Notes under the pieces: model-generated
Databases searched by the model: none
Seen by the model: the letters and a program-made list of their open reading frames with translations, nothing else
What the model was told of the DNA's origin: nothing
Shown: positions 1 to 64,000 of the stretch, one piece after another
How positions within the stretch are numbered: the stretch's first letter is position 1
Layout of the letters: each line of letters opens with the position of its first letter
Translations under genes and position numbers: made by a program
DNA from: Chromobacterium sp. ATCC 53434
GTDB taxonomy: Bacteria > Pseudomonadota > Gammaproteobacteria > Burkholderiales > Chromobacteriaceae
NCBI RefSeq assembly: GCF_002848345.1
Contig: NZ_CP025429.1
Coordinates: forward strand, 4,774,001 to 4,838,000
Length of the DNA: 64,000 bases
Reading direction: 5' to 3'

Positions 1-53
1 GAGAATGGCGCGGCGCCAAGCCGGGGCGATGTGGAAGCGTCGAAAGCCGGCTG

Positions 54-1238
54 TCAGCCGAGCGCGAGGCTGGGGAGCTTGCTGATCCATGCCGCCAGCC
101 GTTTCTCCTGTCTGACGCGTTGACTGGCGAAAGCATCCTGGCCCACATGGCCGTTGCCCTCCGGTTGCGGGCCCGGCCAGGGGCGGGCGGCATGGGACGC
201 GAAGCAGCGGTCGTGCACCATGCAGCTGAGGCGGACATGAGACCAGACCTTGTCCCGCAAGAACCATTGATCGACGTTGGGCGTTTCCATATGCGCCGAA
301 CGGTAGCCGGCCAGCAGCGTGTCCAGCGGCGGCAACGCGCCGGCGACGCCGCCCCACATGCCGGCCAGGATCAGATCGGTATGCGTCCACCAGTCCCGCA
401 TCACATGGAACCAGCGACCGGACGCCAGCCATTCGTCGACGGCCAGCTTCTCGCGCGGGCCGATGACGGAATCAGCGTCGCGAACCAGGAAGCGGCCCAC
501 CCGCGGGTCGTTTGCCGCCTGGAAGCGCCAGGTCAGCCGTTGGCGCAGGCTTTGCCCCGGCGCCTCCAGCACCAGTTCGCAGCCCAGCGCGGCCAGCTCT
601 CGCCGGACCTCCTCCGGCACCGTTTCATCCAGATAGAAGCGCGCCCGCCAGCCGGGATAGACATGGGGAGCCGCCAGCGCATTGTCGATGGCGCCTCGCA
701 GATAGCGAGGGTTGCCGCCCCACAACGAAAAGGCGATGACCTGGGTTTTCCCCAGGGCGAAGGCCGCCGGATCGGTATCGGGCAGCCGCCAGCCGACAGG
801 CGCCTCGCCATGCTGGCTATCGGACAGCGCCAGCGACCGCGCGCCGGCATCCGCCGCTTCTTGCAGACGGCCAAGCCGGTGGAAGCAGGTGCAGAGCGTG
901 GCGTGCACCAGGGCGTCGCCAGGATCGTGCGCGAGGTAGGCTTGCAGCGTTGGAATGGCTTGCTCGCATTGTTGGCTGCGTGCCAGGGAAATGCCCAGAT
1001 TGAGCAGGACTTCCCGGTTGTCGGGATAGTCGGGGCGCACCTGGGCCAGCGCCTGGGCGGCGGCGTGGTATTGGCCGGCCAGAAACAGGTAATAGGCCAG
1101 CTGCAGCACCAGATCCACCGGCTTCCTATGGCCGTGGCGGTTCACGGCCGCCAGCGTCAGGGCGATGGCCTCCTGTGGTTTGCCGGCTTGCCAGCTGGCG
1201 TGGGCGCCGGCGTCCCAGGCGGTGGGCGCTGCGGTCAT
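54..1238 (-). CDS. TPR-repeat protein with glycosyltransferase-like C-terminal domain
   Basis: A 394-residue protein. Residues about 10-140 form helical TPR-like units. Residues about 174-390 resemble a nucleotide-sugar transferase fold, with a DAD motif at 254-256 in the context LVRDADSV, as in DxD glycosyltransferases. No signal peptide or membrane segment is seen. I start at 1238 because AAGGAG lies just upstream; the open frame continues further upstream as arginine- and glycine-rich nonsense. It follows the adhesin gene in the same orientation with a hairpin between them, so a role in modifying that surface protein is possible but only inferred from position. The substrate is unknown. 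Confidence 0.7.
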   Translation of the reverse strand: MTAAPTAWDAGAHASWQAGKPQEAIALTLAAVNRHGHRKPVDLVLQLAYYLFLAGQYHAAAQALAQVRPDYPDNREVLLNLGISLARSQQCEQAIPTLQAYLAHDPGDALVHATLCTCFHRLGRLQEAADAGARSLALSDSQHGEAPVGWRLPDTDPAAFALGKTQVIAFSLWGGNPRYLRGAIDNALAAPHVYPGWRARFYLDETVPEEVRRELAALGCELVLEAPGQSLRQRLTWRFQAANDPRVGRFLVRDADSVIGPREKLAVDEWLASGRWFHVMRDWWTHTDLILAGMWGGVAGALPPLDTLLAGYRSAHMETPNVDQWFLRDKVWSHVRLSCMVHDRCFASHAARPWPGPQPEGNGHVGQDAFASQRVRQEKRLAAWISKLPSLALG

Positions 1239-1272
1239 GGCGTGCTCCTTGCTCAGTGCAGAGGCGACGGTG

Positions 1273-1302
1273 AAAAAGCCCCCCGCGGAGGACAGGGGGC
1301 TT
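1273..1302 (-). terminator. Rho-independent terminator of the adhesin gene
   Basis: Read on the minus strand, an 8-bp stem (AAGCCCCC / GGGGGCTT) closes an 11-base loop and runs into five T residues. It lies about 20 bases after the adhesin stop codon. Confidence 0.75.
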
Positions 1303-1324
1303 AGCGCGACGATGGAGCCAGGCC

Positions 1325-4300
1325 TTATTCCGTATGTTGCTGGCCGTGGCTCAACAGGTTTTTCAGCACCTGCGCGTCGCTGAGCGCGATGGCATGCGTC
1401 AGGTCGACGCTGGCCAGCGATTGCGCTGCCGGCGCGCCCGGGCCGGAGTGGCGGGCGTCCGTCGCCGCGTCCGCGCTTTCCTTGTGGGCGTTCAGATAGC
1501 TGTCCAGACTTGCCGCGCGATGGCCGCCTTCCGGCAGCACGTCCTTCAGGTCCAGCGCATCCTTTCCGTCCCGCTGGCCGTGATCGACAAAGCCGCTCCG
1601 GGCCGGCTCCGGCGTGGCGGCGGCGCTTTGTTCGCCCAGCGTCCACTTGAAGGTATCGATGCCGGTACCGCCGCGGGCCCCGGCCTCGGCGGAGTGCGGC
1701 GCATCGTGGGCGATGGACGGACTTGGTTGGTTGCCGGCAGGCTCGACGGCGGTCTTCTGCGCGCCATAGACGATGCCGGGCTCATCGCTGGCCGCGCCGT
1801 GCCGATGGGTTTCCGTGGCGGCGATCTCTCCGGCGCTAGCCTTGGCATGCCCGGCGGCGGCGATGCTGGTTTCACGTGAAACCGCGTCGGCATGATGAGC
1901 AATTGCCGTCTTGTCCGGCGTAGCGGCATCGAGTTTGGCGCTGAGAAGCTCGGTGCTGGCGGCTGTGGCTAGGCTTGCAGTCACGATGCCTTGACTGCCG
2001 CCGCTGGACGGGGCGAAGTGGTCAATACCATTAATCGTGATCGATAGCGGGTGGGTGGTGCCATCGATGGACGTAATCGTATAGCTGTAGGTTATGTGGT
2101 CGGCGCTGGTGAGATTCTGAGCGCTGGCGTTCAGCGTGAAGGTCCAGATACCGGTGGTTTTGTCGAAGTTGAAGGTGCCGTATGTCTCTGCGACATTGAG
2201 GCTCGTGCTGAAACCCGACTCGCCTGCATCGACATCGCTCACAGTAAACGAGTTGCTGATTGAGGCTTGGTCTGTATACATATCTTGGGAAGTGACCCCA
2301 CTGATTCGCGCTGCGTCATTCACACCAGTGATGACGACGGTGATGTCATGGGCGGTACCATCCTTGGAATAGACGGTGAACACCTCTTGCCGGGTGATGC
2401 CCTGGCCCAGGGACTGGACGCCTGACAGGCTATCGTTGACGCTGTAGTGCCAGTTGCCGCTGGCGTCGATGGTGAGGCTGCCGAGGTTGCCGGCTTTGCT
2501 GTCGACGCGGCTGGGGTCGATGGCCGACTGGTTCTGGTCGGGGTCGGTCACAATCAGCGTGCCGGAGGCGTCTAGGGTATGGGCGGCGGAGACGTTGAGA
2601 TCTTCGGTGACGGCGCCACGATCGCTGCCGGAGAACACCGGGATGTCGTTGACGCCGTTGACGATGACGGTGATGTCGTGAGACGTGCCGTCCTTGGAAT
2701 AGACGGTGAAGACCTCGGTGAGGGTGTCGCCCTGTCCCAGATACTGGACCTTGGCGTTGTCGACGGTGTAGTGCCAGTTGCCGCTGGCGTCGATGGTGAT
2801 GCTGCCGAGGTTGCCGGCTTTGCTGTCGACGCGGGTGGGGTCGATGGCCGACTGACCCTGGTCGGGGTCGGTCACAGTCAGCGTGCCGGTGTAGTCTAGG
2901 GTATTGGCGGCGGAGACGTTGAGATCCTCGGTGACGGCGCCATGATCGCTGCCGGAGAATACCGGGATGTCGTTGACGCCGTTGACGATGACGGTGATGT
3001 CGTGAGACGTGCCGTCCTTGGAATAGACGGTGAAGACCTCGGTGAGGGTGTCGCCCTGTCCCAGATATTGAACCTTGGCGTTGTCGACGGTGTAGTGCCA
3101 GTTGCCGCTGGCGTCGATGGTGATGCTGCCGAGGTTGCCGGCTTTGCTGTCGACGCGGGTGGGGTCGATGGCCGACTGACCCTGGTCGGGGTCGGTCACA
3201 GTCAGCGTGCCGGTGTAGTCTAGGGTATTGGCGGCGGAGACGTTGAGATCCTCGGTGACGGCGCCATGATCGCTGCCGGAGAACACCGGGATGTCGTTGA
3301 CGCCGTTGACGATGACGGTGATGTCGTGAGACGTGCCGTCCTTGGAATAGACGGTGAAGACCTCGGTGAGGGTGTCGCCCTGTCCCAGATACTGGACCTT
3401 GGCGTTGTCGACGGTGTAGTGCCAGTTGCCGCTGGCGTCGATGGTGATGCTGCCGAGGTTGCCGGCTTTGCTGTCGACGCGGGTGGGGTCGATGGCCGAC
3501 TGACCCTGGTCGGGGTCGGTCACAATCAGCGTGCCGGTGTAGTCTAGGGTATTGGCGGCGGAGACGTTGAGATCCTCGGTGACGGCGCCGTGGTCGTTGC
3601 CGGTGATCACCGCTGGGTCGTTGGTGCCGATAATGGTGACGGTGACGGTGGAGGTGGTGCCGTCGGCGCTCTTGACGGTGAAGGATTCGACACGGGATTC
3701 GCCCTGGTTGAGCGCCTGGACGATGGGGTCGCTGTTGTTGAGGTTGTAATGCCAGTTGCCGCTGGCGTCGATGCTGAATGTGCCGTAGGTGCCGGCGGTG
3801 TTGGTTTGGGCCTGGAAGAACGATTGCCCTTGATCGGCGTCCTTGACGGTGAGCACGCCGCCCACGTCCAGCAGCTTGTCCTCGATCACGGTGCCATTGT
3901 CGGTGCCGCCGATCACGGCGGCGTCATTGGTGCCCAGCACATGGATGGTGACCACGGAGGTGGCGGTGCCATCCTTGGACGCGACGGTGAATTGCAGCGG
4001 GACGGTGTCGCCCTCGCCCAGCGCCTGCACCTTGGCGCTGCCGTTGTTGATGGTGAAGGTCCAGGTGCCGTCGGCGTTGGCCTGGAAGGTGCCGTAGTCG
4101 GTGACTTGTTGCGAGGGCTGCAGTTGGGCCTGGCCCTGATCGATGTCGACCACGGTCAGCTTGCCGCTGGCCACCGTTTGGGCCGGGGTGTCTTCCTTGA
4201 CGGTGCCGTCGCCGATGTCGCCGGCGCCGCCGATGCTGGCCGGGTCGTTGACGCCGTTGACGACGACGACGACGTTGTGGGTGGTGCCATCCTGGGAGTA

Positions 4301-5680
4301 GACGGTGAACGACTCGGTACGCGTGTCGCCCTGTCCCAGGTATTGGACCTTGGCGTTGTCGACGCTGTAGTGCCAATTGCCATTGGCATCGATGGTGAGG
4401 GCGCCGAGATTGCCGGCCTGGCTGTCCACGCGGGTGGTGTTGAACACCGCCTGGCCTTGGTCGGGATCGACGATGTTGAGCTTGCCGTTGTAGTCCAGCG
4501 TATTGCTTGCCGAGACGTTTTGGTCTTCGGTGACGGTGCCGTTGTCGCCGGTGATGATGGCCGGATCGTCCTTGCCCTGGATGGTGACGGTGACGGTATG
4601 GGTGGTGCCGTCCAGCGACTGGATGGTGAAGGTGCGGTCGAAGCGATCGGCATTGGTGAGCGCCTGGGCCTTGGCATTGTCCAGGGTGAAGGTCCATTGG
4701 CCGGTGGTGCTGTCGAAATGGAAGGTGCCGTAGTCCACCTTGATGTCGGCCTGCGGCTGGAAGCCGGCCTCGCCCGGGTCTGAATCCTTGACGACCAGCG
4801 TGCCGCTGACCTGGGTGATGTCATCTTCGACCACGACGCCATGATCGTTGCCGCCGAAGACCGCGGGGTCGTTGACCGGGGTGACGCCGACATTGACGGT
4901 GACGGTGGCGGTGCCGCCTCGGCCGTCATTGACGGTGACGGTGAATTTGTCGCTGCCGTTGTAGTCCTGTCCCGGGGTGTAGGTCCAGCTGCCATTGGGA
5001 TTGATGACGACCACGCCGTGGGCGGGGTCGGAGCCTTTGACGAAGGTGAGCGGATCGCCGTCGGGGTCGCTGGCGGTCAGCGTGCCGCTGACCGGGGTGT
5101 CCTCCTTGGTGGTGACGCTCAGGTCGTTGCCCAGCGGGGCGCCATTGGCGGCGGTGAAGAACGGTGGCGAGTCCGGTGTTTCATTGGCGGCGGACAGGGC
5201 GGTCTGGGTTGCCGCGGTCGAAATCGGCGCGCTTTCCTGCTGCAGGGCCGCGAGCGATTCCGTAATGCGGCCGAGGCGGATGAAGGAGTGGCCGCTGTTT
5301 TCGCCACCTGGGTCGCTCAGGCCCGCTGCGGCGGGGTCGAGATTGTCGAAGGGATTGGCGTTGGGGCCTGGGTTGGGATTGTCCAGCGCGGCGAGAATCT
5401 GTTGGGCTTCCGGCGTCAGCGGAGCGATGGCGGCTTCGGTGGCGTCGGCGTGCTGCGCATGCAGCACTTCTTCGGTCAGCATCACCTGGCGGGTGCCGTC
5501 AATATGCAGCATCTGGCCGTCGGACTGGCTGATGTCGATGGCGGCGCCGTTCTCCAGTTGCAGCTGCTCCCCGGGAAGCAGGGCATCGCCCGCTTTCAGC
5601 AGGCGTACTTTGCCGTCGATGCCGATTGCCTTGACGCTGCCTTGCAGCGCGAGGATGTGTCCTTGAGTGCTGGTGGCCAT
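1325..5680 (-). CDS. Large LapA-type VCBS-repeat adhesin, type I secreted
   Basis: A 1451-residue repeat protein. The first 120 residues look like the LapA-family N-terminal retention module, ending in PAAAG at 116-120, which resembles the dialanine site cut by the periplasmic protease LapG, followed by a conserved FIRLGRITES stretch. One cadherin-like domain follows, then about nine VCBS repeats of 95-110 residues, each with a VTEDLNVSA-type opening and a GVNDPA-type close. The end (DTFKWTLGEQ, then DALDLKDVL) matches the C-terminal type I secretion target of this adhesin class. The start at 5680 has CAGGAG upstream; an in-frame ATG 66 bases earlier is less likely. Expected role: surface attachment and biofilm. 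No type I exporter or LapD/LapG gene lies in the window. Confidence 0.88.
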   Translation of the reverse strand: MATSTQGHILALQGSVKAIGIDGKVRLLKAGDALLPGEQLQLENGAAIDISQSDGQMLHIDGTRQVMLTEEVLHAQHADATEAAIAPLTPEAQQILAALDNPNPGPNANPFDNLDPAAAGLSDPGGENSGHSFIRLGRITESLAALQQESAPISTAATQTALSAANETPDSPPFFTAANGAPLGNDLSVTTKEDTPVSGTLTASDPDGDPLTFVKGSDPAHGVVVINPNGSWTYTPGQDYNGSDKFTVTVNDGRGGTATVTVNVGVTPVNDPAVFGGNDHGVVVEDDITQVSGTLVVKDSDPGEAGFQPQADIKVDYGTFHFDSTTGQWTFTLDNAKAQALTNADRFDRTFTIQSLDGTTHTVTVTIQGKDDPAIITGDNGTVTEDQNVSASNTLDYNGKLNIVDPDQGQAVFNTTRVDSQAGNLGALTIDANGNWHYSVDNAKVQYLGQGDTRTESFTVYSQDGTTHNVVVVVNGVNDPASIGGAGDIGDGTVKEDTPAQTVASGKLTVVDIDQGQAQLQPSQQVTDYGTFQANADGTWTFTINNGSAKVQALGEGDTVPLQFTVASKDGTATSVVTIHVLGTNDAAVIGGTDNGTVIEDKLLDVGGVLTVKDADQGQSFFQAQTNTAGTYGTFSIDASGNWHYNLNNSDPIVQALNQGESRVESFTVKSADGTTSTVTVTIIGTNDPAVITGNDHGAVTEDLNVSAANTLDYTGTLIVTDPDQGQSAIDPTRVDSKAGNLGSITIDASGNWHYTVDNAKVQYLGQGDTLTEVFTVYSKDGTSHDITVIVNGVNDIPVFSGSDHGAVTEDLNVSAANTLDYTGTLTVTDPDQGQSAIDPTRVDSKAGNLGSITIDASGNWHYTVDNAKVQYLGQGDTLTEVFTVYSKDGTSHDITVIVNGVNDIPVFSGSDHGAVTEDLNVSAANTLDYTGTLTVTDPDQGQSAIDPTRVDSKAGNLGSITIDASGNWHYTVDNAKVQYLGQGDTLTEVFTVYSKDGTSHDITVIVNGVNDIPVFSGSDRGAVTEDLNVSAAHTLDASGTLIVTDPDQNQSAIDPSRVDSKAGNLGSLTIDASGNWHYSVNDSLSGVQSLGQGITRQEVFTVYSKDGTAHDITVVITGVNDAARISGVTSQDMYTDQASISNSFTVSDVDAGESGFSTSLNVAETYGTFNFDKTTGIWTFTLNASAQNLTSADHITYSYTITSIDGTTHPLSITINGIDHFAPSSGGSQGIVTASLATAASTELLSAKLDAATPDKTAIAHHADAVSRETSIAAAGHAKASAGEIAATETHRHGAASDEPGIVYGAQKTAVEPAGNQPSPSIAHDAPHSAEAGARGGTGIDTFKWTLGEQSAAATPEPARSGFVDHGQRDGKDALDLKDVLPEGGHRAASLDSYLNAHKESADAATDARHSGPGAPAAQSLASVDLTHAIALSDAQVLKNLLSHGQQHTE
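1869..1882. promoter_or_regulatory. parS-like ParB binding site (perfect)
   Basis: GTTTCACGTGAAAC, extended to a 16-bp perfect palindrome by flanking G and C (1868-1883). This equals the conserved bacterial parS core. It lies inside the adhesin coding sequence, where it encodes part of the residues VSRET. Confidence 0.75.
2618..3589 (-). repeat. Three near-identical tandem 324-bp repeats in the adhesin
   Basis: Positions 2618-2941, 2942-3265 and 3266-3589 are almost base-for-base identical and encode three copies of one 108-residue VCBS repeat. The neighbouring repeats are clearly diverged, so these three copies arose by recent in-frame duplication or gene conversion. Confidence 0.9.
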
Positions 5681-5985
5681 GGTGGGGCTCCTGGGGGGCG
5701 GTTTGCTGACCCCCGCAGAATAGTGAGGCATGGTCCACAGAGACATTGTACCGAAGCGCTATGAAATCGATACTTTTTGCATTTTGTCTGACAATGTTAT
5801 GAAAAGAGCGGATTACATAGATCATTTGCATGGATTGCAGGACTGGCACTTTGGACAGGTTTGGCTATAAACCGCATAACAGGGGGACTCAGGCGCCGAA
5901 ATCGCGGGATGAGGAAGGCGTTGGATAATGTCTGACAGTCAGGGCCATCCCGCGGCGCCGCTGTCATCGTCGCGGGGAATTCATC
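5681..5985. promoter_or_regulatory. Intergenic region; possible adhesin promoter
   Basis: About 300 bases without a convincing gene, markedly more AT-rich than the surroundings between 5740 and 5880. On the minus strand a TTGTCA hexamer (5789-5794) and a TATCGA hexamer (5767-5772) are 16 bases apart and could be the -35 and -10 of the adhesin gene. No operator is recognised. Confidence 0.35.
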
Positions 5986-6288
5986 ATGGAACTCTATCTG
6001 CTCTGCCTGGTTTTCTTTCTGACCGATATCGGCGCCAGGCTGGCGTTGCGCACCCGTTCCTGGCGCGCGGTGGAGCTGACTCTAGTGGCCGGTTTGCTGC
6101 TGGCTTGGCTGCTGTATCCCCATCTGAGCGACTGGGCGGTGCCATGGATGCCGCTGGGCTGGGGCATGCTGTTGTACGCGGTGATGGTCGGCCTGCAGCT
6201 GGGGCTGATGGATGCCGCGCTGCGCACCGGACTCGGTCGCTGGCGCGCGGCGCACGCGCCAGTGAGGCCGATGCGCCGACGGTGGTGA
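5986..6288 (+). CDS. Small integral membrane protein
   Basis: A 100-residue hydrophobic protein with about three predicted membrane helices (near residues 3-16, 30-45 and 53-75) and a basic C-terminus ending RPMRRRW. GGGGAATTC precedes the ATG. I do not recognise the family. It stands alone, divergent from the adhesin gene. Confidence 0.6.
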   Translation: MELYLLCLVFFLTDIGARLALRTRSWRAVELTLVAGLLLAWLLYPHLSDWAVPWMPLGWGMLLYAVMVGLQLGLMDAALRTGLGRWRAAHAPVRPMRRRW

Positions 6289-6461
6289 ACCGGCGGCTTT
6301 GGCCGCCTTATGCTTGACGAATGACCATCGGCGGGAGCAGACTCCGCGCTTCCGCCGCCTGCGCATCCCTGATGCAGCGCGCGGGAATATATCGGAGCCG
6401 CCGTGCCGCCCGGCATGATCGTCTCCTCGCTCTTTCATCGTTCTTTACAGGTACCGCCATC

Positions 6462-6653
6462 ATGGCATCGATCTTTATCCTGTCGCGCCACCTGCTGCGC
6501 GACATGCTCGGCGACGAGCATCTTCATCATTCATCCATGCTTTCCCCCGACATGCCGTACCCGTGCCAGGCTTCCCGCTCGGCCGACGAACGGCGACGCC
6601 AGCTCGAATGCGGGCTGGACCGGCTGCGGCTGGAAAAGGCGGGCACATGCTGA
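6462..6653 (+). CDS. Small ORF coupled to the acetyltransferase
   Basis: A 63-residue ORF of unknown function, with a histidine-containing N-terminal third (LGDEHLHHSS) and an arginine-rich helix at the end. Its stop overlaps the next gene's start (ATGCTGA), an arrangement typical of translational coupling. Coding is supported mainly by that overlap, so it is tentative. Confidence 0.4.
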   Translation: MASIFILSRHLLRDMLGDEHLHHSSMLSPDMPYPCQASRSADERRRQLECGLDRLRLEKAGTC

Positions 6654-7144
6654 GCGCGGCGCTGCAAGGCGAGCGGCTGCGGTTGCGGGATTTCCTGCCG
6701 TCCGACCGCGACGCCTATCTGGCGGCGCGTCGCGGCGCCGCCTTCGGCCGCCATGCCCAGCCGGAGCAGCGGACCGAGGCGTTCAGCGCCGGTCTGCTCG
6801 CGCGCTTTCTCGAACAGCAGCGGCAGACGCCGCGCTGGGACTGGCAGCTGGCCGTGGTCCGCGCCGTCGATGGCGCGCTGATCGGCTCGGTCGGACTGCG
6901 CGGCGCGGCCGGCGGCGAGGCCGAGTTTGGCATCGAGCTGGACGAGGCGGTGTGGCGCCGCGGCTACGCGGCCGAGGCGGCGGCGCTGATGCTGGCCTTC
7001 GGCCGCGAGCGGCTGGGTTGCCGCCGTTTTCATGCCCGCTGCGTGCCCGGCAATGTGGCGATGCTGGCGCTGGCGATGCGGCTCGGTTTCGAGATGCAGC
7101 CGCTGCGCGACGGCGGCCGCCTGGAGTTGCTGCTGGTGGCCTGA
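6647..7144 (+). CDS. GNAT acetyltransferase, RimJ/RimL type
   Basis: A 165-residue GNAT-family protein that opens LQGERLRLRDF, as RimJ/RimL-like N-acetyltransferases do. It has the acetyl-CoA loop region (EAVWRRGYAAEA) and the C-terminal GNVAMLALAMRLGF helix typical of the family. The start at 6647 is preceded by AAGGCGG and overlaps the upstream small ORF; a longer frame exists but lacks a ribosome site. The acyl acceptor is unknown. Confidence 0.75.
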   Translation: MLSAALQGERLRLRDFLPSDRDAYLAARRGAAFGRHAQPEQRTEAFSAGLLARFLEQQRQTPRWDWQLAVVRAVDGALIGSVGLRGAAGGEAEFGIELDEAVWRRGYAAEAAALMLAFGRERLGCRRFHARCVPGNVAMLALAMRLGFEMQPLRDGGRLELLLVA

Positions 7145-7320
7145 GCTTGGCAGGCTTTCAGTTTACTCATGGATAGGGTGGGCAATCATGGCCGTTAAGT
7201 ACTGAAATATCTTGACCTTTCTAGTACGATGGAATGAGACTTGCTCATCCGTACCGGTGAGGCATCCACCGGTCGAAACCATGCCGCCGGCAGAGCGGCG
7301 ATACCCCGGGAGAAATGGGA

Positions 7321-9195
7321 ATGACAGCATTGGCAGCGCTGCGCGCCGAGTTTGACGCGCTCAACCACGATTATCTGGCCATCCACAAGGCCAAGGAAGA
7401 CCTGTTCTGGGACACCTATATGGCGGTGTCCGACGACGATGCCGGTTTCGCCCGCGCCGAGGCCGCGTTCAAGGACTTCATCTCCAGTCCGACGCGGCTG
7501 GGGCGGGTGAAGGCGGCGCAGGAAGCGTTGCAGGCGCTGCCGGCCGACGCCGAGCGCGACGCGTTGCTGCATGGTTTCAACGGCTGGCGCGCGCTGTTCG
7601 ACAGCAACATCATCGAGAGCGACGAGGCGCGCAGGTTGATGACCGAGCTGGTGGAGCTGGAGTCCGGGCTGTTTTCCAAGCGCCGCGACTACAAGATGCG
7701 CCACGTCAATGAAAGCGGCCAGCTGGAAGAGGCGACGCTGAGCGGGCTGTCCACCAATATGGGCACCAACCGCGACGAGGCGGCGCGCAAGAGCTCGCAC
7801 GACGCCTTGCTGGGCTTGGAGCGCTGGGTGCTGGACAACGGCTTCATCGCCATCGTGAACAAGCGCAACGAATTGGCCCGCAGCCTGGGGTACGCCGACT
7901 ACTTCGAATACAAGGTGAAGAAGAACGAGCAGATGACTCCGGATCAGCTGTTTGCGATTCTGGACGATTTCGAGGCGCGCACCGGCGACGCCAACCAGCG
8001 CGCGCTGGACCAGTTGCGGGCAAAGCACGGCGAGGACGCGCTCCAGGCCTACAATCTGCGTTTCCACATGAGCGGCGACGTCACCCGCCAGATCGATCCC
8101 TATCTGCCGTTCGCCAAGGCGGTGGAGCGTTGGGTGCTGAGTTTCCGCCGGCTGGGCATACAGTATCGCGGCGCGACGATGCAGCTGGACCTGGTCGAAC
8201 GCCAGGGCAAGTACCAGAACGGCTTCTGCCACGGCCCGATCCCGTCCTTCTTCGACGGCGAGGCCTGGGTGGCCGGCCAGATCAACTTCACCGCCGACGC
8301 CAAGCCGGACCAGGTGGGCAGCGGCGCGCGCGCGATCAACACCTTGTTCCACGAGGGCGGCCACGCCGCCCATTTCGCCAACGTCACGCAGAACTCGCCG
8401 TGCTTCTCTCAGGAGTTCGCGCCGACGTCGATGGCCTACGCCGAGACCCAGAGCATGTTCTGCGACAGCCTGCTGGACGACGCCGACTGGCTGAAGCGCT
8501 ACGCCCGCAACGGCAAGGGCGAGGTCATTCCGGACGCGCTGATCCGCGCCCGCATCGAGGCGACGCAGCCGTTCGCCGCCTACGCCGAGCGCTCCATCGC
8601 CGTCGTCGCCTATTTCGAGCGCGCGCTGTACGCGCTGCCGGAAGACGAGCTGGCCGCCGAGCGCGTGTTGCAGCTGGCCCGCGACAGCGAGCGGCGCATC
8701 CTGGGCATCGCGGTCAGCCCGCGTCCGCTGCTGGCGATTCCGCACCTGTTGAACCAGGAGTCGGCCGCCGCCTACCATGGCTATCTGCTGGCCAATATGG
8801 CGGTCTACCAGACCCGCGCCCATTTCCTGAAGGAATACGGCTATCTGACCGACAACCCGGCCATCGGCCCGAAGCTGGCCGAGCACTACTGGGGCCCGGG
8901 CAACAGCATCAATCACAACGCGACCTTGCTGAGTCTGACCGGCGAGCCGTTCAACGCCCGCTATCTGGCCGACAGCTGCAACCAGAGCGCCGACGAGGCC
9001 TGGGCCGAGGCGCAGCGTTTGATCGCCGACGCCGCCGCCCGCGATTATCCGGGGCAGTATCCGGACGCGCTGGACGCGCGCATCCGCCTGGTGCACGGCG
9101 CCGAGCTGATCGCCGACAACGGCGACGGTGACGCGGCGATGTTCGATCGTTTCGAAAGCTGGGTGGCCGCGCACTATCCGGCCAGCGTGCACTGA
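7321..9195 (+). CDS. M3-family zinc metallopeptidase
   Basis: A 624-residue cytosolic metallopeptidase of the oligopeptidase/oligoendopeptidase F (M3) type. The zinc motif HEGGH is at residues 344-348, with the downstream glutamate helix in the ETQSMFCDS region. No signal peptide is present. An ATG lies six bases earlier at 7315, but GGGAGAA is then too close; from 7321 the spacing is about nine bases, so I choose 7321. It is likely a monocistronic gene for degrading short peptides, closed by a strong terminator. Confidence 0.88.
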   Translation: MTALAALRAEFDALNHDYLAIHKAKEDLFWDTYMAVSDDDAGFARAEAAFKDFISSPTRLGRVKAAQEALQALPADAERDALLHGFNGWRALFDSNIIESDEARRLMTELVELESGLFSKRRDYKMRHVNESGQLEEATLSGLSTNMGTNRDEAARKSSHDALLGLERWVLDNGFIAIVNKRNELARSLGYADYFEYKVKKNEQMTPDQLFAILDDFEARTGDANQRALDQLRAKHGEDALQAYNLRFHMSGDVTRQIDPYLPFAKAVERWVLSFRRLGIQYRGATMQLDLVERQGKYQNGFCHGPIPSFFDGEAWVAGQINFTADAKPDQVGSGARAINTLFHEGGHAAHFANVTQNSPCFSQEFAPTSMAYAETQSMFCDSLLDDADWLKRYARNGKGEVIPDALIRARIEATQPFAAYAERSIAVVAYFERALYALPEDELAAERVLQLARDSERRILGIAVSPRPLLAIPHLLNQESAAAYHGYLLANMAVYQTRAHFLKEYGYLTDNPAIGPKLAEHYWGPGNSINHNATLLSLTGEPFNARYLADSCNQSADEAWAEAQRLIADAAARDYPGQYPDALDARIRLVHGAELIADNGDGDAAMFDRFESWVAAHYPASVH

Positions 9196-9212
9196 GCATC
9201 GCGCGGAAATGA

Positions 9213-9240
9213 AAAACGGCCGGGCAAGCCCGGCCGTTTT
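9213..9240. terminator. Bidirectional terminator
   Basis: A 12-bp perfect stem (AAAACGGCCGGG / CCCGGCCGTTTT) with a four-base loop lies between convergent genes. Its A and T tails serve the M3 peptidase gene on plus and the lipase-like gene on minus. Confidence 0.85.
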
Positions 9241-9259
9241 CGCGTCCGCCGTCCGGCGG

Positions 9260-10750
9260 CTACAGCGCCATCCCGGCGGCCGGCTTGCGCGCCAGCCGTT
9301 GCGTGTCTTCCGGCGCGCCGGCCAAGGCTTGCAGCGCGTGGGCGGCGCCCTGGCGCAGCGCGTCGGCCAGGTTCAGCGTCAGCTTGGCCTGCGGCTGTGC
9401 CGGATCGCCCGGCAGCAGGCTGATCCGGCTTCGCTGGTCGTGCAGCATCGCGAAGCCGGCCTGGCGCAGGCCCTGGCGCCAGCCGGCGTCGGCCAGCGTC
9501 GCGCCGAGCGCCTCGCGCTGCGCGGCGTGCAGCGGCAGCTTCTCGCGCCGGCACATCTGCTCCACCGCGGCGCGCGCGCCGTCCAGCAGCGATTGCTTGG
9601 CCGGGCTGAGCGCGGCGGCCGCCGCCGCAGGCGCGGTGGCCTGCGGGAAGGCGATGCGGCTGACCGTGCCTTCGAAGTAGTCGCGTATCGTCATCGTCCC
9701 TTGCGGACCGTTGGGGCCGCGGCTTTGCGCGAGCTCCACCAGCTTGCCGGAGAAGTCGTTGAAGCGGGTGGTGGTGACGCCGTTGGCGCTGCGGACCTCG
9801 GCCTGGCGCGCCACCTGAGCGGTGCGGCGCGCCACCCGGTCCTGATCGTAGCTGCCGTAGGTGCTCCAGATGGTCTGGCCATACTGGTTGACGCCCTCGT
9901 CGTGCACCAACGCCGGCTGGCGCGGATCGAAGCGGCGCTGCGGCGGCACGTCGGCCACCGGCACGCCGGCTTGCTGCAGGAAGGCGGTGCCGGCCTGCAG
10001 CGTCAGGCCCGCCAGGCCGTTGTCGTAGCCGCCGCCGACGTCGCAGTGATTGCCGGGGAAGTTGAAGTTGAGCGCGCCGGCCTGGGCGGAGAAATCGGCC
10101 GCCTTGAACAGGGCGCGGTATTCGTTTTCGGCGCGCAGCACCAGCAGATTGCGGCTGTTCGGCGGGAAGGCCATATTGCCGGACATGCCGGTCATCACCG
10201 GATCGTACAGCGCGGCGGCGGACAGGCCGAGCTGGCCCGGCGGCACCAGCATGCGGCCGCTGGCCGGGTCGCTGAGGCCGCGTTCGAACAATAGCTGGGC
10301 GAATACCGAGGCGGCGTCGTTGCCGCGGCTGAAGGCGGCGGCGGCCACGGCGACGCTGCCGCCGGGATGGTTTTGCAGCCAGGCGACGGCCTTGCGCTGG
10401 AAGTCGTCGTAGGCCAGCTTGGCGGTACGGACCGCCTCGGCGGTGACCGCCGGCGGCAGGAAGGACGAGCCGGGCAGCGTCGGTCCGGTGCCGGGGCCGG
10501 GGAAATAGGCGGCGGCGAGCGCCGGATTGCCGGCGGCCGCGGCGGCGGCCTGCCGGTACAGTTGGGCGGCGTTGGTGCTCTGCATGCCGCGCGACAGATG
10601 GTCCTTGTCGTTGGCGGTGCCGTCGAAGGCGGCGAAATACACGAACTGGCCGGCGGTCACGGCCGGCTGCGCCGCGCGGGCGATGGTCTCGGCGCGCGAG
10701 CGCGCCTGCCGCAGCTCGTCCGCGCTCAGTTGTCCGACGATTCTGGTCAT
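9260..10750 (-). CDS. Tle1/DUF2235-like alpha/beta hydrolase, possible T6SS lipase effector
   Basis: A 496-residue protein with the signature blocks of the DUF2235/Tle1 phospholipase fold: FDGTANDKD at 42-50, a nucleophile elbow AFSRGN at 139-144 (Ser141, with Ala where GFSRGA is usual), LYDPVMTG at about 181-188 in place of FDTVGS, and FPGNHCDVGGGYDN at 231-244. No signal peptide is seen, as expected for a T6SS-delivered enzyme. The last 150 residues are alanine-rich and unassigned. It lies 16 bases downstream of a periplasmic protein gene. Tle effectors are usually encoded next to periplasmic Tli immunity proteins, so an effector-immunity pair is a reasonable inference. No vgrG or other T6SS gene is in the window. 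Confidence 0.65.
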   Translation of the reverse strand: MTRIVGQLSADELRQARSRAETIARAAQPAVTAGQFVYFAAFDGTANDKDHLSRGMQSTNAAQLYRQAAAAAAGNPALAAAYFPGPGTGPTLPGSSFLPPAVTAEAVRTAKLAYDDFQRKAVAWLQNHPGGSVAVAAAAFSRGNDAASVFAQLLFERGLSDPASGRMLVPPGQLGLSAAALYDPVMTGMSGNMAFPPNSRNLLVLRAENEYRALFKAADFSAQAGALNFNFPGNHCDVGGGYDNGLAGLTLQAGTAFLQQAGVPVADVPPQRRFDPRQPALVHDEGVNQYGQTIWSTYGSYDQDRVARRTAQVARQAEVRSANGVTTTRFNDFSGKLVELAQSRGPNGPQGTMTIRDYFEGTVSRIAFPQATAPAAAAAALSPAKQSLLDGARAAVEQMCRREKLPLHAAQREALGATLADAGWRQGLRQAGFAMLHDQRSRISLLPGDPAQPQAKLTLNLADALRQGAAHALQALAGAPEDTQRLARKPAAGMAL

Positions 10751-10766
10751 CGATGTCCCCTAGCGC

Positions 10767-11285
10767 TCAGCGACGCGACAGCGGGTAGATGGCGTAGCGC
10801 TGGAAGCCGGCCGCGCCGTCGGTCTGCAGCGTGCTGAACAGGTAGAGCGGGGCGGCGCCGGCGGGCAGTCCGCTCAGCGTGCACGCCAGCATATAGCCGG
10901 CTTGCGGCGAGTTCAGGTCCCAGCAGCGCGCGATCGCCGGCCGGCCGGCCAGCACCGCCCTCAGCTTGTCCTGCGCTTCGGCCAGATCGGCCTCGGCCGG
11001 GCGTTCGGCGCGGTGCTCGCGGGCGTAGCGCAGCGCGGCGGCGGCTTCGCCGATGTCGGCGAGCGGTCTGACCTGATCCAGCGGCTGCCGCTGGGGCTGG
11101 CTGGGCGCGCCGGGGGCGTCGAAGGTGGTGATCAGCGCGCAATGGGCGTCGTCGCGGCAGGACAGCCGCAACTGCAGGCTGTTGCCGGGCTGGCCTATGC
11201 TGGCCTGGTGGTCGCCGGCGAGGCCGGACGCGCCGGCCTGGGCCGCGGCGGCGAGCAGCAATAGGGGAAACAGGAGTCTGCGCAT
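10767..11285 (-). CDS. Periplasmic protein, candidate immunity partner of the lipase
   Basis: A 172-residue protein with a clear Sec signal peptide (MRRLLFPLLLLAAAAQAG, cleavage after AQA or AGA). The mature part has four cysteines, which may pair in the periplasm. The family is not recognised. AAGGAAAAACC precedes the ATG at 11285. It is the first gene of a two-gene unit with the Tle-like hydrolase, and periplasmic location with tight linkage is what a Tli-type immunity protein would show. This function is inferred from context only. Confidence 0.55.
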   Translation of the reverse strand: MRRLLFPLLLLAAAAQAGASGLAGDHQASIGQPGNSLQLRLSCRDDAHCALITTFDAPGAPSQPQRQPLDQVRPLADIGEAAAALRYAREHRAERPAEADLAEAQDKLRAVLAGRPAIARCWDLNSPQAGYMLACTLSGLPAGAAPLYLFSTLQTDGAAGFQRYAIYPLSRR

Positions 11286-11400
11286 GGTTTTTCCTTGTAG
11301 GGAGACCGCCGCTAAGCGGACGGCGGGCACGGAAAAAAGCATACGCGGGCGCGGGAGGCGGCCACAAATGACCGGCGTCGTCCCGGCGGGGCGGCGGCGT

Positions 11401-11949
11401 TTATTGCTGGCGGTAGATCAGTCGGCCTTCGAGCAGCAGCTCGCTGGGCGTCAGCGTCAGGTTGTGGCCGGGCGCGGCGCGGTCGAAGACGAAGCGCTGG
11501 CCCTGGTATTCGATCCAGGCGCTGATCGGCTCGCCCTGAAAGCGGCCGAGGATTTCTTCGGAACGGACCACGTCGGCGTCGGCCGGCAGCATCAACCCCT
11601 GCGGCGTTTCCGCCTGCTCGACGTCCCAGTTTTCGTCGCCGGCCGGCTGCGGATCGTGGCGAGTGGCGGAGCGCAGCCACAAGCGGAATATCCACAGCGG
11701 CAGCAGCACCCGGTGCACGCGCTTGTCGTCGGTGATGACGCAGGCCACCGGAAAGCGCTGGCGGCATTGCGGGCAGCAGGCTTCGGCCGACAGGAAGATC
11801 TTGCCCTGCATCAGGCTGGCGATGCCGTCCATGTGCTCGGCGCCGACCATGGTGCGGCACTGCGGGCAGTGCTTGCCGAATCGGCGCACGCTGTTGCCGT
11901 TGGCAAAGGTGAGCGGAAGGAAGCGGGAAATCTTGTCGGGTCGTGCCAT
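11401..11949 (-). CDS. Zinc-ribbon-like protein of unknown function
   Basis: A 182-residue protein with two CPQC knuckles about 30 residues apart near the N-terminus (around residues 28-31 and 59-62), consistent with one zinc ribbon. The C-terminal half is a beta-rich domain with no recognised motif. No signal peptide is seen; a hydrophobic patch (LLPLWIFRLWL) is too short to call a membrane helix confidently. It is transcribed in the same direction as the lipase pair, but a gap of about 115 bases separates them. Confidence 0.6.
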   Translation of the reverse strand: MARPDKISRFLPLTFANGNSVRRFGKHCPQCRTMVGAEHMDGIASLMQGKIFLSAEACCPQCRQRFPVACVITDDKRVHRVLLPLWIFRLWLRSATRHDPQPAGDENWDVEQAETPQGLMLPADADVVRSEEILGRFQGEPISAWIEYQGQRFVFDRAAPGHNLTLTPSELLLEGRLIYRQQ

Positions 11950-12017
11950 TGCTGCGATATCCGGTAGCCAGGAGGGGGCGCCGGGGTGCGCCGGCGACGA
12001 GAGTCAGATTATAACCG

Positions 12018-12869
12018 CTAGCCGCGGCGAGAGAAACGCAGCCGGCACGCCAGCGTGTGGACGGCGCCGGGCGGCAGCAGGCGCGCGTCGTCGCCGGCGT
12101 TGGCGGTTTCCACGCAGACGAAGCGCCGCCAGTCCGGGTCTGGCAGATCGGCCAGCCGCGCCGCCTTGACCGGCGCCGGGTTCCAGATGACGGTGCTGGC
12201 GGAGCCTTCCGGCTGGACGACGATGTCGCGCCGCCAGCCGGCGTCGCGCAGCGTCGCGGCGCGGTCGGCGTAGGCGATCAGATCCACTTCGCCGTCGAAG
12301 CGGAACGGGCCGTCCGGCAGCGCGGTCCGGGCGTCGGCCACCTTGTTGTGGGCAGGCGCGCCTTCCAGGCCCAGCAGCTCGACGCTGTCGATGTCGGACA
12401 CCGCCAAATAGCTGTGCAGCGCGGCGCCGACGGTTTGCGCGGCATCGCCGCGGTTGGCGGTGCTCAGCGCGATGTCGGCGCCGTCCGGGCCGATGCGAAA
12501 GCTCAGCGAGGCGGTCAGGCCCTCATGGCTCGGGCCGCTGAGTTTCACGTGGAACACTTCGCCGTCGCGGCCGGTCTCGGCCAGCGTCCACAGCCGCTGG
12601 CGCGCGACGCCGTGCGCCGGCTGGCCGGGATCGGACGGGTGCGGACCGAACCACGGCCAGCATACCGGCACGCCGCCGCGTATCGCCTTGCCCGGCTGGC
12701 AGGCCGTCTGCGGCGACAGATAGAGCAGCGGCGGCTCGCCGTCGCGGCGGTAGTCGATCAGCTGGCCGCCCAGCAGCGCGATGCGGGCGGAGAAGCCGTC
12801 GCCGGCCAGCAGGATCTGTTCGACGCCGGGCGCCAGTTCGGAAAGGCTGATGCCTTGCGGATGGGACAT
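12018..12869 (-). CDS. D-hexose-6-phosphate mutarotase (YeaD family)
   Basis: A 283-residue aldose-1-epimerase-fold protein. YeaD-type features are GGQLIDYRRDGEPPLLYLS, the RGGVPVCWPWFG block, HGVARQRLW and LHSYLAVSDI, which carry the sugar-phosphate pocket and catalytic His. It interconverts alpha and beta anomers of hexose 6-phosphates in the cytosol. GGAG lies seven bases before the ATG at 12869; an upstream ATG at 12881 has no ribosome site. Its coding sequence contains a parS-like site. Confidence 0.88.
   Translation of the reverse strand: MSHPQGISLSELAPGVEQILLAGDGFSARIALLGGQLIDYRRDGEPPLLYLSPQTACQPGKAIRGGVPVCWPWFGPHPSDPGQPAHGVARQRLWTLAETGRDGEVFHVKLSGPSHEGLTASLSFRIGPDGADIALSTANRGDAAQTVGAALHSYLAVSDIDSVELLGLEGAPAHNKVADARTALPDGPFRFDGEVDLIAYADRAATLRDAGWRRDIVVQPEGSASTVIWNPAPVKAARLADLPDPDWRRFVCVETANAGDDARLLPPGAVHTLACRLRFSRRG
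12542..12555. promoter_or_regulatory. parS-like site, one mismatch
   Basis: GTTTCACGTGGAAC inside the mutarotase gene, one base from the perfect parS core. The same variant recurs at 25886 and 63883. Confidence 0.55.
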
Positions 12870-12935
12870 CGTGCGCTCCATCGGGATCGGGGAATGCCGA
12901 TGATAGCGCGAGGCGCGCGCCGCGCGGCGATGTTT

Positions 12936-13376
12936 TCAGTCCATCAGTCCCAGTCGCCGCCACAGCGCGCGCAGCGTCCACAGCGGCCCGATCAGCAGGA
13001 ATTGCAGATCCTGGGTGAACGACGGCTTTTTGCCTTCGCGCGCGTGGCCGGCGAACTGGCCGGACCAGGCCAGCGCGAACACCAGCAGCGAGGCGATGCC
13101 CAGCGGCAGGCCCTGGCTCTGGGCGACGGTCAACAGCAGCAGCGCCAGGCCGCCGAGCGCGGCCATCACCAGCGCCGCCGCGCGCGACAGCCGCCAGTAC
13201 CAGGCCACCGCGGCCAGCGCCGCCAGCCAGGCCCAGGGCAGCGGGCCGGGCAGCACGATCAGCATGCCCAGCAGCGACAGCGCGATCAAGGGCACGCACA
13301 GCTTGTGCATGGCGATATTGAACGGGTGGCGGTGGCTCTCGTCGTAGGCCGCCAGCCATTGGGGCAGGGTCATCAT
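12936..13376 (-). CDS. DUF962/Mpo1-like membrane protein
   Basis: A 146-residue protein with the family N-terminal motif YDESHRHPFNIAMHKLCVP (Y-x3-H-x4-N-x3-H, then P), followed by four hydrophobic helices. DUF962/YGL010w proteins include yeast Mpo1, an iron-dependent dioxygenase of fatty-acid alpha-oxidation whose conserved histidines bind iron; activity here is inferred from the family. GGAGG lies seven bases before the first of two adjacent ATGs, so I start at 13376. It is divergent from hutC with about 90 bases between. Confidence 0.78.
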   Translation of the reverse strand: MMTLPQWLAAYDESHRHPFNIAMHKLCVPLIALSLLGMLIVLPGPLPWAWLAALAAVAWYWRLSRAAALVMAALGGLALLLLTVAQSQGLPLGIASLLVFALAWSGQFAGHAREGKKPSFTQDLQFLLIGPLWTLRALWRRLGLMD

Positions 13377-13464
13377 CGTTTCGCCTCCGGTTTTCTGCGC
13401 TGGATCAGCCAGCGCGGCGGCCGCTCGCGTTACAATCGGCCATTCCCTCGTCAATGGAGCCACG

Positions 13465-14181
13465 GTGTCAGACGCCCCGCAACCCCGCTACCAGCGCATC
13501 AAGGACTACATCCTGTCCGGCATCCGCGATCGTCACTTCCTGCCCGGCTGCAAGATTCCGCCGGAACTGGAGCTGGCGCGCCAGTTCGGCGTGTCGCGGA
13601 TGACGGTCAACAAGGCGGTGCGCGATCTGGCCGAGGCCGGCATCCTGCTGCGCTTCGCCGGCGACGGCACTTATGTGGCGGAGCGCAAGGCGGAATCGCC
13701 GCTGCTCGACATCAACAACATCGCCGCCGAGATCGGCGCGCGCGGCCACCGGCATACCGCCCAGGTGATGGTGCTGGAGTCGGTGCCGGCCAGCGAGGAA
13801 GTGGCGCTGCGGCTCAGCATGCGCGCCGGCGGCCCGGTCTACCACTCGCTGATCGTCCATTGCGAGGACGAAGTGCCTATCCAGCTGGAGGACCGCTACG
13901 TCAATCCGGCCTTCGCGCCGGATTATCTGCGGCAGGACTTCTCCCAGCGCACGCCGAACGACTACCTGATGCAGAGCTGCCCGCTCACCGATATCGAGCA
14001 TAGCGTGGAAGCGGTGCTGCCGGGGGCGGTCGAGCAGACCTTGTTGGGCATCGTCGCCGCCGAGCCGTGCCTCTTGGTGCTGCGCCGTACCTGGTCGCAC
14101 AAGAAACTGGTCAGTTTCGCCCGGCTGACGCATCCGGGCCTGCGTTACAAGCTGCGCTCGCAGACGCGGGTCAAGAAGTAA
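13465..14181 (+). CDS. hutC: HutC, GntR-family repressor of histidine utilisation
   Basis: A 238-residue regulator with an N-terminal GntR winged helix (about residues 8-75, with ELELARQFGVSRMTVNKAVRDL as the HTH) and a C-terminal UTRA domain (about 90-230) that binds urocanate in characterised HutC proteins. The start codon is GTG at 13465, preceded by GGAG; a nearby ATG is out of frame. It is followed by a HutC-type operator and terminator, then the hut operon on the same strand. It should repress hutIGUH, and probably itself, until urocanate accumulates. Confidence 0.93.
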   Translation: MSDAPQPRYQRIKDYILSGIRDRHFLPGCKIPPELELARQFGVSRMTVNKAVRDLAEAGILLRFAGDGTYVAERKAESPLLDINNIAAEIGARGHRHTAQVMVLESVPASEEVALRLSMRAGGPVYHSLIVHCEDEVPIQLEDRYVNPAFAPDYLRQDFSQRTPNDYLMQSCPLTDIEHSVEAVLPGAVEQTLLGIVAAEPCLLVLRRTWSHKKLVSFARLTHPGLRYKLRSQTRVKK

Positions 14182-14183
14182 GC

Positions 14184-14195
14184 TGTATATACAAT
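14184..14195. promoter_or_regulatory. HutC operator half-conserved copy
   Basis: TGTATATACAAT just after the hutC stop codon shares the 10-bp TGTATATACA core with the perfect palindrome at 14331. HutC is known to bind TTGTATATACAA-type sites. Confidence 0.6.
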
Positions 14196-14220
14196 TAGGC
14201 GGCATTGCCGCAGCCAGGAC

Positions 14221-14246
14221 GGCCGCCTATTGGGCGGCCTTTTTTA
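14221..14246 (+). terminator. Terminator after hutC
   Basis: The stem GGCCGCC / GGCGGCC with a short loop is followed by seven T residues. It separates hutC from the hut structural genes, so the latter need their own promoter near 14300. Confidence 0.8.
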
Positions 14247-14330
14247 TTGCCCTGCAACATCCATCGCTCGAATCCCCGCCATTTCCGGCCTTGTCCTCGT
14301 CTGCTTGACAAGCTCAGACCATGGGCGTAA

Positions 14331-14342
14331 TTGTATATACAA
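14331..14342. promoter_or_regulatory. HutC operator upstream of hutI
   Basis: TTGTATATACAA, a perfect 12-bp palindrome about 20 bases before the hutI start. It matches the known HutC binding consensus and is well placed to block the hutI promoter. Confidence 0.82.
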
Positions 14343-14361
14343 ATATCCGCACAGGACCGCC

Positions 14362-15603
14362 ATGAACGCCGCTTCTTCGCACCGCCCCAGCCTGTGGCTG
14401 AACGCCAGGCTCGCCACCATGGACCCGGCCCGCGACGCGCCCTACGGCGCGCTGGACGGTCACGCGCTGTTGTTGCGAGACGGCCACATCGAAGCGGTGC
14501 TGCCGCAGGCCGGCGTCGACGCCGCCGCTTTCGACGGCGAGGTGTTCGACCTGCAGGGACGCTGGATCACGCCCGGCTTCATCGACTGCCACACGCATCT
14601 GGTCTACGGCGGCAGCCGCGCCGCCGAGTGGGAAAAGCGGCTCTCCGGCGTGCCCTACCAGCAGATCGCCGCCGAGGGCGGCGGCATCGTCTCCACCGTC
14701 CGCGCCACCCGCTGGCTGGACGAGGAAGAGCTGGCGCTGGAAAGCCTGCCGCGGCTGAAGGCCTTGATGGCCGACGGCGTGACCACGGTGGAGATCAAGT
14801 CCGGCTACGGCCTGACCCAGGCCGACGAATTGAAGCAGCTGGCCGCCGCGCGGCGCCTGGAGGCTTTATTGCCGGTGGAGGTGGCGACGACGCTGCTGGC
14901 TGCCCACGCATTGCCGCCGGAATACGCCGGCGACGCCGACGGCTACATCGATCTGGTGGTCGAATCCATCGTGCCGGTGGCGGCGCGGGCCGGTCTGGCC
15001 GAGGCGGTGGACGCGTTCTGCGAATCGGTGGGCTTCACGCCGGCGCAGACCCGCCGCGTGTTCGAGGCGGCGCGCGCCCACGGCTTGAAGATCAAGGGCC
15101 ACGTCGAGCAGCTGTCCAATCTGCGCGGCGCCGAGCTGGTGGCCGAATTCGGCGGCCTGTCGGCCGACCACATCGAATATCTGGACGACGCCGGCGTCGA
15201 GGCGCTGCGCCGCGCCGGCACCGTCGCGGTGCTGCTGCCCGGCGCCTTTTATTTCCTGCGCGAGACGCAGAAGCCGCCGGTGGACAAGCTGCGCGCCGCC
15301 GGCGTGCCGATGGCGGTGTCCACCGACCTGAACCCCGGCACCAGCCCGTTCGCGTCGATCCGTCTGGCGATGAACCAGGCCTGCGTGCTGTTCGGTCTGA
15401 CGCCGGAAGAGGCGCTGGCCGGCGTCACCCGCCACGCGGCGCGGGCGCTGGGCCGCGGCGACAGCCACGGCCGGCTGGCCGCCGGCTGCGTCGCCGACCT
15501 GTTGGTCTGGGACATCGCCCATCCGGCCGAGCTGGCCTACAGCGTCGGCGTGCCGCAACTGAAGCAGCGGGTGTTCCGCGGAACGCCGCAATCCATCGAC
15601 TGA
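14362..15603 (+). CDS. hutI: Imidazolonepropionase
   Basis: A 413-residue amidohydrolase that opens imidazolone propionate to N-formimino-glutamate, the third step of histidine degradation. The metal-binding HTHLVYGG has His at 77 and 79; further conserved blocks are IKSGYGL, KGHVEQLSN and STDLNPGTSP. AGGA lies seven bases before the ATG at 14362; the open frame extends upstream but over the operator. It is the first gene of the hutI-hutG-hutU-hutH unit and lies directly behind the HutC operator. Confidence 0.95.
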   Translation: MNAASSHRPSLWLNARLATMDPARDAPYGALDGHALLLRDGHIEAVLPQAGVDAAAFDGEVFDLQGRWITPGFIDCHTHLVYGGSRAAEWEKRLSGVPYQQIAAEGGGIVSTVRATRWLDEEELALESLPRLKALMADGVTTVEIKSGYGLTQADELKQLAAARRLEALLPVEVATTLLAAHALPPEYAGDADGYIDLVVESIVPVAARAGLAEAVDAFCESVGFTPAQTRRVFEAARAHGLKIKGHVEQLSNLRGAELVAEFGGLSADHIEYLDDAGVEALRRAGTVAVLLPGAFYFLRETQKPPVDKLRAAGVPMAVSTDLNPGTSPFASIRLAMNQACVLFGLTPEEALAGVTRHAARALGRGDSHGRLAAGCVADLLVWDIAHPAELAYSVGVPQLKQRVFRGTPQSID

Positions 15604-15667
15604 TTACGTCCGGCCGGCCGGACGCCAGCGCGCTTCCGGCCCATCGGCAATTAAGGGAAGTGTGCTC

Positions 15668-16597
15668 ATGGTGGACATGAAGATCTGGACCGGCCGCGTC
15701 GACGCGGCCGAGGGAGAGGCGGCCAAGCGTTGGCATCAGGCGGTGCAGGCCATGCCCGAGGGCGGCGCGCCCGGCATCGCCATCATCGGCTTTGCCTGCG
15801 ACGAGGGCGTGCGCCGCAACCAGGGCCGCGTCGGCGCCGCCGGCGGCCCGCAGGCCTTGCGCAAGGCGCTGGCCAATCTGGCTTACCACCCGACCTTGCC
15901 CTTGTACGACGCCGGCGACGTTGCCTGCGCCGACGGCGATCTGGAGGCCGCGCAGCGCCGCCTGGGCGAGACGGTGGCGCAGGTGATCGCCGCCGGCCAC
16001 CTGCCGCTGGTGCTGGGCGGCGGCCACGAGACCGCCTACGGCCACTGGCTGGGTCTGTCGGCCGCGCATCCGGACAAGCGCATCGGCGTGATCAATTTCG
16101 ATGCCCATTTCGACCTGCGCCAAGCCGACGAGGCCACCAGCGGCACGCCGTTCGCGCAGATCGCCGCCGACTGTTCCCGCCATGGCCGGGTGTTCCGCTA
16201 CCTGTGCCTGGGCGTGGCCGAAACCGCCAACACCCAGGCCTTGTTCGACACCGCGCGGCAACTGGGCGCCGAATGGCGGCTGGACACCGATATGAATGGC
16301 TGGCAGCTGGCCGATATCCGCGGCCAGCTGGCCGAGTTTCTCGACAGCGTCGACGCCGTCTACCTGACCATAGACCTGGACGTGCTGCCGGCGGCGCAGA
16401 TGCCGGCGGTGTCGGCCCCGGCCGGCTACGGCGTCGACATCGCCGTGGTCGAGGCGCTGACGTCCCGCATCGCCAAGAGCGGCAAGCTCGCCGGCGCCGA
16501 CCTGGTGGAATTCAACCCCCAATACGATATCGACAGCCATGGCGCCAAGGCGGCGGCGCGGCTGGCCTGGAGCCTGAGCCGCCACCTGCGCCGTTGA
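15668..16597 (+). CDS. hutG: Formimidoylglutamase
   Basis: A 309-residue ureohydrolase (arginase fold) that hydrolyses formimidoylglutamate to glutamate and formamide. The manganese ligands are seen in GGGHETAYGH, NFDAHFDLR and TIDLDVLPA. AGGGAAG sits seven bases before the ATG at 15668; a GTG six bases earlier is less well spaced. Its presence, with no hutF in the window, indicates the four-step pathway that releases formamide. Confidence 0.93.
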   Translation: MVDMKIWTGRVDAAEGEAAKRWHQAVQAMPEGGAPGIAIIGFACDEGVRRNQGRVGAAGGPQALRKALANLAYHPTLPLYDAGDVACADGDLEAAQRRLGETVAQVIAAGHLPLVLGGGHETAYGHWLGLSAAHPDKRIGVINFDAHFDLRQADEATSGTPFAQIAADCSRHGRVFRYLCLGVAETANTQALFDTARQLGAEWRLDTDMNGWQLADIRGQLAEFLDSVDAVYLTIDLDVLPAAQMPAVSAPAGYGVDIAVVEALTSRIAKSGKLAGADLVEFNPQYDIDSHGAKAAARLAWSLSRHLRR

Positions 16598-16636
16598 CGA
16601 TCGCGCGATTCAAGGAAATACAGAGGAGAGAGAACC

Positions 16637-18307
<1,671 letters not shown>

Positions 18308-18412
18308 GAGCAGGGCCGCGGAGCCTCCTGCCGGGAGCGCTCCGCCGGCCGGCGCGGCGCGGAAACGCGAAGCGCGAACAGCAGAACAAAGAAGCATAGA
18401 GAGACAGAAGCC

Positions 18413-19945
18413 ATGAGCATCCTCAACATCGTACCGGGCCGGCTGACGCTGGCCGAATTGCGCCGCGTTTCACGTGAAACCGGCCTGCAACTGAAGCTGG
18501 ACCCGTCCGCCTACGCGGAGATAGACGCCTCCGCCGCCACCGTGGCGCGGGTGCTGTCCGAAGGCCGCACCGTCTACGGCATCAACACCGGCTTCGGCCT
18601 GTTGGCCAGCACCAAGATCGCCACCGACGAGCTGGAGCTGCTGCAGCGCTCCATCGTGCTGTCGCACGCCGCCGGCATCGGCGCGCCGATGGACGACAGC
18701 ACCGTGCGCCTGGTGATGGCCTTGAAGATCAACTCGCTGGCGCGCGGCTTCTCCGGCATCCGCCGCGACGTGATAGACGCGCTGGTGACCTTGTTCAACC
18801 GCCAGATCTACCCGGTGATCCCGCAGAAGGGTTCGGTCGGCGCGTCCGGCGATCTGGCGCCGCTGTCGCATATGAGCGCGGTGCTGATCGGCGAGGGCGA
18901 GGCCTTCGTCGACGGCGTGCGGGTGCCGGGCGCGGTGGCGATGCGTTCCGCCGGCCTGGAACCGATCACGCTGGCGCCGAAGGAAGGCCTGGCCTTGCTG
19001 AACGGCACCCAGGCGTCCACCGCCTTCGCGCTGGAGGGCCTGTTCGCCGCCGAGGACCTGTACGTGTCGGCCACCGTGGCCGGCAGCCTGTCGGTGGAGG
19101 CGGCGCTGGGCAGCCGCACCCCGTTCGACGCGCGCATCCACGAAGTGCGCGGCCATCAGGGCCAGATCGACGCCGCCCGCCTGTACCGCGAACTGCTGGC
19201 GCACAGCCAGATCGAGCAGTCGCATGAAAACTGCGGCAAGGTGCAGGACCCGTACAGTCTGCGCTGCCAGCCGCAGGTGATGGGCGCCTGCCTGACGCAG
19301 ATCCGCAACGCCGCCGAAGTGCTGCGCGTCGAGGCCAACGCGGTGTCCGACAACCCGCTGGTCTTCGCCGGCGACAACGACATCCTGTCCGGCGGGAATT
19401 TCCACGCCGAGCCGGTGGCCTTCGCCGCCGACAATCTGGCTTTGGCCATCGCCGAAATCGGCTCGCTGTCCGAACGCCGGATGGCGTTGCTGATAGACAG
19501 CAATCTGTCCAAGCTGCCGCCTTTCCTGGTCAACAACGGCGGCGTCAATTCCGGCTTCATGATCGCCCAGGTGACGTCGGCCGCGCTGGCCAGCGAGAAC
19601 AAGTCGCTGGCCCACCCGGCCTCGGTGGACAGCCTGCCCACCAGCGCCAACCAGGAAGACCATGTGTCGATGGCCACCTTCGCCGGCCGCCGCCTGCGCG
19701 ACATGGCCGGCAACACCGCCGGCATCCTGGGGGTGGAGCTGCTGGCCGCCTGCCAGGGCATAGACTTCCGCGCGCCGAACAAATCCAGCGACACGCTGGA
19801 GGCGGCCAAGGGCATGCTGCGCGAGCAGGTGCCGTTCTACGACAAGGACCGCTATTTCGCGCCCGACATCGAGAAGGCGGCCGCGCTGGCGGCCAGCGGC
19901 CGCTTCAACGGCCTGATCGGCGGCGGGATGTTGCCGTCGGTGTAA
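18413..19945 (+). CDS. hutH: Histidine ammonia-lyase
   Basis: A 510-residue lyase that deaminates histidine to urocanate, the first step of the pathway. The ASG triad at 144-146 ([14 protein letters not shown]) cyclises to the MIO cofactor; YGINTGFG and NQEDHVSM are further active-site blocks. It is the last gene of the hut operon and ends at a repeat-rich region and terminator. A perfect parS core lies in codons 19-23, where it encodes VSRET. Confidence 0.96.
18467..18480. promoter_or_regulatory. parS-like ParB binding site (perfect)
   Basis: GTTTCACGTGAAAC, a perfect 14-bp palindrome near the 5' end of hutH, identical to the parS core. Confidence 0.75.
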
Positions 19946-19952
19946 GGCGAAT

Positions 19953-20078
19953 GGTGCGTGATCCCGTGGGTGCGTCGCCCCGTGGATGCGTCGCCCCGTG
20001 GATGCGTCACCCCGTGGATGCGTCACCCCGTGGATGTGTCACCCCGTAGGGTGCGTCACCCCATAGGGGCGACGCACC
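19953..20078. repeat. 16-bp tandem repeats ending in a palindromic element
   Basis: About six degenerate copies of a 16-base unit (CCCGTGGATGCGTCAC type) end in an inverted repeat GGTGCGTCACCCC / GGGGCGACGCACC (20050-20078). The same palindrome occurs four times near 53.7-54.0 kb, so it belongs to a dispersed repeat family. Confidence 0.85.
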
Positions 20079-20098
20079 GTTGAGGTGGAAAAACCCGA

Positions 20099-20125
20099 GG
20101 GCAGGCCGAATGGCTTGCCCTTTTT
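20099..20125 (+). terminator. Terminator of the hut operon
   Basis: GGGCAGGCC / GGCTTGCCC stem with one mismatch, four-base loop and five T residues. Confidence 0.65.
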
Positions 20126-20350
20126 GTTGGACGTCATATTGTGAAGGCATGGCTTTGCCGGACGTTTCTGACAGTGAATCACGCTGCGGCGAGCCGTTTT
20201 CCGCGCCCGGCATCCGGCAGAAAACGGCTGATGCCGGAAAAGATCGCGAACCGGCTCTAAGGTCAGGTCCGCTGAACCCCGTCGGCATGGTGGAGTCTGA
20301 ACGTGTTGGTGCCTCTGGCCCTGTTCATTTTCCGACAATAGGAGCCCGAT

Positions 20351-20896
20351 ATGACCGACCTGTCCACGCTCAGCTTCACGGTTGTGCCCAACCGCGATCT
20401 CTCCGCGCATCAGCGCGACGGCATCCTGAGCCTGTGCTCGCAGGCCTATGAGGAAGATTTTTCCCCCCAACTGGGTGGTTTGGAAGACGCCACCCACTTG
20501 CTGGTTCACGACGCCGGCGAGCTGGTCAGCCACGCCGCCTGGCTGCAGCGCGAATTGCGCGCCGATGGCCTGCCGCCGCTGCGCTCCGCCTATGTGGAGG
20601 CGGTGGCCACGCTGCCGGACCGACAGGGCAAGGGTTATGGCAGCGCAATGCTGTCCACCATCCCGGCCTTGATCGGCGACGACTACGACATCGCCGCGCT
20701 GTCGCCGTCCGAGGCCGACTTCTACGCCCGCCGCGGTTGGGAGTTGTGGCTGGGGCCGTTGGCCTATCATGACAATGGCAGCCTGGTGGAAACGCCGGAG
20801 GAAGAGGTGATGATCTACCGGCTGTTCTACACGCCGTCGGCGCTCGATATCAGCGGGGCGCTGGAAACCGACTGGCGGCCGGGCGAAGTCTGGTAA
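20351..20896 (+). CDS. AAC(2')-like aminoglycoside N-acetyltransferase
   Basis: A 181-residue GNAT protein, the same length as mycobacterial AAC(2')-I enzymes, with their landmarks in order: SHAAWLQREL, the acetyl-CoA loop YVEAVATLPDRQGKGYGSAML, AALSPSEADFYARRGWELWLGP and a terminal DWRPGEVW resembling their DWRAGDVW. Known members acetylate the 2'-amino group of aminoglycosides. Substrate and any resistance role here are inference. AGGAG precedes the ATG; the gene is monocistronic with its own terminator. Confidence 0.78.
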   Translation: MTDLSTLSFTVVPNRDLSAHQRDGILSLCSQAYEEDFSPQLGGLEDATHLLVHDAGELVSHAAWLQRELRADGLPPLRSAYVEAVATLPDRQGKGYGSAMLSTIPALIGDDYDIAALSPSEADFYARRGWELWLGPLAYHDNGSLVETPEEEVMIYRLFYTPSALDISGALETDWRPGEVW

Positions 20897-20914
20897 GCGC
20901 CGGTCCAGGCGGAC

Positions 20915-20937
20915 AACCGGCCCTGGGCCGGTTTTTT
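20915..20937 (+). terminator. Terminator of the AAC(2')-like gene
   Basis: AACCGGCC / GGCCGGTT hairpin followed by six T residues. Confidence 0.8.
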
Positions 20938-21095
20938 GACTGTCGCGCGGCATCGGCGCCGGTCGCCATGCCAGTCGGGACGGGGCTGTGACGGGTGGAT
21001 AGCGCTCCACTATCGCCGTCATCCCGAAATCCAATTGGGATTTTCCGGGATGCCGACCCACAGTGAACGGGAACGGAATCGCGAAGGAGACGCGG

Positions 21096-22082
21096 ATGTT
21101 GCAAGAGTTGCTGTCGCCGTTGCTGGCCTATGCCGGCGGCTATCGGCAAGGCCTGTCCAACCATTTGCCGATGGCGCTGCAGGCGCTGGCCGAGCTGGGC
21201 GCCGACGAAGCCGAATTGCGCCGCCATGCCGCGTCGTGCAAGCACCTGGAGCCGCTGGACGACGATGGCCGCGACATCGCCGATACCGGCGGCTGGCTGG
21301 GCGATCCGAGCAGCGAGGCCGCCTGGCGGCGGCGTTTCGCCTGGGAGCGGGAAAGCGACAGATGGCAGCGCTGCTGGCCGCAACGGCTGCGGCTGGCGCT
21401 GGAGGCGCCGGCCTCGGCGTCGTTCCACGGCCTGATCCGGCTGTCCTACGCGGTGCGCGGCGGCGTGGCGGGGGAGATCGACGCCGCGCTGGCCTATGCG
21501 CTGTCGCACTGGCGCATGCTGCCTATGCCGGGGCGCAGCATGGTGCAGTTGACGCTGGCCGAGCTGATGCGCGACTGGCAGAGCAGGCCGATTCCGCCGG
21601 AGGCGGGGGAGGCGCGCATCCTGGACGATATCGAGCAGGCGCTGGCGATGCCCGAGCTGCAATGCCGGCTGCCCCCCGGCCTGTTGGCGGGCGCGCGCGA
21701 ACAGCGCCGTCTGTGCCGGCTGTTGTTTCTGGCCGCGCGCGATTTCAAGTCCGTGCATCTGATCACCGCCTGGGAGGCCGGCTTGAGTCTGGCGCGCGGC
21801 AACGGCATGGGCGAAGTGCCGGATTGCGCCGCCTTGCAGATGCAGATGGCGTTGCTGGGGACATACATCTACGACGGTTGTCCGGTGCTGCCGCAACTGC
21901 GGCGCGGCCCGCTGCCGTCGCTGGAGGAGATTCGCCGCCTGGCGCGGGAGCAGCCGGACGATCACAGCATCAAGCTGGCGCTCAGTTGCCTGCGTCTGGC
22001 CGAGATGGACGGCGACGCCGCCTGGATGGTGCTGGCCACCGAAGTGGCCGCGCACGGCTGGCCGGAGCGGATGGCGGCGTGA
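21096..22082 (+). CDS. Questin-oxidase-like family protein
   Basis: A 328-residue helical protein. The opening YRQGLSNHLPMALQALAELGA resembles the Y-x2-G-x2-NH-x2-MA block of the questin oxidase-like family (PF14027), known from fungal Baeyer-Villiger-type ring cleavage. Later HGLIRLSYAV and HLITAWEAGLSL also fit. Bacterial members are mostly uncharacterised and the substrate is unknown. GAAGGAG precedes the ATG at 21096. An imperfect inverted repeat (about 21019-21051) lies just upstream. Confidence 0.65.
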   Translation: MLQELLSPLLAYAGGYRQGLSNHLPMALQALAELGADEAELRRHAASCKHLEPLDDDGRDIADTGGWLGDPSSEAAWRRRFAWERESDRWQRCWPQRLRLALEAPASASFHGLIRLSYAVRGGVAGEIDAALAYALSHWRMLPMPGRSMVQLTLAELMRDWQSRPIPPEAGEARILDDIEQALAMPELQCRLPPGLLAGAREQRRLCRLLFLAARDFKSVHLITAWEAGLSLARGNGMGEVPDCAALQMQMALLGTYIYDGCPVLPQLRRGPLPSLEEIRRLAREQPDDHSIKLALSCLRLAEMDGDAAWMVLATEVAAHGWPERMAA

Positions 22083-22089
22083 AACGGAA

Positions 22090-22125
22090 AACGGCGGGCC
22101 GCCGCGGTGCGGCCAGCCCGCCGTT
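22090..22125 (-). terminator. Terminator of the aminotransferase gene
   Basis: A ten-bp stem (AACGGCGGGC / GCCCGCCGTT) lies between convergent genes, with a T-rich tract on the minus strand. Confidence 0.7.
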
Positions 22126-22134
22126 CAGACCGAT

Positions 22135-23328
22135 CTATTGCACTTTGGCGAAGGCATCCGCCACGTAGGGCGCGTTGGCGGTATTGAGGCCGGCCACGCA
22201 CATGCGGCCGCTGCCGACCAGATAGACGCCGAAGCGCTCGCGCAACTGGTCCACCTGGGCCTGGCTGAAGCCGGTGTAGCTGAACATGCCGCGCTGGTCG
22301 ACCAGATAGCCGAAATCGCGTCCCGGCAACGCTTCCTTCAGCACCTGCACCAGCACGCCGCGCATCGCCTGTATGCGTTCGCGCATCTCGTTCACTTCCG
22401 ACACCCACAGCGCCTTCAGCTCGGCGTCGTTCAGCACGGTGGCGATCACCCTGGCGCCGTGCGTCGGCGGGCTGGAGTAGTTGCGGCGCACGGTGGCCTT
22501 CAGCTGGCCCGACACCAGCGAGGCCTCGGCGGCGTCGCGGCATACTACGGACAGGCCGCCGCAGCGTTCGCCGTACAGCGAAAAGATTTTCGAGAAGGAG
22601 TTGCTGACCAGGAAGGACAGGCCGGCGTCGGCCATCGCGCGGATCGCGTAGGCGTCTGGTTCCAGGCCGGCGCCGAAGCCCTGATAGGCGATGTCGAGGA
22701 AGGGAATCAGCTGGCGCGCCTTGGCGACGGCCACCACCTGGTCCCATTGCGCGTCGCTGAGGTCGGCGCCGGTCGGGTTGTGGCAACACGGGTGCAGCAG
22801 CACGATGCTCTTGGCCGGCAGCGTGTCCAGCTTGGCCAGCATTGCGGCGAAGTCGACGCCGCGGGTGGCCGGATCGAAATAGGGGTAGCGCTCCACCGCG
22901 AAGCCGGCGCCTTCGAAGATGGCGACGTGGTTGTCCCAGGTCGGGTCGCTGACCCAGACGCCGGACGCCGGGAAATAGCGTTTCAGGAAGTCGGCGCCCA
23001 CTTTCAGCGCGCCGGAACCGCCCAGCGTCTGCAAGGTGGCGATGCGGCCGCTGGTCACCGCCGGATGATCGGCGCCGAACAGCAGCGTCTGCACCGCGTT
23101 GCGATAGGCCGGCATGCCGTCCATCGGCAGATAGGTGCACGGCGGCTGGGCCTGGCCGGCCAGCAGCGCCTCGGCCTGCTCCACCGCCTTCAGCCGCGGA
23201 ATGCGGCCGGCTTCGTCGTAATACAGGCCGATGCTGAGATTGACCTTGTCGGCGCGCGGGTCCTTGCCGAAGGCTTCCACCAGCGACAGGATGGGGTCGC
23301 CGGCATAGGCGTCTACATGTTGGAACAC
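22135..23328 (-). CDS. Aromatic amino acid aminotransferase (TyrB/AspC family)
   Basis: A 397-residue class I PLP aminotransferase. The PLP lysine is K247 in [26 protein letters not shown] and the C-terminal [10 protein letters not shown] arginine region are also present. It transfers amino groups between aromatic amino acids or aspartate and 2-oxoglutarate; the aromatic preference is inferred from overall resemblance to TyrB-like enzymes. The start is a GTG at 23328 with AGGAG upstream; the frame extends further but without a ribosome site. Confidence 0.88.
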
Positions 23329-23399
23329 GAGTCTTCTCCTCTTGGTTTGCGGACGCCCGCGCTTGTTCGGGGGCGGGTCGCCGGGATGCGGCGCGGCGC

Positions 23400-23690
23400 T
23401 CAGGCCAGGTCGTCGCGTTTCAAAGCCAGCCCCATCGCGAGCAGCCACGGCACGATCAGCCAGCCGCCCAGCACGTTCAGCAGCGCCACCTGCTTCAGTC
23501 GCCGGCTTTTCACCAGCACCGCGGTAACGGTGGGGACCAGATAGGCGCCGGCCATCGCCAGCGCGTCGCCGAGCCAGATCGCGGCCTCGACCAGCGGCGG
23601 CAGATTGCGCCAGCTGCCGTAGCACCATAGCAGGATGGCCAGCGCCAACAGCGTGAACAGCAGATTTCTCAGCATCGGCAACAGGTTCAT
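23400..23690 (-). CDS. Small membrane protein
   Basis: A 96-residue protein with three hydrophobic helices (about residues 7-24, 33-55 and 68-88) and a basic loop between helices 2 and 3. No family is recognised. It starts at the ATG at 23690; an internal ATG at 23675 is also possible. It lies upstream of the aminotransferase gene on the same strand and may be co-transcribed. Confidence 0.55.
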
Positions 23691-23888
23691 GGCGGGCGGT
23701 ACGATAGGGGAAACCCATATCGTGCGAGTTTTTGTCGGCGCTGGCAACGGCAAGTTTGGGATGGAGTGAAATGATCGTGCCATAAATTTCCTTCAATACG
23801 GCATTTCGTGCCATTTCATATGCCGAACGCTTGTTCGGATGCCGTCGCTTGTTTACGCTGGGACTTTCTGCGGGAGACGGGAAGCCCC

Positions 23889-24350
23889 ATGGCAGTGGAA
23901 ATCGACGCCGATCCGCGGCGGCTGGACCGCGAGCGGATTTACCGCTATCTGTCGCGCGAATCGTACTGGGCGCGCGGCTTGCCGCGCGAGGTGTTCGAGC
24001 GCTCGCTGGCGCATTCGCTGTGCTTCGGCGCCTATGCCGAGGACGGTCAGCAGATCGGTTTCGCCCGCGCGATAACGGACCAGGCCACCTTCGCCTATCT
24101 GGCCGACGTCTTCGTGCTGGACGGCTGGCAGGGGCAGGGCGTCGGCAAGCGGCTGGTGGAGGCGGCGCTGGCGCATCCGGCGCTGCAGGACCTGCGCAGG
24201 ATGGTGCTGGCCACCGCCGACGCGCACGGCTTGTACGCGCAATACGGCTTCACCGCGCTGAACCGGCCGGAGAGAATGATGGAAAAGCTGGATCAGGACG
24301 TGTACCTGAGAAAGGCGGCGGGCGATGACGCGCAAACAGTTCTGGAGTGA
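23889..24350 (+). CDS. GNAT acetyltransferase
   Basis: A 153-residue GNAT protein. The acetyl-CoA loop reads [21 protein letters not shown], with [17 protein letters not shown] before it and [12 protein letters not shown] after, the usual fold order. GGGAGACGGGAA precedes the ATG at 23889. Its end overlaps the AlaX-like gene by 26 bases, and that gene overlaps the transporter, so the three form one operon. The substrate is unknown. Confidence 0.78.
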
Positions 24351-24969
24351 TCCTTATCAGACCGAGCTCGCCACCCGCGTCAGCCGCGTCGACGGCGCGC
24401 GGGTATGGTTGGAGGAAACCATCTTCTACGCCTTCTCCGGCGGCCAGGAGAGCGACAGCGGCCGCATCGCCGGCCATCCGGTGCGACAGGCCGAAAAGCA
24501 GGGGATGGACATCGTCTACACGCTGGACGCCGATCATGGCCTGGCGGCCGGCGACGCGGCGACGGTGGAGATAGACTGGCCGCGCCGCTACCGGCTGATG
24601 CGGCTGCATTTCGCCGCCGAGCTGGTGCTGGAGGTGATCTGCCGCCAGATGGACGACGCGGAGAAGATCGGCGCCCACATCGCCGAGGATAAGGCGCGGA
24701 TAGACTTCACGCTGGACCTGCCCATCACGCCTTTGCTGCCGGCCATCGCCGCCGCCGCGCAGCGGTGGATCGACGATGATCTGCCCATCGTCAGCGCCTT
24801 TTCCGACGAGGCGGCCGGGCGCCGCTACTGGGAACTGCCCGGCTTCGCCCGCGTGCCCTGCGGCGGCACCCATCTGAGGCGCAGCGGCGAGGTGGGGCGG
24901 ATCGCCCTGAAGCGCCGCAACGTCGGCAAGGGCAAGGAGCGGGTGGAAATCTATTTACTGGATCAATGA
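24325..24969 (+). CDS. AlaX-like alanyl-tRNA editing protein
   Basis: A 214-residue stand-alone relative of the AlaRS editing domain, expected to hydrolyse mischarged tRNA. An AlaX-type N-terminal domain (FYAFSGGQESDSG) is followed by the editing core. The second zinc block CGGTH is intact at 179-183, but where AlaX proteins have HxxxH this one reads HFAAE (H95, E99). It either binds metal differently or belongs to a variant subfamily. It overlaps genes on both sides. Confidence 0.75.
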   Translation: MTRKQFWSDPYQTELATRVSRVDGARVWLEETIFYAFSGGQESDSGRIAGHPVRQAEKQGMDIVYTLDADHGLAAGDAATVEIDWPRRYRLMRLHFAAELVLEVICRQMDDAEKIGAHIAEDKARIDFTLDLPITPLLPAIAAAAQRWIDDDLPIVSAFSDEAAGRRYWELPGFARVPCGGTHLRRSGEVGRIALKRRNVGKGKERVEIYLLDQ

Positions 24970-25856
24970 TGCTGTATGACCTGGCCGCAGTCGGCGCCGC
25001 CGGCTGCTGGGCGCTGGGCGGCTTGCTCGGCGCCTCGCCTTCCCGCCATTTCGGTCCCTTCGCCTTCACCCGGCTGCGGCTGACGCTGCTGACCGCGGTG
25101 CTCGGCGGCGTCAGCCTGTTGTTCGGCGGCTGGCATTCGATCAGCGCGGCCAGTCTGGGGCCGGCGCTGCTGTCCGGGCTGACCGGCATCTTCCTCGGCG
25201 ACACGGTGATGTTCGCGTCGATGAACCGGCTGGGGCCGCGCCGCACCGGCTTGCTGTTCGCCACCCATTCGGTGTTCTCGGTGCTGTTGGGCGTGTTGCT
25301 GTTGTCGGAGCGCTTGAGCGCCGGCGCGATGCTGGGCAGCCTGCTGGTGTTCGGCGGCGTACTGCTGGCGGTGGCCTTCGGCCGGCGCGAGGTGGACGCC
25401 CATGTGTGGGAGCGCAACGACAAGCTGGCGTCCGGCGCCGCGCTCGGTCTCGCCGCCGCGCTGTGCCAGGCTTTGGGTACCTTCTTCGCCAAGCCGGCGA
25501 TGGCGGCCGGCCTGGAGCCGGTGACCGCCTCGGCGCTGCGGATGGGCGTCAGTTGCGGCGCCCACTACCTGCTGTGGTTCAGCGGCTGGAAACTGGCGCA
25601 GAGCCGCGGCCCGTACACGCCGCGGATGCTGGGCCAGACCGCGCTGAACGGCCTGGTGGCGCTGGGCCTTGGCATGACGCTGATCATGCTGGCCTTGCAG
25701 CGCGCGAACGTCGCGACGGTGGGCATCCTGTCCGCGCTGAGCCCGGTGCTGATCCTGCCGATGCTGTGGGTGGTCCTGCGCCGCCCGCCGCCGCCGCTGG
25801 CCTGGCTGGGCGCGGCGGTCAGCTGCGCCGGCACCGCGCTGGTGGTGCTGCGCTGA
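24966..25856 (+). CDS. EamA/DMT-family transporter
   Basis: A 296-residue inner-membrane protein with about ten hydrophobic helices arranged as two EamA repeats, typical of drug/metabolite exporters. It overlaps the AlaX-like gene by ATGA, so it is translationally coupled. Substrate not inferable. Its stop codon lies two bases from the stop of the convergent last gene of the tail cluster, marking the right-hand host boundary of that cluster. Confidence 0.85.
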   Translation: MMLYDLAAVGAAGCWALGGLLGASPSRHFGPFAFTRLRLTLLTAVLGGVSLLFGGWHSISAASLGPALLSGLTGIFLGDTVMFASMNRLGPRRTGLLFATHSVFSVLLGVLLLSERLSAGAMLGSLLVFGGVLLAVAFGRREVDAHVWERNDKLASGAALGLAAALCQALGTFFAKPAMAAGLEPVTASALRMGVSCGAHYLLWFSGWKLAQSRGPYTPRMLGQTALNGLVALGLGMTLIMLALQRANVATVGILSALSPVLILPMLWVVLRRPPPPLAWLGAAVSCAGTALVVLR

Positions 25857-25857
25857 G

Positions 25858-26079
25858 TCATGTAAAAACCGCGCCGATGGGCGCGGTTTCACGTGGAACG
25901 TTGATCGTTGTTAATTGGTAGTTCCAGTCGATGGGGGGGGGGCGGTGGTCTGCTGGCGCGGGGATATTGTCTTGTCCTTGCCACTCCAGATAGGCGCACC
26001 AATCGCGATTGGAGGTATCCTGTGGGACGAACAGATTCTGTTCGATCAGTTTCACACCATTTTGGGTCAGTTGGTACAT
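25858..26079 (-). CDS. Small phage tail-fibre-associated protein
   Basis: A 73-residue protein of the type often found beside phage tail-fibre genes (MYQLTQNGV, then NRDWCAYLEW). Its function is unknown, possibly fibre assembly. A run of ten C residues (minus strand) lies within the codons for PPP at about residue 47, so the reading frame could switch by slippage. It overlaps the bidirectional terminator at its end. Confidence 0.6.
   Translation of the reverse strand: MYQLTQNGVKLIEQNLFVPQDTSNRDWCAYLEWQGQDNIPAPADHRPPPIDWNYQLTTINVPRETAPIGAVFT
25866..25889. terminator. Bidirectional terminator between transporter and tail cluster
   Basis: Ten-bp stem AAACCGCGCC / GGCGCGGTTT with a four-base loop. 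It lies inside the last codons of the 73-residue tail-cluster ORF and overlaps a parS-like site. Confidence 0.65.
25886..25899. promoter_or_regulatory. parS-like site, one mismatch
   Basis: GTTTCACGTGGAAC, one base from the perfect core, at the edge of the tail cluster. Confidence 0.55.
25933..25942. repeat. Ten-base poly-G/C tract
   Basis: Ten consecutive G on the plus strand inside the 73-residue ORF. Tracts of this length commonly slip and can produce phase variation. Confidence 0.8.
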
Positions 26080-26100
26080 GATTGATTTCTCCCGCTGTAT

Positions 26101-26537
26101 TTAGAGTTCGGCATCCGCAGACCAGCTGTATTGCCAAAGCGTGGTTCCTACGGCTGGACTATCCGTGATGATCATGCCCAACGCATTGGTATCGCACTCC
26201 ACTGCAATGACCTTCAATGGCGATAGTTCACCGGAATTCTCGATAAAACCTTGATCGCCGGTACTGGGGCGATAAATCGTGATGGAGGGCATGGCTCTCT
26301 TGGTGACTTTGAAAGTGGTGCCGGGAAACCAAATCAAACCAGGGTGTGAGCACACATTGGAATTGCCTCCATTGATATAAACAGTACCGGGTGCTTTTCC
26401 GATTGGATAGGATGTTTCATAGTAACGTTGGCAGAGTGACAAGTCGGTGTAATAAGGACGTGTTTCGAATTCGCTGGCTATCGTTCCCTTTTCCACTTGC
26501 ACATCGCTAATGATGAAGCTGAAGAAGGGGCTGTTGC
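26101..26537 (-). pseudogene. Tail fibre C-terminal fragment cut off by IS630
   Basis: Encodes about 145 residues of a fibre C-terminus: SDVQVEKGTIASEFETRPYY then LSLCQRYYE, a signature seen at the ends of many phage fibres, followed by a beta-rich tip. It has no start of its own; the 5' side runs directly into the IS. Removing the IS and one TA restores an open frame with the upstream fibre part (27664-29132), 636 codons in all, so both are probably halves of one gene. Confidence 0.75.
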
Positions 26538-26539
26538 TA

Positions 26540-27661
26540 TTAATCCGGCAGTCAAATACCGTACAGAAAGCTCATGCCGCGTAGCGGATTTTTTCATGCC
26601 GGAAGTACGACCGGATTCTGGCCGGCTGCTTCTGCAATGAGCGTAAATGGGACAGCACTTTCCCTTGAAGTTGACCGTCTGATCGAACCGGCTCACCTGC
26701 GCTCATTCTGGCCTTCAGGTCGCCGTTCAAGTATTCATCCGGGTTCAGTTCCGGTGAGTAGCTGGGCAGGAAGAACAACTCAATCGCCTTCTTGTTCTCT
26801 TCCTCCTCCAACCATGCTTGCACCAGCTTGCTGTGATGCACGCGCAAGTTGTCGAGGATCAAGAACACCTTCTTGCCGCCAGCATCACGGATCAGCCGCA
26901 TCAGAAACTTGATCAGCACCCGGGCCGTCAAGGTCTCCCGGTACAGCATGAAGCGCATCTTGCCTTGGTTGGTAATGGCCGAAATCAAGTTGATGCGCGC
27001 TCTTTTCGATTGGGATAACACCAGAACTGGGGTTTGGCCTTTTGGGGCGTAGCCACGCGGAAAGTGCTCAACACTCGACACCGCCGATTCGTCGCCCCAG
27101 CTGATTTCAGCCATTTCCGCTTTGGCACGCGCGACGATAGCCGGGTATTCCTCCTTGAGCCATTTCTCGACTGCTGCCGGTCGCTGCTCATAAGCGCGTT
27201 TGAGCGGGCGCTGCGGCGTAAAGCCCCAGCGGGCCAAGTACAGACGGACAGTACGGATCGGCAGATCGATCAGAAACATCTGCTTGATTACAGCCTTGAC
27301 CGCCTGAGCACTCCACAGGGCAAACCTCAGCTTCATCTGGTCTGGCGTGCGATCCACGATGTCCTGCTTGATCCGGGCTTCCTGCGCCTCGGTCAGCCGA
27401 CGGCCGGTGCCTTCGGCGCGACCGCGCTTCTGTTCTTTGAATCCCTGCGCACCTAGTGCTGCCTCACGCACCACCCAGGCGGAAATGGTGGGGCGGCGCA
27501 GCCCGAGTTCTTCGGCAATACTGGCTTGAGACCGGCCTCGCTTGTACATCCGGATAGCGGTACGCCTCAGCTGCTCACGGGCGGCCAGTTCAAGCTTGCG
27601 CACATCGATTTTTTCCATGCCGGAAGTATACAATCTGTACGGATTATTACTGCCGAATTAA
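26540..27661 (-). mobile_element. IS630-family insertion sequence
   Basis: 1122 bp. The imperfect terminal inverted repeats start TTAATCCGGCAGT (left) and TTAATTCGGCAGT (reverse complement of right) and share CCGTACAGA further in. Each end abuts a TA dinucleotide (26538-26539 and 27662-27663), the target duplication typical of the IS630/Tc1 group. One intact transposase gene fills most of the element. Inserted in a tail-fibre gene. Confidence 0.88.
26572..27618 (-). CDS. IS630-family transposase
   Basis: A 348-residue transposase. The N-terminal HTH (RSQASIAEELGLRRPTISAWV) is followed by a DDE domain: SWGDESAVSS (first Asp), FLILDNLRVHHS (second Asp) and LPSYSPELNPDEYLNGDLK (Glu), the IS630/Tc1-mariner layout. 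Start chosen at 27618 (MEKIDVRKLEL). It appears intact, so the element may still be mobile. Confidence 0.92.
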   Translation of the reverse strand: MEKIDVRKLELAAREQLRRTAIRMYKRGRSQASIAEELGLRRPTISAWVVREAALGAQGFKEQKRGRAEGTGRRLTEAQEARIKQDIVDRTPDQMKLRFALWSAQAVKAVIKQMFLIDLPIRTVRLYLARWGFTPQRPLKRAYEQRPAAVEKWLKEEYPAIVARAKAEMAEISWGDESAVSSVEHFPRGYAPKGQTPVLVLSQSKRARINLISAITNQGKMRFMLYRETLTARVLIKFLMRLIRDAGGKKVFLILDNLRVHHSKLVQAWLEEEENKKAIELFFLPSYSPELNPDEYLNGDLKARMSAGEPVRSDGQLQGKVLSHLRSLQKQPARIRSYFRHEKIRYAA

Positions 27662-29132
27662 TAGCCTGCTTTGGTGCAATTTTTAGCCCAACCATTGTTG
27701 GCGAGCATCGTTGAATTGATATTCGAGAGGAAGCCGTAGCTGGTGCAGTTCTTGCTGTAGCCATGTCCGCACACATCACGCCACCCCATTCGGCTTGATA
27801 CCCAATGTCAACATTGCTTGCCTTGCTGCGCCTGCCCTGTGGCAGACTGGTGCGAGGAGTGGCACCGCCGCTCCAGCACACTCCGCCATATTGCGCATGG
27901 AAGCCAACGTCTGCCTGGTCCACAACTGTGCCGTCGCAGCCGATATACGCATTACGTACGCTGAAGCAACCCTTGTTTACATTGGAAATGCGGCTATCAA
28001 CTGCCCAGACTTTGCCACCATCTTGGCAACCGAGGCCATAGGATGTGATCGGCCCCATGTCGGGATCGACAAAAGCCGGTGGTGTGGTCTGTACTATTTT
28101 GCCCAATCCGGTCAGCACGCACTTTTGCAATGAGACGTATGCTCCGCCGCTAATGATCGCTGCCCATCCCTTGCAATTCGAAATGCGAATCTGGTCAAAA
28201 TTGGCACGGGCGTTTTGGTCCACCTCTAAACCGTTGCTGGCGCCTTCCAGCACAATGCTGCCGATTGTGGAGTAAACGACGGATCCTTCGTCGACCCGCA
28301 GGCAGCGGTAACTCCAATGGTTGGCATTGGCCTCGCCGACGATGTGAAAGCCGGAAAAGCTGACACCATGCACACGGGAAAAGACCACGCCGTAGCTAAG
28401 CTTCTTGCTGTCGGGTATCAGGATGATCTTGCATGCCGAAGGGTTGGCGACATTGCCCTGGATGCGGATGCGGCTGGCGAATGGTTGGTGGGTCAACGCA
28501 ATGCCGCTGGTCGTGTACTGGCCGTCGGCCACCTGGATCAGCACGTCGGCCTGCAGCACCTTGCCGATCAGGCTGTTCCAGGCATCCTGGATATTGGCGA
28601 ACGGTTGGCCGGGGCCGACCTGCAGCGTGGTATAGCCCTGTATTCCCCAGTCGCTGGTTTTCATCGCGTCGGCGATGCCGTAGCCGGTCAGCGTGGTGGC
28701 CTTGTCCGCCTTGCCGGCCAGCATCTTGGTGACCGATGCCGCGTAGCTGGCGTCGTTGCCCAGCGCCGCCGCCAGTTCCTGCAGCGTGTTCAGCGCGCCG
28801 GGCGCGCCGGCCACCAGATTGTTGACCGCGGTTTGCAGGTCGGTCTTGCTGGCGCCGTCGACGATGCCGTAGCCGGCCAGCGTGGTCGGCTTGTTGCTGC
28901 CGCCCCAGGCGATGTTCTGCACCGCCTGCTGCAACTGGTCCTTGCGCGAGGCATCCGGCGTCTGGCCGCTGTTCTTCAGCAGGGTCAGCACTTCCTGCTG
29001 CGTGGACTGCACGACGGTCTGCATGCCGTTCAGCCACTCAGAGGTGACTACCGTGCCGAGTTCGCCGGTATAGGGGTTGCCGTCGTGGAACAAGCCATCG
29101 GGGCTGTTGATTGGTTTGAGCTGGTCTTGCAT
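27662..29132 (-). pseudogene. Tail fibre 2, interrupted by IS630
   Basis: About 490 residues of fibre. The N-terminal 130 residues (HDGNPYTGELGTVV, NKPTTLAGYGIVDGASK) are nearly the same as in fibre 1 at 29900-31051 and should attach to the baseplate. A right-handed beta-helix-like region follows, with repeated short G-rich rungs. In the last 110 bases before the IS, codon bias and a repeated KNCT motif lie in another frame, pointing to a two-base insertion in the CACACA run near 27770. So the gene carries both an IS and a probable frameshift and is likely inactive as it stands. Confidence 0.75.
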
Positions 29133-29279
29133 GTGGGGTGCCTCCCGCTGGTAATGAGAAATCGGCCATTAGGCCGATGACAGATGTCGCTGATCTGGAA
29201 TGACGGTGATTGTGCGGGAGCGCCTGTTTTGACGGCAGCGGACGCGTGTCAGTACTGACATGGCTGTCGGATGCCACGA

Positions 29280-29303
29280 AAAACCGCGCCGGAGCGCGGT
29301 TTT
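29280..29303 (-). terminator. Terminator after fibre-assembly gene
   Basis: Ten-bp stem AAAACCGCGC / GCGCGGTTTT, four-base loop and a T tract on the minus strand. It suggests fibre 2 may need separate or read-through transcription. Confidence 0.65.
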
Positions 29304-29322
29304 GTGCAGGCTGTCGGCCGGT

Positions 29323-29889
29323 TTACCGGGAGGGCGTTTCCCAGCGGATGGCCGAGAGCCGGGATGGCGCGTCCGGCGAGGCCAGGTCGACGGCGTCGAG
29401 CCTGTCCGCCAATGCCTGTTTGCGGCCGATGATCTTGCCGGCCTCGATGGCGTAGGCATCAGCCTTGGCGCGCACTCGGCCGGCCAGCTCCGTCACCGTC
29501 AGGCCGCGGGCCTGGGAGATGGCGCTCAGCAAGGGCGTGGACGCCGCCGGATTGGCCGCGATATCGCGTGCTTCGCGCTCCTGCTGCGGCCAGCTGTCCA
29601 CTTCGCGTTCCGGGTAGGCCAGGCGCAGCGCGGCCAGTTCCTGGTCGCAGCCAGCGCGGATGGCGGCATGCCGGGCGGCTCGCAGCTGTTCCGGCGTCGC
29701 TTGCGGCGCGACATACGATTGCACGGCGCCGTCGCGCACCATCATCTCGCCCTGTGCTTGGGAGGTCCATTCGGCATCGCTGCACGAGTGCAGCAGGGCG
29801 GCGTCCGGCAGATTGCAGTTGTGGGCCTCGGTGTCTATCCATTGCAGGACGCGGCCGTCGACAGGGTTGAAATAGGCGAATTTGCTCAT
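29323..29889 (-). CDS. Tail fibre assembly protein
   Basis: A 188-residue protein. The N-terminal half (FAYFNPVDGRVLQWIDTEAHN, then GEMMVRDGAVQSYVAP) and a charged helical second half with RHAAIRAGCDQELAAL fit the Mu U / P2 G / lambda Tfa group of fibre chaperones. AAGGAG precedes the ATG at 29889. It directly follows fibre 1, as such chaperones normally follow their fibre. Confidence 0.78.
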   Translation of the reverse strand: MSKFAYFNPVDGRVLQWIDTEAHNCNLPDAALLHSCSDAEWTSQAQGEMMVRDGAVQSYVAPQATPEQLRAARHAAIRAGCDQELAALRLAYPEREVDSWPQQEREARDIAANPAASTPLLSAISQARGLTVTELAGRVRAKADAYAIEAGKIIGRKQALADRLDAVDLASPDAPSRLSAIRWETPSR

Positions 29890-29899
29890 TATTTTCTCC

Positions 29900-31051
29900 T
29901 TACCATTCAATGAAGATCACGCCGGGGGCGCCGTTCGCGCCGGCGATGCCGCCGTCGACGCTGCCCGCGAAGCCGCCGCCGCCGCCGGAGCCGAAGCCGG
30001 AACCGTTTTGGGAGACGCCGCCAGCCCAGTACCACCAGCCTGTGCCGCCGCCGCCGCCGAACGGCGAATTGCCGCCCAGTCCGCCGGGGTAGCACATATT
30101 GGTCGTCGGTCCGCTCCAGCCTGTGGTGCCCGGTGCCATGCCCGGGCCGCCATTGCCCGGGCTGGCGCCATTCCCCCATGTCCCGTTGGTGTTGCCGGGG
30201 CCGCCGCCAGTGCCGCCAGGCAGATTCAAACCGATTTCGGCGATGGCGGTGGCGCCGCCATTGGTGCCGATGATGCCGGCGGAGCCGGTCGCGCCGTTGC
30301 CCGGGCCGCCCAGGCCGCCACTGCCTCCTCCGCCGATGACGATGTTGAGGATTTGTCCGGGTCTGACCGCGTAGTCCTGGCGCATGACATGATTGCCGGC
30401 GCCGCCGCCGCCGCCTGCCGCCATGACGCTGGCGCTGCTGGCGCCGCTGCCGCCGCCACCCCCGCCGCCGCCGCAGCCGGAGACATAGATGCGGGTTACG
30501 CCGTCGGGCACGGTGAACTGCCTGTTGCTGGTGAAGCGGGCCTGGCGTTGGAAATAACGGGCATCGCTTTGCGCTTTGGTCTGCGCGTCGCCGATGCCGT
30601 AGCCGGCCAGCGTGACGGCCTTGTCGGCTTTGTTCGACAGCTGCTTGGTGATAGTGGCGGCGTAGTTGGCATCGTTGCCCAATGCCGCCGCCAGTTCCTG
30701 CAGCGTGTTCAGCGCGCCGGGAGCGCCGGCCACCAGATTGCTGACGGCAGTTTGTAGATCGGTCTTGCTGGCGCCGTCGACGATGCCATAGCCGGCCAGC
30801 GTGGTGGGCTTGCTATTGCCGCCCCAGGCGATGTTCTGCACCGCCTGCAGCAATTGGTCCTGGCGTGTCGGGTCGGCTTTCTGGCCGCTGTTCGCGATCA
30901 CCGACAGCATTTCCTGCTGGGTGGATTGCGTGGCGGATTGCAGGGTATTCAGCCAGTCGGCCGAGACGACAGTGCCCAGCTCGCCGGTGGCGGGGTTGCC
31001 GTCGTGAAACCGCTGGTCCGGCGTGGGCACGAGCTTGATGGGGTCTTGCAT
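29900..31051 (-). CDS. Tail fibre 1 with glycine-rich tip
   Basis: A 383-residue fibre. Residues 1-130 are shared with fibre 2 and form the baseplate end. From about residue 175 the chain is extremely glycine-rich (short GGGG runs, SGGLGGPGNGATG, FGGGGGTGW) and ends GVIFIEW, a pattern found in the tips of phage fibres and adhesins that bind cell-surface sugars or proteins. The tip would set target range. Intact, with its assembly gene next to it, so this is probably the working fibre. Confidence 0.82.
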   Translation of the reverse strand: MQDPIKLVPTPDQRFHDGNPATGELGTVVSADWLNTLQSATQSTQQEMLSVIANSGQKADPTRQDQLLQAVQNIAWGGNSKPTTLAGYGIVDGASKTDLQTAVSNLVAGAPGALNTLQELAAALGNDANYAATITKQLSNKADKAVTLAGYGIGDAQTKAQSDARYFQRQARFTSNRQFTVPDGVTRIYVSGCGGGGGGGGSGASSASVMAAGGGGGAGNHVMRQDYAVRPGQILNIVIGGGGSGGLGGPGNGATGSAGIIGTNGGATAIAEIGLNLPGGTGGGPGNTNGTWGNGASPGNGGPGMAPGTTGWSGPTTNMCYPGGLGGNSPFGGGGGTGWWYWAGGVSQNGSGFGSGGGGGFAGSVDGGIAGANGAPGVIFIEW

Positions 31052-31138
31052 GAAGCGCTCCTGGGGGGATGACGAGAACTGCCGATCGACGATCAGCGTC
31101 GGGGAGGGGAAACGCGGGGGAGGCGCGTTCGGGGACGA

Positions 31139-31717
31139 TTATGGCTGGTAGGCGAAGTAGACGAAGGTGTGGGCCGGCTTCAGATCGTTGAACAGTTCTT
31201 CCAGCTTGGGGTCGCCGAAAGTGGACAGGCGTTCGCCCGCCAGCGATTGGCCGGCGCGGAACTGGTAGGGGCGGACCTTGCTGCCGAACACCGTCACCAG
31301 CCACACCCAGGGAATGTCCGCGCTCCACAGTTGCTGGCCGGCGCGGTTGACGCCGGCGCGGAACGGCTGCGGCTCGGCGATCTGGATCTTGTAGCCCATG
31401 CCGGCCGCCAGCCGGGTGAAGTAGGGGATGGACAGGCCGCCGGTTTCGGCCAGCTTGGCCAGCACCGCCTGTTGGCGTTGCTGGTAGGGCGCGTCGGGCG
31501 GCGGCGTCAGGCCGCACACCCGTTCCCAGTCCGGCAGCAGGGCTTCGGCCTGCAAGGGCGTGACGGCGCCGGCCAGCTGGCGGGCCGAGTTCTGCGCGCG
31601 GTCCAGCGCCGCGCCCTCGCTGGCAAGCTCGGCTTGCAGCCGCGGGCCGTCCGGGCTGTAGCTGACCGGCGGCAGCAGCCGGGTCAGCAAGTCCTGATAC
31701 GGTGGTTGTGGCGTCAT
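31139..31717 (-). CDS. Mu gp48-like baseplate protein (DUF2313)
   Basis: A 192-residue protein of the YmfQ/Mu gp48 family: early LLPPVSYSP, DWERVCGL in the middle and LKPAHTFVYF at the end. It forms the hub-fibre side of the contractile baseplate. The ATG at 31717 overlaps the stop of the baseplate J gene by ATGA. Confidence 0.82.
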   Translation of the reverse strand: MTPQPPYQDLLTRLLPPVSYSPDGPRLQAELASEGAALDRAQNSARQLAGAVTPLQAEALLPDWERVCGLTPPPDAPYQQRQQAVLAKLAETGGLSIPYFTRLAAGMGYKIQIAEPQPFRAGVNRAGQQLWSADIPWVWLVTVFGSKVRPYQFRAGQSLAGERLSTFGDPKLEELFNDLKPAHTFVYFAYQP

Positions 31718-32802
31718 TGCAGCGCCCTCATCGTCAGTTTGCCCAGCCGCAGCCATTCCACTTTGCTTTGATCGGATACCGGATCGATGTTGCCGGCGGG
31801 CGCGTTGAGCTGGCGGTCCTGCACGCCGGGCAGGTCGGAAATCAGCGCTTCGATCCGGCTCTTGACCAGCCGCTCGCCCGGCGCGAGGCCGGCGAAATAG
31901 GCCTGCAGCGTTTGCTGCAGCAACGGCGTGAAGGTGTCCGGGTTGGCGCCGCCCAGGTTCAGCGCGACGTCGATGTCGACTGGCCGCGGCGTCGGCGCCA
32001 GCACCAGGCAGCTCTTGGCGGTGATCGGGCGCAGGTCTTCGATGTGGCTCTGCACATTGCTGAGGATCTCCTGCGACGGCAGGTCGCCGTTGGCGGTGAT
32101 CACCACGTCGACGGTGCCCAGGCCGCGGCGCAGCGGGTAGACGTAGGCGGCGGAGACGCCTTTCACTTCCATCGCCCAGCGGCGGTAGTCGTGCTTGTTG
32201 CCGCCGGCCGGCGGGCGGCGGATCAGTTCCAGCAGGCGGTCCAGCAAGGCAGCGTCGTCTTCGACGTCGACGCCGTTGCGCATGCTGAGCAGCAGCGCCT
32301 TGGCGGCTACGCCGGGCGGCGCCTGCATCAGTTCCACCGGCAGACTGTCCGGCTGGTTGGCGGCGGTGCCGGCCTGGCCGGCGAAGATGGGCAGCTCGGC
32401 CTGGCCGTTGGCGTCCAGCCTGGCCGCGTAGGGGCTGCCGTCGGGATTGGTGGCCGGCGTGGCGTACAACTGCTCGGCCACCCGCAGCTGTAGGCTGCCG
32501 GTGACGGTGGCGCCGGCGTTGCCGCTGATGCGCAATGTGCCGCTGGCGGCGGAGGCCGGCTTGCGCACGATGCCGCGCAGGCGGGCGTGCTGTTCCAGGT
32601 ATTCGCTGTCGGCGGTGTCGGGGAAGATCTGGCGGGCGATCCAGCTCTGGTGCTGGTACAGGCCTTCCACCGCGCTGGCCACCGAGCTCGCGCGGACGAA
32701 GTAATCGCTGTCCGGCGCGATGTCGGCGTCGGCGCGCAGGTTCTGCAGGTCGCGCAGCAGCGCGTCGCGGATGCTGGCGAAATCGGGGGTGGGCAGGGGC
32801 AT
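31714..32802 (-). CDS. Baseplate J protein (Mu gp47)
   Basis: A 362-residue baseplate wedge protein of the GPJ/Mu gp47 family, with LYQHQSWIARQIFPDTADSEYLEQHA near residue 50 and GVSAAYVYPLRRGLGTVDVV in the middle. It overlaps both neighbours by a few bases (single-operon packing). Confidence 0.88.
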   Translation of the reverse strand: MPLPTPDFASIRDALLRDLQNLRADADIAPDSDYFVRASSVASAVEGLYQHQSWIARQIFPDTADSEYLEQHARLRGIVRKPASAASGTLRISGNAGATVTGSLQLRVAEQLYATPATNPDGSPYAARLDANGQAELPIFAGQAGTAANQPDSLPVELMQAPPGVAAKALLLSMRNGVDVEDDAALLDRLLELIRRPPAGGNKHDYRRWAMEVKGVSAAYVYPLRRGLGTVDVVITANGDLPSQEILSNVQSHIEDLRPITAKSCLVLAPTPRPVDIDVALNLGGANPDTFTPLLQQTLQAYFAGLAPGERLVKSRIEALISDLPGVQDRQLNAPAGNIDPVSDQSKVEWLRLGKLTMRALQ

Positions 32803-33152
32803 CAGGCTATCCTCACTTGATGTTGGAAATGGCGGATGTGGCCGCCGGTTTCGGCGACTTCGATGTTCAACAGCAGCCGGCCGGAGCCTTGCCGTTGCGA
32901 CGACACCTGGACGCGGTTGGCGCGGCCGTCCTGCAACAGCGGCTGCAGCGCTTGTTCGGCGTATTGGCAGGCCAACAGGTCGATGCGCTTGCTGTCCTTG
33001 CTGCGGGACAATTCATGCAGGCGCGAGCCCAGCGTCGGGTCGGCCCACCAGCCGCCCAGCGGGGTCATCAGGCGCAGGTAGACGGCGTTGGCGATGGTGT
33101 CGGTGGAGGGGCCGGCGTAGTCGCCGGTGACGGGGTCCAGCAATGGGTCCAT
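32802..33152 (-). CDS. Mu gp46-like baseplate protein
   Basis: A 116-residue protein of the GP46/gpW-like group: VYLRLMTPLGGWWADPTLGSRLHEL is the family core. It is a small wedge component of the baseplate. The start shares one base with the preceding baseplate J end. Confidence 0.85.
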   Translation of the reverse strand: MDPLLDPVTGDYAGPSTDTIANAVYLRLMTPLGGWWADPTLGSRLHELSRSKDSKRIDLLACQYAEQALQPLLQDGRANRVQVSSQRQGSGRLLLNIEVAETGGHIRHFQHQVRIA

Positions 33153-33231
33153 GGCGTTATTTTCCGGGTTTGGCGGTTGAGGGATCAGGGGACGGGAGTC
33201 AGGGGCCGCGCGGGGCGCGGCCTGGGCGGGA

Positions 33232-33861
33232 TCAGCCCTTGGGCGGGCTGGTGACGCCGCCGGAGTCGCCGTTGTGGATGTGGCCCTGCAGGCTAATGCC
33301 GCCGGCCTTCACGTCGCCGCTGGCGCTGACGCTGCCGGTGACCTTGGCGCCGCCGCCGCCCTGGATGGCCAGGCCGCCATTGCCGCTGATCTGGCCCTGG
33401 GCGACGAACTGCGCGCTGGCGTTCAGCGTGGGCGTGGTGAAGCTGGCCTGTTCGCTGGCGTTGACCTGCCAGGTCTTGCAGTCAAGCAGGAAGGTGTCGC
33501 ACTCGACGGCGATGATTTTGCCGCGTTTGAGCACGATTTTGCTGCCTTCGTCGCTGTATAGCGCTACTTCGCCGGCTTGCAGCGACTGCAGCCGGTAGCT
33601 GCCGTGCTCGGTGGCGATCACCACGCTGTGGCTGCTGCGGCCGCCCAATGGCAGCACCATGGCCATGCTGCCCGGCGGCGGGTTCGAGGTGTAGCCGTAA
33701 TGCTGGAACAGCTCGGCGTCCTGCAGCCGCTCGCCGGCCAGCGCGTCGGCTTGGACGGCCTGCACGCCGCCATCGCTGTCGACGTGGGTCAGCACCGCGC
33801 GAAAGCCCTGGCGCACATTGCTGAAGGCGCGCCGTATCCGTTGATCTACTTCATGCCACAT
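33232..33861 (-). CDS. Baseplate assembly protein V (Mu gp45)
   Basis: A 209-residue spike/assembly protein. An OB-fold-like N-terminal region (QHYGYTSNPPPGSMAMVLPLGG) is followed by beta-rich repeats and a C-terminal H-x-H-containing GHIHNGDSGG, a motif that in Mu and P2 spikes coordinates iron at the membrane-piercing apex. This is expected to be the puncturing device of the particle. Confidence 0.85.
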   Translation of the reverse strand: MWHEVDQRIRRAFSNVRQGFRAVLTHVDSDGGVQAVQADALAGERLQDAELFQHYGYTSNPPPGSMAMVLPLGGRSSHSVVIATEHGSYRLQSLQAGEVALYSDEGSKIVLKRGKIIAVECDTFLLDCKTWQVNASEQASFTTPTLNASAQFVAQGQISGNGGLAIQGGGGAKVTGSVSASGDVKAGGISLQGHIHNGDSGGVTSPPKG

Positions 33862-33871
33862 GTTTTTCTCC

Positions 33872-34918
33872 TTATTGCTTGCCGGCGCGCATCACCGGAA
33901 TCCAGCACTTGTCTTCTTTCAGCGTCAGCCGGGTGACGCTGCCCTGGCCGCGGCCGCCTTCGAAGGTGCGAGCCATCAGGAAATAGGTGCCGTTGATGCC
34001 GTGCGGTTCGCTTTCCACCTCGATGCGCTGGCCCGGCGTCCACAGCTTGCCCTGGCTGTCGCGGTGGCCGGCCACGGTGGCGCTCAGCGTGTAGCCGGCC
34101 AGGCGGGCGTCGGCCAGCATCTTGTCGGCGCGGGCGGCCAGCTCGGCCGGGCTGGCGGCGTCCGGCTCCATCTGGATGTGCGGCTTGTGGTAGCAGACGT
34201 CGGAATCGAAGACCTGGTGTTTCATCGCGTGGCGGCCGGGCGTCAGCGACTGGCCGTGACCCTGGCCCAGCAGCGTCAGCTCGGAGTAGCGCTGCGCGTG
34301 GGAGCGGGTTTCGGCCAGGCTGATCACATTGTTGCCCTTGCCGTCGCGGCGCAGGATCAGCCGCGCGCCGGCCGGCCGGCTGTAGTCCGGGCCGCCGACC
34401 ACCAGCGTGCCGTCCGGATCGAACCAGGCGGTCAGGCCGTTGGCCTGGGCGGCGCGGGTCAGCACGTCCCAGGCGCTGTTGCCGGGGTCGACATTGATCT
34501 TTTCGATCTGGCCCTTCGCCTTGGCGTCGACGCGGATATTGGCAATGCCCAGCGGTTTCACCACATTGTTCAGCACGTCCTGCAGCGTCATGCCCTTGCC
34601 GGTGAACAGCGGCGCGCTGCAATCGAGCAGCATGCCGGCCAGGTCGCGGCCGGACAGCGCCAGCTGGTGGTCGCCGGATGACACGCTGTGGCTGATGTCG
34701 TCGATGCGGCCCATCAGCACCGTTTCGTCGCCGACCCTCACCTTGATCATCGCGCCCGGTTCCACGTCGGGCGGGAAGACGCCGCCGGGCAGGCCCAGCG
34801 ACACCTGCCAGGCGTCGGCGGCGACGACCAGGTCGGAGTCGATCGAATAATGGGTCCAGTCGCCGTGCTGACGGCCGCCTATCTGCAGGCTGACAGCGTG
34901 ATTAGCGGGCGTAGCCAT
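33872..34918 (-). CDS. Tail protein D / Mu gp44-like baseplate hub
   Basis: A 348-residue hub protein of the gpD/gp27-like group (Mu P). Recognisable blocks are VLMGRIDDI, LSGRDLAGMLLDCSAP and GQRIEVESEPHGINGTYFLMARTF. It joins the tail tube to the spike. Overlaps the preceding DNA-circulation gene by 17 bases. Confidence 0.85.
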   Translation of the reverse strand: MATPANHAVSLQIGGRQHGDWTHYSIDSDLVVAADAWQVSLGLPGGVFPPDVEPGAMIKVRVGDETVLMGRIDDISHSVSSGDHQLALSGRDLAGMLLDCSAPLFTGKGMTLQDVLNNVVKPLGIANIRVDAKAKGQIEKINVDPGNSAWDVLTRAAQANGLTAWFDPDGTLVVGGPDYSRPAGARLILRRDGKGNNVISLAETRSHAQRYSELTLLGQGHGQSLTPGRHAMKHQVFDSDVCYHKPHIQMEPDAASPAELAARADKMLADARLAGYTLSATVAGHRDSQGKLWTPGQRIEVESEPHGINGTYFLMARTFEGGRGQGSVTRLTLKEDKCWIPVMRAGKQ

Positions 34919-36206
34919 AGACCAGGGTCCCCGGAGTCAGATGGTTCGGTTGGGGCAATTGCGGATTCAGCCGCAACAGTTCGGCGGCGCGCTCGCTGTC
35001 GCTGTACCACAGGTGGGCCAGCTGGCGCAGATTGCAGGCGGATTCCACCTTGCGTTTCAGCAGCGGCGGGCGGGCGGCGATCAAGGCGGCGGCGCCCTGC
35101 TGTACTTGCAGGCCCAGTTCGCGCAGACCGTCCACCACCTTGTAGGCGTCCTCGGACGGCATGCCGGCGCGCCATTGGTCGATGGTGGTCTGCAGCGAGG
35201 CGCGCACATCGCCGGCGATCTGCTCCAGCGCCGGCGGCGTCAGCGTCGGCTTGGCCGACTCGCTGGCGAAGATGCCGGCGGCGGCGGAGGCGAGCTTGGT
35301 GGATACGTTCAGCTGCAGCAGCGCGTCGATGCGGCGCTGGTCGTCGCTCCACACCGACAGCGAGGCGCTGGCCGATACCGGCGTGATGCCCTGGCGCACC
35401 GCGTCCGGCAGGCCCTCAAGCCGGCGGCGCAGCGCCTTCCAGTCGGTCAGCGTGGCGGAGGCGCGTTCGGCGGCGGTTTTCAGCGCCGGCAGCGGGCCGA
35501 GGTCCACCTGCAGATCGAAGCGCCAGTCGGCGGCAGCGTCCACCAGTTGCTTGGCCTGGGCGACGAAGGCTTGCGGATAGGCGAGCAGGTCGGTCACCTG
35601 GGCCACCGCCTGGTTGGCCATCGCGGCCAGCTGCTTGACGGTGGCGGTCAGTTGCTGGCGCAGCGCGGCGACGCGGGCCAGCGCGCCTTTTGCGGCGGTC
35701 ACCAGGCCCTGGGCCTTGGAAAAGGCCTCGCCGGCCGTCTGGCGCAGCTTGTCCACTTGGGACAAGATGGCGTCCACCTGCGGCAGCGTCTTCTTGGCGG
35801 CGAAGAACGGGTTGCCCGGCGTGGCTTCGATCCAGTTGATTTCCACGGTGCAGGAGTCGGACGAGTCGGCGTCGTGGCTGATCTGGTAATCCACCACCTG
35901 GGCCTGAGGCATGCTGCCGAAGACCGGATGGACCAGCTCGCCGGGGCCGGCGGCGTCCAGCGCGGCGACGAACTCGCGCAACCGGCGCTGGTAGTCCTGT
36001 CCCCAGAACATCGCCGACAGCGACACCTTGCGCGCCTTGCGGCCCAGGTCTTCGACATCGGCCCCGTCCTTGTACGGGTACTCGTGCATCGCCTGGTCGC
36101 GCTGCGCGCTGTCCACGCTCTTCAGGCAATCGAAGCGCACGCCGCGGAAGCTGGCATCCACCAGGGTGCCGGCGGACGAGCCGGCGAACACATTGAGGCT
36201 GAACAT
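34902..36206 (-). CDS. Mu gp43-like DNA circularisation/tail protein
   Basis: A 434-residue protein. The N-terminal FRGVRFDCLKS and HEYPYKDGADVEDLGRKAR are the family signature (named DNA circulation protein; in Mu, gene N, a tail/hub component). The middle is coiled-coil rich. The C-terminus ends with a LysM-like stretch (LAHLWYSDSERAAELLRLNP, then TPGTLVYGYAR). Overlaps the tape-measure stop by ATGA. Confidence 0.82.
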   Translation of the reverse strand: MFSLNVFAGSSAGTLVDASFRGVRFDCLKSVDSAQRDQAMHEYPYKDGADVEDLGRKARKVSLSAMFWGQDYQRRLREFVAALDAAGPGELVHPVFGSMPQAQVVDYQISHDADSSDSCTVEINWIEATPGNPFFAAKKTLPQVDAILSQVDKLRQTAGEAFSKAQGLVTAAKGALARVAALRQQLTATVKQLAAMANQAVAQVTDLLAYPQAFVAQAKQLVDAAADWRFDLQVDLGPLPALKTAAERASATLTDWKALRRRLEGLPDAVRQGITPVSASASLSVWSDDQRRIDALLQLNVSTKLASAAAGIFASESAKPTLTPPALEQIAGDVRASLQTTIDQWRAGMPSEDAYKVVDGLRELGLQVQQGAAALIAARPPLLKRKVESACNLRQLAHLWYSDSERAAELLRLNPQLPQPNHLTPGTLVYGYAR

Positions 36207-37951
36207 CAGCTCCTCCTTTGTTGTTTGCTGTTGGCGGCGTTGACGGCGGCGACGATGTTGCCGTTCTGCACGTCGACGACCACGCGGAGGGGTTGGTGAA
36301 GTTGGGTGACGGCTGCGGCGAACTGATTGACCAGCGCCTGCAATTGGGGCAGCAAGGCGGCGGCATTGTCGTTCTTGCCCTTGGCCGGTACCGGCGACGA
36401 AGGTGTCTGGGCGGCTTTACCGGCGATGACGGATGGTGCCGCTGGTGTTTTTGCCGCCGCTTTTGGACCGGGGCCGGTTCCTTGGGAGGGCTTGCCGTCA
36501 ATTTTGTTTTCCAGCTTTGCCCCGGCCTTATCAGCCAGTTTTTCTCCCAGCAAGCCGCCCAGGGCGCGACCCGCCATGGCGCCCAACATGACGCCCACAG
36601 GGCCGCCGATTGCGCCGATGGTGCCGCCGATTGCCCCTCCGATCGCCGATCCGCCCAGATTCCCCAATTGGCCGCCGACGGCGCGTACCTTGTTGCCGAT
36701 TGTCGACTTGGGGTCGGACAACACCTGATAGGCGCCGATAGCGCCGGCGGCGAGTCCCACAAGGCCGGAAGCCTTGCCGGCGATACGCAAGCCGCCTTTC
36801 AGAACGCCGCCCAGCGTGCTGCCCGTCTGCCTCAGCGCGCGGCCGCCTGAGCTGGCCATGCTGCGCAACTTGTTGGGCAGTCCTTTGCCGGATTGGGCGG
36901 TTTTCTGCAGCGTGTTCTTGGTTTTGGCGGCGAGCTGACTGAATAAGCCGGAGCTTTTCCCAGTCGAGCCTGCTCGACCTGGTCCAGAGGCGTATTGGCG
37001 CTCCAGGGACTTTTTAGGGGTAGCGCCGGATTTTTGCGATGCGTTTTTGCTTTTCGATGATCGATTCCCGCTTGCGCTCTTGCCCTGTTTGCCCCCGGAT
37101 CTGGAGGGAAGGGACGGCGTGGATCCATCGGCGCCTTTGGCGATTTTGCCGGCGATGGCGACAACCCCTGCCAGCGCCGAGCCAAACGTCAGCAGGGCGG
37201 CGGCGCAATCCAGCAACGGCGAGACGATTTCGCTGTAGTTGGCTTTTTGGTCTCCCAGGACCTGACTGGCTCGTTTGTTCTGCTCGCTGTTCGCCAGCGC
37301 GCTTTGCTGGCTTTGATCCTTGAATTGGGCGCTTTCCCGCATCATCTGGACGTTGTTGTCGTAACGGGTCAGGTTTTCTTGGCTGACGCCGTTTTTCTCG
37401 ACTTTTTTCAGCAGGTCCGGAAGCCACTTGTTCGCATCGTCCGGATGATAGTCCGCCGGTTTGGCGGCGGCTTCGGCCAAGGCCAGGCGCAGGTTCTTGT
37501 CGATCTTGCCGGCATCGGGTGCAGGCTGCGCCTGATCCTTGGCGTCTTTCTTGTCTTCCCCCTGTCCGACGGCGGCTTCCGCGAGCTTCTGCGCGCTGAC
37601 GCCGAGCGCCTGCCCGCCGTTGACCAACTGCGGCAACAGTTTTTCGGCGTCGTTGAGTTTCACGCCGTTCTGCAACAGCGTGGTCAGCGCGGCGGCCGCG
37701 TCATCCCTGCCACCGCCAGCGGAAACGATGATCTTGTCCAATTGGGCCATGCCCTGTTTTCGCCCCGAGACATCGCGTTCGGGAAAGGCAAGATTGGCAA
37801 GCTGGCGCAGTTGATGATCGGCGGCATCGGCTTTGCGGGCCATGCTGACCATGCTGTCGCCGGCCTTCTTGACGTTTTCCGGTAGTTTGCCGAGCTGTTC
37901 CGCCGCGTCCTTGCTCGTTTCCCAGGCGCTTCCCTGTTCTTTTCCTGGCAT
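36206..37951 (-). CDS. Tail tape measure protein (Mu gp42-like)
   Basis: A 581-residue tape-measure candidate. It is helical, with a lysine/serine-rich linker around residues 280-340 and long glycine/alanine-rich hydrophobic stretches at about 400-470 typical of tape-measure proteins. Its position directly after the frameshifted chaperone gene is the conserved one. By the usual length relation it would specify a rather short tail. GAAAGGAAGACGAG precedes the ATG. Confidence 0.78.
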   Translation of the reverse strand: MPGKEQGSAWETSKDAAEQLGKLPENVKKAGDSMVSMARKADAADHQLRQLANLAFPERDVSGRKQGMAQLDKIIVSAGGGRDDAAAALTTLLQNGVKLNDAEKLLPQLVNGGQALGVSAQKLAEAAVGQGEDKKDAKDQAQPAPDAGKIDKNLRLALAEAAAKPADYHPDDANKWLPDLLKKVEKNGVSQENLTRYDNNVQMMRESAQFKDQSQQSALANSEQNKRASQVLGDQKANYSEIVSPLLDCAAALLTFGSALAGVVAIAGKIAKGADGSTPSLPSRSGGKQGKSASGNRSSKSKNASQKSGATPKKSLERQYASGPGRAGSTGKSSGLFSQLAAKTKNTLQKTAQSGKGLPNKLRSMASSGGRALRQTGSTLGGVLKGGLRIAGKASGLVGLAAGAIGAYQVLSDPKSTIGNKVRAVGGQLGNLGGSAIGGAIGGTIGAIGGPVGVMLGAMAGRALGGLLGEKLADKAGAKLENKIDGKPSQGTGPGPKAAAKTPAAPSVIAGKAAQTPSSPVPAKGKNDNAAALLPQLQALVNQFAAAVTQLHQPLRVVVDVQNGNIVAAVNAANSKQQRRS

Positions 37952-37989
37952 CTCGTCTTCCTTTCAATCATGAAAAACAGGCGTCCCCG

Positions 37990-38441
37990 TCACCCCATCG
38001 AGGAGACGAGGGACGCCTGCATGCGGCTTGCGGCCTGCAGATAACCGTCCAGTTCAGACTCGGTCAGTTGGCTGATCTGGGGTTCAGTCAGTCCGTATTG
38101 GCCGAGAAGGAGGACGGCTTCGCGGTAGTCGGCGAGGCGCTTTTCGCGTTGATCCGCTTTTTTTTAAGCGCATTGCGCATGTCGATCAGCAGCTCGAAGT
38201 CATCGTCCACCAGGTTTTGCGACAGGAAGTCGGTGGTGATGGCTTCTACCGGCATGCCGCCCAGCTTGGTCAGGCAGCGCGCGGTGAGCGCCAGATTGAA
38301 CAGCAGATTGGAGTCGGCGCCGACTTCGTCGATGGCGGCGATGCTGTCGGCAACCATCGGCAGGCGCAGGTCCACGTCGTAATGCATTTCGCCCTGATAT
38401 TCCACGCCATAGCGCAGGCGTGCTTGCATGGCTTTCATCAT
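37990..38441 (-). CDS. Tail assembly chaperone, -1 frameshift product (gpGT-like)
   Basis: The zero-frame product (38088-38441) is 117 residues, Mu gp41-like. At codons LKKK the sequence A AAA AAG allows a -1 shift; the new frame stays open with good codon use for about 55 more residues (ADQREKRLADYREAVLLLG, then EPQISQLTESELDGY) and stops at 37990. This mirrors the G/GT frameshift conserved upstream of tape-measure genes in many tailed phages. The longer protein is a bridge that loads tube subunits on the tape measure. Confidence 0.8.
38088..38441 (-). CDS. Tail assembly chaperone, zero-frame product (Mu gp41-like)
   Basis: A 117-residue protein: QARLRYGVEYQGEMHYDVDLRLPMVADSIAAIDE and TARCLTKLGGMPVEAITTDFL, the gp41 chaperone core. 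It begins at one of two adjacent ATGs overlapping the tail-tube stop. After LKKK the remaining 23 residues are lysine/serine-rich and unlike the family, as expected of the short non-frameshifted tail. Confidence 0.82.
   Translation of the reverse strand: MMKAMQARLRYGVEYQGEMHYDVDLRLPMVADSIAAIDEVGADSNLLFNLALTARCLTKLGGMPVEAITTDFLSQNLVDDDFELLIDMRNALKKKRINAKSASPTTAKPSSFSANTD
38157..38163 (-). promoter_or_regulatory. Programmed -1 frameshift slippery site
   Basis: Heptamer A AAA AAG in zero frame, part of a run of eight A on the minus strand. It is the same heptamer used by E. coli dnaX. Confidence 0.78.
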
Positions 38442-38812
38442 TCCACCACCTTCCGCAGCGACATCAGCTTGATGTCACGGCGAGCTTCGTTTTCCACACC
38501 GTACTTCTCGCCGACTTCCAGCGTGAAGCAATCGAGGTAGCTGGTGCGCTTGCCGCCCGCGGCCAGCGGGAACTCGGTCAGCTTGGCGCCTTCGATCGCC
38601 TCCCAGTCCAGATCGCCGGTCAGCGGAATGGAGACGGTGACGGACAGGTCGTACTCGGTGATGCCGCGGGCGAAGCCCTTGGCGCGGCCGGTGGAGTTCA
38701 TCGTCTTCACGACCTTGCGGCCGGTCTTGCTGCTGACGTTGAGGTCGATGACGTCGATTTCCTGGCCGTTCACTTCCAGGACGATGGAGCCTGCGTATTC
38801 TTTCAAAGCCAT
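38438..38812 (-). CDS. Tail tube protein (Mu gp40/gpM)
   Basis: A 124-residue protein with the Mu gpM features: an opening YAGSIVLEVNGQEIDV, then VKTMNSTGRAKGFARG and a C-terminal RDIKLMSLRKV. It polymerises into the rigid inner tube of the contractile tail. It follows the sheath gene, the standard order. Confidence 0.88.
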   Translation of the reverse strand: MALKEYAGSIVLEVNGQEIDVIDLNVSSKTGRKVVKTMNSTGRAKGFARGITEYDLSVTVSIPLTGDLDWEAIEGAKLTEFPLAAGGKRTSYLDCFTLEVGEKYGVENEARRDIKLMSLRKVVE

Positions 38813-38939
38813 GAGACTTTCCTTTTCGATTCGGGATGGGGCGACCGGGCTACGGCCCGGCCGACTGGGATGTTGAAGAAAAGAAGGGAGGCGGAGCGGC
38901 CGCCGCGCGAAGCGGGATCAGCCGCCTTGCCGCGCGCGC

Positions 38940-40364
38940 TTACAGCAGCAGGTCGATGCGGCCGGCGAACACGTGCAGGCCGTTGACCACGTCCACCGGG
39001 ATCTTGGCGTCCAGGCGGTTGGCGTCCTGCAGGTCGCGCTCGACGATCAGGCCGGCTTTGTTGGCTTCGACCTGCTCGATGATTTCCAGCTCTTCCAGCT
39101 TGTACAGCACGTCCAGCAGCTCGGAACGGACCTTGGACGGGGTGCGGTCGGACAGCTTTTCGCGCGGGAAGCGCAGCGCGATGCGTTCGCGGCAGGACTT
39201 GCGGACATAGTCCAGCGTGCGGATGGTGGTGATGTCCAGCAGCGACACGTCGTCCACGCCCTGGGCATCCTTGGTGTAGGTGCTGATCGCGCGGACGATC
39301 TGCACGCGGTTGCCGGCGGCCACTTCCAGCGGGGTCACGCCGTTGTACAGCGCGTTTTCCTGCTCGGTGCGGGTCGTGCGGGACGCCAGGTCCACCACGT
39401 CCAGGCCCGGCAGTTCCAGCGTGTTCAGCGGGCGGGCCGGATCTTCTTCGCTGGCGATCACGGCGGCGTAGGCGGCGGCGATGTCGCCGGACAGCTTGGC
39501 CGAGCCGCGGTACCAGGCGGCGGTGATGCGGCCGCTGTCCAGCTTGGCGGACAGCGCCGAGGCGTCGGCCAGCGCGCCGGTGGTGGCGATCACGCCGATG
39601 GCGCCGCGCTGTTCCAGCGGGCCGGAGACGAAGTCCAGGTGGGTGCGCAGCGCGGTCAGCGCGGCATCGTTGGTGAGCGGGCTGGCGATGATCTGATGAC
39701 CGCCGCTGGCCACGGCGGCCAGTGCCGGCGCGATGTCCGGATCGCCGGCGCCGCCTTTCATCGGGGCGACGACGACGCCGAGGCCGGCGATCTGTTCCTG
39801 CGCCTTCAGCGCGATGCCGTTGCCGACGCTGCCTTTGTGGCGGGCGGTGACGGTCAGCACTTCCTTGGCTGCGGACGCGGTGACCGACAGGTCGGAGAGC
39901 TTGGCGAGGGCGGCCTGGGCGTTGGCGGAGATCTTGGTGGCGTCGTCGCCGGCGGCCACGGCCACATCGACGCGCACGGTGCCGATGAACAGGCTCAGTA
40001 CGCCGGCGGCGGCGGCCGGGCCGCTGAAGGTGAAGGAACCGGCGGCGGCGGTGCCGGCGGCCGCGTCGTCCACGGCGATCACGGTCAGCTGCAGATAGGG
40101 GTTGGCGTTGATCGCGGCGCGGGCCATCAGGTGGGCGTTGGAGCCGCGGCCGAAGGCCTGGGCCGCCTGCTCGTCGCTGAATACGTCCAGCGCGGTCAGC
40201 GCCGGCTGGGCGGCGGTATCGGCCAGGCGCTGACCGATCATCAGCACGCGCTGCGGGTTGCCCGGCAAGGTGCGCACCGCCAGTTTGGTGTTGAATTCGA
40301 AATATTTGCCCGGTTTGCGGATCGAGGCCGGAATCTGGTCGAAGCTGATGTTGGCGCTAGCCAT
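38940..40364 (-). CDS. Contractile tail sheath protein (Mu gp39/gpL)
   Basis: A 474-residue sheath subunit, similar to Mu gpL in length and blocks: ISFDQIPASIRKPGKYFEFNT at the N-terminus, LMIGQRLADT, VAPMKGGAGDPDI and a C-terminal VNGLHVFAGRIDLLL. Sheath contraction drives the tube through the target envelope, so the particle is R-type rather than F-type. AAGGAAAGA-like sequence precedes the ATG. Confidence 0.93.
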   Translation of the reverse strand: MASANISFDQIPASIRKPGKYFEFNTKLAVRTLPGNPQRVLMIGQRLADTAAQPALTALDVFSDEQAAQAFGRGSNAHLMARAAINANPYLQLTVIAVDDAAAGTAAAGSFTFSGPAAAAGVLSLFIGTVRVDVAVAAGDDATKISANAQAALAKLSDLSVTASAAKEVLTVTARHKGSVGNGIALKAQEQIAGLGVVVAPMKGGAGDPDIAPALAAVASGGHQIIASPLTNDAALTALRTHLDFVSGPLEQRGAIGVIATTGALADASALSAKLDSGRITAAWYRGSAKLSGDIAAAYAAVIASEEDPARPLNTLELPGLDVVDLASRTTRTEQENALYNGVTPLEVAAGNRVQIVRAISTYTKDAQGVDDVSLLDITTIRTLDYVRKSCRERIALRFPREKLSDRTPSKVRSELLDVLYKLEELEIIEQVEANKAGLIVERDLQDANRLDAKIPVDVVNGLHVFAGRIDLLL

Positions 40365-40433
40365 AAGGAAAGACTCCTGGTGTGGCGGTTGGAGAGGGGG
40401 CCGCGCCGGATGGCGCGGCGAGGGGAAAGCGTT

Positions 40434-41132
40434 TTACTTGGCGGACGGCGCCGGATTGGCGACGATGTCCTGGGCCTTGACGGCGGCGGAGCCGGCCAGG
40501 TTGTAGTTGAGCTGGGTGCTCTGCCAGGTCTTGGCCGGATCTTCCAGCCGGCCGCCGAAGGCGCGGAACAGCGCGTCGGGGTCGGCGTCGGCTTGCGGCG
40601 CCGGCCAGTGGCCGTTGTCCAGCGCCTCGTCCAGCCAGTAGGTGCTGAAGTCGCAGGCCACCAGGCTCCACGGCTGGCCATCGCGCGGCGCCTGGCCCAG
40701 CGGGCGGACTTTCTCCGGCAGCAGCGGATTGACCGCCAGGCCGAAATCCTGCGAGGCCAGCAGGCGGCGCGTCGCGTAGACCAGTTGCCAGACGCCGGCG
40801 CCGGCGTAGTTGGCGTCGGCCTGCAGCCGGTCGCCGACGATGACGGTGAACAGCGCGTTGGCTTTGTAGCGCAGCCGTTGGCTGGCTTGCGGCTGACTGG
40901 ACGTGATGCCGCCGGCGACGGTCCACAGCGCCGGCAGCCTGGCCAGCGCCTGTGGATTGATGGTCGGGCTGGACTGGCCGGGCGTGAGCCGGCTGGCGTA
41001 GTCGCCGTGGGCCAGCTGCAGGCCGCACAGGGCGGTTTCGTCCAGATCCGCCGCCACTTCGCGCACCATCCGGCCCATGCCTTGGCGCAGGCGGTCGGCG
41101 ATGGCGGTTTGCACGGAGATCAGCATGGACAT
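40434..41132 (-). CDS. Mu gp37-like tail protein (DUF1834)
   Basis: A 232-residue protein of the gp37/K group, expected at the tail terminus. It opens SVQTAIADRLRQGMG and has a middle VIVGDRLQADANY. I begin at 41132 because AAGGA is then six bases upstream; from the ATG at 41138 it would be too close. It is the first structural gene before the sheath; a small gp38 equivalent is not seen in the 70-base gap to the sheath gene. Confidence 0.72.
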   Translation of the reverse strand: MSMLISVQTAIADRLRQGMGRMVREVAADLDETALCGLQLAHGDYASRLTPGQSSPTINPQALARLPALWTVAGGITSSQPQASQRLRYKANALFTVIVGDRLQADANYAGAGVWQLVYATRRLLASQDFGLAVNPLLPEKVRPLGQAPRDGQPWSLVACDFSTYWLDEALDNGHWPAPQADADPDALFRAFGGRLEDPAKTWQSTQLNYNLAGSAAVKAQDIVANPAPSAK

Positions 41133-41192
41133 GGTCATTCCTTGGAGCGGTGGAGAAGATGGGGTGATTGTGACGCCGGAGGGCGTGGCGGC

Positions 41193-41333
41193 TTAGCTGA
41201 GGGGTGTCAGTGCCGGATTGGGCTGGTCGAGGCGGCTGGGTTTGTCGCCGATGGCTTCGGTCGCCTTGATTTGCAGTTGGGTTTGATGCGCTGGATAGCC
41301 ATGAGCATCCTTTGGCGCGAGGCGAGGAGGAAC
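41193..41333 (-). pseudogene. C-terminal remnant of a deleted phage gene
   Basis: A stretch with strong GC-third-position coding bias but no start codon: HQTQLQIKATEAIG, then DKPSRLDQPNPALTPLS and TAA. Upstream the frame runs into the end of the 71-residue ORF. It occupies the place where Mu-like phages carry the end of the head/connector genes, so it probably marks the deletion that removed the head module. Confidence 0.5.
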
Positions 41334-41344
41334 CGGCGAAACGT

Positions 41345-41560
41345 TCAGTGCACCATCCGTTTGAGCAGTTCGCCGGCCAACGTGACCAGCAGCGCGGACA
41401 GCGCGCCGGACAGCGCGCCGCTCTTGGCGGCCTGGACTTCGACGTCGCGCAGGCGGCCGTCCAGTTCTTCCAGCTTCTTGTCCTGTTTGGCGAGGTGGGC
41501 GACGATCATGTCAAGCTTGCCTTCTATGCGGCCCAGGGCCAGCAGGTTGTCGTGTTCCAC
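41345..41560 (-). CDS. Small helical membrane-anchored phage protein
   Basis: A 71-residue protein: a coiled-coil-like N-terminal half (LDMIVAHLAKQDKKLEELDGRLRDVE) and a C-terminal hydrophobic helix (SGALSALLVTLAGELL). It lies among lysis genes and could be a holin accessory or antiholin; function is unproven. A parS-like site overlaps its start. Confidence 0.55.
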   Translation of the reverse strand: MEHDNLLALGRIEGKLDMIVAHLAKQDKKLEELDGRLRDVEVQAAKSGALSGALSALLVTLAGELLKRMVH

Positions 41561-41567
41561 GTGAAAC
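41554..41567. promoter_or_regulatory. parS-like site, one mismatch
   Basis: GTTCCACGTGAAAC (mirror of the GTTTCACGTGGAAC variant) at the start of the 71-residue ORF. Confidence 0.55.
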
Positions 41568-41569
41568 CC

Positions 41570-41767
41570 TCACTTTTCGGTCAGTTGTTGGCACAGCACG
41601 CAACGGGTACAGCTGGGAATGGCCACGCGGCGGGAGTCGGGAATCGGATCGCCGCAGTCCTCGCAGTGGCTGAGGCCGCTTTGCTGCCATTGCTGGAAGT
41701 GGCGGGCCAGCGCCTGTTCGCGGAATTCGGTTTCCAGCTCGCTGGCGCGATCGAAGAAGTCGGTCAT
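41570..41767 (-). CDS. TraR/DksA-type zinc finger protein
   Basis: A 65-residue protein with the short TraR layout: an acidic helix (DRASELETEFREQALAR) and a C4 finger (CEDCGDPIPDSRR, then CTRCVLCQ). Phage and plasmid TraR proteins bind the RNA polymerase secondary channel and mimic ppGpp/DksA. It may tune host or cluster transcription during induction. The ATG at 41767 overlaps the spanin stop by ATGA. Confidence 0.85.
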   Translation of the reverse strand: MTDFFDRASELETEFREQALARHFQQWQQSGLSHCEDCGDPIPDSRRVAIPSCTRCVLCQQLTEK

Positions 41768-42327
41768 GGTGTGGGTTCCTGTGCGGGGTAGAGTTGTTTC
41801 AGGGCGACGAGACGCTGCTCCAGTTGCTGACACCAGGCGCCGTAGTCGGCGGCATGGGCGAGGAGGTCGGGCGCCGGTAGCCCGGCATCGGCGCCGGCGG
41901 CTTCGGCGGCAGCGCCAGCAGATAGGGGCTGGGCGCCGGGCAGCTCGGCGGAATAGCCGAGGAGCTGGCGGTAGAGGCGCAGGCTGTCAGGGCCAAGGCC
42001 AGTAAAGCGGTCGCCGTCGTGGCGTGTGGCATCGTCGATTCTCCGGGCTTGTTGGTTTTGCCATTGCTGCAGCGTCTGCTGCTGGACCAGCACGCGGCTT
42101 TCCAGCTGGTCGACGCGCTGCCGCCATGCTTGCTGGCTGGCCAGCGCGTCGGCCTGCTGCCGCTGGATTTCGATGGCGCGCGCGGTCTGCAACGCGCCGA
42201 CGCGGGCCTGCAGCGCCGCCTGCCAGTAGCGCTCGCTTTGCGCGTGGCCGGCGGCATAGCCGGCGGCGGCTGTGACGACAGGCAGCAGCAGACAGGCGGT
42301 TAGCCGCAACGCGGGAAGGCTGATCAT
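41764..42327 (-). CDS. Rz-like inner-membrane spanin
   Basis: A 187-residue protein with one N-terminal membrane helix (ALRLTACLLLPVVTAAAGYAAG) and a long periplasmic coiled coil (AIEIQRQQADALASQQAWRQ onward), the build of an i-spanin. A second ORF encoding a lipoprotein is nested inside it in another frame. Spanins fuse inner and outer membranes in the last step of lysis, needed to release particles. Confidence 0.82.
   Translation of the reverse strand: MISLPALRLTACLLLPVVTAAAGYAAGHAQSERYWQAALQARVGALQTARAIEIQRQQADALASQQAWRQRVDQLESRVLVQQQTLQQWQNQQARRIDDATRHDGDRFTGLGPDSLRLYRQLLGYSAELPGAQPLSAGAAAEAAGADAGLPAPDLLAHAADYGAWCQQLEQRLVALKQLYPAQEPTP
41799..42032 (-). CDS. Rz1-like lipoprotein spanin, nested in Rz gene
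   Basis: A 77-residue ORF wholly inside the Rz-like gene in a different frame. It has a short signal peptide with lipobox LTAC (ALLALALTAC) and then a proline-rich mature part (PPSCPAPSPYLLALPPKPPAPMPG), typical of o-spanins. GGAGAATCGACG precedes its ATG at 42032. The nested Rz/Rz1 arrangement is as in lambda. Confidence 0.8.
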   Translation of the reverse strand: MPHATTATALLALALTACASTASSSAIPPSCPAPSPYLLALPPKPPAPMPGYRRPTSSPMPPTTAPGVSNWSSVSSP

Positions 42328-42545
42328 GGCTGGCTCCGGTTGCGATAGGCGGCGATCATCCGCAGCGAGGCGGAATAGCCGCCGACCACGCCCAGGTAGA
42401 TCAGCCAGATGTCGGGCGTCAGGGTGCCGCGCCAGCCGTCGCGGATGAACATCGCGGTGGCGGCGGCGCAGGCCACGTTGGCCCACAGCCGGCTGTGGCT
42501 GAGGCGGCGGCTGTGCGGATTGCGCAGCAAGTCGGCGGGATGCAT
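42324..42545 (-). CDS. Holin-like small membrane protein
   Basis: A 73-residue protein with two hydrophobic helices (ANVACAAATAMFI and IWLIYLGVVGGYSASL). Its position between endolysin and spanins suggests the holin. The family is not certain (similar small proteins occur in Mu-like phages). The end overlaps the spanin start by ATGA. Confidence 0.65.
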   Translation of the reverse strand: MHPADLLRNPHSRRLSHSRLWANVACAAATAMFIRDGWRGTLTPDIWLIYLGVVGGYSASLRMIAAYRNRSQP

Positions 42546-42547
42546 GT

Positions 42548-42952
42548 TCAGATCTCCAGCGGAAGTTGGAAGTGTGGGAGTTCGTGCGGCTGCGTTGCCG
42601 ACCGGCCGTGCCAGCGTAGGCCGAGCGCTTCGGCGATTTCGCCCATCGCGTGCCAGTGGGGGTGTTCCGGATCGGTGACCGGTTTGCCGGCCAGCAGCGG
42701 CATCGCGTCGAAAGCGCGGGCTGCCGGGCTGCCATAGAGCATGGCGTTGTGGGCGGATTGGCCGGGGCGGGCATCGGTGGCGACGGCGCCGGGCTTGCCG
42801 CGGCCCAGCTGGTACAGCGCCTCCTGTTCTTCGGCCGAGCGCCAGGTGCAGAGGATCAGCGGGTCCAGGCCCTGGTCGCGGCAGCGGCGGAGAAAGGATT
42901 CGGCCAGCGGTTGCAGTTGCGGATGCAGATCGGAAATGGCGCGGCTGGCCAT
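42548..42952 (-). CDS. Endolysin, M15-type peptidase
   Basis: A 134-residue M15/VanY-like peptidase of the L-alanyl-D-glutamate endopeptidase type: LCTWRSAEEQEALYQLGRG, then the zinc motif area QSAHNAMLYG-(S)PAARAFDAMP and a final EHPHWHAMGEIAEALGLRW. It cuts peptide cross-links so that particles can escape. No signal peptide, so it needs the neighbouring holin. Confidence 0.82.
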   Translation of the reverse strand: MASRAISDLHPQLQPLAESFLRRCRDQGLDPLILCTWRSAEEQEALYQLGRGKPGAVATDARPGQSAHNAMLYGSPAARAFDAMPLLAGKPVTDPEHPHWHAMGEIAEALGLRWHGRSATQPHELPHFQLPLEI

Positions 42953-42980
42953 GCGGCGTTCTCCTGCGCGGGATGGAAGA

Positions 42981-43400
42981 TCAGTGCACTTCGTTCGGCG
43001 CCGGCGGGGTTTTCAACACGCGCCAGATCATGCGATCGCTCAGGCGGTAGCGCATCGCCAGCAGGCCTACCGCCTCGTTGGCGCCCAGGCCTTCGATCAG
43101 CAACTCGTCGAAGTCGCGGATCAGCTGCTGATTGCGCGCCTGGCGCAGTGCCTGGCTGCAGCGCGGGATGTAGAGAATGTCGCCGCCGAAGTGGTGGGTC
43201 AGCTGTTCGGCCGCGTCCTGGCCGATGACTTCGACCAGCGCGGCGAAACGCAGCTGGCCGGCGCGGCTCTGGTTCTTGGAGAAGGGCAGCGTCGTGCCGC
43301 CCAGCGCCTGCACCAGTTGCAGCGTGCGCGGCATGCCGATCAGATTGGCCACCAGTTGCATGGTGGAGGGCAGGACGGGGAATTGCGCATTAGTGTTCAT
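42981..43400 (-). CDS. Mor-family transcriptional activator
   Basis: A 139-residue Mor/C-type activator: N-terminal dimer region and C-terminal HTH (GLGANEAVGLLAMRYRLSDRMIWRVL). In Mu, Mor and C switch on middle and late genes. Here it is the first gene of the minus-strand cluster and should activate the lysis and tail genes, the part PrtN plays for pyocins. GGAG lies eight bases before the ATG at 43400. Confidence 0.83.
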   Translation of the reverse strand: MNTNAQFPVLPSTMQLVANLIGMPRTLQLVQALGGTTLPFSKNQSRAGQLRFAALVEVIGQDAAEQLTHHFGGDILYIPRCSQALRQARNQQLIRDFDELLIEGLGANEAVGLLAMRYRLSDRMIWRVLKTPPAPNEVH

Positions 43401-43722
43401 CACGGAGACTCCTGGGTTCCCAAATAGCCTTGGCAGACATCAAGTTCTAAATAAGTTATAATTCGCCAAAGCGGTTAGCGAGCAGCACGGTGGAAATTTT
43501 TGGAACTTTTTATATTTTCATTATGAATTTTAGTGCTAAATTGAGTAGTCCAACTAGATAGTAGAACTACTTATGCAGTTCGATTGCCATTCTATGCCTG
43601 TGTTTTGAACTTATCAAGCTAGCGGATGTCACTACCGATGTCAGTTGCAATCGCCGATATGACGAGAAAATGGTACTATCGACGGCCGCTGCAGCCGTAC
43701 TTGCTTACTGAAGGAGTTCCAA
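43401..43722. promoter_or_regulatory. Divergent control region between activator and repressor
   Basis: About 320 bases without a gene, strongly AT-rich compared with the window. An inverted repeat at 43544-43571 (AGTAGTCC, 12-base spacer, GAACTACT) is a candidate operator for the S24-type repressor. On the minus strand a TATAAC hexamer near 43455 could be the -10 of the activator promoter. Confidence 0.55.
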
Positions 43723-44481
43723 ATGGATGATTCTGTGCAGCATTCCGACTTCCGGCATCGCCTGGAACTGCTGATCGGTTCCGAAAAGCCTTATGCCTGG
43801 GCCGCGCGCATCGGCATCAACAAGGGCTCGTTCACCAATATGTGGTACAAGGGCGGCGTGCCAAGGACCGCGACCGCGCGCAAGATCGCCGACAGCTGCG
43901 GTTGCAGACTGGAATGGCTGTTGTACGGCGATGAGCCGGTATGGCTGGAGCCGGAAGACATCCACGCCGCGTCGCCGTCGAGTGCCGAGATGGATGCGCC
44001 GCTTGCCCCTCCGCTTCGGGCCGACGGCGACGACCATTTCGTACCGGCTGGCGTGCACGAGGAGTTCTGTTTCATACCGCGTTATAACTTGAAGGCGTCG
44101 GCCGGTTTTGGAACCAGCGCGAGCGCCGAGCAGCCGATGTTCTATATGGCGTTCCGCCGTTACTGGGTGAAGAACTATCTGAACGCGTCGCCGCGGGATC
44201 TGGCCGTGCTCAGCGTCAAGGGCGACAGCATGAGCGGCGTGCTGGAGGACAGGGACACCATTCTGGTCAACACCGCCGAGCGCAATCCGGGAGAGGGCCT
44301 GTTCGTGATCCGCATCGGCGACGATATTTTCGTCAAGCAGCTGCAGCGCCTGCCGGGCAGCGCGGTGCAGGTCAAAAGCGCCAATCCCTTGTATGAGACC
44401 TTTACCGTCGACCTGGTCCGGACCGCCGGCGAATTCGAGGTGATCGGGCGGGTGGTGTGGTTTGGCCGGCAGATCGCCTGA
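43723..44481 (+). CDS. S24-type phage repressor (CI/PrtR-like)
   Basis: A 252-residue repressor. The N-terminal HTH of the phage CI type (residues about 8-70, ARKIADSCGCRLEWLLYGDEP) is followed by a LexA/CI-like S24 peptidase domain: Ser169 in VKGDSMSG and Lys205 in DIFVKQL as the catalytic pair. Such repressors cleave themselves when RecA is activated, so the cluster should be induced by DNA damage. Divergent from the Mor-type activator, as prtR is from prtN. AAGGAG precedes the ATG. Confidence 0.88.
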   Translation: MDDSVQHSDFRHRLELLIGSEKPYAWAARIGINKGSFTNMWYKGGVPRTATARKIADSCGCRLEWLLYGDEPVWLEPEDIHAASPSSAEMDAPLAPPLRADGDDHFVPAGVHEEFCFIPRYNLKASAGFGTSASAEQPMFYMAFRRYWVKNYLNASPRDLAVLSVKGDSMSGVLEDRDTILVNTAERNPGEGLFVIRIGDDIFVKQLQRLPGSAVQVKSANPLYETFTVDLVRTAGEFEVIGRVVWFGRQIA

Positions 44482-44551
44482 ACGGGAACGTTTGGGCTGC
44501 GGTGTATACTAAGCAGCCAGACTTTCAGATATTCAGACAGGACAAGAAGCT

Positions 44552-45136
44552 ATGCAGACCCACATCCGGACCAGCCTGACCGAAGCCAAGACCGCGCTCG
44601 ACGCGCTGCTGGCGAACCCGCAGGGTCTGGCCGGCATCGAGGCGGCCGCCCAGACCATCATCGACGCGCTGGCGGCGGGCGGCAGGGTGTTCTCCTGCGG
44701 CAATGGCGGTTCGATGTGCGACGCGATGCATTTCGCCGAGGAGTTGACCGGCCGCTATCGCAACAACCGCCGCGGCATGGCGGCGATCGCGATCAGCGAT
44801 CCCAGCCACATCAGCTGCGTCGGCAATGATTATGGCTATGACGAGATTTTCGCCCGCTACCTGGAAAGCCACGCCCGCGCCGGCGATGTGCTGCTGGGCC
44901 TGAGCACCAGCGGCAACAGCCGCAACATCATCCGCGCCGCGGAGACCGCGCGGGAAATGGGTGTCAAGGTGATCATCCTGACCGGTCGCGCCGGCACCAA
45001 GCTGGAGCCGCTGGCCGACGTCTACGTCAACACGCCGGGCGGCCAATACGCCGACCGCGTCCAGGAACTGCACATCAAGGTGCTGCACATCCTGATCGAA
45101 CTGACCGAGCGCCATTTCTTCCCGGAAAACTACTGA
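44552..45136 (+). CDS. gmhA: Phosphoheptose isomerase
   Basis: A 194-residue SIS-domain isomerase that converts sedoheptulose 7-phosphate to heptose 7-phosphate for LPS inner-core heptose. Blocks [32 protein letters not shown] and a C-terminal [12 protein letters not shown] helix are characteristic. It flanks the tail cluster and has its own terminator. Confidence 0.94.
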
Positions 45137-45162
45137 TCCGGTTTATGGTTTTTCGCGAGCAG

Positions 45163-45184
45163 AACGGCCCTTAGGGGCCGTTTT
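45163..45184 (+). terminator. Terminator of gmhA
   Basis: AACGGCCC / GGGCCGTT hairpin followed by T residues. Confidence 0.75.
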
Positions 45185-45325
45185 CCGTTGGCGCAGAGCC
45201 GGGAGGATGGTGCCGGCGTCGCGGGGCGCGCAGCCGTCCGGGAGCCGGTGGTGAGCCGGCTTCAGGCTCGATCATGCGCGGGGCGGCGCGCGTTCGCGAA
45301 GCTGACCGGCTTCAGCGCACCTGCG

Positions 45326-46264
45326 TCAGGCGGCGTTGAGAAAGGCGCCGATGCGGTGGTAGACCAGCGTGCAGACTTCCGGGACCAGCGCCTCCATGTT
45401 CAGGAAGGCGTGCATCTGGTCGTCCAGTCGCAGATGCTCGACCGCCACGCCTGCCGATTGCAGCCGGCCGGCGTAGAGCAGGCCTTCGTCGCGCAGCGGG
45501 TCCAGGCCAGCGGTGATCACCAGCGTGGCCGGCAGCCGCGGGCTGAAGTCCCAGTACAGCGGCGATGCCTCGCGGCGGTCCTCCGCGTGTTGGAAATATT
45601 GGTCGAAGTACCAGCTGGCGCGCGTGGCGGTCAGAAAATAGCCGTTGCCGTTTTCGGCCACCGACGGTTGGGTCAGCGTGTAGTCGACACAGGGATAGAT
45701 CAGCACCTGGCGCATGATCGGCAATGAGGCGTCGTGCTGCGCCTTGCCGCTGACGCTGGCGCATAAAGCGCCGCCGGCCGAGTCGCCGGCCAGCGACAGC
45801 CGCTGCAAGTAGGGCAGCCGTCGTTCGTCCAGCGTTTTCCAGATTCCCTTCGCCACGCAAAAGGCGTCGTTGAGCCCGGCCGGATAGGGGTTCTCCGGTG
45901 CCAGCCGGTATTCGGCGGCCACCACGATGTGGCCGCTGGCCGCCGCCAGCCGGCGGTTGATGCCGTCGTAGACGCTGACGCCGCCGGCCATGTGGCCGCC
46001 GCCGTGCAGAAACACCAGTACCGGCAATGCCCGCGCCGGCGCCGGGTGATAAATACGTACCGGCACGCTGTAGTCGCGGCCGGGCACCAGGTCGTCGTTG
46101 ACCCAGGCGATATCCGGACCCGGCGGCACCTGTTGGCGGCTCAGCTCAGCCAGCGCCTCGCGCGCGCCGATGGCGGTGGCCTTGTAGCCGGCATCGGCCT
46201 TCTGGCGGGCCGTGCGGTTGTACTCGTCCAGCCAGGGGCGCAGATTGGGGTGTAGCCTTTGCAT
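45326..46264 (-). CDS. HSL-family alpha/beta hydrolase (esterase/lipase)
   Basis: A 312-residue esterase of the hormone-sensitive-lipase group: oxyanion motif FLHGGGHMAGG, nucleophile GDSAGGALC and a C-terminal Asp (GLDPLRDEG) and His (DDQMHAFLN). No signal peptide, so cytosolic. It hydrolyses short-chain esters; the natural substrate is unknown. Start at 46264 (MQRLHPNLRPWLDEY). Confidence 0.85.
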   Translation of the reverse strand: MQRLHPNLRPWLDEYNRTARQKADAGYKATAIGAREALAELSRQQVPPGPDIAWVNDDLVPGRDYSVPVRIYHPAPARALPVLVFLHGGGHMAGGVSVYDGINRRLAAASGHIVVAAEYRLAPENPYPAGLNDAFCVAKGIWKTLDERRLPYLQRLSLAGDSAGGALCASVSGKAQHDASLPIMRQVLIYPCVDYTLTQPSVAENGNGYFLTATRASWYFDQYFQHAEDRREASPLYWDFSPRLPATLVITAGLDPLRDEGLLYAGRLQSAGVAVEHLRLDDQMHAFLNMEALVPEVCTLVYHRIGAFLNAA

Positions 46265-46336
46265 GGTCTGTCTCTGTCGCTTGCCGTGCATCGTGATGAT
46301 TTCAATCTATACCATTGACATTTCTTCGACAACGCC

Positions 46337-47212
46337 TCAGCCGAACAGCAGCTCGAGCAGGCCCGGTTTGCCGCGGCTGCGCAGCTGGCGGCTGTCGCGC
46401 AGCAACGACTCGATCAGCCTGTCGTCGGCGCGCGGCTGCCGCGCCTGCACCGGATCGCTGCGGCCGGTCGGGCTGAGCGACAGCGCGCCGGAGCCGCGGC
46501 TGAGTCGATAGCCGCCGGCGCAGCCGGGACAGAAGATGTCCTCGCCGTCCTCGGCGTCGCCGGGCACCGCGATGATGGGGCCGCAGCCTGGGCAGGATTG
46601 CATCGGCACGCCGGGCTGGCTGTGGCCCAGCACGTGGTCCAGCTTGCCGTTGTGGCCGAGCGCGATGAAGCGCTGCCCCAGCTCGCGGTCGAACTGGCTG
46701 CCCAGCCGGTCGCCGATGATGGCCAGCGCCTGGTCGCGCGGCATGCCCTGGCGGTACGGACGGGTGCTGGTCATCGCGTCGAAGGCGTCGGCGATGCCGA
46801 CGACGCGCGCCGCCAGCGGGATGGCCTTGCCGGCCAGCCGCTGCGGATAGCCGTTGCCGTCCGGCGTCTCGTGGTGGCTCAGCACCGCGTCTATCACCAA
46901 CTCGGCCAGCGGATGGTCGCGCAGCAGTTCGGCGCCGACGCGCGGGTGGGTCTTGATCACCGCGTACTCCTCGTCGCTGAGCTTGTCCGGCTTGTTCAGC
47001 ACCGCGTCCGGCACGCCTATCTTGCCCAGATCGTGCAGAAAACCTCCCAGGGCGATTCTTTCCACCTCAGGCTGCGGCAGTTGCAGGTCTTCGGCCAACA
47101 GCTGGCTGTAGCGAGATACGCGCCATAAATGGCCGCCGGTATAGGCATCGCGGGCTTCCACCAGCATCGCCATCGTGTACAGGGTCTTCAGCAGGTCGCG
47201 GCTGGCTTGCAT
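46337..47212 (-). CDS. HD-GYP protein with C-terminal zinc ribbon
   Basis: A 291-residue protein. The HD-GYP domain (about 10-190) has HD at 60-61 (FLHDLGKIGVPD) and HHETPDGNGYP at 113-123, expected to hydrolyse cyclic di-GMP. After it come two CPGC knuckles (C207-C210 and C228-C231), an unusual zinc-ribbon add-on. No sensor domain. GAGGACGCC precedes the ATG at 47212. Confidence 0.85.
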   Translation of the reverse strand: MQASRDLLKTLYTMAMLVEARDAYTGGHLWRVSRYSQLLAEDLQLPQPEVERIALGGFLHDLGKIGVPDAVLNKPDKLSDEEYAVIKTHPRVGAELLRDHPLAELVIDAVLSHHETPDGNGYPQRLAGKAIPLAARVVGIADAFDAMTSTRPYRQGMPRDQALAIIGDRLGSQFDRELGQRFIALGHNGKLDHVLGHSQPGVPMQSCPGCGPIIAVPGDAEDGEDIFCPGCAGGYRLSRGSGALSLSPTGRSDPVQARQPRADDRLIESLLRDSRQLRSRGKPGLLELLFG

Positions 47213-47442
47213 GGCGTCCTCGCGGCGGTCGGTGGGCAACACTTCACTATGGCATACGCGCCGGGCCGTGCCGGCGATGCTGCGCTGGCGATGGCGAGAC
47301 AGTCATTCGAGCGTTTAATCTAATTTTTACCGTAACGTCATGATTTGCCATATACAAAATTCATATTCTCTTCCTAATGTAAACGAACACGTCATTACTA
47401 GGCGTGACGTCGTGTCATTACACACATCAAGGAGGAGAAAGA

Positions 47443-48795
47443 ATGAAATCATGGTTGCTGTTGGGCCTCGCCCTGTCCTCGCTGGCCTATGCCGATGTCG
47501 GCCAGCCCGATCCGCGCTACGGCCACATCCTTTCGCCGTCCGGTCCGCTCAGCCGCGAAGCGCTGCTGAAGCAGGGCCTGCCCAAGGCCAAGCCTGCTAC
47601 GGCGGCCACGGCGCGCATGGCCGCCGCCGCGACGCCCGGCGGCGCCACCTATACCTATCTGCGCTGTTACTACCGCACCGGCGCAGGCAATACCCAGCCG
47701 AGCACCGACTACGTGTGGGCGCTGGACCCGTCCAGCGGCGATTACTACCGCCTGAACGGCCATTGGTGGTCCAGCGGCGTTTTCGAATGGAAGAACATGT
47801 TTTACAGCGACGTGTCGCAGGACGCGTTGCGCGCGGCCTGCCAGAGCACGCTGACGGCCAAGGGCATCCAACAGCAGCCGGCGATGGTGTTCGCCGCCGA
47901 CAACGCGATGTCGTACAACTACACGGTGTGGAGCAACGACGCCGCCGGCCAGGGACCGACGATCAACAAGATCATCGCTTTCGGCGACAGCCTGTCCGAC
48001 AACCAGAACGTCTACAACGCCTCGCAATGGACGCTGCCGAACCGCAACAGCTGGTATATCGGCCATTTCAGCAATGGCCAGGTCTGGGTCGAATACCTGG
48101 CGTCGCGGCTGAAGCTGCCCTTGTACAACTGGGCGATCGGCGGCGCCGGCGTGTCGACGCAGAAACTGGTGATTCCGGGCGTGGTGCAGCAGGTGCAGTC
48201 GTGGCAGCAATACATGCAGCAGGCGCCTAACTACAATCCGGCCACCACCTTGTTCACGATGTGGATAGGCGGCAACGATCTGGTCAACTACGGCAGCACG
48301 CCGGACAAGGTCATCGCCGGCCAGCAGCAGGCGCTGAGCAATCTGCTCGGCGCCGGCGCCCGCAACATCCTGCTGTTGAAGCTGCCGGACGTGTCGCGCG
48401 CGCCGGTGTTCCAGCTGAGGAACGACGGCGCGACGGTGGCGGCGCAGGTGCAGGACTACAACCAGAAGCTTGACGCGCTGGCGGCCTCGCTGCGTCAGCA
48501 GTACGGCGCCAACATCCAGGTGTTCGACAGCTATGCGCTGTTCGGCGATGTGCTGAACAATCCGGCCAAGTATCAGGTCGGCAACACCACCCAGTCCTGC
48601 CTGAACATCAACACCGATTCGTCGCTGAACTATATGAAGAGCCAGTCGCCGCGTTCCAACTGCACCAACGCGGACAGCTTCGTGTTCTGGGACACGCTGC
48701 ACCCGACCACCCACACCCATCTGCTGCTGGGCAACGCGGTGGCCGACTTCCTCGGCGCATCCGGCGCGATGCCGATGTTGAGGAGGGCGCGCTGA
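47443..48795 (+). CDS. Secreted GDSL phospholipase, thermolabile-hemolysin type
   Basis: A 450-residue secreted lipase. Signal peptide MKSWLLLGLALSSLAYA; a TLH-type N-terminal domain (TYTYLRCYYR, YVWALDPSSGDYYRLNGHWW) at about 68-165; then the SGNH hydrolase with Ser183 in FGDSLSDNQN, GGND at about 276-279 and DTLHPTTHTH near 420. Vibrio TLH is a phospholipase A2/lysophospholipase. GGAGGAG precedes the ATG at 47443. A close paralog lies at 50149. Confidence 0.9.
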   Translation: MKSWLLLGLALSSLAYADVGQPDPRYGHILSPSGPLSREALLKQGLPKAKPATAATARMAAAATPGGATYTYLRCYYRTGAGNTQPSTDYVWALDPSSGDYYRLNGHWWSSGVFEWKNMFYSDVSQDALRAACQSTLTAKGIQQQPAMVFAADNAMSYNYTVWSNDAAGQGPTINKIIAFGDSLSDNQNVYNASQWTLPNRNSWYIGHFSNGQVWVEYLASRLKLPLYNWAIGGAGVSTQKLVIPGVVQQVQSWQQYMQQAPNYNPATTLFTMWIGGNDLVNYGSTPDKVIAGQQQALSNLLGAGARNILLLKLPDVSRAPVFQLRNDGATVAAQVQDYNQKLDALAASLRQQYGANIQVFDSYALFGDVLNNPAKYQVGNTTQSCLNINTDSSLNYMKSQSPRSNCTNADSFVFWDTLHPTTHTHLLLGNAVADFLGASGAMPMLRRAR

Positions 48796-48904
48796 CACGA
48801 GAACGGGCGGCGTTTGGCGTGCCGCCCGCCAGGGCTTACAATTCGGTTTTGATCCGGCCGCGGCGTTTCGCCGCGGCCCGGCCGAACCGTAATCGAAAGC
48901 CCCC

Positions 48905-49918
48905 ATGTCCACCCTGACCGAACTCCTTCGCCGCGCCGACGCGGCGCGCGCCGCGCTGATCGAACGCCTGGCCGCCGAAGACACCAACTGTTACCGCCTG
49001 TTCCACGGCAGCGTGGAGGGCGTGTCCGGCCTCGCCATCGACCGTTATGGCGAACAGATCCTGGTGCAGACCTTCCACCAGCCGCTGACCGACGCCGAGC
49101 TGGAGGAAATCCGCGCGCATTACCGGCAGACGCTGCCGGAACTGGCCCTGGTGTACAACGACCGCAGCGAGGTGCATTCCCGCATCCGCAACGCCTTGCC
49201 GCTGGCTGAACAGGCGGTGGCGGAGCAGGACGTGGCCATTCGCGAGAACGGCGTGGCCTTCCATTACCAGGCGCGCCACAAGGGCCAGGACCCCTGGTTG
49301 TTCCTCGATCTGCGCGCCGCGCGCCGCCGCGTGATGCAGCTGGCCGAAGGCAAGAGCGTGCTCAATCTGTTCGCCTACACCTGCGGCGTCGGCGTGGCGG
49401 CGGCCAAGGGCGGCGCCAGCTTCGTGCTGAACGTCGACTTCGCCGAATCCAGCCTCAGCGTCGGCCGCGCCAACGCCAAGCTGAACCTGTTGGCCACCCG
49501 GCCGCGCTGCCTGCACAGCGATGTGTTCGCCGCCGTGCGCCAGCTGTCCGGCATCGGTCAGCCTGACCGCGTGCGCGGCAAGAAGATGCCGCCGTTTCCG
49601 AAGCTGGAGCCGCGCCAGTTCGATCTGGTGTTCCTGGATCCGCCGCGCTACTCGAAGAGCCTGTTCGGCGTGGTGGACCTGGTCAACGACTACCAGGCCT
49701 TGTTCAAGCCGGCGCTGCTCGCCACCGCGGCCGGCGGCATGCTGGTTTGTTGCAATAATGTTGCAGAAGTGGACGGTGAAGCCTGGCTGGAAAGTTTGAA
49801 GCGCAGCGCTGCCAAGGCCGGTCGCGAAGTGCGTTCCGCCGAGTGGATCGTACCCGACGAGGACTTCCCCAGCAGCGACGGCAAACCCCCGCTGAAGATT
49901 GTTCTGCTTAGTGTTTGA
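48905..49918 (+). CDS. Class I SAM methyltransferase, RlmI/RlmK-like
   Basis: A 337-residue methyltransferase of the RlmI/RlmKL C-terminal type: SAM motif I NLFAYTCGVGVAAAKGGA and motif IV LDPPRYSKS. It lacks a clear PUA domain. The likely substrate is 23S rRNA cytosine or another RNA, from family resemblance only. It sits between the two GDSL lipase genes but has its own strong terminator, so the linkage may be incidental. Confidence 0.8.
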   Translation: MSTLTELLRRADAARAALIERLAAEDTNCYRLFHGSVEGVSGLAIDRYGEQILVQTFHQPLTDAELEEIRAHYRQTLPELALVYNDRSEVHSRIRNALPLAEQAVAEQDVAIRENGVAFHYQARHKGQDPWLFLDLRAARRRVMQLAEGKSVLNLFAYTCGVGVAAAKGGASFVLNVDFAESSLSVGRANAKLNLLATRPRCLHSDVFAAVRQLSGIGQPDRVRGKKMPPFPKLEPRQFDLVFLDPPRYSKSLFGVVDLVNDYQALFKPALLATAAGGMLVCCNNVAEVDGEAWLESLKRSAAKAGREVRSAEWIVPDEDFPSSDGKPPLKIVLLSV

Positions 49919-49932
49919 GACGCATTCTCAAC

Positions 49933-49963
49933 AAAAAAGCCGCGACGAAGTCGCGGCTTTTTT
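49933..49963 (+). terminator. Terminator of the methyltransferase gene
   Basis: Thirteen-bp stem AAAAAAGCCGCGA / TCGCGGCTTTTTT, five-base loop. Confidence 0.9.
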
Positions 49964-50148
49964 CATGGTCGGCAGTAGGGGGATAGACATTGGATCTGGT
50001 TTAATTGTTTAAAATTAACAATTTATTTTAAATGTAAACGGCTGGTATTCTGTTTGACAGGAAGCCCTGGCCGGCGCGGAGCCTTAACCGCGACCGGATG
50101 GCAACGACGGGCATTCCACACATAACAAACAAGGTATCGGGTGAATAC

Positions 50149-51483
50149 ATGAAACAAACCATCGTTCTGTCCTTGCTGGCAGGCATGATGGCCTGCGCCC
50201 AGGCGCAGGCCCAGTCGGAGGCGCAGCCCAGCGACGAGCTGGACGGCGTGATTTCGGCCGGCAAACCGTTGTCCGAAAGCGAGACGCGCGCCGCTTCGGG
50301 CCAGGCCAAGCCGCAACCGGGCAGCGCCACTTACACCTATCTGCGCTGCTACTACCGCAAGAGTCCGGCGGCCAACCAGCCGCAAACCACCTATGTCTGG
50401 GCCACCGATCCGTCCAGCGGCGACTACTACCGGGTCAACGGCTACTGGTGGTCGGGCAGCTTCGTCGCGCTGAAGAACATGTTCTACAGCGACACCAGCC
50501 AGGACGCGTTGCGCTCGGTCTGCCAGCAGACGCTGGCGAAGCAGGGCATCAATCGCCCGCTGGCGCTGTTCGCCGCCGCCAACAACGCGATGTCGTACAA
50601 CCATACGATCTGGACGCTGGACGGCGCCGGCCAGGGCAACGCGATCAATCGCATGGTGGTGTTCGGCGACAGCCTGTCCGACACCCAGAACATGTACGGC
50701 GCCTCGCAATGGCGGCTGCCGATCGCCAGCAGCTGGTATATCGGCCGCTTCAGCAACGGTCGGGTCTGGGTCGAGCACCTGGCCGATCAGCTGAAGCTGC
50801 CGCTGTACAACTGGGCGATAGGCGGTTCGGCCGCGGACAGCCACCTGGTGGTGCCGGGCCTGCTGCAGCAAGTGGATTCGTGGTCGCAGTACATGCAGAA
50901 GGCGCCGGGCTATCGCGCGGAGAACACCCTGTTCACGATGCTGATCGGCGGCAACGACCTGCTCAACTACGGCAGGGCCGTCGACCAGGTGATCGCCGAT
51001 CAGGGCAAGGCGCTGGAGAAGGTGATCGCCGCCGGCGGCCGCAATATCGTGGTGCTGACCCTGCCCGATTTGTCGCGCACGCCGTCCGGCTCCGCCGGCG
51101 GCAAGGCGCCGCAACTGGCGCAGCAGGTCAAGGACTACAACGCCAAGCTGGCTACGCTGGTGTCCGGCCTGCAGCAGAAGCATGGCGCCGGGCTGAAGCT
51201 CAGGCTGTTCGACGCCTACGGCATGTTCAACGACTTGTTGAGCAATCCGGCCAAGTATCAGGTCAGCAACACCACGCAGCCGTGCCTGAACGTGGCGGCC
51301 AACGCCAGCCTGCCGTACGTCTTGCCGCAGACGCCGCGGCCTGAGTGTTCGAACGCCGACGCCTTCGTGTTCTGGGACAATCTGCACCCGACCACGCATA
51401 CCCATCTGCTGCTGGGCCAGATGGTGGCCGACTTCCTGCGCAAGCAGGATCTGAACTTGTCGGCGCAGGCGCGCAAACGCTAA
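50149..51483 (+). CDS. Secreted GDSL phospholipase, paralog 2
   Basis: A 444-residue paralog of the protein at 47443, with the same domain order: signal peptide (MKQTIVLSLLAGMMACAQAQAQ), TLH-type N-terminal domain, Ser175 in VFGDSLSDTQN, IGGNDLL and DNLHPTTHTH. Long stretches are identical (FSNGRVWVEHLA against FSNGQVWVEYLA). Start at 50149 behind an AT-rich leader; the ribosome site is weak. Probably a duplication before divergence of signal and linker. Confidence 0.88.
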   Translation: MKQTIVLSLLAGMMACAQAQAQSEAQPSDELDGVISAGKPLSESETRAASGQAKPQPGSATYTYLRCYYRKSPAANQPQTTYVWATDPSSGDYYRVNGYWWSGSFVALKNMFYSDTSQDALRSVCQQTLAKQGINRPLALFAAANNAMSYNHTIWTLDGAGQGNAINRMVVFGDSLSDTQNMYGASQWRLPIASSWYIGRFSNGRVWVEHLADQLKLPLYNWAIGGSAADSHLVVPGLLQQVDSWSQYMQKAPGYRAENTLFTMLIGGNDLLNYGRAVDQVIADQGKALEKVIAAGGRNIVVLTLPDLSRTPSGSAGGKAPQLAQQVKDYNAKLATLVSGLQQKHGAGLKLRLFDAYGMFNDLLSNPAKYQVSNTTQPCLNVAANASLPYVLPQTPRPECSNADAFVFWDNLHPTTHTHLLLGQMVADFLRKQDLNLSAQARKR

Positions 51484-51525
51484 GCTTGACGCGAGCGGCG
51501 GCGAAGCCGCGATGATGGACGGAAA

Positions 51526-51553
51526 ACGGGGCCCGGTCGGGCCCCGTCCGTTT
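51526..51553 (+). terminator. Terminator of GDSL lipase 2
   Basis: ACGGGGCCC / GGGCCCCGT hairpin with GGTC loop, followed by a short T run. Confidence 0.6.
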
Positions 51554-51696
51554 GCGCGAAAGAGAGAATATGACCGAAATCCCGCCGGAGCGCGGCGCCC
51601 AGGCCGACAACAAGAAGGAAGCGATCCCGAACGGGAATCGCCTGCGTTGAATCTCCGCATCCGGCAGACGGGTGCTTATCGCTTCAGGAATTCCCC

Positions 51697-52044
51697 ATGC
51701 CTCCCGCCGCATTCTGGCAGACGCCGCTGTTGCTGATTCTGTCCAATCTGTTCATGACTTTCGCCTGGTACGGCCATCTGAAGAATATGGCCGGCAGGCC
51801 GTGGTACCTCGCCGCGCTGCTCAGCTGGGGCATCGCCCTGTTCGAATACCTGCTGCAGGTGCCGGCCAACCGCATCGGCTACGGCCAGCTCAGCCTGTCC
51901 CAGCTGAAGATCATGCAGGAAGTGATCTCGCTGTCGGTATTCATCCCGTTCGCGATCTATTACATGGACCAGCCCTTCCGCTGGGACTACGTCTGGGCCG
52001 GCCTGTGCCTGGTCGGCGCGGTCTACTTCATGTTTCGCGGCTGA
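51697..52044 (+). CDS. DUF486 small membrane protein
   Basis: A 115-residue protein of the DUF486 (DMT-like) family with four hydrophobic helices; core blocks SNLFMTFAWYGHLKN, FEYLLQVPANRIGYG and QLKIMQEVISL. Inner membrane, function unknown. Its stop abuts the stop of the convergent phosphatase gene with no gap. Confidence 0.85.
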   Translation: MPPAAFWQTPLLLILSNLFMTFAWYGHLKNMAGRPWYLAALLSWGIALFEYLLQVPANRIGYGQLSLSQLKIMQEVISLSVFIPFAIYYMDQPFRWDYVWAGLCLVGAVYFMFRG

Positions 52045-52836
52045 TTACTGATTCGCGCGCACCCAGCGGTGCCACTGCGCGAACAGCTCCGGCGTGATCG
52101 CGGCCACCACCGAGCGTTTCCAGATCACGTCGTTCCAGTAATCGTCGGTGTTCAGGCTGGCCAGGCGGGCGCCGGCCTCCTCGGCGATGACGGCGCCGGC
52201 GGCATAGTCCCACAGCCGCTGGCCGCCGTGCAGATAGAGGTCGTAGCGGCCGGCGGCCAGGAAGCACCAGTCCAGCGTGCTGGAACCCATATTGCGCTGG
52301 CTGCCGCACGGCGCCACGCTGCCGATGCGGGCGGCCAGCTTGCCCGAGCGCAGGTATTTGACCTCGACGCTGGCGATGGCGTCGCCTATGCAGTTGTTGA
52401 CGGTTTTCAGCGGCAGCCGCTGGCCGTTCAACCAGGCGCCCTGGCCGCGGCGGGCGTAGAACATCTCGTCCGACACCGGGTTGTAGATCACGCCCAGCTC
52501 GCTTCTGCCGTTCGCCATCAGGCCGACCGAGATCGCGAAATAGGGCAGGCCGTTGACGAAGTTGGTGGTGCCGTCTATCGGATCCACCACCCACAGGCCG
52601 TCGCGGTTGGCGTTCCACAGCGCGTCCTGCTCGTCGCGTTCCATTTCCTCGCCCAGCACCGGATGCGGCAGGATGTCCGGCAGGCTGCGCTGCAGCGCCT
52701 GCTGGCAGGCGAGATCGGCCTCGGTGAACAAGGTGCCGTCGTCCTTGCGGCTTTTGCCGACGCGCAGAAAGCGCGGCATCACCTCTTCGGCGGCCACGTC
52801 GCGTACCAGCTGCATCACCTGTTCGAGCACCTGCAT
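52045..52836 (-). CDS. Inositol monophosphatase-family phosphatase
   Basis: A 263-residue magnesium-dependent phosphatase. Metal-binding blocks: LGEEM at about 61-65, DPIDGTTNFVNG at 85-96 and WDYAAG near 210. Substrates in this family include inositol phosphates, histidinol phosphate and PAP; which applies here is not clear. GGGAG precedes the ATG at 52836. It is divergent from rsmE. Confidence 0.85.
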   Translation of the reverse strand: MQVLEQVMQLVRDVAAEEVMPRFLRVGKSRKDDGTLFTEADLACQQALQRSLPDILPHPVLGEEMERDEQDALWNANRDGLWVVDPIDGTTNFVNGLPYFAISVGLMANGRSELGVIYNPVSDEMFYARRGQGAWLNGQRLPLKTVNNCIGDAIASVEVKYLRSGKLAARIGSVAPCGSQRNMGSSTLDWCFLAAGRYDLYLHGGQRLWDYAAGAVIAEEAGARLASLNTDDYWNDVIWKRSVVAAITPELFAQWHRWVRANQ

Positions 52837-52935
52837 CCTGTTTCTCCCTGTTTGCGCGGTTTCGGCGCGAAAGCGGTTTGCCGAATGGAGCAAACCTAGC
52901 AAAATACCGGTATCAACAGCGACTTTCAATATCCG

Positions 52936-53661
52936 ATGCCAAGGTTTTATCTAGATGCCGAACTCGTGGTCGGCCAGCAACTGTCCCTGCCCGATGCTGT
53001 GGTGCGTCATATCCAAGTATTGCGGCTGAACGCCGGCGACGCCATCACCTTGTTCAATGGCCGCGGCGGCGAGTGGCAGGCTGCGCTCAGCGCGGTGATG
53101 AAGCGCGACGCCCACTGCGTGATCGAGCGCTTCGACGACGTTTCACGTGAAACGCCGTTGTGGCTGGGGCTGGCGCAGGGTATATCCAGCGGCGACAAGA
53201 TGGAATTCACGCTGCAGAAGGGCGTGGAAATGGGCGTGGCGGTGTTTCAGCCCATCGCCGCCGGACGCTCGGTGGTCAAGCTCAGCGGCGAACGCGCCGA
53301 CAAGCGGGTGGCGCGCTGGCAGGAGATCGTGGTCTCCGCCTGCGAACAGTGCGGCCGCAACACCGTGCCGCAGGTGCTGCCGATACTGACGTTGAACGAA
53401 TGGCTGGCGCAGCGCCTGGAAGCCGACATCCGGCTGATCCTGTCGCCGCGCGGCGATAAGAGCTTGAGCGAACTGGCCGAACGGCCGGCGCGCAGCTGGC
53501 TGATGGCGGGGCCGGAGGGTGGCTTCTCCGCGCAGGAGGAGGACGCGGCCCTGGCCGCCGGCTGGACGCCGCTGAAGCTGGGACCGCGCATCCTGCGCAC
53601 CGAAACGGCGGCGCTGGCAGCGGTGGCGGCGATGCAGGCGGTGTGGGGCGATTACAGGTAG
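52936..53661 (+). CDS. rsmE: 16S rRNA m3U1498 methyltransferase
   Basis: A 241-residue SPOUT-class enzyme. N-terminal PUA-like domain (RFYLDAELVVGQQLSLP, HIQVLRLNAGDAITLFNG), then the knotted SAM domain with KGVEMGV, EQCGRN, GPEGGFS and LGPRILRTETA. It methylates U1498 of 16S rRNA. A perfect parS core lies inside, encoding VSRET. Confidence 0.93.
   Translation: MPRFYLDAELVVGQQLSLPDAVVRHIQVLRLNAGDAITLFNGRGGEWQAALSAVMKRDAHCVIERFDDVSRETPLWLGLAQGISSGDKMEFTLQKGVEMGVAVFQPIAAGRSVVKLSGERADKRVARWQEIVVSACEQCGRNTVPQVLPILTLNEWLAQRLEADIRLILSPRGDKSLSELAERPARSWLMAGPEGGFSAQEEDAALAAGWTPLKLGPRILRTETAALAAVAAMQAVWGDYR
53140..53153. promoter_or_regulatory. parS-like ParB binding site (perfect)
   Basis: GTTTCACGTGAAAC, extended to 16 bp as CGTTTCACGTGAAACG (53139-53154), within rsmE. 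Confidence 0.75.
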
Positions 53662-54030
53662 GGTGCGTGTTGTGTGTACCGAGATGGCGGCGATGCGGAC
53701 GGTATCAGCAGACAACCGTAGGGTGCGTCACCCCAACGGGGCGACGCACCGCCGATGTAGCCGTGGGCAAGTGATGGGTGCTCGATTGGAAACGCGGTGC
53801 GTCGCTGTTGCGGTGCGTCGCCCCTGCGGGGTGACGCACCCTACGAGTGGGGCCGCGCGTTGTGCGTGCCGAAATGGCGGCGATGCGGGCGGTATCAGCA
53901 GACAACCGTAGGGTGCGTCACCCCAACGGGGCGACGCACCGCCGATGTAGCCGTGGGCAGGCGATGGGTGCTCGATTGGAAACGCGGTGCGTCGTATTTG
54001 CGGTGCGTCGCCCCTGTGGGGTGACGCGCC
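53662..54030. repeat. 190-bp direct duplication rich in palindromic repeats
   Basis: No credible gene in these 369 bases. Two copies of a roughly 190-base unit (about 53665-53845 and 53855-54030) are over 90 percent alike. Each holds two GGTGCGTCACCCC/GGGGCGACGCACC palindromes (53722-53750 and 53812-53840; 53912-53940 and 54002-54030), joined by a segment with GATGGGTGCTCGATTGG. The last palindrome ends one base before the stop codon of the next gene. Confidence 0.88.
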
Positions 54031-55245
54031 CTACAGAAAGCGCAGCGGGTCGATGTGCCATTTCTCCGGCGACTCGTGCTTGACGATGCGGTCGCCGCCG
54101 CCGAAGCCCATCTTGCGCGACAGGTCTACGATTTCCGGCGGGATGTGGGTGTTGCTCTTGGTGCTGAAGAACACTTTCACCTTGGGCGAAACCAGGTTGT
54201 TGTCGTTCTGCTCGATCACCACGCCGAGCCGGCCGCTCTCCAGCCGCACCAGGGTGCCGATCGGATAGATGCCTATCACCCGCATGAAGGCCTGCACCAG
54301 TTCCGGGTTGAAGTGGAATTTCGACCACTCGTAAATCTTGCGCAGCGCGTCGGTCGGCGACATGCCCTGGTGATAGCAGCGTTCGGAGGTGAGGGCGTCG
54401 TAGACGTCGACGATGGCCGCCATCTGTCCCAGCTGTGAAATCTCCTCGCCCTTCAGCCCGGCCGGATAGCCGCTGCCGTCGTGGCGCTCGTGATGCTGGC
54501 CGGCCACCAGCACCGCCGTTTCCGAAATGCCCTTGGTGGCGTGCAGGATCTTCTGGCTTTCGACGACGTGGCACTTCATCACCTGGAATTCCTGCTCGGT
54601 CAGCTTGCCCGGCTTGTTGAGAATGTCGTCGGGCACCCGCATCTTGCCGATGTCGTGCAGCATGCCGCCGATGCCGGCGTGATGTATCACTTCCTTGCTC
54701 ATGTTCAGCCCGTTGCAGAAACTGACCATCAACGCGCCTACGCTGACCGAATGCTGGAAGGTGTAGTTGTCCTTGTCCTTGATCCGGCACAGCGACAGCA
54801 GGGCGCCGCCGTTGCGTAGAATGGAACCGGTCAGTTTCTCCACCTGCGGCTCCATCTGTTCCAGCACCACCTGCTTGCCCAGCCTCACGTCCTGCAGCAT
54901 GCCGCGCACGATCTGGTTGGCCTCGTTGTGGATCAACTGGGCGCGGCCGAATTCCTCGCTGGCCTCCACCTTGCGCTCCACGGTCCGGTTGCGGCTGGCG
55001 ATCTCGATCAGTTCGCTCTCCAGCTGCTTGCGCACCTCGCCCTCGGTCGGCGCCGACGGCACATCCAGTCCCTTGCGGGTGTCGATATAGACTTCGTGGA
55101 TGCCGGCGTCGATGATTTTCTGAATCTCGCCTTCCTTGCTGACAAGGAAACGGTTGACCAGAAAGGGATGGGACATCCAGTCGCAATTCAGATCGTGGAT
55201 GTACATGCCGATCTTCAGATCATTGATATTGATGCACTTGATCAT
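54031..55245 (-). CDS. HD-GYP cyclic-di-GMP phosphodiesterase with DUF3391 N-terminus
   Basis: A 404-residue protein. Residues 1-60 match the DUF3391-type lead (INDLKIGMYIHDLNCDWMSHPF). The HD-GYP domain follows, with HD at 197-198 (MLHDIGKMRVPDDILNKPG) and HHERHDGSGYP at 251-261. A 75-residue C-terminal extension is conserved in this group. Starts at 55245; the ribosome site is weak. The repeat block directly abuts its 3' end. Confidence 0.9.
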   Translation of the reverse strand: MIKCININDLKIGMYIHDLNCDWMSHPFLVNRFLVSKEGEIQKIIDAGIHEVYIDTRKGLDVPSAPTEGEVRKQLESELIEIASRNRTVERKVEASEEFGRAQLIHNEANQIVRGMLQDVRLGKQVVLEQMEPQVEKLTGSILRNGGALLSLCRIKDKDNYTFQHSVSVGALMVSFCNGLNMSKEVIHHAGIGGMLHDIGKMRVPDDILNKPGKLTEQEFQVMKCHVVESQKILHATKGISETAVLVAGQHHERHDGSGYPAGLKGEEISQLGQMAAIVDVYDALTSERCYHQGMSPTDALRKIYEWSKFHFNPELVQAFMRVIGIYPIGTLVRLESGRLGVVIEQNDNNLVSPKVKVFFSTKSNTHIPPEIVDLSRKMGFGGGDRIVKHESPEKWHIDPLRFL

Positions 55246-55392
55246 GGCCGGTGCTTCGGGCTGAGTTGCGGGTGAATGGGGAGGCCCTTTTCTACAAGCA
55301 TCATCCGGCGAGCGGCGATTTGCAAGGACCGATCGCATGCGGAGCGGACATTCGGCCAGTGGGCGGCGGGCCGGAACCATGGGCCAGCCATC

Positions 55393-55422
55393 TTGTCGAC
55401 TAGGGGGATATCAGGATATATT
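55393..55422 (+). promoter_or_regulatory. Candidate pyrBI promoter
   Basis: TTGTCG (55393-55398) and TATATT (55417-55422) separated by 18 bases, about 195 bases before pyrB and just before the leader ORF. Confidence 0.5.
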
Positions 55423-55449
55423 CCCGCAGTTTTGTTCGGGACAGCGGTA

Positions 55450-55617
55450 ATGAAACAGATGGAACGACAGCGCAGCGGCATGGCCGGCACCCGTATGGGT
55501 GGCGCGGCGGCGTTCCCGTCCGTCGCCGTTCCCGACGTGCCCGCATTCCCGAAAAAAAAGCCCCTGCCGCCAGGGGCTTTTTTTTCGCCCGCAACCGCCA
55601 ACACGAGGACAGCGACC
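55450..55617 (+). CDS. Possible pyrBI leader ORF, in frame with pyrB
   Basis: ATG at 55450 opens a 56-codon frame that runs without a stop through the attenuator hairpin and into pyrB. The peptide is low-complexity ([10 protein letters not shown] at the start; [15 protein letters not shown] over the hairpin). In E. coli pyrBI, translation of a leader over the attenuator couples UTP level to termination. This looks similar except that no stop separates leader from pyrB. Whether it is translated is unproven. Confidence 0.4.
55551..55585 (+). terminator. pyrBI transcription attenuator
   Basis: AAAAGCCCCTG / CAGGGGCTTTT hairpin with CCGC loop and an eight-base T tract, placed 33 bases before the pyrB ATG and after the likely promoter. 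An intrinsic terminator in this position is an attenuator. Confidence 0.82.
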
Positions 55618-56538
55618 ATGGCCAATCCACTCTATCGGAAACACATCATCTCCATACCCGACTTCAGCCGCGAGGAACTGGAACTGGTGGTGGATACCGC
55701 CGCTCGCCTCAAGCAAAGCCCGCGCGGCGACCTGCTGAAGGACAAACTGGTCGCCAGCTGTTTCTTCGAGCCGTCCACCCGTACCCGGCTGTCGTTCGAA
55801 ACCGCGGTGCAGCGCCTAGGCGGCAACATCATAGGCTTCGCCGACGGCGGCAATACCAGCGCGAAGAAGGGCGAGACGCTGGCCGACTCGATCAAGATCA
55901 TCAGTTCCTACACCGACGCGGTTGTGATGCGCCATCCGAAGGAAGGCGCGGCGCGGCTGGCCAGCGAATTCTCGGCGGTGCCGGTGATCAACGGCGGCGA
56001 CGGCTCCAATCAGCATCCGACCCAGACGCTGCTCGACCTGTTCACCATCCGCGAGACCCAGGGGCGCCTGGAGAATCTGACCGTCGCCTTCGCCGGCGAT
56101 CTGAAGTACGGCCGCACCGTGCACTCGCTGGCGCAGGCCTTGTCGCTGTTCGGCGCGCGCTTCTACTTCGTCGCGCCGGAGGCGCTGGCGATGCCGGACT
56201 ACATCTGCGAGGAGCTGGATGAGAAGGGCGTCTCGTACACGGTGGTCGACAGCCTGGAGGACGTGATTCCCGAGGTGGATGTCCTGTACATGACCCGGGT
56301 GCAGCGCGAGCGCTTCGACGAGGCCGAGTTCAAGAAGATCAGCGGCCAGTACGCGCTGCGCGCCGACATGCTGAAGCACGCCCGCCCGGGCATGAAGGTA
56401 TTGCACCCGCTGCCGCGCGTCGACGAGATCGCCGCCGACGTCGACGCCACGCCGCACGCCTACTATTTCGAGCAGGCGAAGAACGGCGTCTACGCGCGCC
56501 AGGCGCTGCTGTCGCTGGTACTGAACGAGACCGTGTAA
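55618..56538 (+). CDS. pyrB: Aspartate carbamoyltransferase catalytic chain
   Basis: A 306-residue ATCase catalytic subunit, the same class as E. coli PyrB: carbamoyl-phosphate loop [29 protein letters not shown] and HPLPRVDEI. It makes carbamoyl-aspartate, the committed pyrimidine step. GAGGACAG lies before the ATG at 55618. Followed after 24 bases by pyrI, so the holoenzyme should be allosteric. Confidence 0.96.
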
Positions 56539-56562
56539 TCAGGCAAGAAAAGGATAGAGACC

Positions 56563-57021
56563 ATGCAATATACCCGCACCGTGGAAGCGCTGAAGCAAGG
56601 CACCGTGATCGACCACATCCCGGCCGGCCAGGGCGTGAAGATCCTGCGCCTGTTCAAGCTGGCAGAAAGCGGCGAGCGCGTCACCGTCGGCCTCAATCTG
56701 GTCAGCCGGCACATGGGCAACAAAGACCTGATCAAGGTGGAGAACGTGGCGCTGACCGAGGAGCAGGCCAACGAGCTGGCCCTGTTCGCGCCGAAAGCGA
56801 CAGTCAATGTCATCGACAACTTCGAAGTGGTCAAAAAGCACAAATTGACCCTTCCGGACGCGGTCGAGGGCATTTTTTCCTGCCCTAATTCAAATTGCAT
56901 TTCGCATAATGAGCCGGTGACAAGCTTTTTCTACGTGAAAACGCTGGCGCATGACACAAAAATGAAGTGCAAGTATTGCGAAAAGGTGTTCAGTAGAGAT
57001 ATTGTTGCAGAAGTGCGCTAA
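56563..57021 (+). CDS. pyrI: Aspartate carbamoyltransferase regulatory chain
   Basis: A 152-residue regulatory subunit. The allosteric domain ([28 protein letters not shown]) binds CTP/ATP; the C-terminal zinc domain has CPNSNC and CKYC as the four cysteine ligands. The codons for the last 35 residues are noticeably AT-richer than the rest. Strong terminator downstream. Confidence 0.95.
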
Positions 57022-57095
57022 GTCGTACAAAGGGTGGGAATAGAGACATATCAAGAAAAACACTGCATTCGACAGTGGCAGTAACAAAACGGAGG

Positions 57096-57124
57096 AGCGC
57101 CGCAGGTGACTGCGGCGCTTTTCA
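57096..57124 (+). terminator. Terminator of pyrBI
   Basis: AGCGCCGCA / TGCGGCGCT hairpin followed by TTTT. Confidence 0.82.
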
Positions 57125-57174
57125 TTTGCTGCGAAGCCGCCGGAGCCATTCGCATTTTCTGAACCGCCTATCCC

Positions 57175-58437
57175 ATGCATCCGCCGCCCACACGCCATTC
57201 CGCCCTGATCCATCTGCCGCTGGCCGCCTGTTGCGGCGTGCTGGGCGCCTTGCTGGTGCTGTGCTTCCAGACCGCGCTGCACGCGGCGGAGTCGTTGCTG
57301 GCGGGCCATGCCAGCGGCCTGGTGGAGATCGCCGGCCGGCTGGCGCCGTGGCAACGCGCGCTGATTCCGATAGTGGGCGGCCTGTTGGCCGGCGTGGCGC
57401 TGGAGCAGGGCCGTCGGCTGCTGCGCGGCGCCGCCGAGGGCGACTATCTGGAGGCGGTGCGCGTCGGCGACGGCCATCTCAGCCTGCGCCGCACGCTGGT
57501 CAACGGCCTGTCCTCGCTGATCACCGTCGCCAGCGGCGGTTCCATCGGCCGCGAGGGCGCAATGGTGGCGCTGTCGGCGCAGGGCGGTTCGCTGCTGACC
57601 CGCTTGTTACCGATGACGCTGCCGCGCCGGCGGCGGCTGGTGGCCTGCGGCATCGCCGCCGGCTGGGCCGCCGCCTACCACGCGCCATTGTCGGCGATCG
57701 CCTTCGTCTGCGAAGTGGTGTGGCGCCGGCCGGACTGGCGGGCGCTGCCGGCGCTGCTGCTGGCGGCCTTGACCGCCAGTCTCACCGTCGATCATCTATT
57801 CGGCCTCGCGCCCTTGTACCACCCTGCCGCGCTGGCCTCGCCCGATCATCTGGCGCTGGCCGGCTATTGCCTGCTGGCGTTGGTGCTGGGCGGCTGCTCG
57901 CCGCTGTTTCTCGGCCTGATGGAGTTGGGGCGGCACGCCTTCGGCCGACTGCCGCTGCGTCTGCCGTTCAGGATGGCGCTGGGGGGGGCGGTGGTCGGCG
58001 GCCTGGCCTGGTTCTGGCCGCAGATGTGGGGCAACGGCTATAGCACGGTGTCGTGGCTGCTGGTCAGCGAGCCGGCCTGGCAGCTGGTGCTGACGCTGCT
58101 GGTGTGCAAGCTGGTCGCCACCGCCGCGACCAGCGGTTCCGGCGCGGTAGGCGGCATTTTCACCCCGATGTTGTTCGCCGGCGCGGCCGGCGGCGCGCTG
58201 GCCGGTCAGCTGCTGAACCTGCTGTTGCCCGGCTGGCTGCCGGTCGGCGGGGCGGTGCTGGTGGGGATGGCGGCTTTCCTGGCGGCCACCGCGCGGGCGC
58301 CGTGGCTGGCGGTGCTGATGCTGATGGAGCTGACCGGCGCCTGGCGCATGCTGCTGCCGGTGGCGCTGGCGTCCTGGCTGGCGGCGCGCGTCGCCGCCAG
58401 GATGGGCGCGCGCGCCTTGTACCGGGACGAGTCGTAG
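57175..58437 (+). CDS. CLC-family chloride channel or H+/Cl- antiporter
   Basis: A 420-residue membrane protein with about ten or more helices. CLC selectivity blocks: GGSIGREGA at about 117-125, GWAAAYHAPLSAIAF and GSGAVGGIFTP near 320-330. The first block has GGSIGREG where many have GSGIPREG-like sequence; the usual gating glutamate (REGA) is present. Contains a run of eight G (57981-57988). No cytosolic CBS domain. Confidence 0.88.
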   Translation: MHPPPTRHSALIHLPLAACCGVLGALLVLCFQTALHAAESLLAGHASGLVEIAGRLAPWQRALIPIVGGLLAGVALEQGRRLLRGAAEGDYLEAVRVGDGHLSLRRTLVNGLSSLITVASGGSIGREGAMVALSAQGGSLLTRLLPMTLPRRRRLVACGIAAGWAAAYHAPLSAIAFVCEVVWRRPDWRALPALLLAALTASLTVDHLFGLAPLYHPAALASPDHLALAGYCLLALVLGGCSPLFLGLMELGRHAFGRLPLRLPFRMALGGAVVGGLAWFWPQMWGNGYSTVSWLLVSEPAWQLVLTLLVCKLVATAATSGSGAVGGIFTPMLFAGAAGGALAGQLLNLLLPGWLPVGGAVLVGMAAFLAATARAPWLAVLMLMELTGAWRMLLPVALASWLAARVAARMGARALYRDES

Positions 58438-58550
58438 AGCCGCTAACAAAACCTCGCAGCGTCCCTGAGCCAAGGCGCGCCGCCACAGGCAGCGCAGAGA
58501 GTACGACAGGGAGGCGCAACGCAGGATCAGGGGTTTTGTTAGCGGGTCTT
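58437..58550. repeat. MITE-like inverted-repeat element
   Basis: A 14-bp perfect inverted repeat, CCGCTAACAAAACC at 58440-58453 and its complement at 58532-58545, bounds about 78 bases with no ORF. The arms resemble IS5-group ends. It lies exactly between two convergent genes, and its ends form or touch both stop codons (TAG at 58435, TAA at 58549). Confidence 0.6.
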
Positions 58551-59064
58551 AGGCCGCCGGGCCACCGCTGGCGCCGTCTATGAAGCGCTGCAGATAGATC
58601 AGGTCCAGCCAGCGGCCGAATTTGAAACCGACCTGGGGCAAGCGGCCGACCTGGACGAAGCCGAGCTTCTCGTGGAAGCGGACCGATCCCTCGTTGTCGG
58701 CGTCGACGGCGCCCAGCATCGTGTGCTTGCCCAGCGCCTGGGCGCGCGGAATCAGCGCCTGCACCAGCGCGGTGCCGATGCCCTTGCCGCGGGCGTCGGC
58801 GGTCAGATGCACGCTGTGTTCGACGGTGAAGCGGTAGCCGGGGCGGACGCGGAAGTCGCCGAAGCTGGAGAAGCCGAGCACGCGGCCGTTCTCCTCGGCC
58901 AGCAACACCGGGTAGCCGGCGGCGTCGCGGTCCTGGAACCATAGCGCGAACTCGCCCGGCGTCAGCGGATCGTCGTTGTAGACGGCGGTGGTGGTGGCGA
59001 TCACTTCATTGTAGATATCGAGTATCGCGGCCAGGTCTTCCAGGGTGGCGTCACGAATCTGCAT
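58549..59064 (-). CDS. GNAT acetyltransferase, phosphinothricin-acetyltransferase-like
   Basis: A 171-residue GNAT protein of the PAT/bar-like group: IRDATLEDLAAILDIYNEVI, VEHSVHLTADARGKGIGTALVQALI and a C-terminal KLGFVQVGRLPQVGFKFGRWLDLIYLQ are the family pattern. Known relatives acetylate methionine sulfone/sulfoximine or phosphinothricin. AAGGACAG precedes the ATG at 59064. Its stop codon lies in the inverted-repeat element. Confidence 0.85.
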   Translation of the reverse strand: MQIRDATLEDLAAILDIYNEVIATTTAVYNDDPLTPGEFALWFQDRDAAGYPVLLAEENGRVLGFSSFGDFRVRPGYRFTVEHSVHLTADARGKGIGTALVQALIPRAQALGKHTMLGAVDADNEGSVRFHEKLGFVQVGRLPQVGFKFGRWLDLIYLQRFIDGASGGPAA

Positions 59065-59130
59065 GTTCTGTCCTTGCTTGAGGTCGTTCGGGGCCTTGGA
59101 ACAAGGCCTGAGCAATTAACGTACCAGTTT

Positions 59131-60018
59131 TCAACCGGTAGGAGCGGCTTTCTTGCGTGGACTGCGCTTCTTGCGCGGCGGCGCGGCGGCTTCCTCGGGC
59201 GCCGGCGGCGGCGTCTCGACCGGCGCGGGCGCTTCGGCCACGGCTGGTTCGCCGTCGTGGCGCAGCCGGATCTCGCTATGCAGCTTGGAGCCGTTGCGGC
59301 TCTCCTGCACCGTCAGGAATTCCAGCTTCTTCACCATTTGCGACAGCCGGCCGTGACCCCAGTTGCGCGGGTCGAACGACGGGTCGTTCTTGGCGAGATA
59401 GGAGCCCACCGCGGACAGCTCGGCCCAGCCGCTGTCGCGCGCCACCGCCTCGATCGCCGAGGTGAACATATCCTGCAGCGGGTGCTTTTCCTTATGCGGC
59501 GCGGCCTTGACGCGCGAGCGGCTGCTGCGGGTCTTGGGCTTGTCGGCTGTCGGCGCTTCCGGCCTGGGCTTGGCCGGCGGCGCCGGGCGCAGGATTTCGG
59601 TGAACACGAATTTGTCGCAGGCGGCGATGAACGGGCGGGGCGTCTTCGACTGCTCGCCCAGGCCGATGACGGTCAGGCCGCCTTCGCGCAGCCGGGTGGC
59701 CAGACGGGTGAAGTCGCTGTCCGACGAGACCAGGCAGAAACCGTCGAAATTGCCGGTGTACAGCAGGTCCATCGCGTCGATGATCAGCGCGGAGTCGGTG
59801 GAATTCTTGCCCTTGGTGTAGGCGAACTGCTGGATCGGCGAAATGGCGTATTGGTGCAGCACCTCTTTCCAGCCCTTCAGCTGGGTGGTGGTCCAGTCGC
59901 CGTAGGCGCGCTTGACGATGGCGGTGCCGTATTTGGCCACTTCGGCCAGCAGTTCTGCGATCAGCGCCGATTGGGCGTTGTCGGCGTCGATCAGGACCGC
60001 CAGTTTGCGGTTTTCCAT
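59131..60018 (-). CDS. NYN-domain (LabA/DUF88-like) protein
   Basis: A 295-residue protein. NYN/PIN-like nuclease domain (about 1-140): LAVLIDADNAQ, KNSTDSALIIDAMDLLY and FCLVSSDSDFTRLATRLRE hold the acidic metal-binding residues. The middle region (about 175-245) resembles an OST-HTH/LOTUS RNA-binding domain (WAELSAVGSYLAKNDPSFD). The tail is Pro/Ala/Lys-rich. Probably an RNA-processing enzyme; target unknown. Confidence 0.82.
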   Translation of the reverse strand: MENRKLAVLIDADNAQSALIAELLAEVAKYGTAIVKRAYGDWTTTQLKGWKEVLHQYAISPIQQFAYTKGKNSTDSALIIDAMDLLYTGNFDGFCLVSSDSDFTRLATRLREGGLTVIGLGEQSKTPRPFIAACDKFVFTEILRPAPPAKPRPEAPTADKPKTRSSRSRVKAAPHKEKHPLQDMFTSAIEAVARDSGWAELSAVGSYLAKNDPSFDPRNWGHGRLSQMVKKLEFLTVQESRNGSKLHSEIRLRHDGEPAVAEAPAPVETPPPAPEEAAAPPRKKRSPRKKAAPTG

Positions 60019-60071
60019 TGATGCTTTCGTGAATGGAGACAGCACATGCTAAGCCGGGCTTTCCGGCGCTG

Positions 60072-60893
60072 TCAAAAAGGCGGCGTCGCGGGCGGACGTC
60101 CCGTCTGCAGCGCCTGCTCGACGATGCGGTCGATCTGGCCGCTGCGCTTCATCTCGGCCAGCGCCTGGTTCAGCTGCCGGATGAAGTCCTGCTTGTACGG
60201 GAAGCGGCCGCTGTCGCGGTCGGTGAAGCCGACAAATCCCTGCTCCTCGGACACGACGGCCGCCTCGACCAGCGTGCCCGGCGAATACAGGCCCTGCCAC
60301 TGCAGGCGGGCCAGCTCTTGCCGGATCGCCAGCCTGTCGTTCAGATAGCAGTCCAGGTGGGCGCGGATCGCCTTCAGCAGATTGGTGCGGACGTCGGCCG
60401 CCTCTTCCAGCGCGATCCTGCCCTGGCCGACCCGCTGCCAGAACAGATCGCCGCCGGGCCGGAAACCGGCGTTGCTGCCGAAGCGCAGGCCGAGGTAATC
60501 GTCGGGCCAGCGCGGCCGCGGCTGCCGCATCACGGCGGCGCGGCAGTAGGCCACGACCTGTTCGTTCAGCATCGGCGCCGAATACGGCTGCATATAGGGG
60601 CGCTCGCGCGGCCGGTAGTACGGCGGCGACAGCGCCAGCGCGCGGCCGCTTTCCAGTTCAGCCAGCCCGCGTTTCCACGGCACCGGCCGCAGTTCTATCC
60701 GGTAATCGCGCAATTGCGTCGAGGCGGCGCGCAGGATGTCGTTGTAGATGCCGATCGCCTGGCCCGACGCCTCGTAGGAGTACGGCGGATAGCCGTTGTC
60801 GGTCAGGATGGTCACGGTCAGCGGCGCGGCGCCGCAGCAGGCGGGCAGCAGGGCGAGCAGCAGGCGGTAGGCGACGGATCGGCGGCGCATCAT
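60072..60893 (-). CDS. Periplasmic solute-binding protein, family 3
   Basis: A 273-residue secreted protein. Signal peptide about 1-22 (RLLLALLPACCGAAP), then the family-3 start VTILTDNGYPPYSYEASGQ. The second lobe includes FVGFTDRD and a final helix FIRQLNQALAEMKRSGQID typical of the family. No transporter genes adjoin, so it may be a lone polar amino-acid sensor. Confidence 0.78.
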   Translation of the reverse strand: MMRRRSVAYRLLLALLPACCGAAPLTVTILTDNGYPPYSYEASGQAIGIYNDILRAASTQLRDYRIELRPVPWKRGLAELESGRALALSPPYYRPRERPYMQPYSAPMLNEQVVAYCRAAVMRQPRPRWPDDYLGLRFGSNAGFRPGGDLFWQRVGQGRIALEEAADVRTNLLKAIRAHLDCYLNDRLAIRQELARLQWQGLYSPGTLVEAAVVSEEQGFVGFTDRDSGRFPYKQDFIRQLNQALAEMKRSGQIDRIVEQALQTGRPPATPPF

Positions 60894-60995
60894 GGCATCG
60901 GCAACGGAGGGCGTGCTTCCGTTATAGCCATTGGCGCCGCCGCGAGGGGCATGTCTTCGGCATTGCCCGGCAAACGAGGCCGGGCGGCCGGAAGC

Positions 60996-61538
60996 TTACT
61001 TCTTGGCGATGCTCTTGCCGTAGGTCTCGGCGGCGGCCTGCATCTTCGGCAGCAGCGTCTTCTCGGCGCTCTTCAGCGTTTCGCCGGCGATGGCGTTGCC
61101 GATTTGCGGCTGCTGCTTCAGCAGTTTCTGGCCTGCCGGAGTCTTGTAGAAGGCGTTGATCTGTTTCAGTTCGTCGGCGCTGAACTGGGCGTTGAGATTC
61201 TTCACCACGGTCTGTTCGAACTGCTGTTTGACGGCGGCCGAGGCGAAGTAGTCGGTGGCCAGCTTGTGGATGCCGTCCATATAGCCCTTCAGGCCGGTCT
61301 GGGCCTTCTTCTGCTGGGCCGGCGTCAGCTGGATCTTGTTCTTGCCCAGGTAGTCCTGCAGCAGGATGGGGCCGCTGGCGGTCGTGCGGTCGACCAGCGC
61401 CGGCAGCATATTGTCGATATTCAGGGTGGCGGCCAGTTCCTTGGCCCCGGCGTCCTGGGCGGCGTCGGCATGCGCCAGCAACGGCAGCGACAGCATGGCG
61501 GCGAGCAGGCAGGCCTTGAGCGGGCGGGAAGCAAACAT
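60996..61538 (-). CDS. DUF2059 periplasmic protein
   Basis: A 180-residue protein with a signal peptide (residues 1-25, LLAAMLSLPLLAHADA) and a helical DUF2059-type domain: KQQFEQTVVKNLNAQFS, DELKQINAFYKTPAGQKLL, AEKTLLPKM. Function unknown. AAAGGA lies before the ATG at 61538. Confidence 0.8.
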   Translation of the reverse strand: MFASRPLKACLLAAMLSLPLLAHADAAQDAGAKELAATLNIDNMLPALVDRTTASGPILLQDYLGKNKIQLTPAQQKKAQTGLKGYMDGIHKLATDYFASAAVKQQFEQTVVKNLNAQFSADELKQINAFYKTPAGQKLLKQQPQIGNAIAGETLKSAEKTLLPKMQAAAETYGKSIAKK

Positions 61539-61656
61539 GGCAAATCCTTTGATCTGGTGAAAGATGTCGGTCCGGCAGTGTGACACCGCCCGCCGTCCAG
61601 GTCAAAGCGCCAGGCGCCTGTTTACAATCTTGTTCCAGCCAGGCCGGCCGCGCCTG

Positions 61657-62598
61657 TCAGCGGCTGCCCGATGGCGGCACCAGGCTTTGCCAGCCGTGGT
61701 AGTTGGCCAGATTGGCGCGGGTGACCAGCGCCACCGGCACCGTCACCAGCCGCTGGCCGCCGTCGCCGCGGCGCAGCCGCATGCCGAGCAGCACCGCCTC
61801 GCGGCCTATCAGGTACGGCGACTGGCTGGCCGAGGCGACGATGCGGCCGGGCAGCTTCAGCGCCCGCTCGATGTCGGGCGAGCCGTCCACCGCGCCGATC
61901 AGCACCTGCCGCAGTCCGGCCGCGTCCAGCGCCTTTTCGGTGCCCAGCGCCTGGCGGTCGTTGGTGGCGAACACCGCGTCGATGCGGGTGAAGCGCTGCA
62001 GATCCCGCTGCATCGCGCGCTGGCCGCCCAGACTGGAGCCGAGGCCGTTGGCGCCGTCGTTGATCGTCGTGATGCCGGGAAAGGTCGCCAGCGCGGCGCG
62101 GCAGCCGGCGATGCGTTCGCTGACCGAGGTGACCGGCGGTCCGCCCTGGATCAGCAGGCGGCCCTGGCCATGCAGGCGTTGCGCCAGATAGCGGCAGACG
62201 ATCTCGCCGGCCTGACGGTTGTCCGATTTCACCGTGCCGTCGACATGGGGTGCATCGACGTCGACCGCCACCACGGTGATGCCGGCGGCGCGGGCGGCGC
62301 GGACCTGCGGCGCGATGGCGTGGCTGTCCACCGCCCCCAGCAGGATCAGGTCCACCTTCTGCGCGATCAATTCGCGCATCTGCCGCTGCTGCTGCGCCAG
62401 CGTGAAATTGGCCGACAGCGAGGTGACGCGCACCGCGGGATTGAGACTGTGGGCGGCTTGCACCGCGCCGCGCGCCAGCGCCTGGTAGAACGGGTTGTCC
62501 AGCGCGCCGACGGTGATGCCGATCCGCGCCGGTTCGGCCGCCTGGCACAGGCCGGCCAACAAATACAGGCAGGAAAACGGGACGAGGACGACGCGCAT
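61657..62598 (-). CDS. Periplasmic sugar-binding protein, RbsB/LacI-type fold
   Basis: A 313-residue protein with a signal peptide (VVLVPFSCLYLLAGLCQA) and a type I periplasmic-binding fold: IGITVGALDNPFYQALARGAVQAA, VDLILLGAVDSHAIAPQV, GITVVAVDVDAP, VFATNDRQALG, VLIGAVDGSP. It resembles ribose-type ABC binding proteins. No ABC genes follow; it may be an orphan or sensor component. Start at 62598; the open frame extends upstream without support. Confidence 0.78.
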   Translation of the reverse strand: MRVVLVPFSCLYLLAGLCQAAEPARIGITVGALDNPFYQALARGAVQAAHSLNPAVRVTSLSANFTLAQQQRQMRELIAQKVDLILLGAVDSHAIAPQVRAARAAGITVVAVDVDAPHVDGTVKSDNRQAGEIVCRYLAQRLHGQGRLLIQGGPPVTSVSERIAGCRAALATFPGITTINDGANGLGSSLGGQRAMQRDLQRFTRIDAVFATNDRQALGTEKALDAAGLRQVLIGAVDGSPDIERALKLPGRIVASASQSPYLIGREAVLLGMRLRRGDGGQRLVTVPVALVTRANLANYHGWQSLVPPSGSR

Positions 62599-62632
62599 GG
62601 CGGGAGCCGGCGAGGGTGGCGACGCTTCCAGT

Positions 62633-63220
62633 CTAGACCATCGCGCCTCCCGGCTGCGATTCACGGTGGCGCTGGGCGCGCCAGGCCAGCTGGCGCAGCA
62701 GCGGCCAGCCTTCCTCCCATTGCTGGTGGCCGGAGTCGACATTGATGTGGCCGGCGTGTTGCAGCCAGGTGATCGGCGCCTGCCAGTAACCGGCCAGCCG
62801 CGCGGCGCGCGCGGTCTTGCAGAACGGATCGTTGCTGCTGGCGACGATCTTGGCCGGAAACGGCAGCGGTTTGCGCGGCACCGGCGCGAAATCCAGCAGC
62901 GCCGCCGGCGCGAAGGCGCGCTCGACATCGGCCGGCGCCACCAGCAAGGCGCCGGCGATGCGGTCAGGCTGGCGATCGGCGTAATGGGCGACGGCGATGC
63001 AGCCCAGGCTGTGGGCGATCACCAGGACCGGTTTGGCGCAGCGCGACAGCGCCGCATCCAGGCCGTCCAGCCAGTCGTCCAGCTGAGGCAGTTCCCAGTC
63101 GGCGTTGTCTACCCGGCGCGCGGCCAGCCTGCGCTGCCAGTGGCTCTGCCAATGGTGCGGGCCGGAGTTGTGCCAGCCGGGCTGGATGATCAGGTCGAAC
63201 GGTTGCAGCGTGGCGAACAT
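62633..63220 (-). CDS. RBBP9/YdeN-like serine hydrolase
   Basis: A 195-residue small alpha/beta hydrolase: IIQPGWHNSGPHHWQSHW near the start, nucleophile Ser71 in AHSLGC, Asp in SSNDPFC and His in GHINVDSG, the RBBP9-like triad. Cytosolic; substrate unknown. Confidence 0.88.
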   Translation of the reverse strand: MFATLQPFDLIIQPGWHNSGPHHWQSHWQRRLAARRVDNADWELPQLDDWLDGLDAALSRCAKPVLVIAHSLGCIAVAHYADRQPDRIAGALLVAPADVERAFAPAALLDFAPVPRKPLPFPAKIVASSNDPFCKTARAARLAGYWQAPITWLQHAGHINVDSGHQQWEEGWPLLRQLAWRAQRHRESQPGGAMV

Positions 63221-63328
63221 GGCGGGTTCCCGCGGATACGATGCCCTGACTGTAGCGCGCGCTGAATAGCGTTAAAAATAATATGGAATTGTTTTGTTAT
63301 TCTTGCGAAGTATAAATGGCGGCGGCGC

Positions 63329-63826
63329 TCAGTCCGCGCCCTGCTCGCGCCAGTTCAGCCACAGTCTGAGATCGAATTCCAGCTGGTGGTAGTCCGGCTG
63401 CATGTGGAGGCACAACTGGTAGAAAGCCTTGTCGTGCTCGCGCTCGCGCAAATGGGCCAGCTCGTGCACCGCGATCATCTGCAAGAAAGGCTGCGGCAGT
63501 TCGCGGAACAGCGAGGCGATGCGGATTTCGCTCTTGCTTTTCAGCCGGCCGCCCTGGACCCGCGAAATGGTGGTGTTGGTGCCCAGCGTGCCCTTCAACG
63601 GGTGTTGGCGGCTGTCGTACAGCACTTTGGCCGGCAGCGGCGCGTTTTTCAGATGGCGTTGCTTCAGGGCGGCGACGAACTGGTACAGCGCCTTGTCGGT
63701 CTGCACGTCGTGGCCGTCCGGGTATTTGCCTTGCAGCCAGTGGCCGAGTTCGCCGGCATCGGACAGCGCCTGGGCCTCTTGGACCAGCGACGGCGGATAC
63801 TGCAGCAGATATTTGAGAGCGGGCAT
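63329..63826 (-). CDS. YgjP/DUF45-like metallopeptidase
   Basis: A 165-residue protein with HELAH at 121-125 and a further His at 131, the zinc site of YgjP-type (M48-related) peptidases, plus the family's conserved SRQHPLKGTLGTNTTISR stretch in its middle. Start at 63826 (MPALKYLLQYPPSLV). Cytosolic. Confidence 0.82.
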   Translation of the reverse strand: MPALKYLLQYPPSLVQEAQALSDAGELGHWLQGKYPDGHDVQTDKALYQFVAALKQRHLKNAPLPAKVLYDSRQHPLKGTLGTNTTISRVQGGRLKSKSEIRIASLFRELPQPFLQMIAVHELAHLREREHDKAFYQLCLHMQPDYHQLEFDLRLWLNWREQGAD

Positions 63827-63882
63827 GGCGTCATTGTAAGGGCGGCGGCGGCGGCCGGTGTTGCCGCCGCGCAAGCCGGCCG

Positions 63883-63896
63883 GTTTCACGTGGAAC
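63883..63896. promoter_or_regulatory. parS-like site, one mismatch
   Basis: GTTTCACGTGGAAC upstream of the YgjP-like gene, the same variant as at 12542 and 25886. The rest of the window, to 64000, shows no assignable gene. Confidence 0.55.
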
Positions 63897-64000
63897 CTTG
63901 TCGGCGAGCGGAGTCTTTGCTGGATCTTGATGCCGGCGCAGGGAATCTTTAGCGGAAATTTAGCCGCGTCGGCCTAGCATGGGGACATGCCAAACATGTC

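Follow-up and report, generated by a model that had tools for sequence, protein, structure and literature searches.

The window, a stretch of 64 kb from Chromobacterium sp. ATCC 53434, holds at 25858-44481 a Mu-type contractile tail together with lysis genes, a Mor activator and an S24 repressor, as assigned with PHROG and Pfam. The locus raises the question whether such a tail is the leftover of a prophage or a particle that serves the bacterium. Judged from sequence comparison, the block is very probably an R-type tailocin of Mu-like phage origin that has been domesticated and has become fixed in Chromobacterium, where it lies between gmhA and the gene of a DMT transporter; an S24/Mor switch is proposed for it, and it includes a slot cassette.

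The tail families follow each other as in phage Mu, and a complete set of contractile tail and baseplate genes was found with PHROG and Pfam. The features of the tail part, with the small frames around it, are the following.

41570-41767, minus strand: DksA/TraR-type zinc-finger protein, 65 aa (PF01258, E 9.7e-12)
41345-41560, minus strand: small conserved protein, 71 aa, with a hydrophobic C-terminal stretch (no Pfam match)
40434-41138, minus strand: Mu gp37-type tail protein (PF08873, E 1.4e-46)
38940-40364, minus strand: tail sheath (phrog_165, E 3.3e-177; PF04984/PF17482)
38438-38812, minus strand: tail tube (phrog_185)
38088-38441, minus strand: tail assembly chaperone gp41 (phrog_508)
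36206-37951, minus strand: classic tape measure protein, 581 aa (phrog_794), its last ~46 residues being the shared docking-like C-terminus
34902-36206, minus strand: gp43, hub protein of the DNA circularisation-N type (DNA_circ_N; PF07157, phrog_184)
33872-34918, minus strand: gp44, baseplate hub (phrog_177; GpP-like Pfam domains)
33232-33861, minus strand: gp45, baseplate spike (PF06890)
32802-33152, minus strand: gp46, baseplate wedge (phrog_180)
31714-32802, minus strand: gp47, baseplate J (Baseplate_J, PF04865, E 1.3e-65)
31139-31756, minus strand: gp48, baseplate (PF10076)
25858-26079, minus strand: small frame, function unassigned, at the 3' end of the block and adjoining the DMT stop codon

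The sheath is 31% identical to that of phage Mu (over 99%), and sheath relatives also occur on 61 plasmid records. PHROG places the gp37 gene in a head 'portal' family (phrog_490); it was not counted as a head gene, because Pfam PF08873 identifies it as Mu gp37. At 38168-38157 the gp41 gene carries an A-rich slippery site for a -1 frameshift, with a predicted -1 product ending at 37990, and the slippery stretch CTTAAAAAAAAG is the same in all three genus loci with gp41. The 71-aa protein was found in the loci of all 17 genus relatives, at 65-99% identity. No RNA family reached the gathering threshold between 24000 and 46000, and a search for a tRNA integration site found no tRNA in the 64-kb window.

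Upstream of the tail genes lie the lysis genes and the control region.

43723-44481, plus strand: S24-type repressor, 252 aa (PF00717, E 4.4e-17), with A127-G128, S169 and K205 present
43404-43722: divergent regulatory gap with several AGTTCTAAA-like boxes (alignment of 19 loci)
43589-43617, minus strand: sigma70-like promoter toward Mor, TTGATA-17-TAGAAT (10 of 12 consensus matches), with a box (1 mismatch) in its spacer
43434-43462, plus strand: sigma70-like promoter toward the repressor, CAGACA-17-TATAAT, with an exact box in its spacer, facing the Mor promoter
42981-43403, minus strand: Mor/C-type transcription activator, 140 aa (PF08765, E 1.3e-14; phrog_836)
42548-42952, minus strand: endolysin, VanY-type peptidase (phrog_465, PF02557)
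42324-42545, minus strand: small holin-like membrane protein, 73 aa (assigned by sequence and position)
41764-42327, minus strand: i-spanin Rz, 187 aa (phrog_1403)
41799-42032, minus strand: o-spanin Rz1, 77 aa, nested in Rz (reading frame and LTAC, which we take to be a lipobox-like motif)

The block thus has its own lysis genes, the holin being placed by position only; the 73-aa protein was matched in 16 of 17 genus relatives. The first-pass annotation had described Mu-like tail parts in Mu order, a frameshifted chaperone, an endolysin, nested spanins, a Mor-type activator and an S24-type repressor, and each of these was confirmed by the families, the Rz1 frame within Rz and the predicted slippery site. 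Its holin-like protein fits in sequence and position and had no family match.

In the regulatory gap TTTAGAAC is invariant in all 19 aligned loci. Five AGTTCTAAA-like boxes with at most one mismatch occur in the 64-kb window, all of them in or at the edge of the gap (43443-43723), and five were reached in 3 of 100 shuffles. The promoters were called by consensus match only (two found, against a shuffle mean of 0.9). The repressor-directed promoter is the most conserved block of the 19-locus alignment, and its 18-base pattern had no other genome match with fewer than three mismatches; the Mor-directed promoter is largely conserved. Mor was present in all 19 genus genomes. The repressor residues A127-G128, S169 and K205 were invariant in all ten homologues aligned, out of 19 available. 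The repressor family and these self-cleavage residues fit an SOS-type induction, with cleavage itself predicted, and the block is most likely an SOS-induced R-type tailocin.

Head genes were searched for in the window and in the complete genome. A Mu-like phage from this tail lineage supplied twelve query proteins for head, packaging and transposition, none of which matched the window (best E 0.21); the window lacks the transposase A/B, terminase, portal and capsid of a transposing Mu-like prophage. Genes for capsid, portal, terminase or replication are absent from the block; headed prophages served as the positive control. Searches of the complete genome with Mu-type large terminase, portal and capsid gave nothing either, nor did family PF04233. 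The capsid query found matches in four of eight other genomes tried, tblastn found both terminase and portal in loci of other genomes, and all eight Mu-type prophage loci from the family (L039-L046) matched capsid and protease. The head genes tested were also absent from the loci of all 17 genus relatives fetched. The genome does carry another prophage, of a different kind, which has portal and head genes as well as a tail of its own (sheath 36-38% identical). Its sheath locus (L047/L167), at which the Mu-type head queries gave no match, was considered as another headless tailocin and rejected; it is most likely an ordinary prophage, because portal, head morphogenesis and integrase matches lie further upstream.

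The block is flanked by two host genes.

24966-25856, plus strand: DMT-type transporter (TIGR00950, E 3.8e-15, below cut-off)
44552-45136, plus strand: gmhA-type isomerase (TIGR00441, above cut-off)

A headless tail, traced by its sheath, was found in 18 of 19 Chromobacterium genomes, and of the 17 relatives with the tail, 16 have the block next to gmhA. It is thus inherited stably at one site in the lineage with two exceptions, strain TC5R-5 (L037), where the locus lies away from gmhA, and a Chromobacterium genome (G017) that has lost the tail and kept the repressor, Mor and lysis genes; the tailocin is therefore dispensable in the latter. The DMT gene and gmhA are adjacent, leaving an empty site, in two genomes of one genus, Aquitalea, and in another genus of the family (G022) gmhA had no DMT neighbour in the 11 kb examined. 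Mor control is not universal: in strain JH1-16 (L038), also from another genus, neither Mor nor the repressor was matched at the headless tail locus. The median pairwise dN/dS of 16 tailocin genes was 0.12-0.47, compared with 0.17 for gmhA, and the aligned parts contained just one stop, in gp48 of TC5R-5 and upstream of a possible start. The headless tail is under purifying selection. These results agree with the first-pass annotation in that terminase, portal and capsid are missing and host genes close both sides. It had also proposed looking for the same headless block at the same site in related genomes, for complementing head genes elsewhere, and for one-off occurrence with decaying tail genes: the shared block was found, but neither complementing Mu-type head genes nor a one-off or decaying tail.

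The fibre genes lie at the downstream end of the block.

29900-31051, minus strand: fibre A, 383 aa, Gly-rich tip, open frame (several PHROG fibre families; PF21722)
29323-29910, minus strand: probable fibre assembly protein (position; phrog_2618, unknown function, E 4.8e-22)
27567-29132, minus strand: fibre B, with an anchor like that of fibre A; the frame runs into the IS
26537-27664, minus strand: IS630-family element, ends approximate (transposase 26572-27633; NF033545, E 4.6e-68)
26101-26502, minus strand: C-terminal tail fibre piece, candidate part of fibre B (phrog_4492, positions 969-1096 of 1096)

The second fibre gene, fibre B, appears to be broken by the IS630 element in Chromobacterium sp. 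ATCC 53434. The element has at least 42 full-length copies, about 100% identical, in the genome (40 of 77 candidates scored). This insertion did not feature in the first-pass annotation. A Mu-type fibre inversion system was considered as well and is unsupported, since every fibre anchor found in the 19 loci examined has the same orientation.

Between the tube and gp43 genes lies a cassette slot, which becomes visible only when relatives are compared; our window has the classic pair, chaperone and tape measure, in it. The slot of 15 of 18 genus loci holds modular proteins built on the shared tape-measure C-terminus of ~46 residues, without the gp41 chaperone, and the stretch ahead of the slot frame is at most 239 bases in these 15 loci, against at least 375 in the 20 headed loci examined. 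Pfam domains of NlpC/P60, GH19, M23 or lipase type were above cut-off in nine of 16 genus slot frames; one further frame had a domain below the cut-off and six had no match. The slot frame of JH1-16 also has an enzyme domain above the Pfam cut-off. The enzyme domains of the relatives' slot proteins thus sit in a structural or loading position. A lipase-like domain was found in the slot protein of L034, which is probably the same protein as database entry P0025, and in P0031, and a T6SS VgrG3-like C-terminal domain in the two database slot proteins P0026 and P0030. Some slot proteins look by eye like glycine-zipper membrane types. For two types without a family match (L032, L028), a search of PDB sequences gave nothing convincing (best E 0.76 and 0.18), and the AlphaFold models were too poor for use (mean pLDDT 34.9 and 43.7). 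Exchange of the slot was seen in trees, DNA break points and slot proteins; the domain type differs between L031 and L034 while the flanking DNA is about 93% identical. No room for a usual immunity gene was found beside the slot frame. In L023, L027 and L031-L034, 0.8-1.5 kb of additional DNA separates the small conserved protein from gp37; it was rejected as such a gene, and by eye encodes collar-type fibre-like proteins.

The slot pattern suggests tailocins that carry effectors or built-in lysins. We read the tape-measure C-terminus as a hub-docking tag that would carry the enzyme in the tail lumen. At about even odds, loss of the head freed the tape measure, whose hub-docking C-terminus was turned into a tag for loading rapidly exchanged antibacterial proteins, namely peptidoglycan hydrolases, proteins of lipase-like and VgrG3-like type and, judged by eye, glycine-zipper membrane proteins. 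A lysis-released R-type particle would then inject effectors, its tail length being set without the usual chaperone, and our genome would keep this cassette in its classic form, with a tape measure. The literature searched, mostly at listing level, gave no description of effector-type proteins in the place of a tape measure. A plausible competitor, to which we give somewhat less than even odds, is that the slot proteins are ordinary tape measures whose built-in tail lysins do no more than open the peptidoglycan for the needle, rather than acting as effectors. Most slot domains found are muralytic, the space beside the frame is too small for a usual immunity gene, and muralytic domains are known, in the source text available, from tape measures or hubs of phage TM4, enterococcal phages and diffocin. 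The lipase-like and VgrG3-like domains fit such lysins poorly, however, as do the missing gp41, with the short stretch ahead of the slot frame, and the switch of domain type between flanks of about 93% identity.

Other explanations concern the block as a whole. Chance loss of the head from a decaying Mu-like prophage would agree with the broken fibre gene and the vanished tail of G017, but the headless state is common to the genus, with open frames and dN/dS well below 1, and we regard decay as very unlikely. It is just as improbable that the tails complement the heads of another phage in the same cell, as satellite and helper: the second prophage could offer portal and head genes, yet it has its own tail genes and sheath, the genome lacks a Mu-type terminase, portal or capsid match, and the tailocin also occurs in other genomes without a Mu-type capsid match (G005, G006, G014, G015). 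Insect activity is known in some Chromobacterium, and enzymes carried in the lumen resemble eCIS cargo, which would suit an Afp/PVC-like particle acting on insects or protists. The lysis cassette, phage-type fibres and bacterial-wall enzymes indicate bacteria instead, and the available text of PMC10598620 reports R-tailocins against bacteria only; a eukaryotic target is thus unlikely. The tailocin reading is well supported: the block is conserved across the genus, mostly at a single site, and under purifying selection, it lacks head genes, the repressor has kept its self-cleavage residues, and a related genus shows the empty site.

In the mechanism that we propose, the S24 repressor on the boxes in the two facing promoters would keep Mor off. 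DNA damage would lead to RecA-assisted self-cleavage of the repressor, as its residues indicate, and Mor would then switch on the lysis and tail genes as a single long operon. Headless contractile tails would assemble and be released through endolysin, holin-like protein and spanins, with a target range presumably set by fibre A in our strain. R-type tailocins kill by needle puncture, and the same would apply here. The tape-measure slot would act as a recombination cassette, holding chaperone and tape measure in our genome and, in most relatives, a modular protein joined to the putative hub-docking tag. The locus would thus be a genus-wide case of a Mu-type tail turned likely weapon, a Mor/S24 switch replacing PrtN/PrtR, and the system offers a strain with a natural deletion of the tail and, in a related genus, the empty site. 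Effector loading, if true, would provide a natural cargo-loading tag for bacteriocin-type tails and make tape-measure roles beyond measuring directly testable.

Among known phages, Klebsiella phage ST405-OXA48phi1.1 and Haemophilus phage SuMu are the nearest annotated ones by sheath (65% and 49%). In the Klebsiella phage the tail genes follow in the same order and Mor is 41% identical, but it also has transposase, terminase, portal and capsid. Still closer are Mu-like prophages within the genus (sheath 67-69%, Mor 50-52%). A Chromobacterium tailocin was not found described in the literature searched, mostly at listing level; a quorum-sensing-regulated sheath operon of C. subtsugae was rejected as the tailocin locus and taken as phage, because the transcriptome paper, in the part available, lists a capsid cement gene in it.

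The first-pass annotation had traced tailocins built on this logic to P2-like tails. As put, this is not right, since the R-type tailocins of P. syringae are reported as Mu-derived in the accessible part of PMC12090994. Its further claim that a Mu-derived, Mor-controlled tailocin is a distinct type seems to hold for the control, as Mor instead of a PrtN-type activator looks distinct, and not for the ancestry; no paper comparing the two kinds of control was found. Mu ancestry of a tailocin is not new; Mor control and the DMT-gmhA site are. The R-type syringacin shares the headless contractile Mu-derived tail (PMC12090994) and, in the available sections of PMC6331570, a fixed chromosomal site and recombination of the killing spectrum, but that site is trpD-trpE (PMC6331570). 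R-pyocins of P. aeruginosa resemble our locus in their LexA-like repressor and activator, lysis genes and headless contractile tail, and differ, in the source text available, in a P2-derived tail and PrtN. BceTMilo of the beta-proteobacterium Burkholderia cenocepacia, which is RecA-dependent, likewise has a headless tail and a CI-like repressor, but shares the late regulator Ogr with KL3 and P2, according to the available part of PMC5411513. Carotovoricin of Pectobacterium is also a genus-wide tailocin, with a tape measure gene in nine homology groups, but this gene follows the tail assembly chaperone, and the part of PMC13195805 at hand does not describe enzyme domains in it. According to the available text of PMC10598620, R-tailocins are not known to have effector cargo. 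T6SS and eCIS effectors are comparable in that a contractile tail carries the enzymes by fusion or loading, and two slot proteins have a VgrG3-like C-terminal domain; the Chromobacterium system differs from these in that its putative tag is the tape-measure C-terminus and its locus is of the lysis-released bacteriocin type.

The tailocin locus lies in a complete genome of 5,138,981 bases and consists of one minus-strand block and a divergent repressor gene, with the following content:

43403 down to about 25858, minus strand: block that opens with the Mor-type activator, in the gene order given below
minus strand, after the Mor-type activator: lysis part with endolysin, holin-like protein and nested spanins, in that order
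minus strand, next: DksA-type zinc-finger protein, small conserved protein, Mu gp37, sheath and tube
minus strand, after the tube: chaperone gp41 with a -1 slippery site, tape measure, and gp43 to gp48
minus strand, distal part: fibre A, followed by a probable assembly protein and then by broken fibre B
43723-44481, divergent from the minus-strand block: S24 repressor

The gp37 gene carried the PHROG label of a portal protein, which was rejected as Pfam identified it as Mu gp37. The DksA/TraR-type zinc-finger gene (41570-41767), which comes after the spanins and ahead of the tail genes, was kept in the loci of all 17 genus relatives. In L023, L027 and L031-L034 an optional insert between the small conserved protein and gp37 encoded one collar-type fibre-like protein (about 215-430 aa).

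The search for head genes used Klebsiella phage ST405-OXA48phi1.1, whose sheath is the closest among annotated phages (65%). None of 12 of its proteins for head, packaging and transposition matched in the window (best E 0.21), and its large terminase, portal and capsid gave zero matches across the whole own genome; as a positive control, the capsid query matched in four of eight other genomes tried. With tblastn, results were reported for nine head or transposition proteins, and none of these was found in the tailocin loci of the 17 genus relatives or in L038, the tail locus of JH1-16 from another genus of the family, and the positive control detected protease, capsid and gp36 in each of the eight family Mu-type prophage loci fetched (L039-L046). 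The same tblastn queries gave none in L047, the ninth sheath locus fetched and part of the own genome, where head genes were visible by PHROG alone. This stretch belongs to a separate prophage at 2.31-2.34 Mb (L047/L167) with matches to portal, head morphogenesis and integrase proteins; directly behind its sheath gene lies an IS630 copy, and the prophage also holds an HNH-like gene. The sheath-match loci comprised 27 fetched stretches, a subset of all sheath matches. Sheath relatives of 61-65% identity were also located on plasmids of Klebsiella, Yersinia ruckeri, Raoultella and Citrobacter (records H56-H65). The headless tail of JH1-16 (L038/L061) had a tube 98% identical to that of the window and a sheath of just 71%. 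Its endolysin and holin-like genes were homologous to those of the window, and neither Mor nor the S24 repressor had a match in it.

Within the genus, the tailocin sheath was present in 18 of 19 genomes, the own one included, and Mor in all 19; the tail was kept in 17 of 18 relatives. The repressor end adjoined gmhA in 16 of the 17 tail-bearing relatives, the exception being L037 of strain TC5R-5 (the gmhA neighbourhood was taken from L135/L173 for G005 and, for G001, from L057, a contig of equal length). At the opposite end, the gene of the DMT transporter was seen in 9 of 18 relatives, and in two (G005, G011) its neighbour was seen but the transporter itself was not; the stretches of six end before this position, and the L037 locus sits elsewhere. 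In two genomes taken as Aquitalea, the DMT and gmhA genes were adjacent, with about 110-130 bases between them, and this adjacency is the empty site. No DMT neighbour of gmhA was found within the stretch taken from G022, which is of another genus. In G017 (L168, G017:C1:3557000-3568000) everything from a truncated gp37 to the DMT gene was deleted; the truncated gp37 and the repressor, Mor, endolysin, holin-like and spanin genes were retained with open frames for the latter five, a remnant resembling an SOS-type lysis switch without a weapon.

Median pairwise dN/dS was 0.12 to 0.47 for 16 tailocin genes other than the fibre and slot genes (up to 18 loci per gene) and 0.17 for gmhA (12 loci). 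These values concern aligned parts only, with copies of less than 85% coverage excluded. Pairs were kept if their dS was above 0.02 and no higher than 1.5; those beyond the upper limit or saturated numbered up to 24 per gene. The aligned tailocin genes held one stop, in the L037 copy of gp48, and a possible start lies downstream of it. This pattern is not one of decay.

In the 10 homologues aligned, the S24 repressor preserved the Ala-Gly pair at which self-cleaving S24 repressors are cut, together with their serine and lysine. The 319-base gap between repressor and Mor held two facing sigma70-like promoters by consensus match (two found vs a shuffle mean of 0.9), with a AGTTCTAAA-like box between the hexamers of each. 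The block adjoining Mor was nearly invariant among 19 aligned loci. Its 18-base form had one exact copy in the genome; the next best two matches had three mismatches each, and a reversed control pattern was similarly frequent (three matches). The arrangement suggests a bistable switch, in which the repressor would shut both promoters until the SOS response. DNA damage would most likely lead to repressor cleavage, Mor production and expression of the late operon, followed by assembly, lysis, fibre-directed binding, and contraction with puncture. The closest proteins to Mor (50-52% identity) were encoded elsewhere in genus genomes, at three places. In two of these (G002, G016) the sheath gene of a headed Mu-like prophage is 13 kb away.

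At least two fibre anchors in uniform orientation were detected in 17 of 18 genus loci, counts in which some partial hits may derive from one gene. The fibre B frame of the window runs into an IS630-family element (26537-27664). The own genome holds at least 42 copies of this element, full-length and nearly identical, which points to a recent burst; besides the copy that interrupts fibre B, there is one inside the second prophage.

The region between the tail tube gene and gp43, here called the slot, had the classic content of gp41 and a tape measure (581-602 aa) in the window, L029 and L030. The remaining 15 of 18 genus loci had no gp41 match and one protein of 561-762 aa instead, except that the L037 slot held two tandem frames of 543 and 440 aa, of which the second shares 35% identity with the glycine-rich type found in L028. 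The slot of the JH1-16 tail was likewise of the modular kind, its protein (L038) carrying an SLT domain by Pfam. Among all 16 slot frames, nine had Pfam matches above curated cut-offs: NlpC/P60 in seven, two of them also with Glyco_hydro_19, Peptidase_M23 in one, and Mbeg1-like/Lipase_3 in one. Another frame had NlpC/P60 below cut-off, and six had no Pfam match, as did the three classic tape measures.

The slot proteins and the tape measure of the window had essentially the last ~46 residues and a low-complexity linker in common, except for the 440-aa frame of L037 with a loose similarity at its end. The C-terminal 54 residues of the L021 slot protein were searched against 5.8 billion proteins and gave 42 proteins out of 76 candidates, several from genomes already in the comparison: 31 from Chromobacterium, one Paludibacterium phage tape measure, and ten others including the window's own. 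By precomputed Pfam, 25 of the 42 had enzyme-type domains, 16 none and one a phage tape-measure domain; a T6SS VgrG3-like C-terminal domain occurred in two (P0026, P0030) and a glucosaminidase in one. Similar tape-measure ends were found in family Mu-type prophages (clear in L044, loose in L040, and also in L068), so that this common C-terminus appears to be the part by which the ancestral tape measure docked to the hub.

Headed loci served as control for the absence of gp41. In 46 headed, non-duplicate loci, a gp41 match was found in 30 and a tape measure aligned over at least 20% in 35. Twenty headed loci were inspected, including all 16 without a gp41 match, and 18 had a frame of about 100-190 aa between the tube and the tape-measure-sized frame; none was among the frames listed for L096 and L110. 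The tape-measure-sized frame started at least 375 bases past the tube in all 20, and the slot frame 21-239 bases past it in the 15 genus slot-protein loci. Space outside large frames in these 15 was at most 249 bases, which leaves no room for gp41, at 354 bases, or for an ordinary immunity gene.

Eight locus pairs were compared with blastn (E 1e-5, pieces of at least 40 bases). Flanking DNA was 92-98% identical in seven pairs and 90-92% in L028/L030. Upstream similarity ended approximately at the end of the tube in all eight. Ahead of gp43 it restarted at a distance of 71-125 bases in six pairs, of 219 bases in L024/L026 and of 579 bases in L021/L025; this last pair had the linker in common and repeat matches of it within the slot. 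The slot interior had zero detectable DNA similarity in five pairs (L031/L034, L031/L032, L032/L034, window/L025, L028/L030) and patches of 68-79% in L021/L022 and L024/L026. The three classic loci were scattered over three places on the upstream-gene and downstream-gene trees (three changes each; quick trees with SH-aLRT support only). Judged from these alignments and trees, the slot is exchanged between loci.

In the relatives, an enzyme bound by its docking tag would be carried inside the tail lumen and from there reach the envelope of the target. From their sequences, such slot enzymes may be effectors, or they may be lysins that only ease the passage of the needle; both the predominance of wall hydrolases and the missing immunity genes are compatible with either. 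Loss of the chaperone, the pace at which the slot is exchanged, and the occurrence of lipase-like and VgrG3-like types speak for effectors.

A Mu-derived tailocin of P. syringae is already reported (PMC12090994), and in the present locus the slot is the part worth testing. According to PMC10598620, no R-tailocin is known to carry effectors. In carotovoricin the tape measure gene varies, with nine homology groups, reported without further analysis in the accessible part of PMC13195805, and PMC10240207 describes a resemblance of tape measures to T6SS effectors in glycine zippers.
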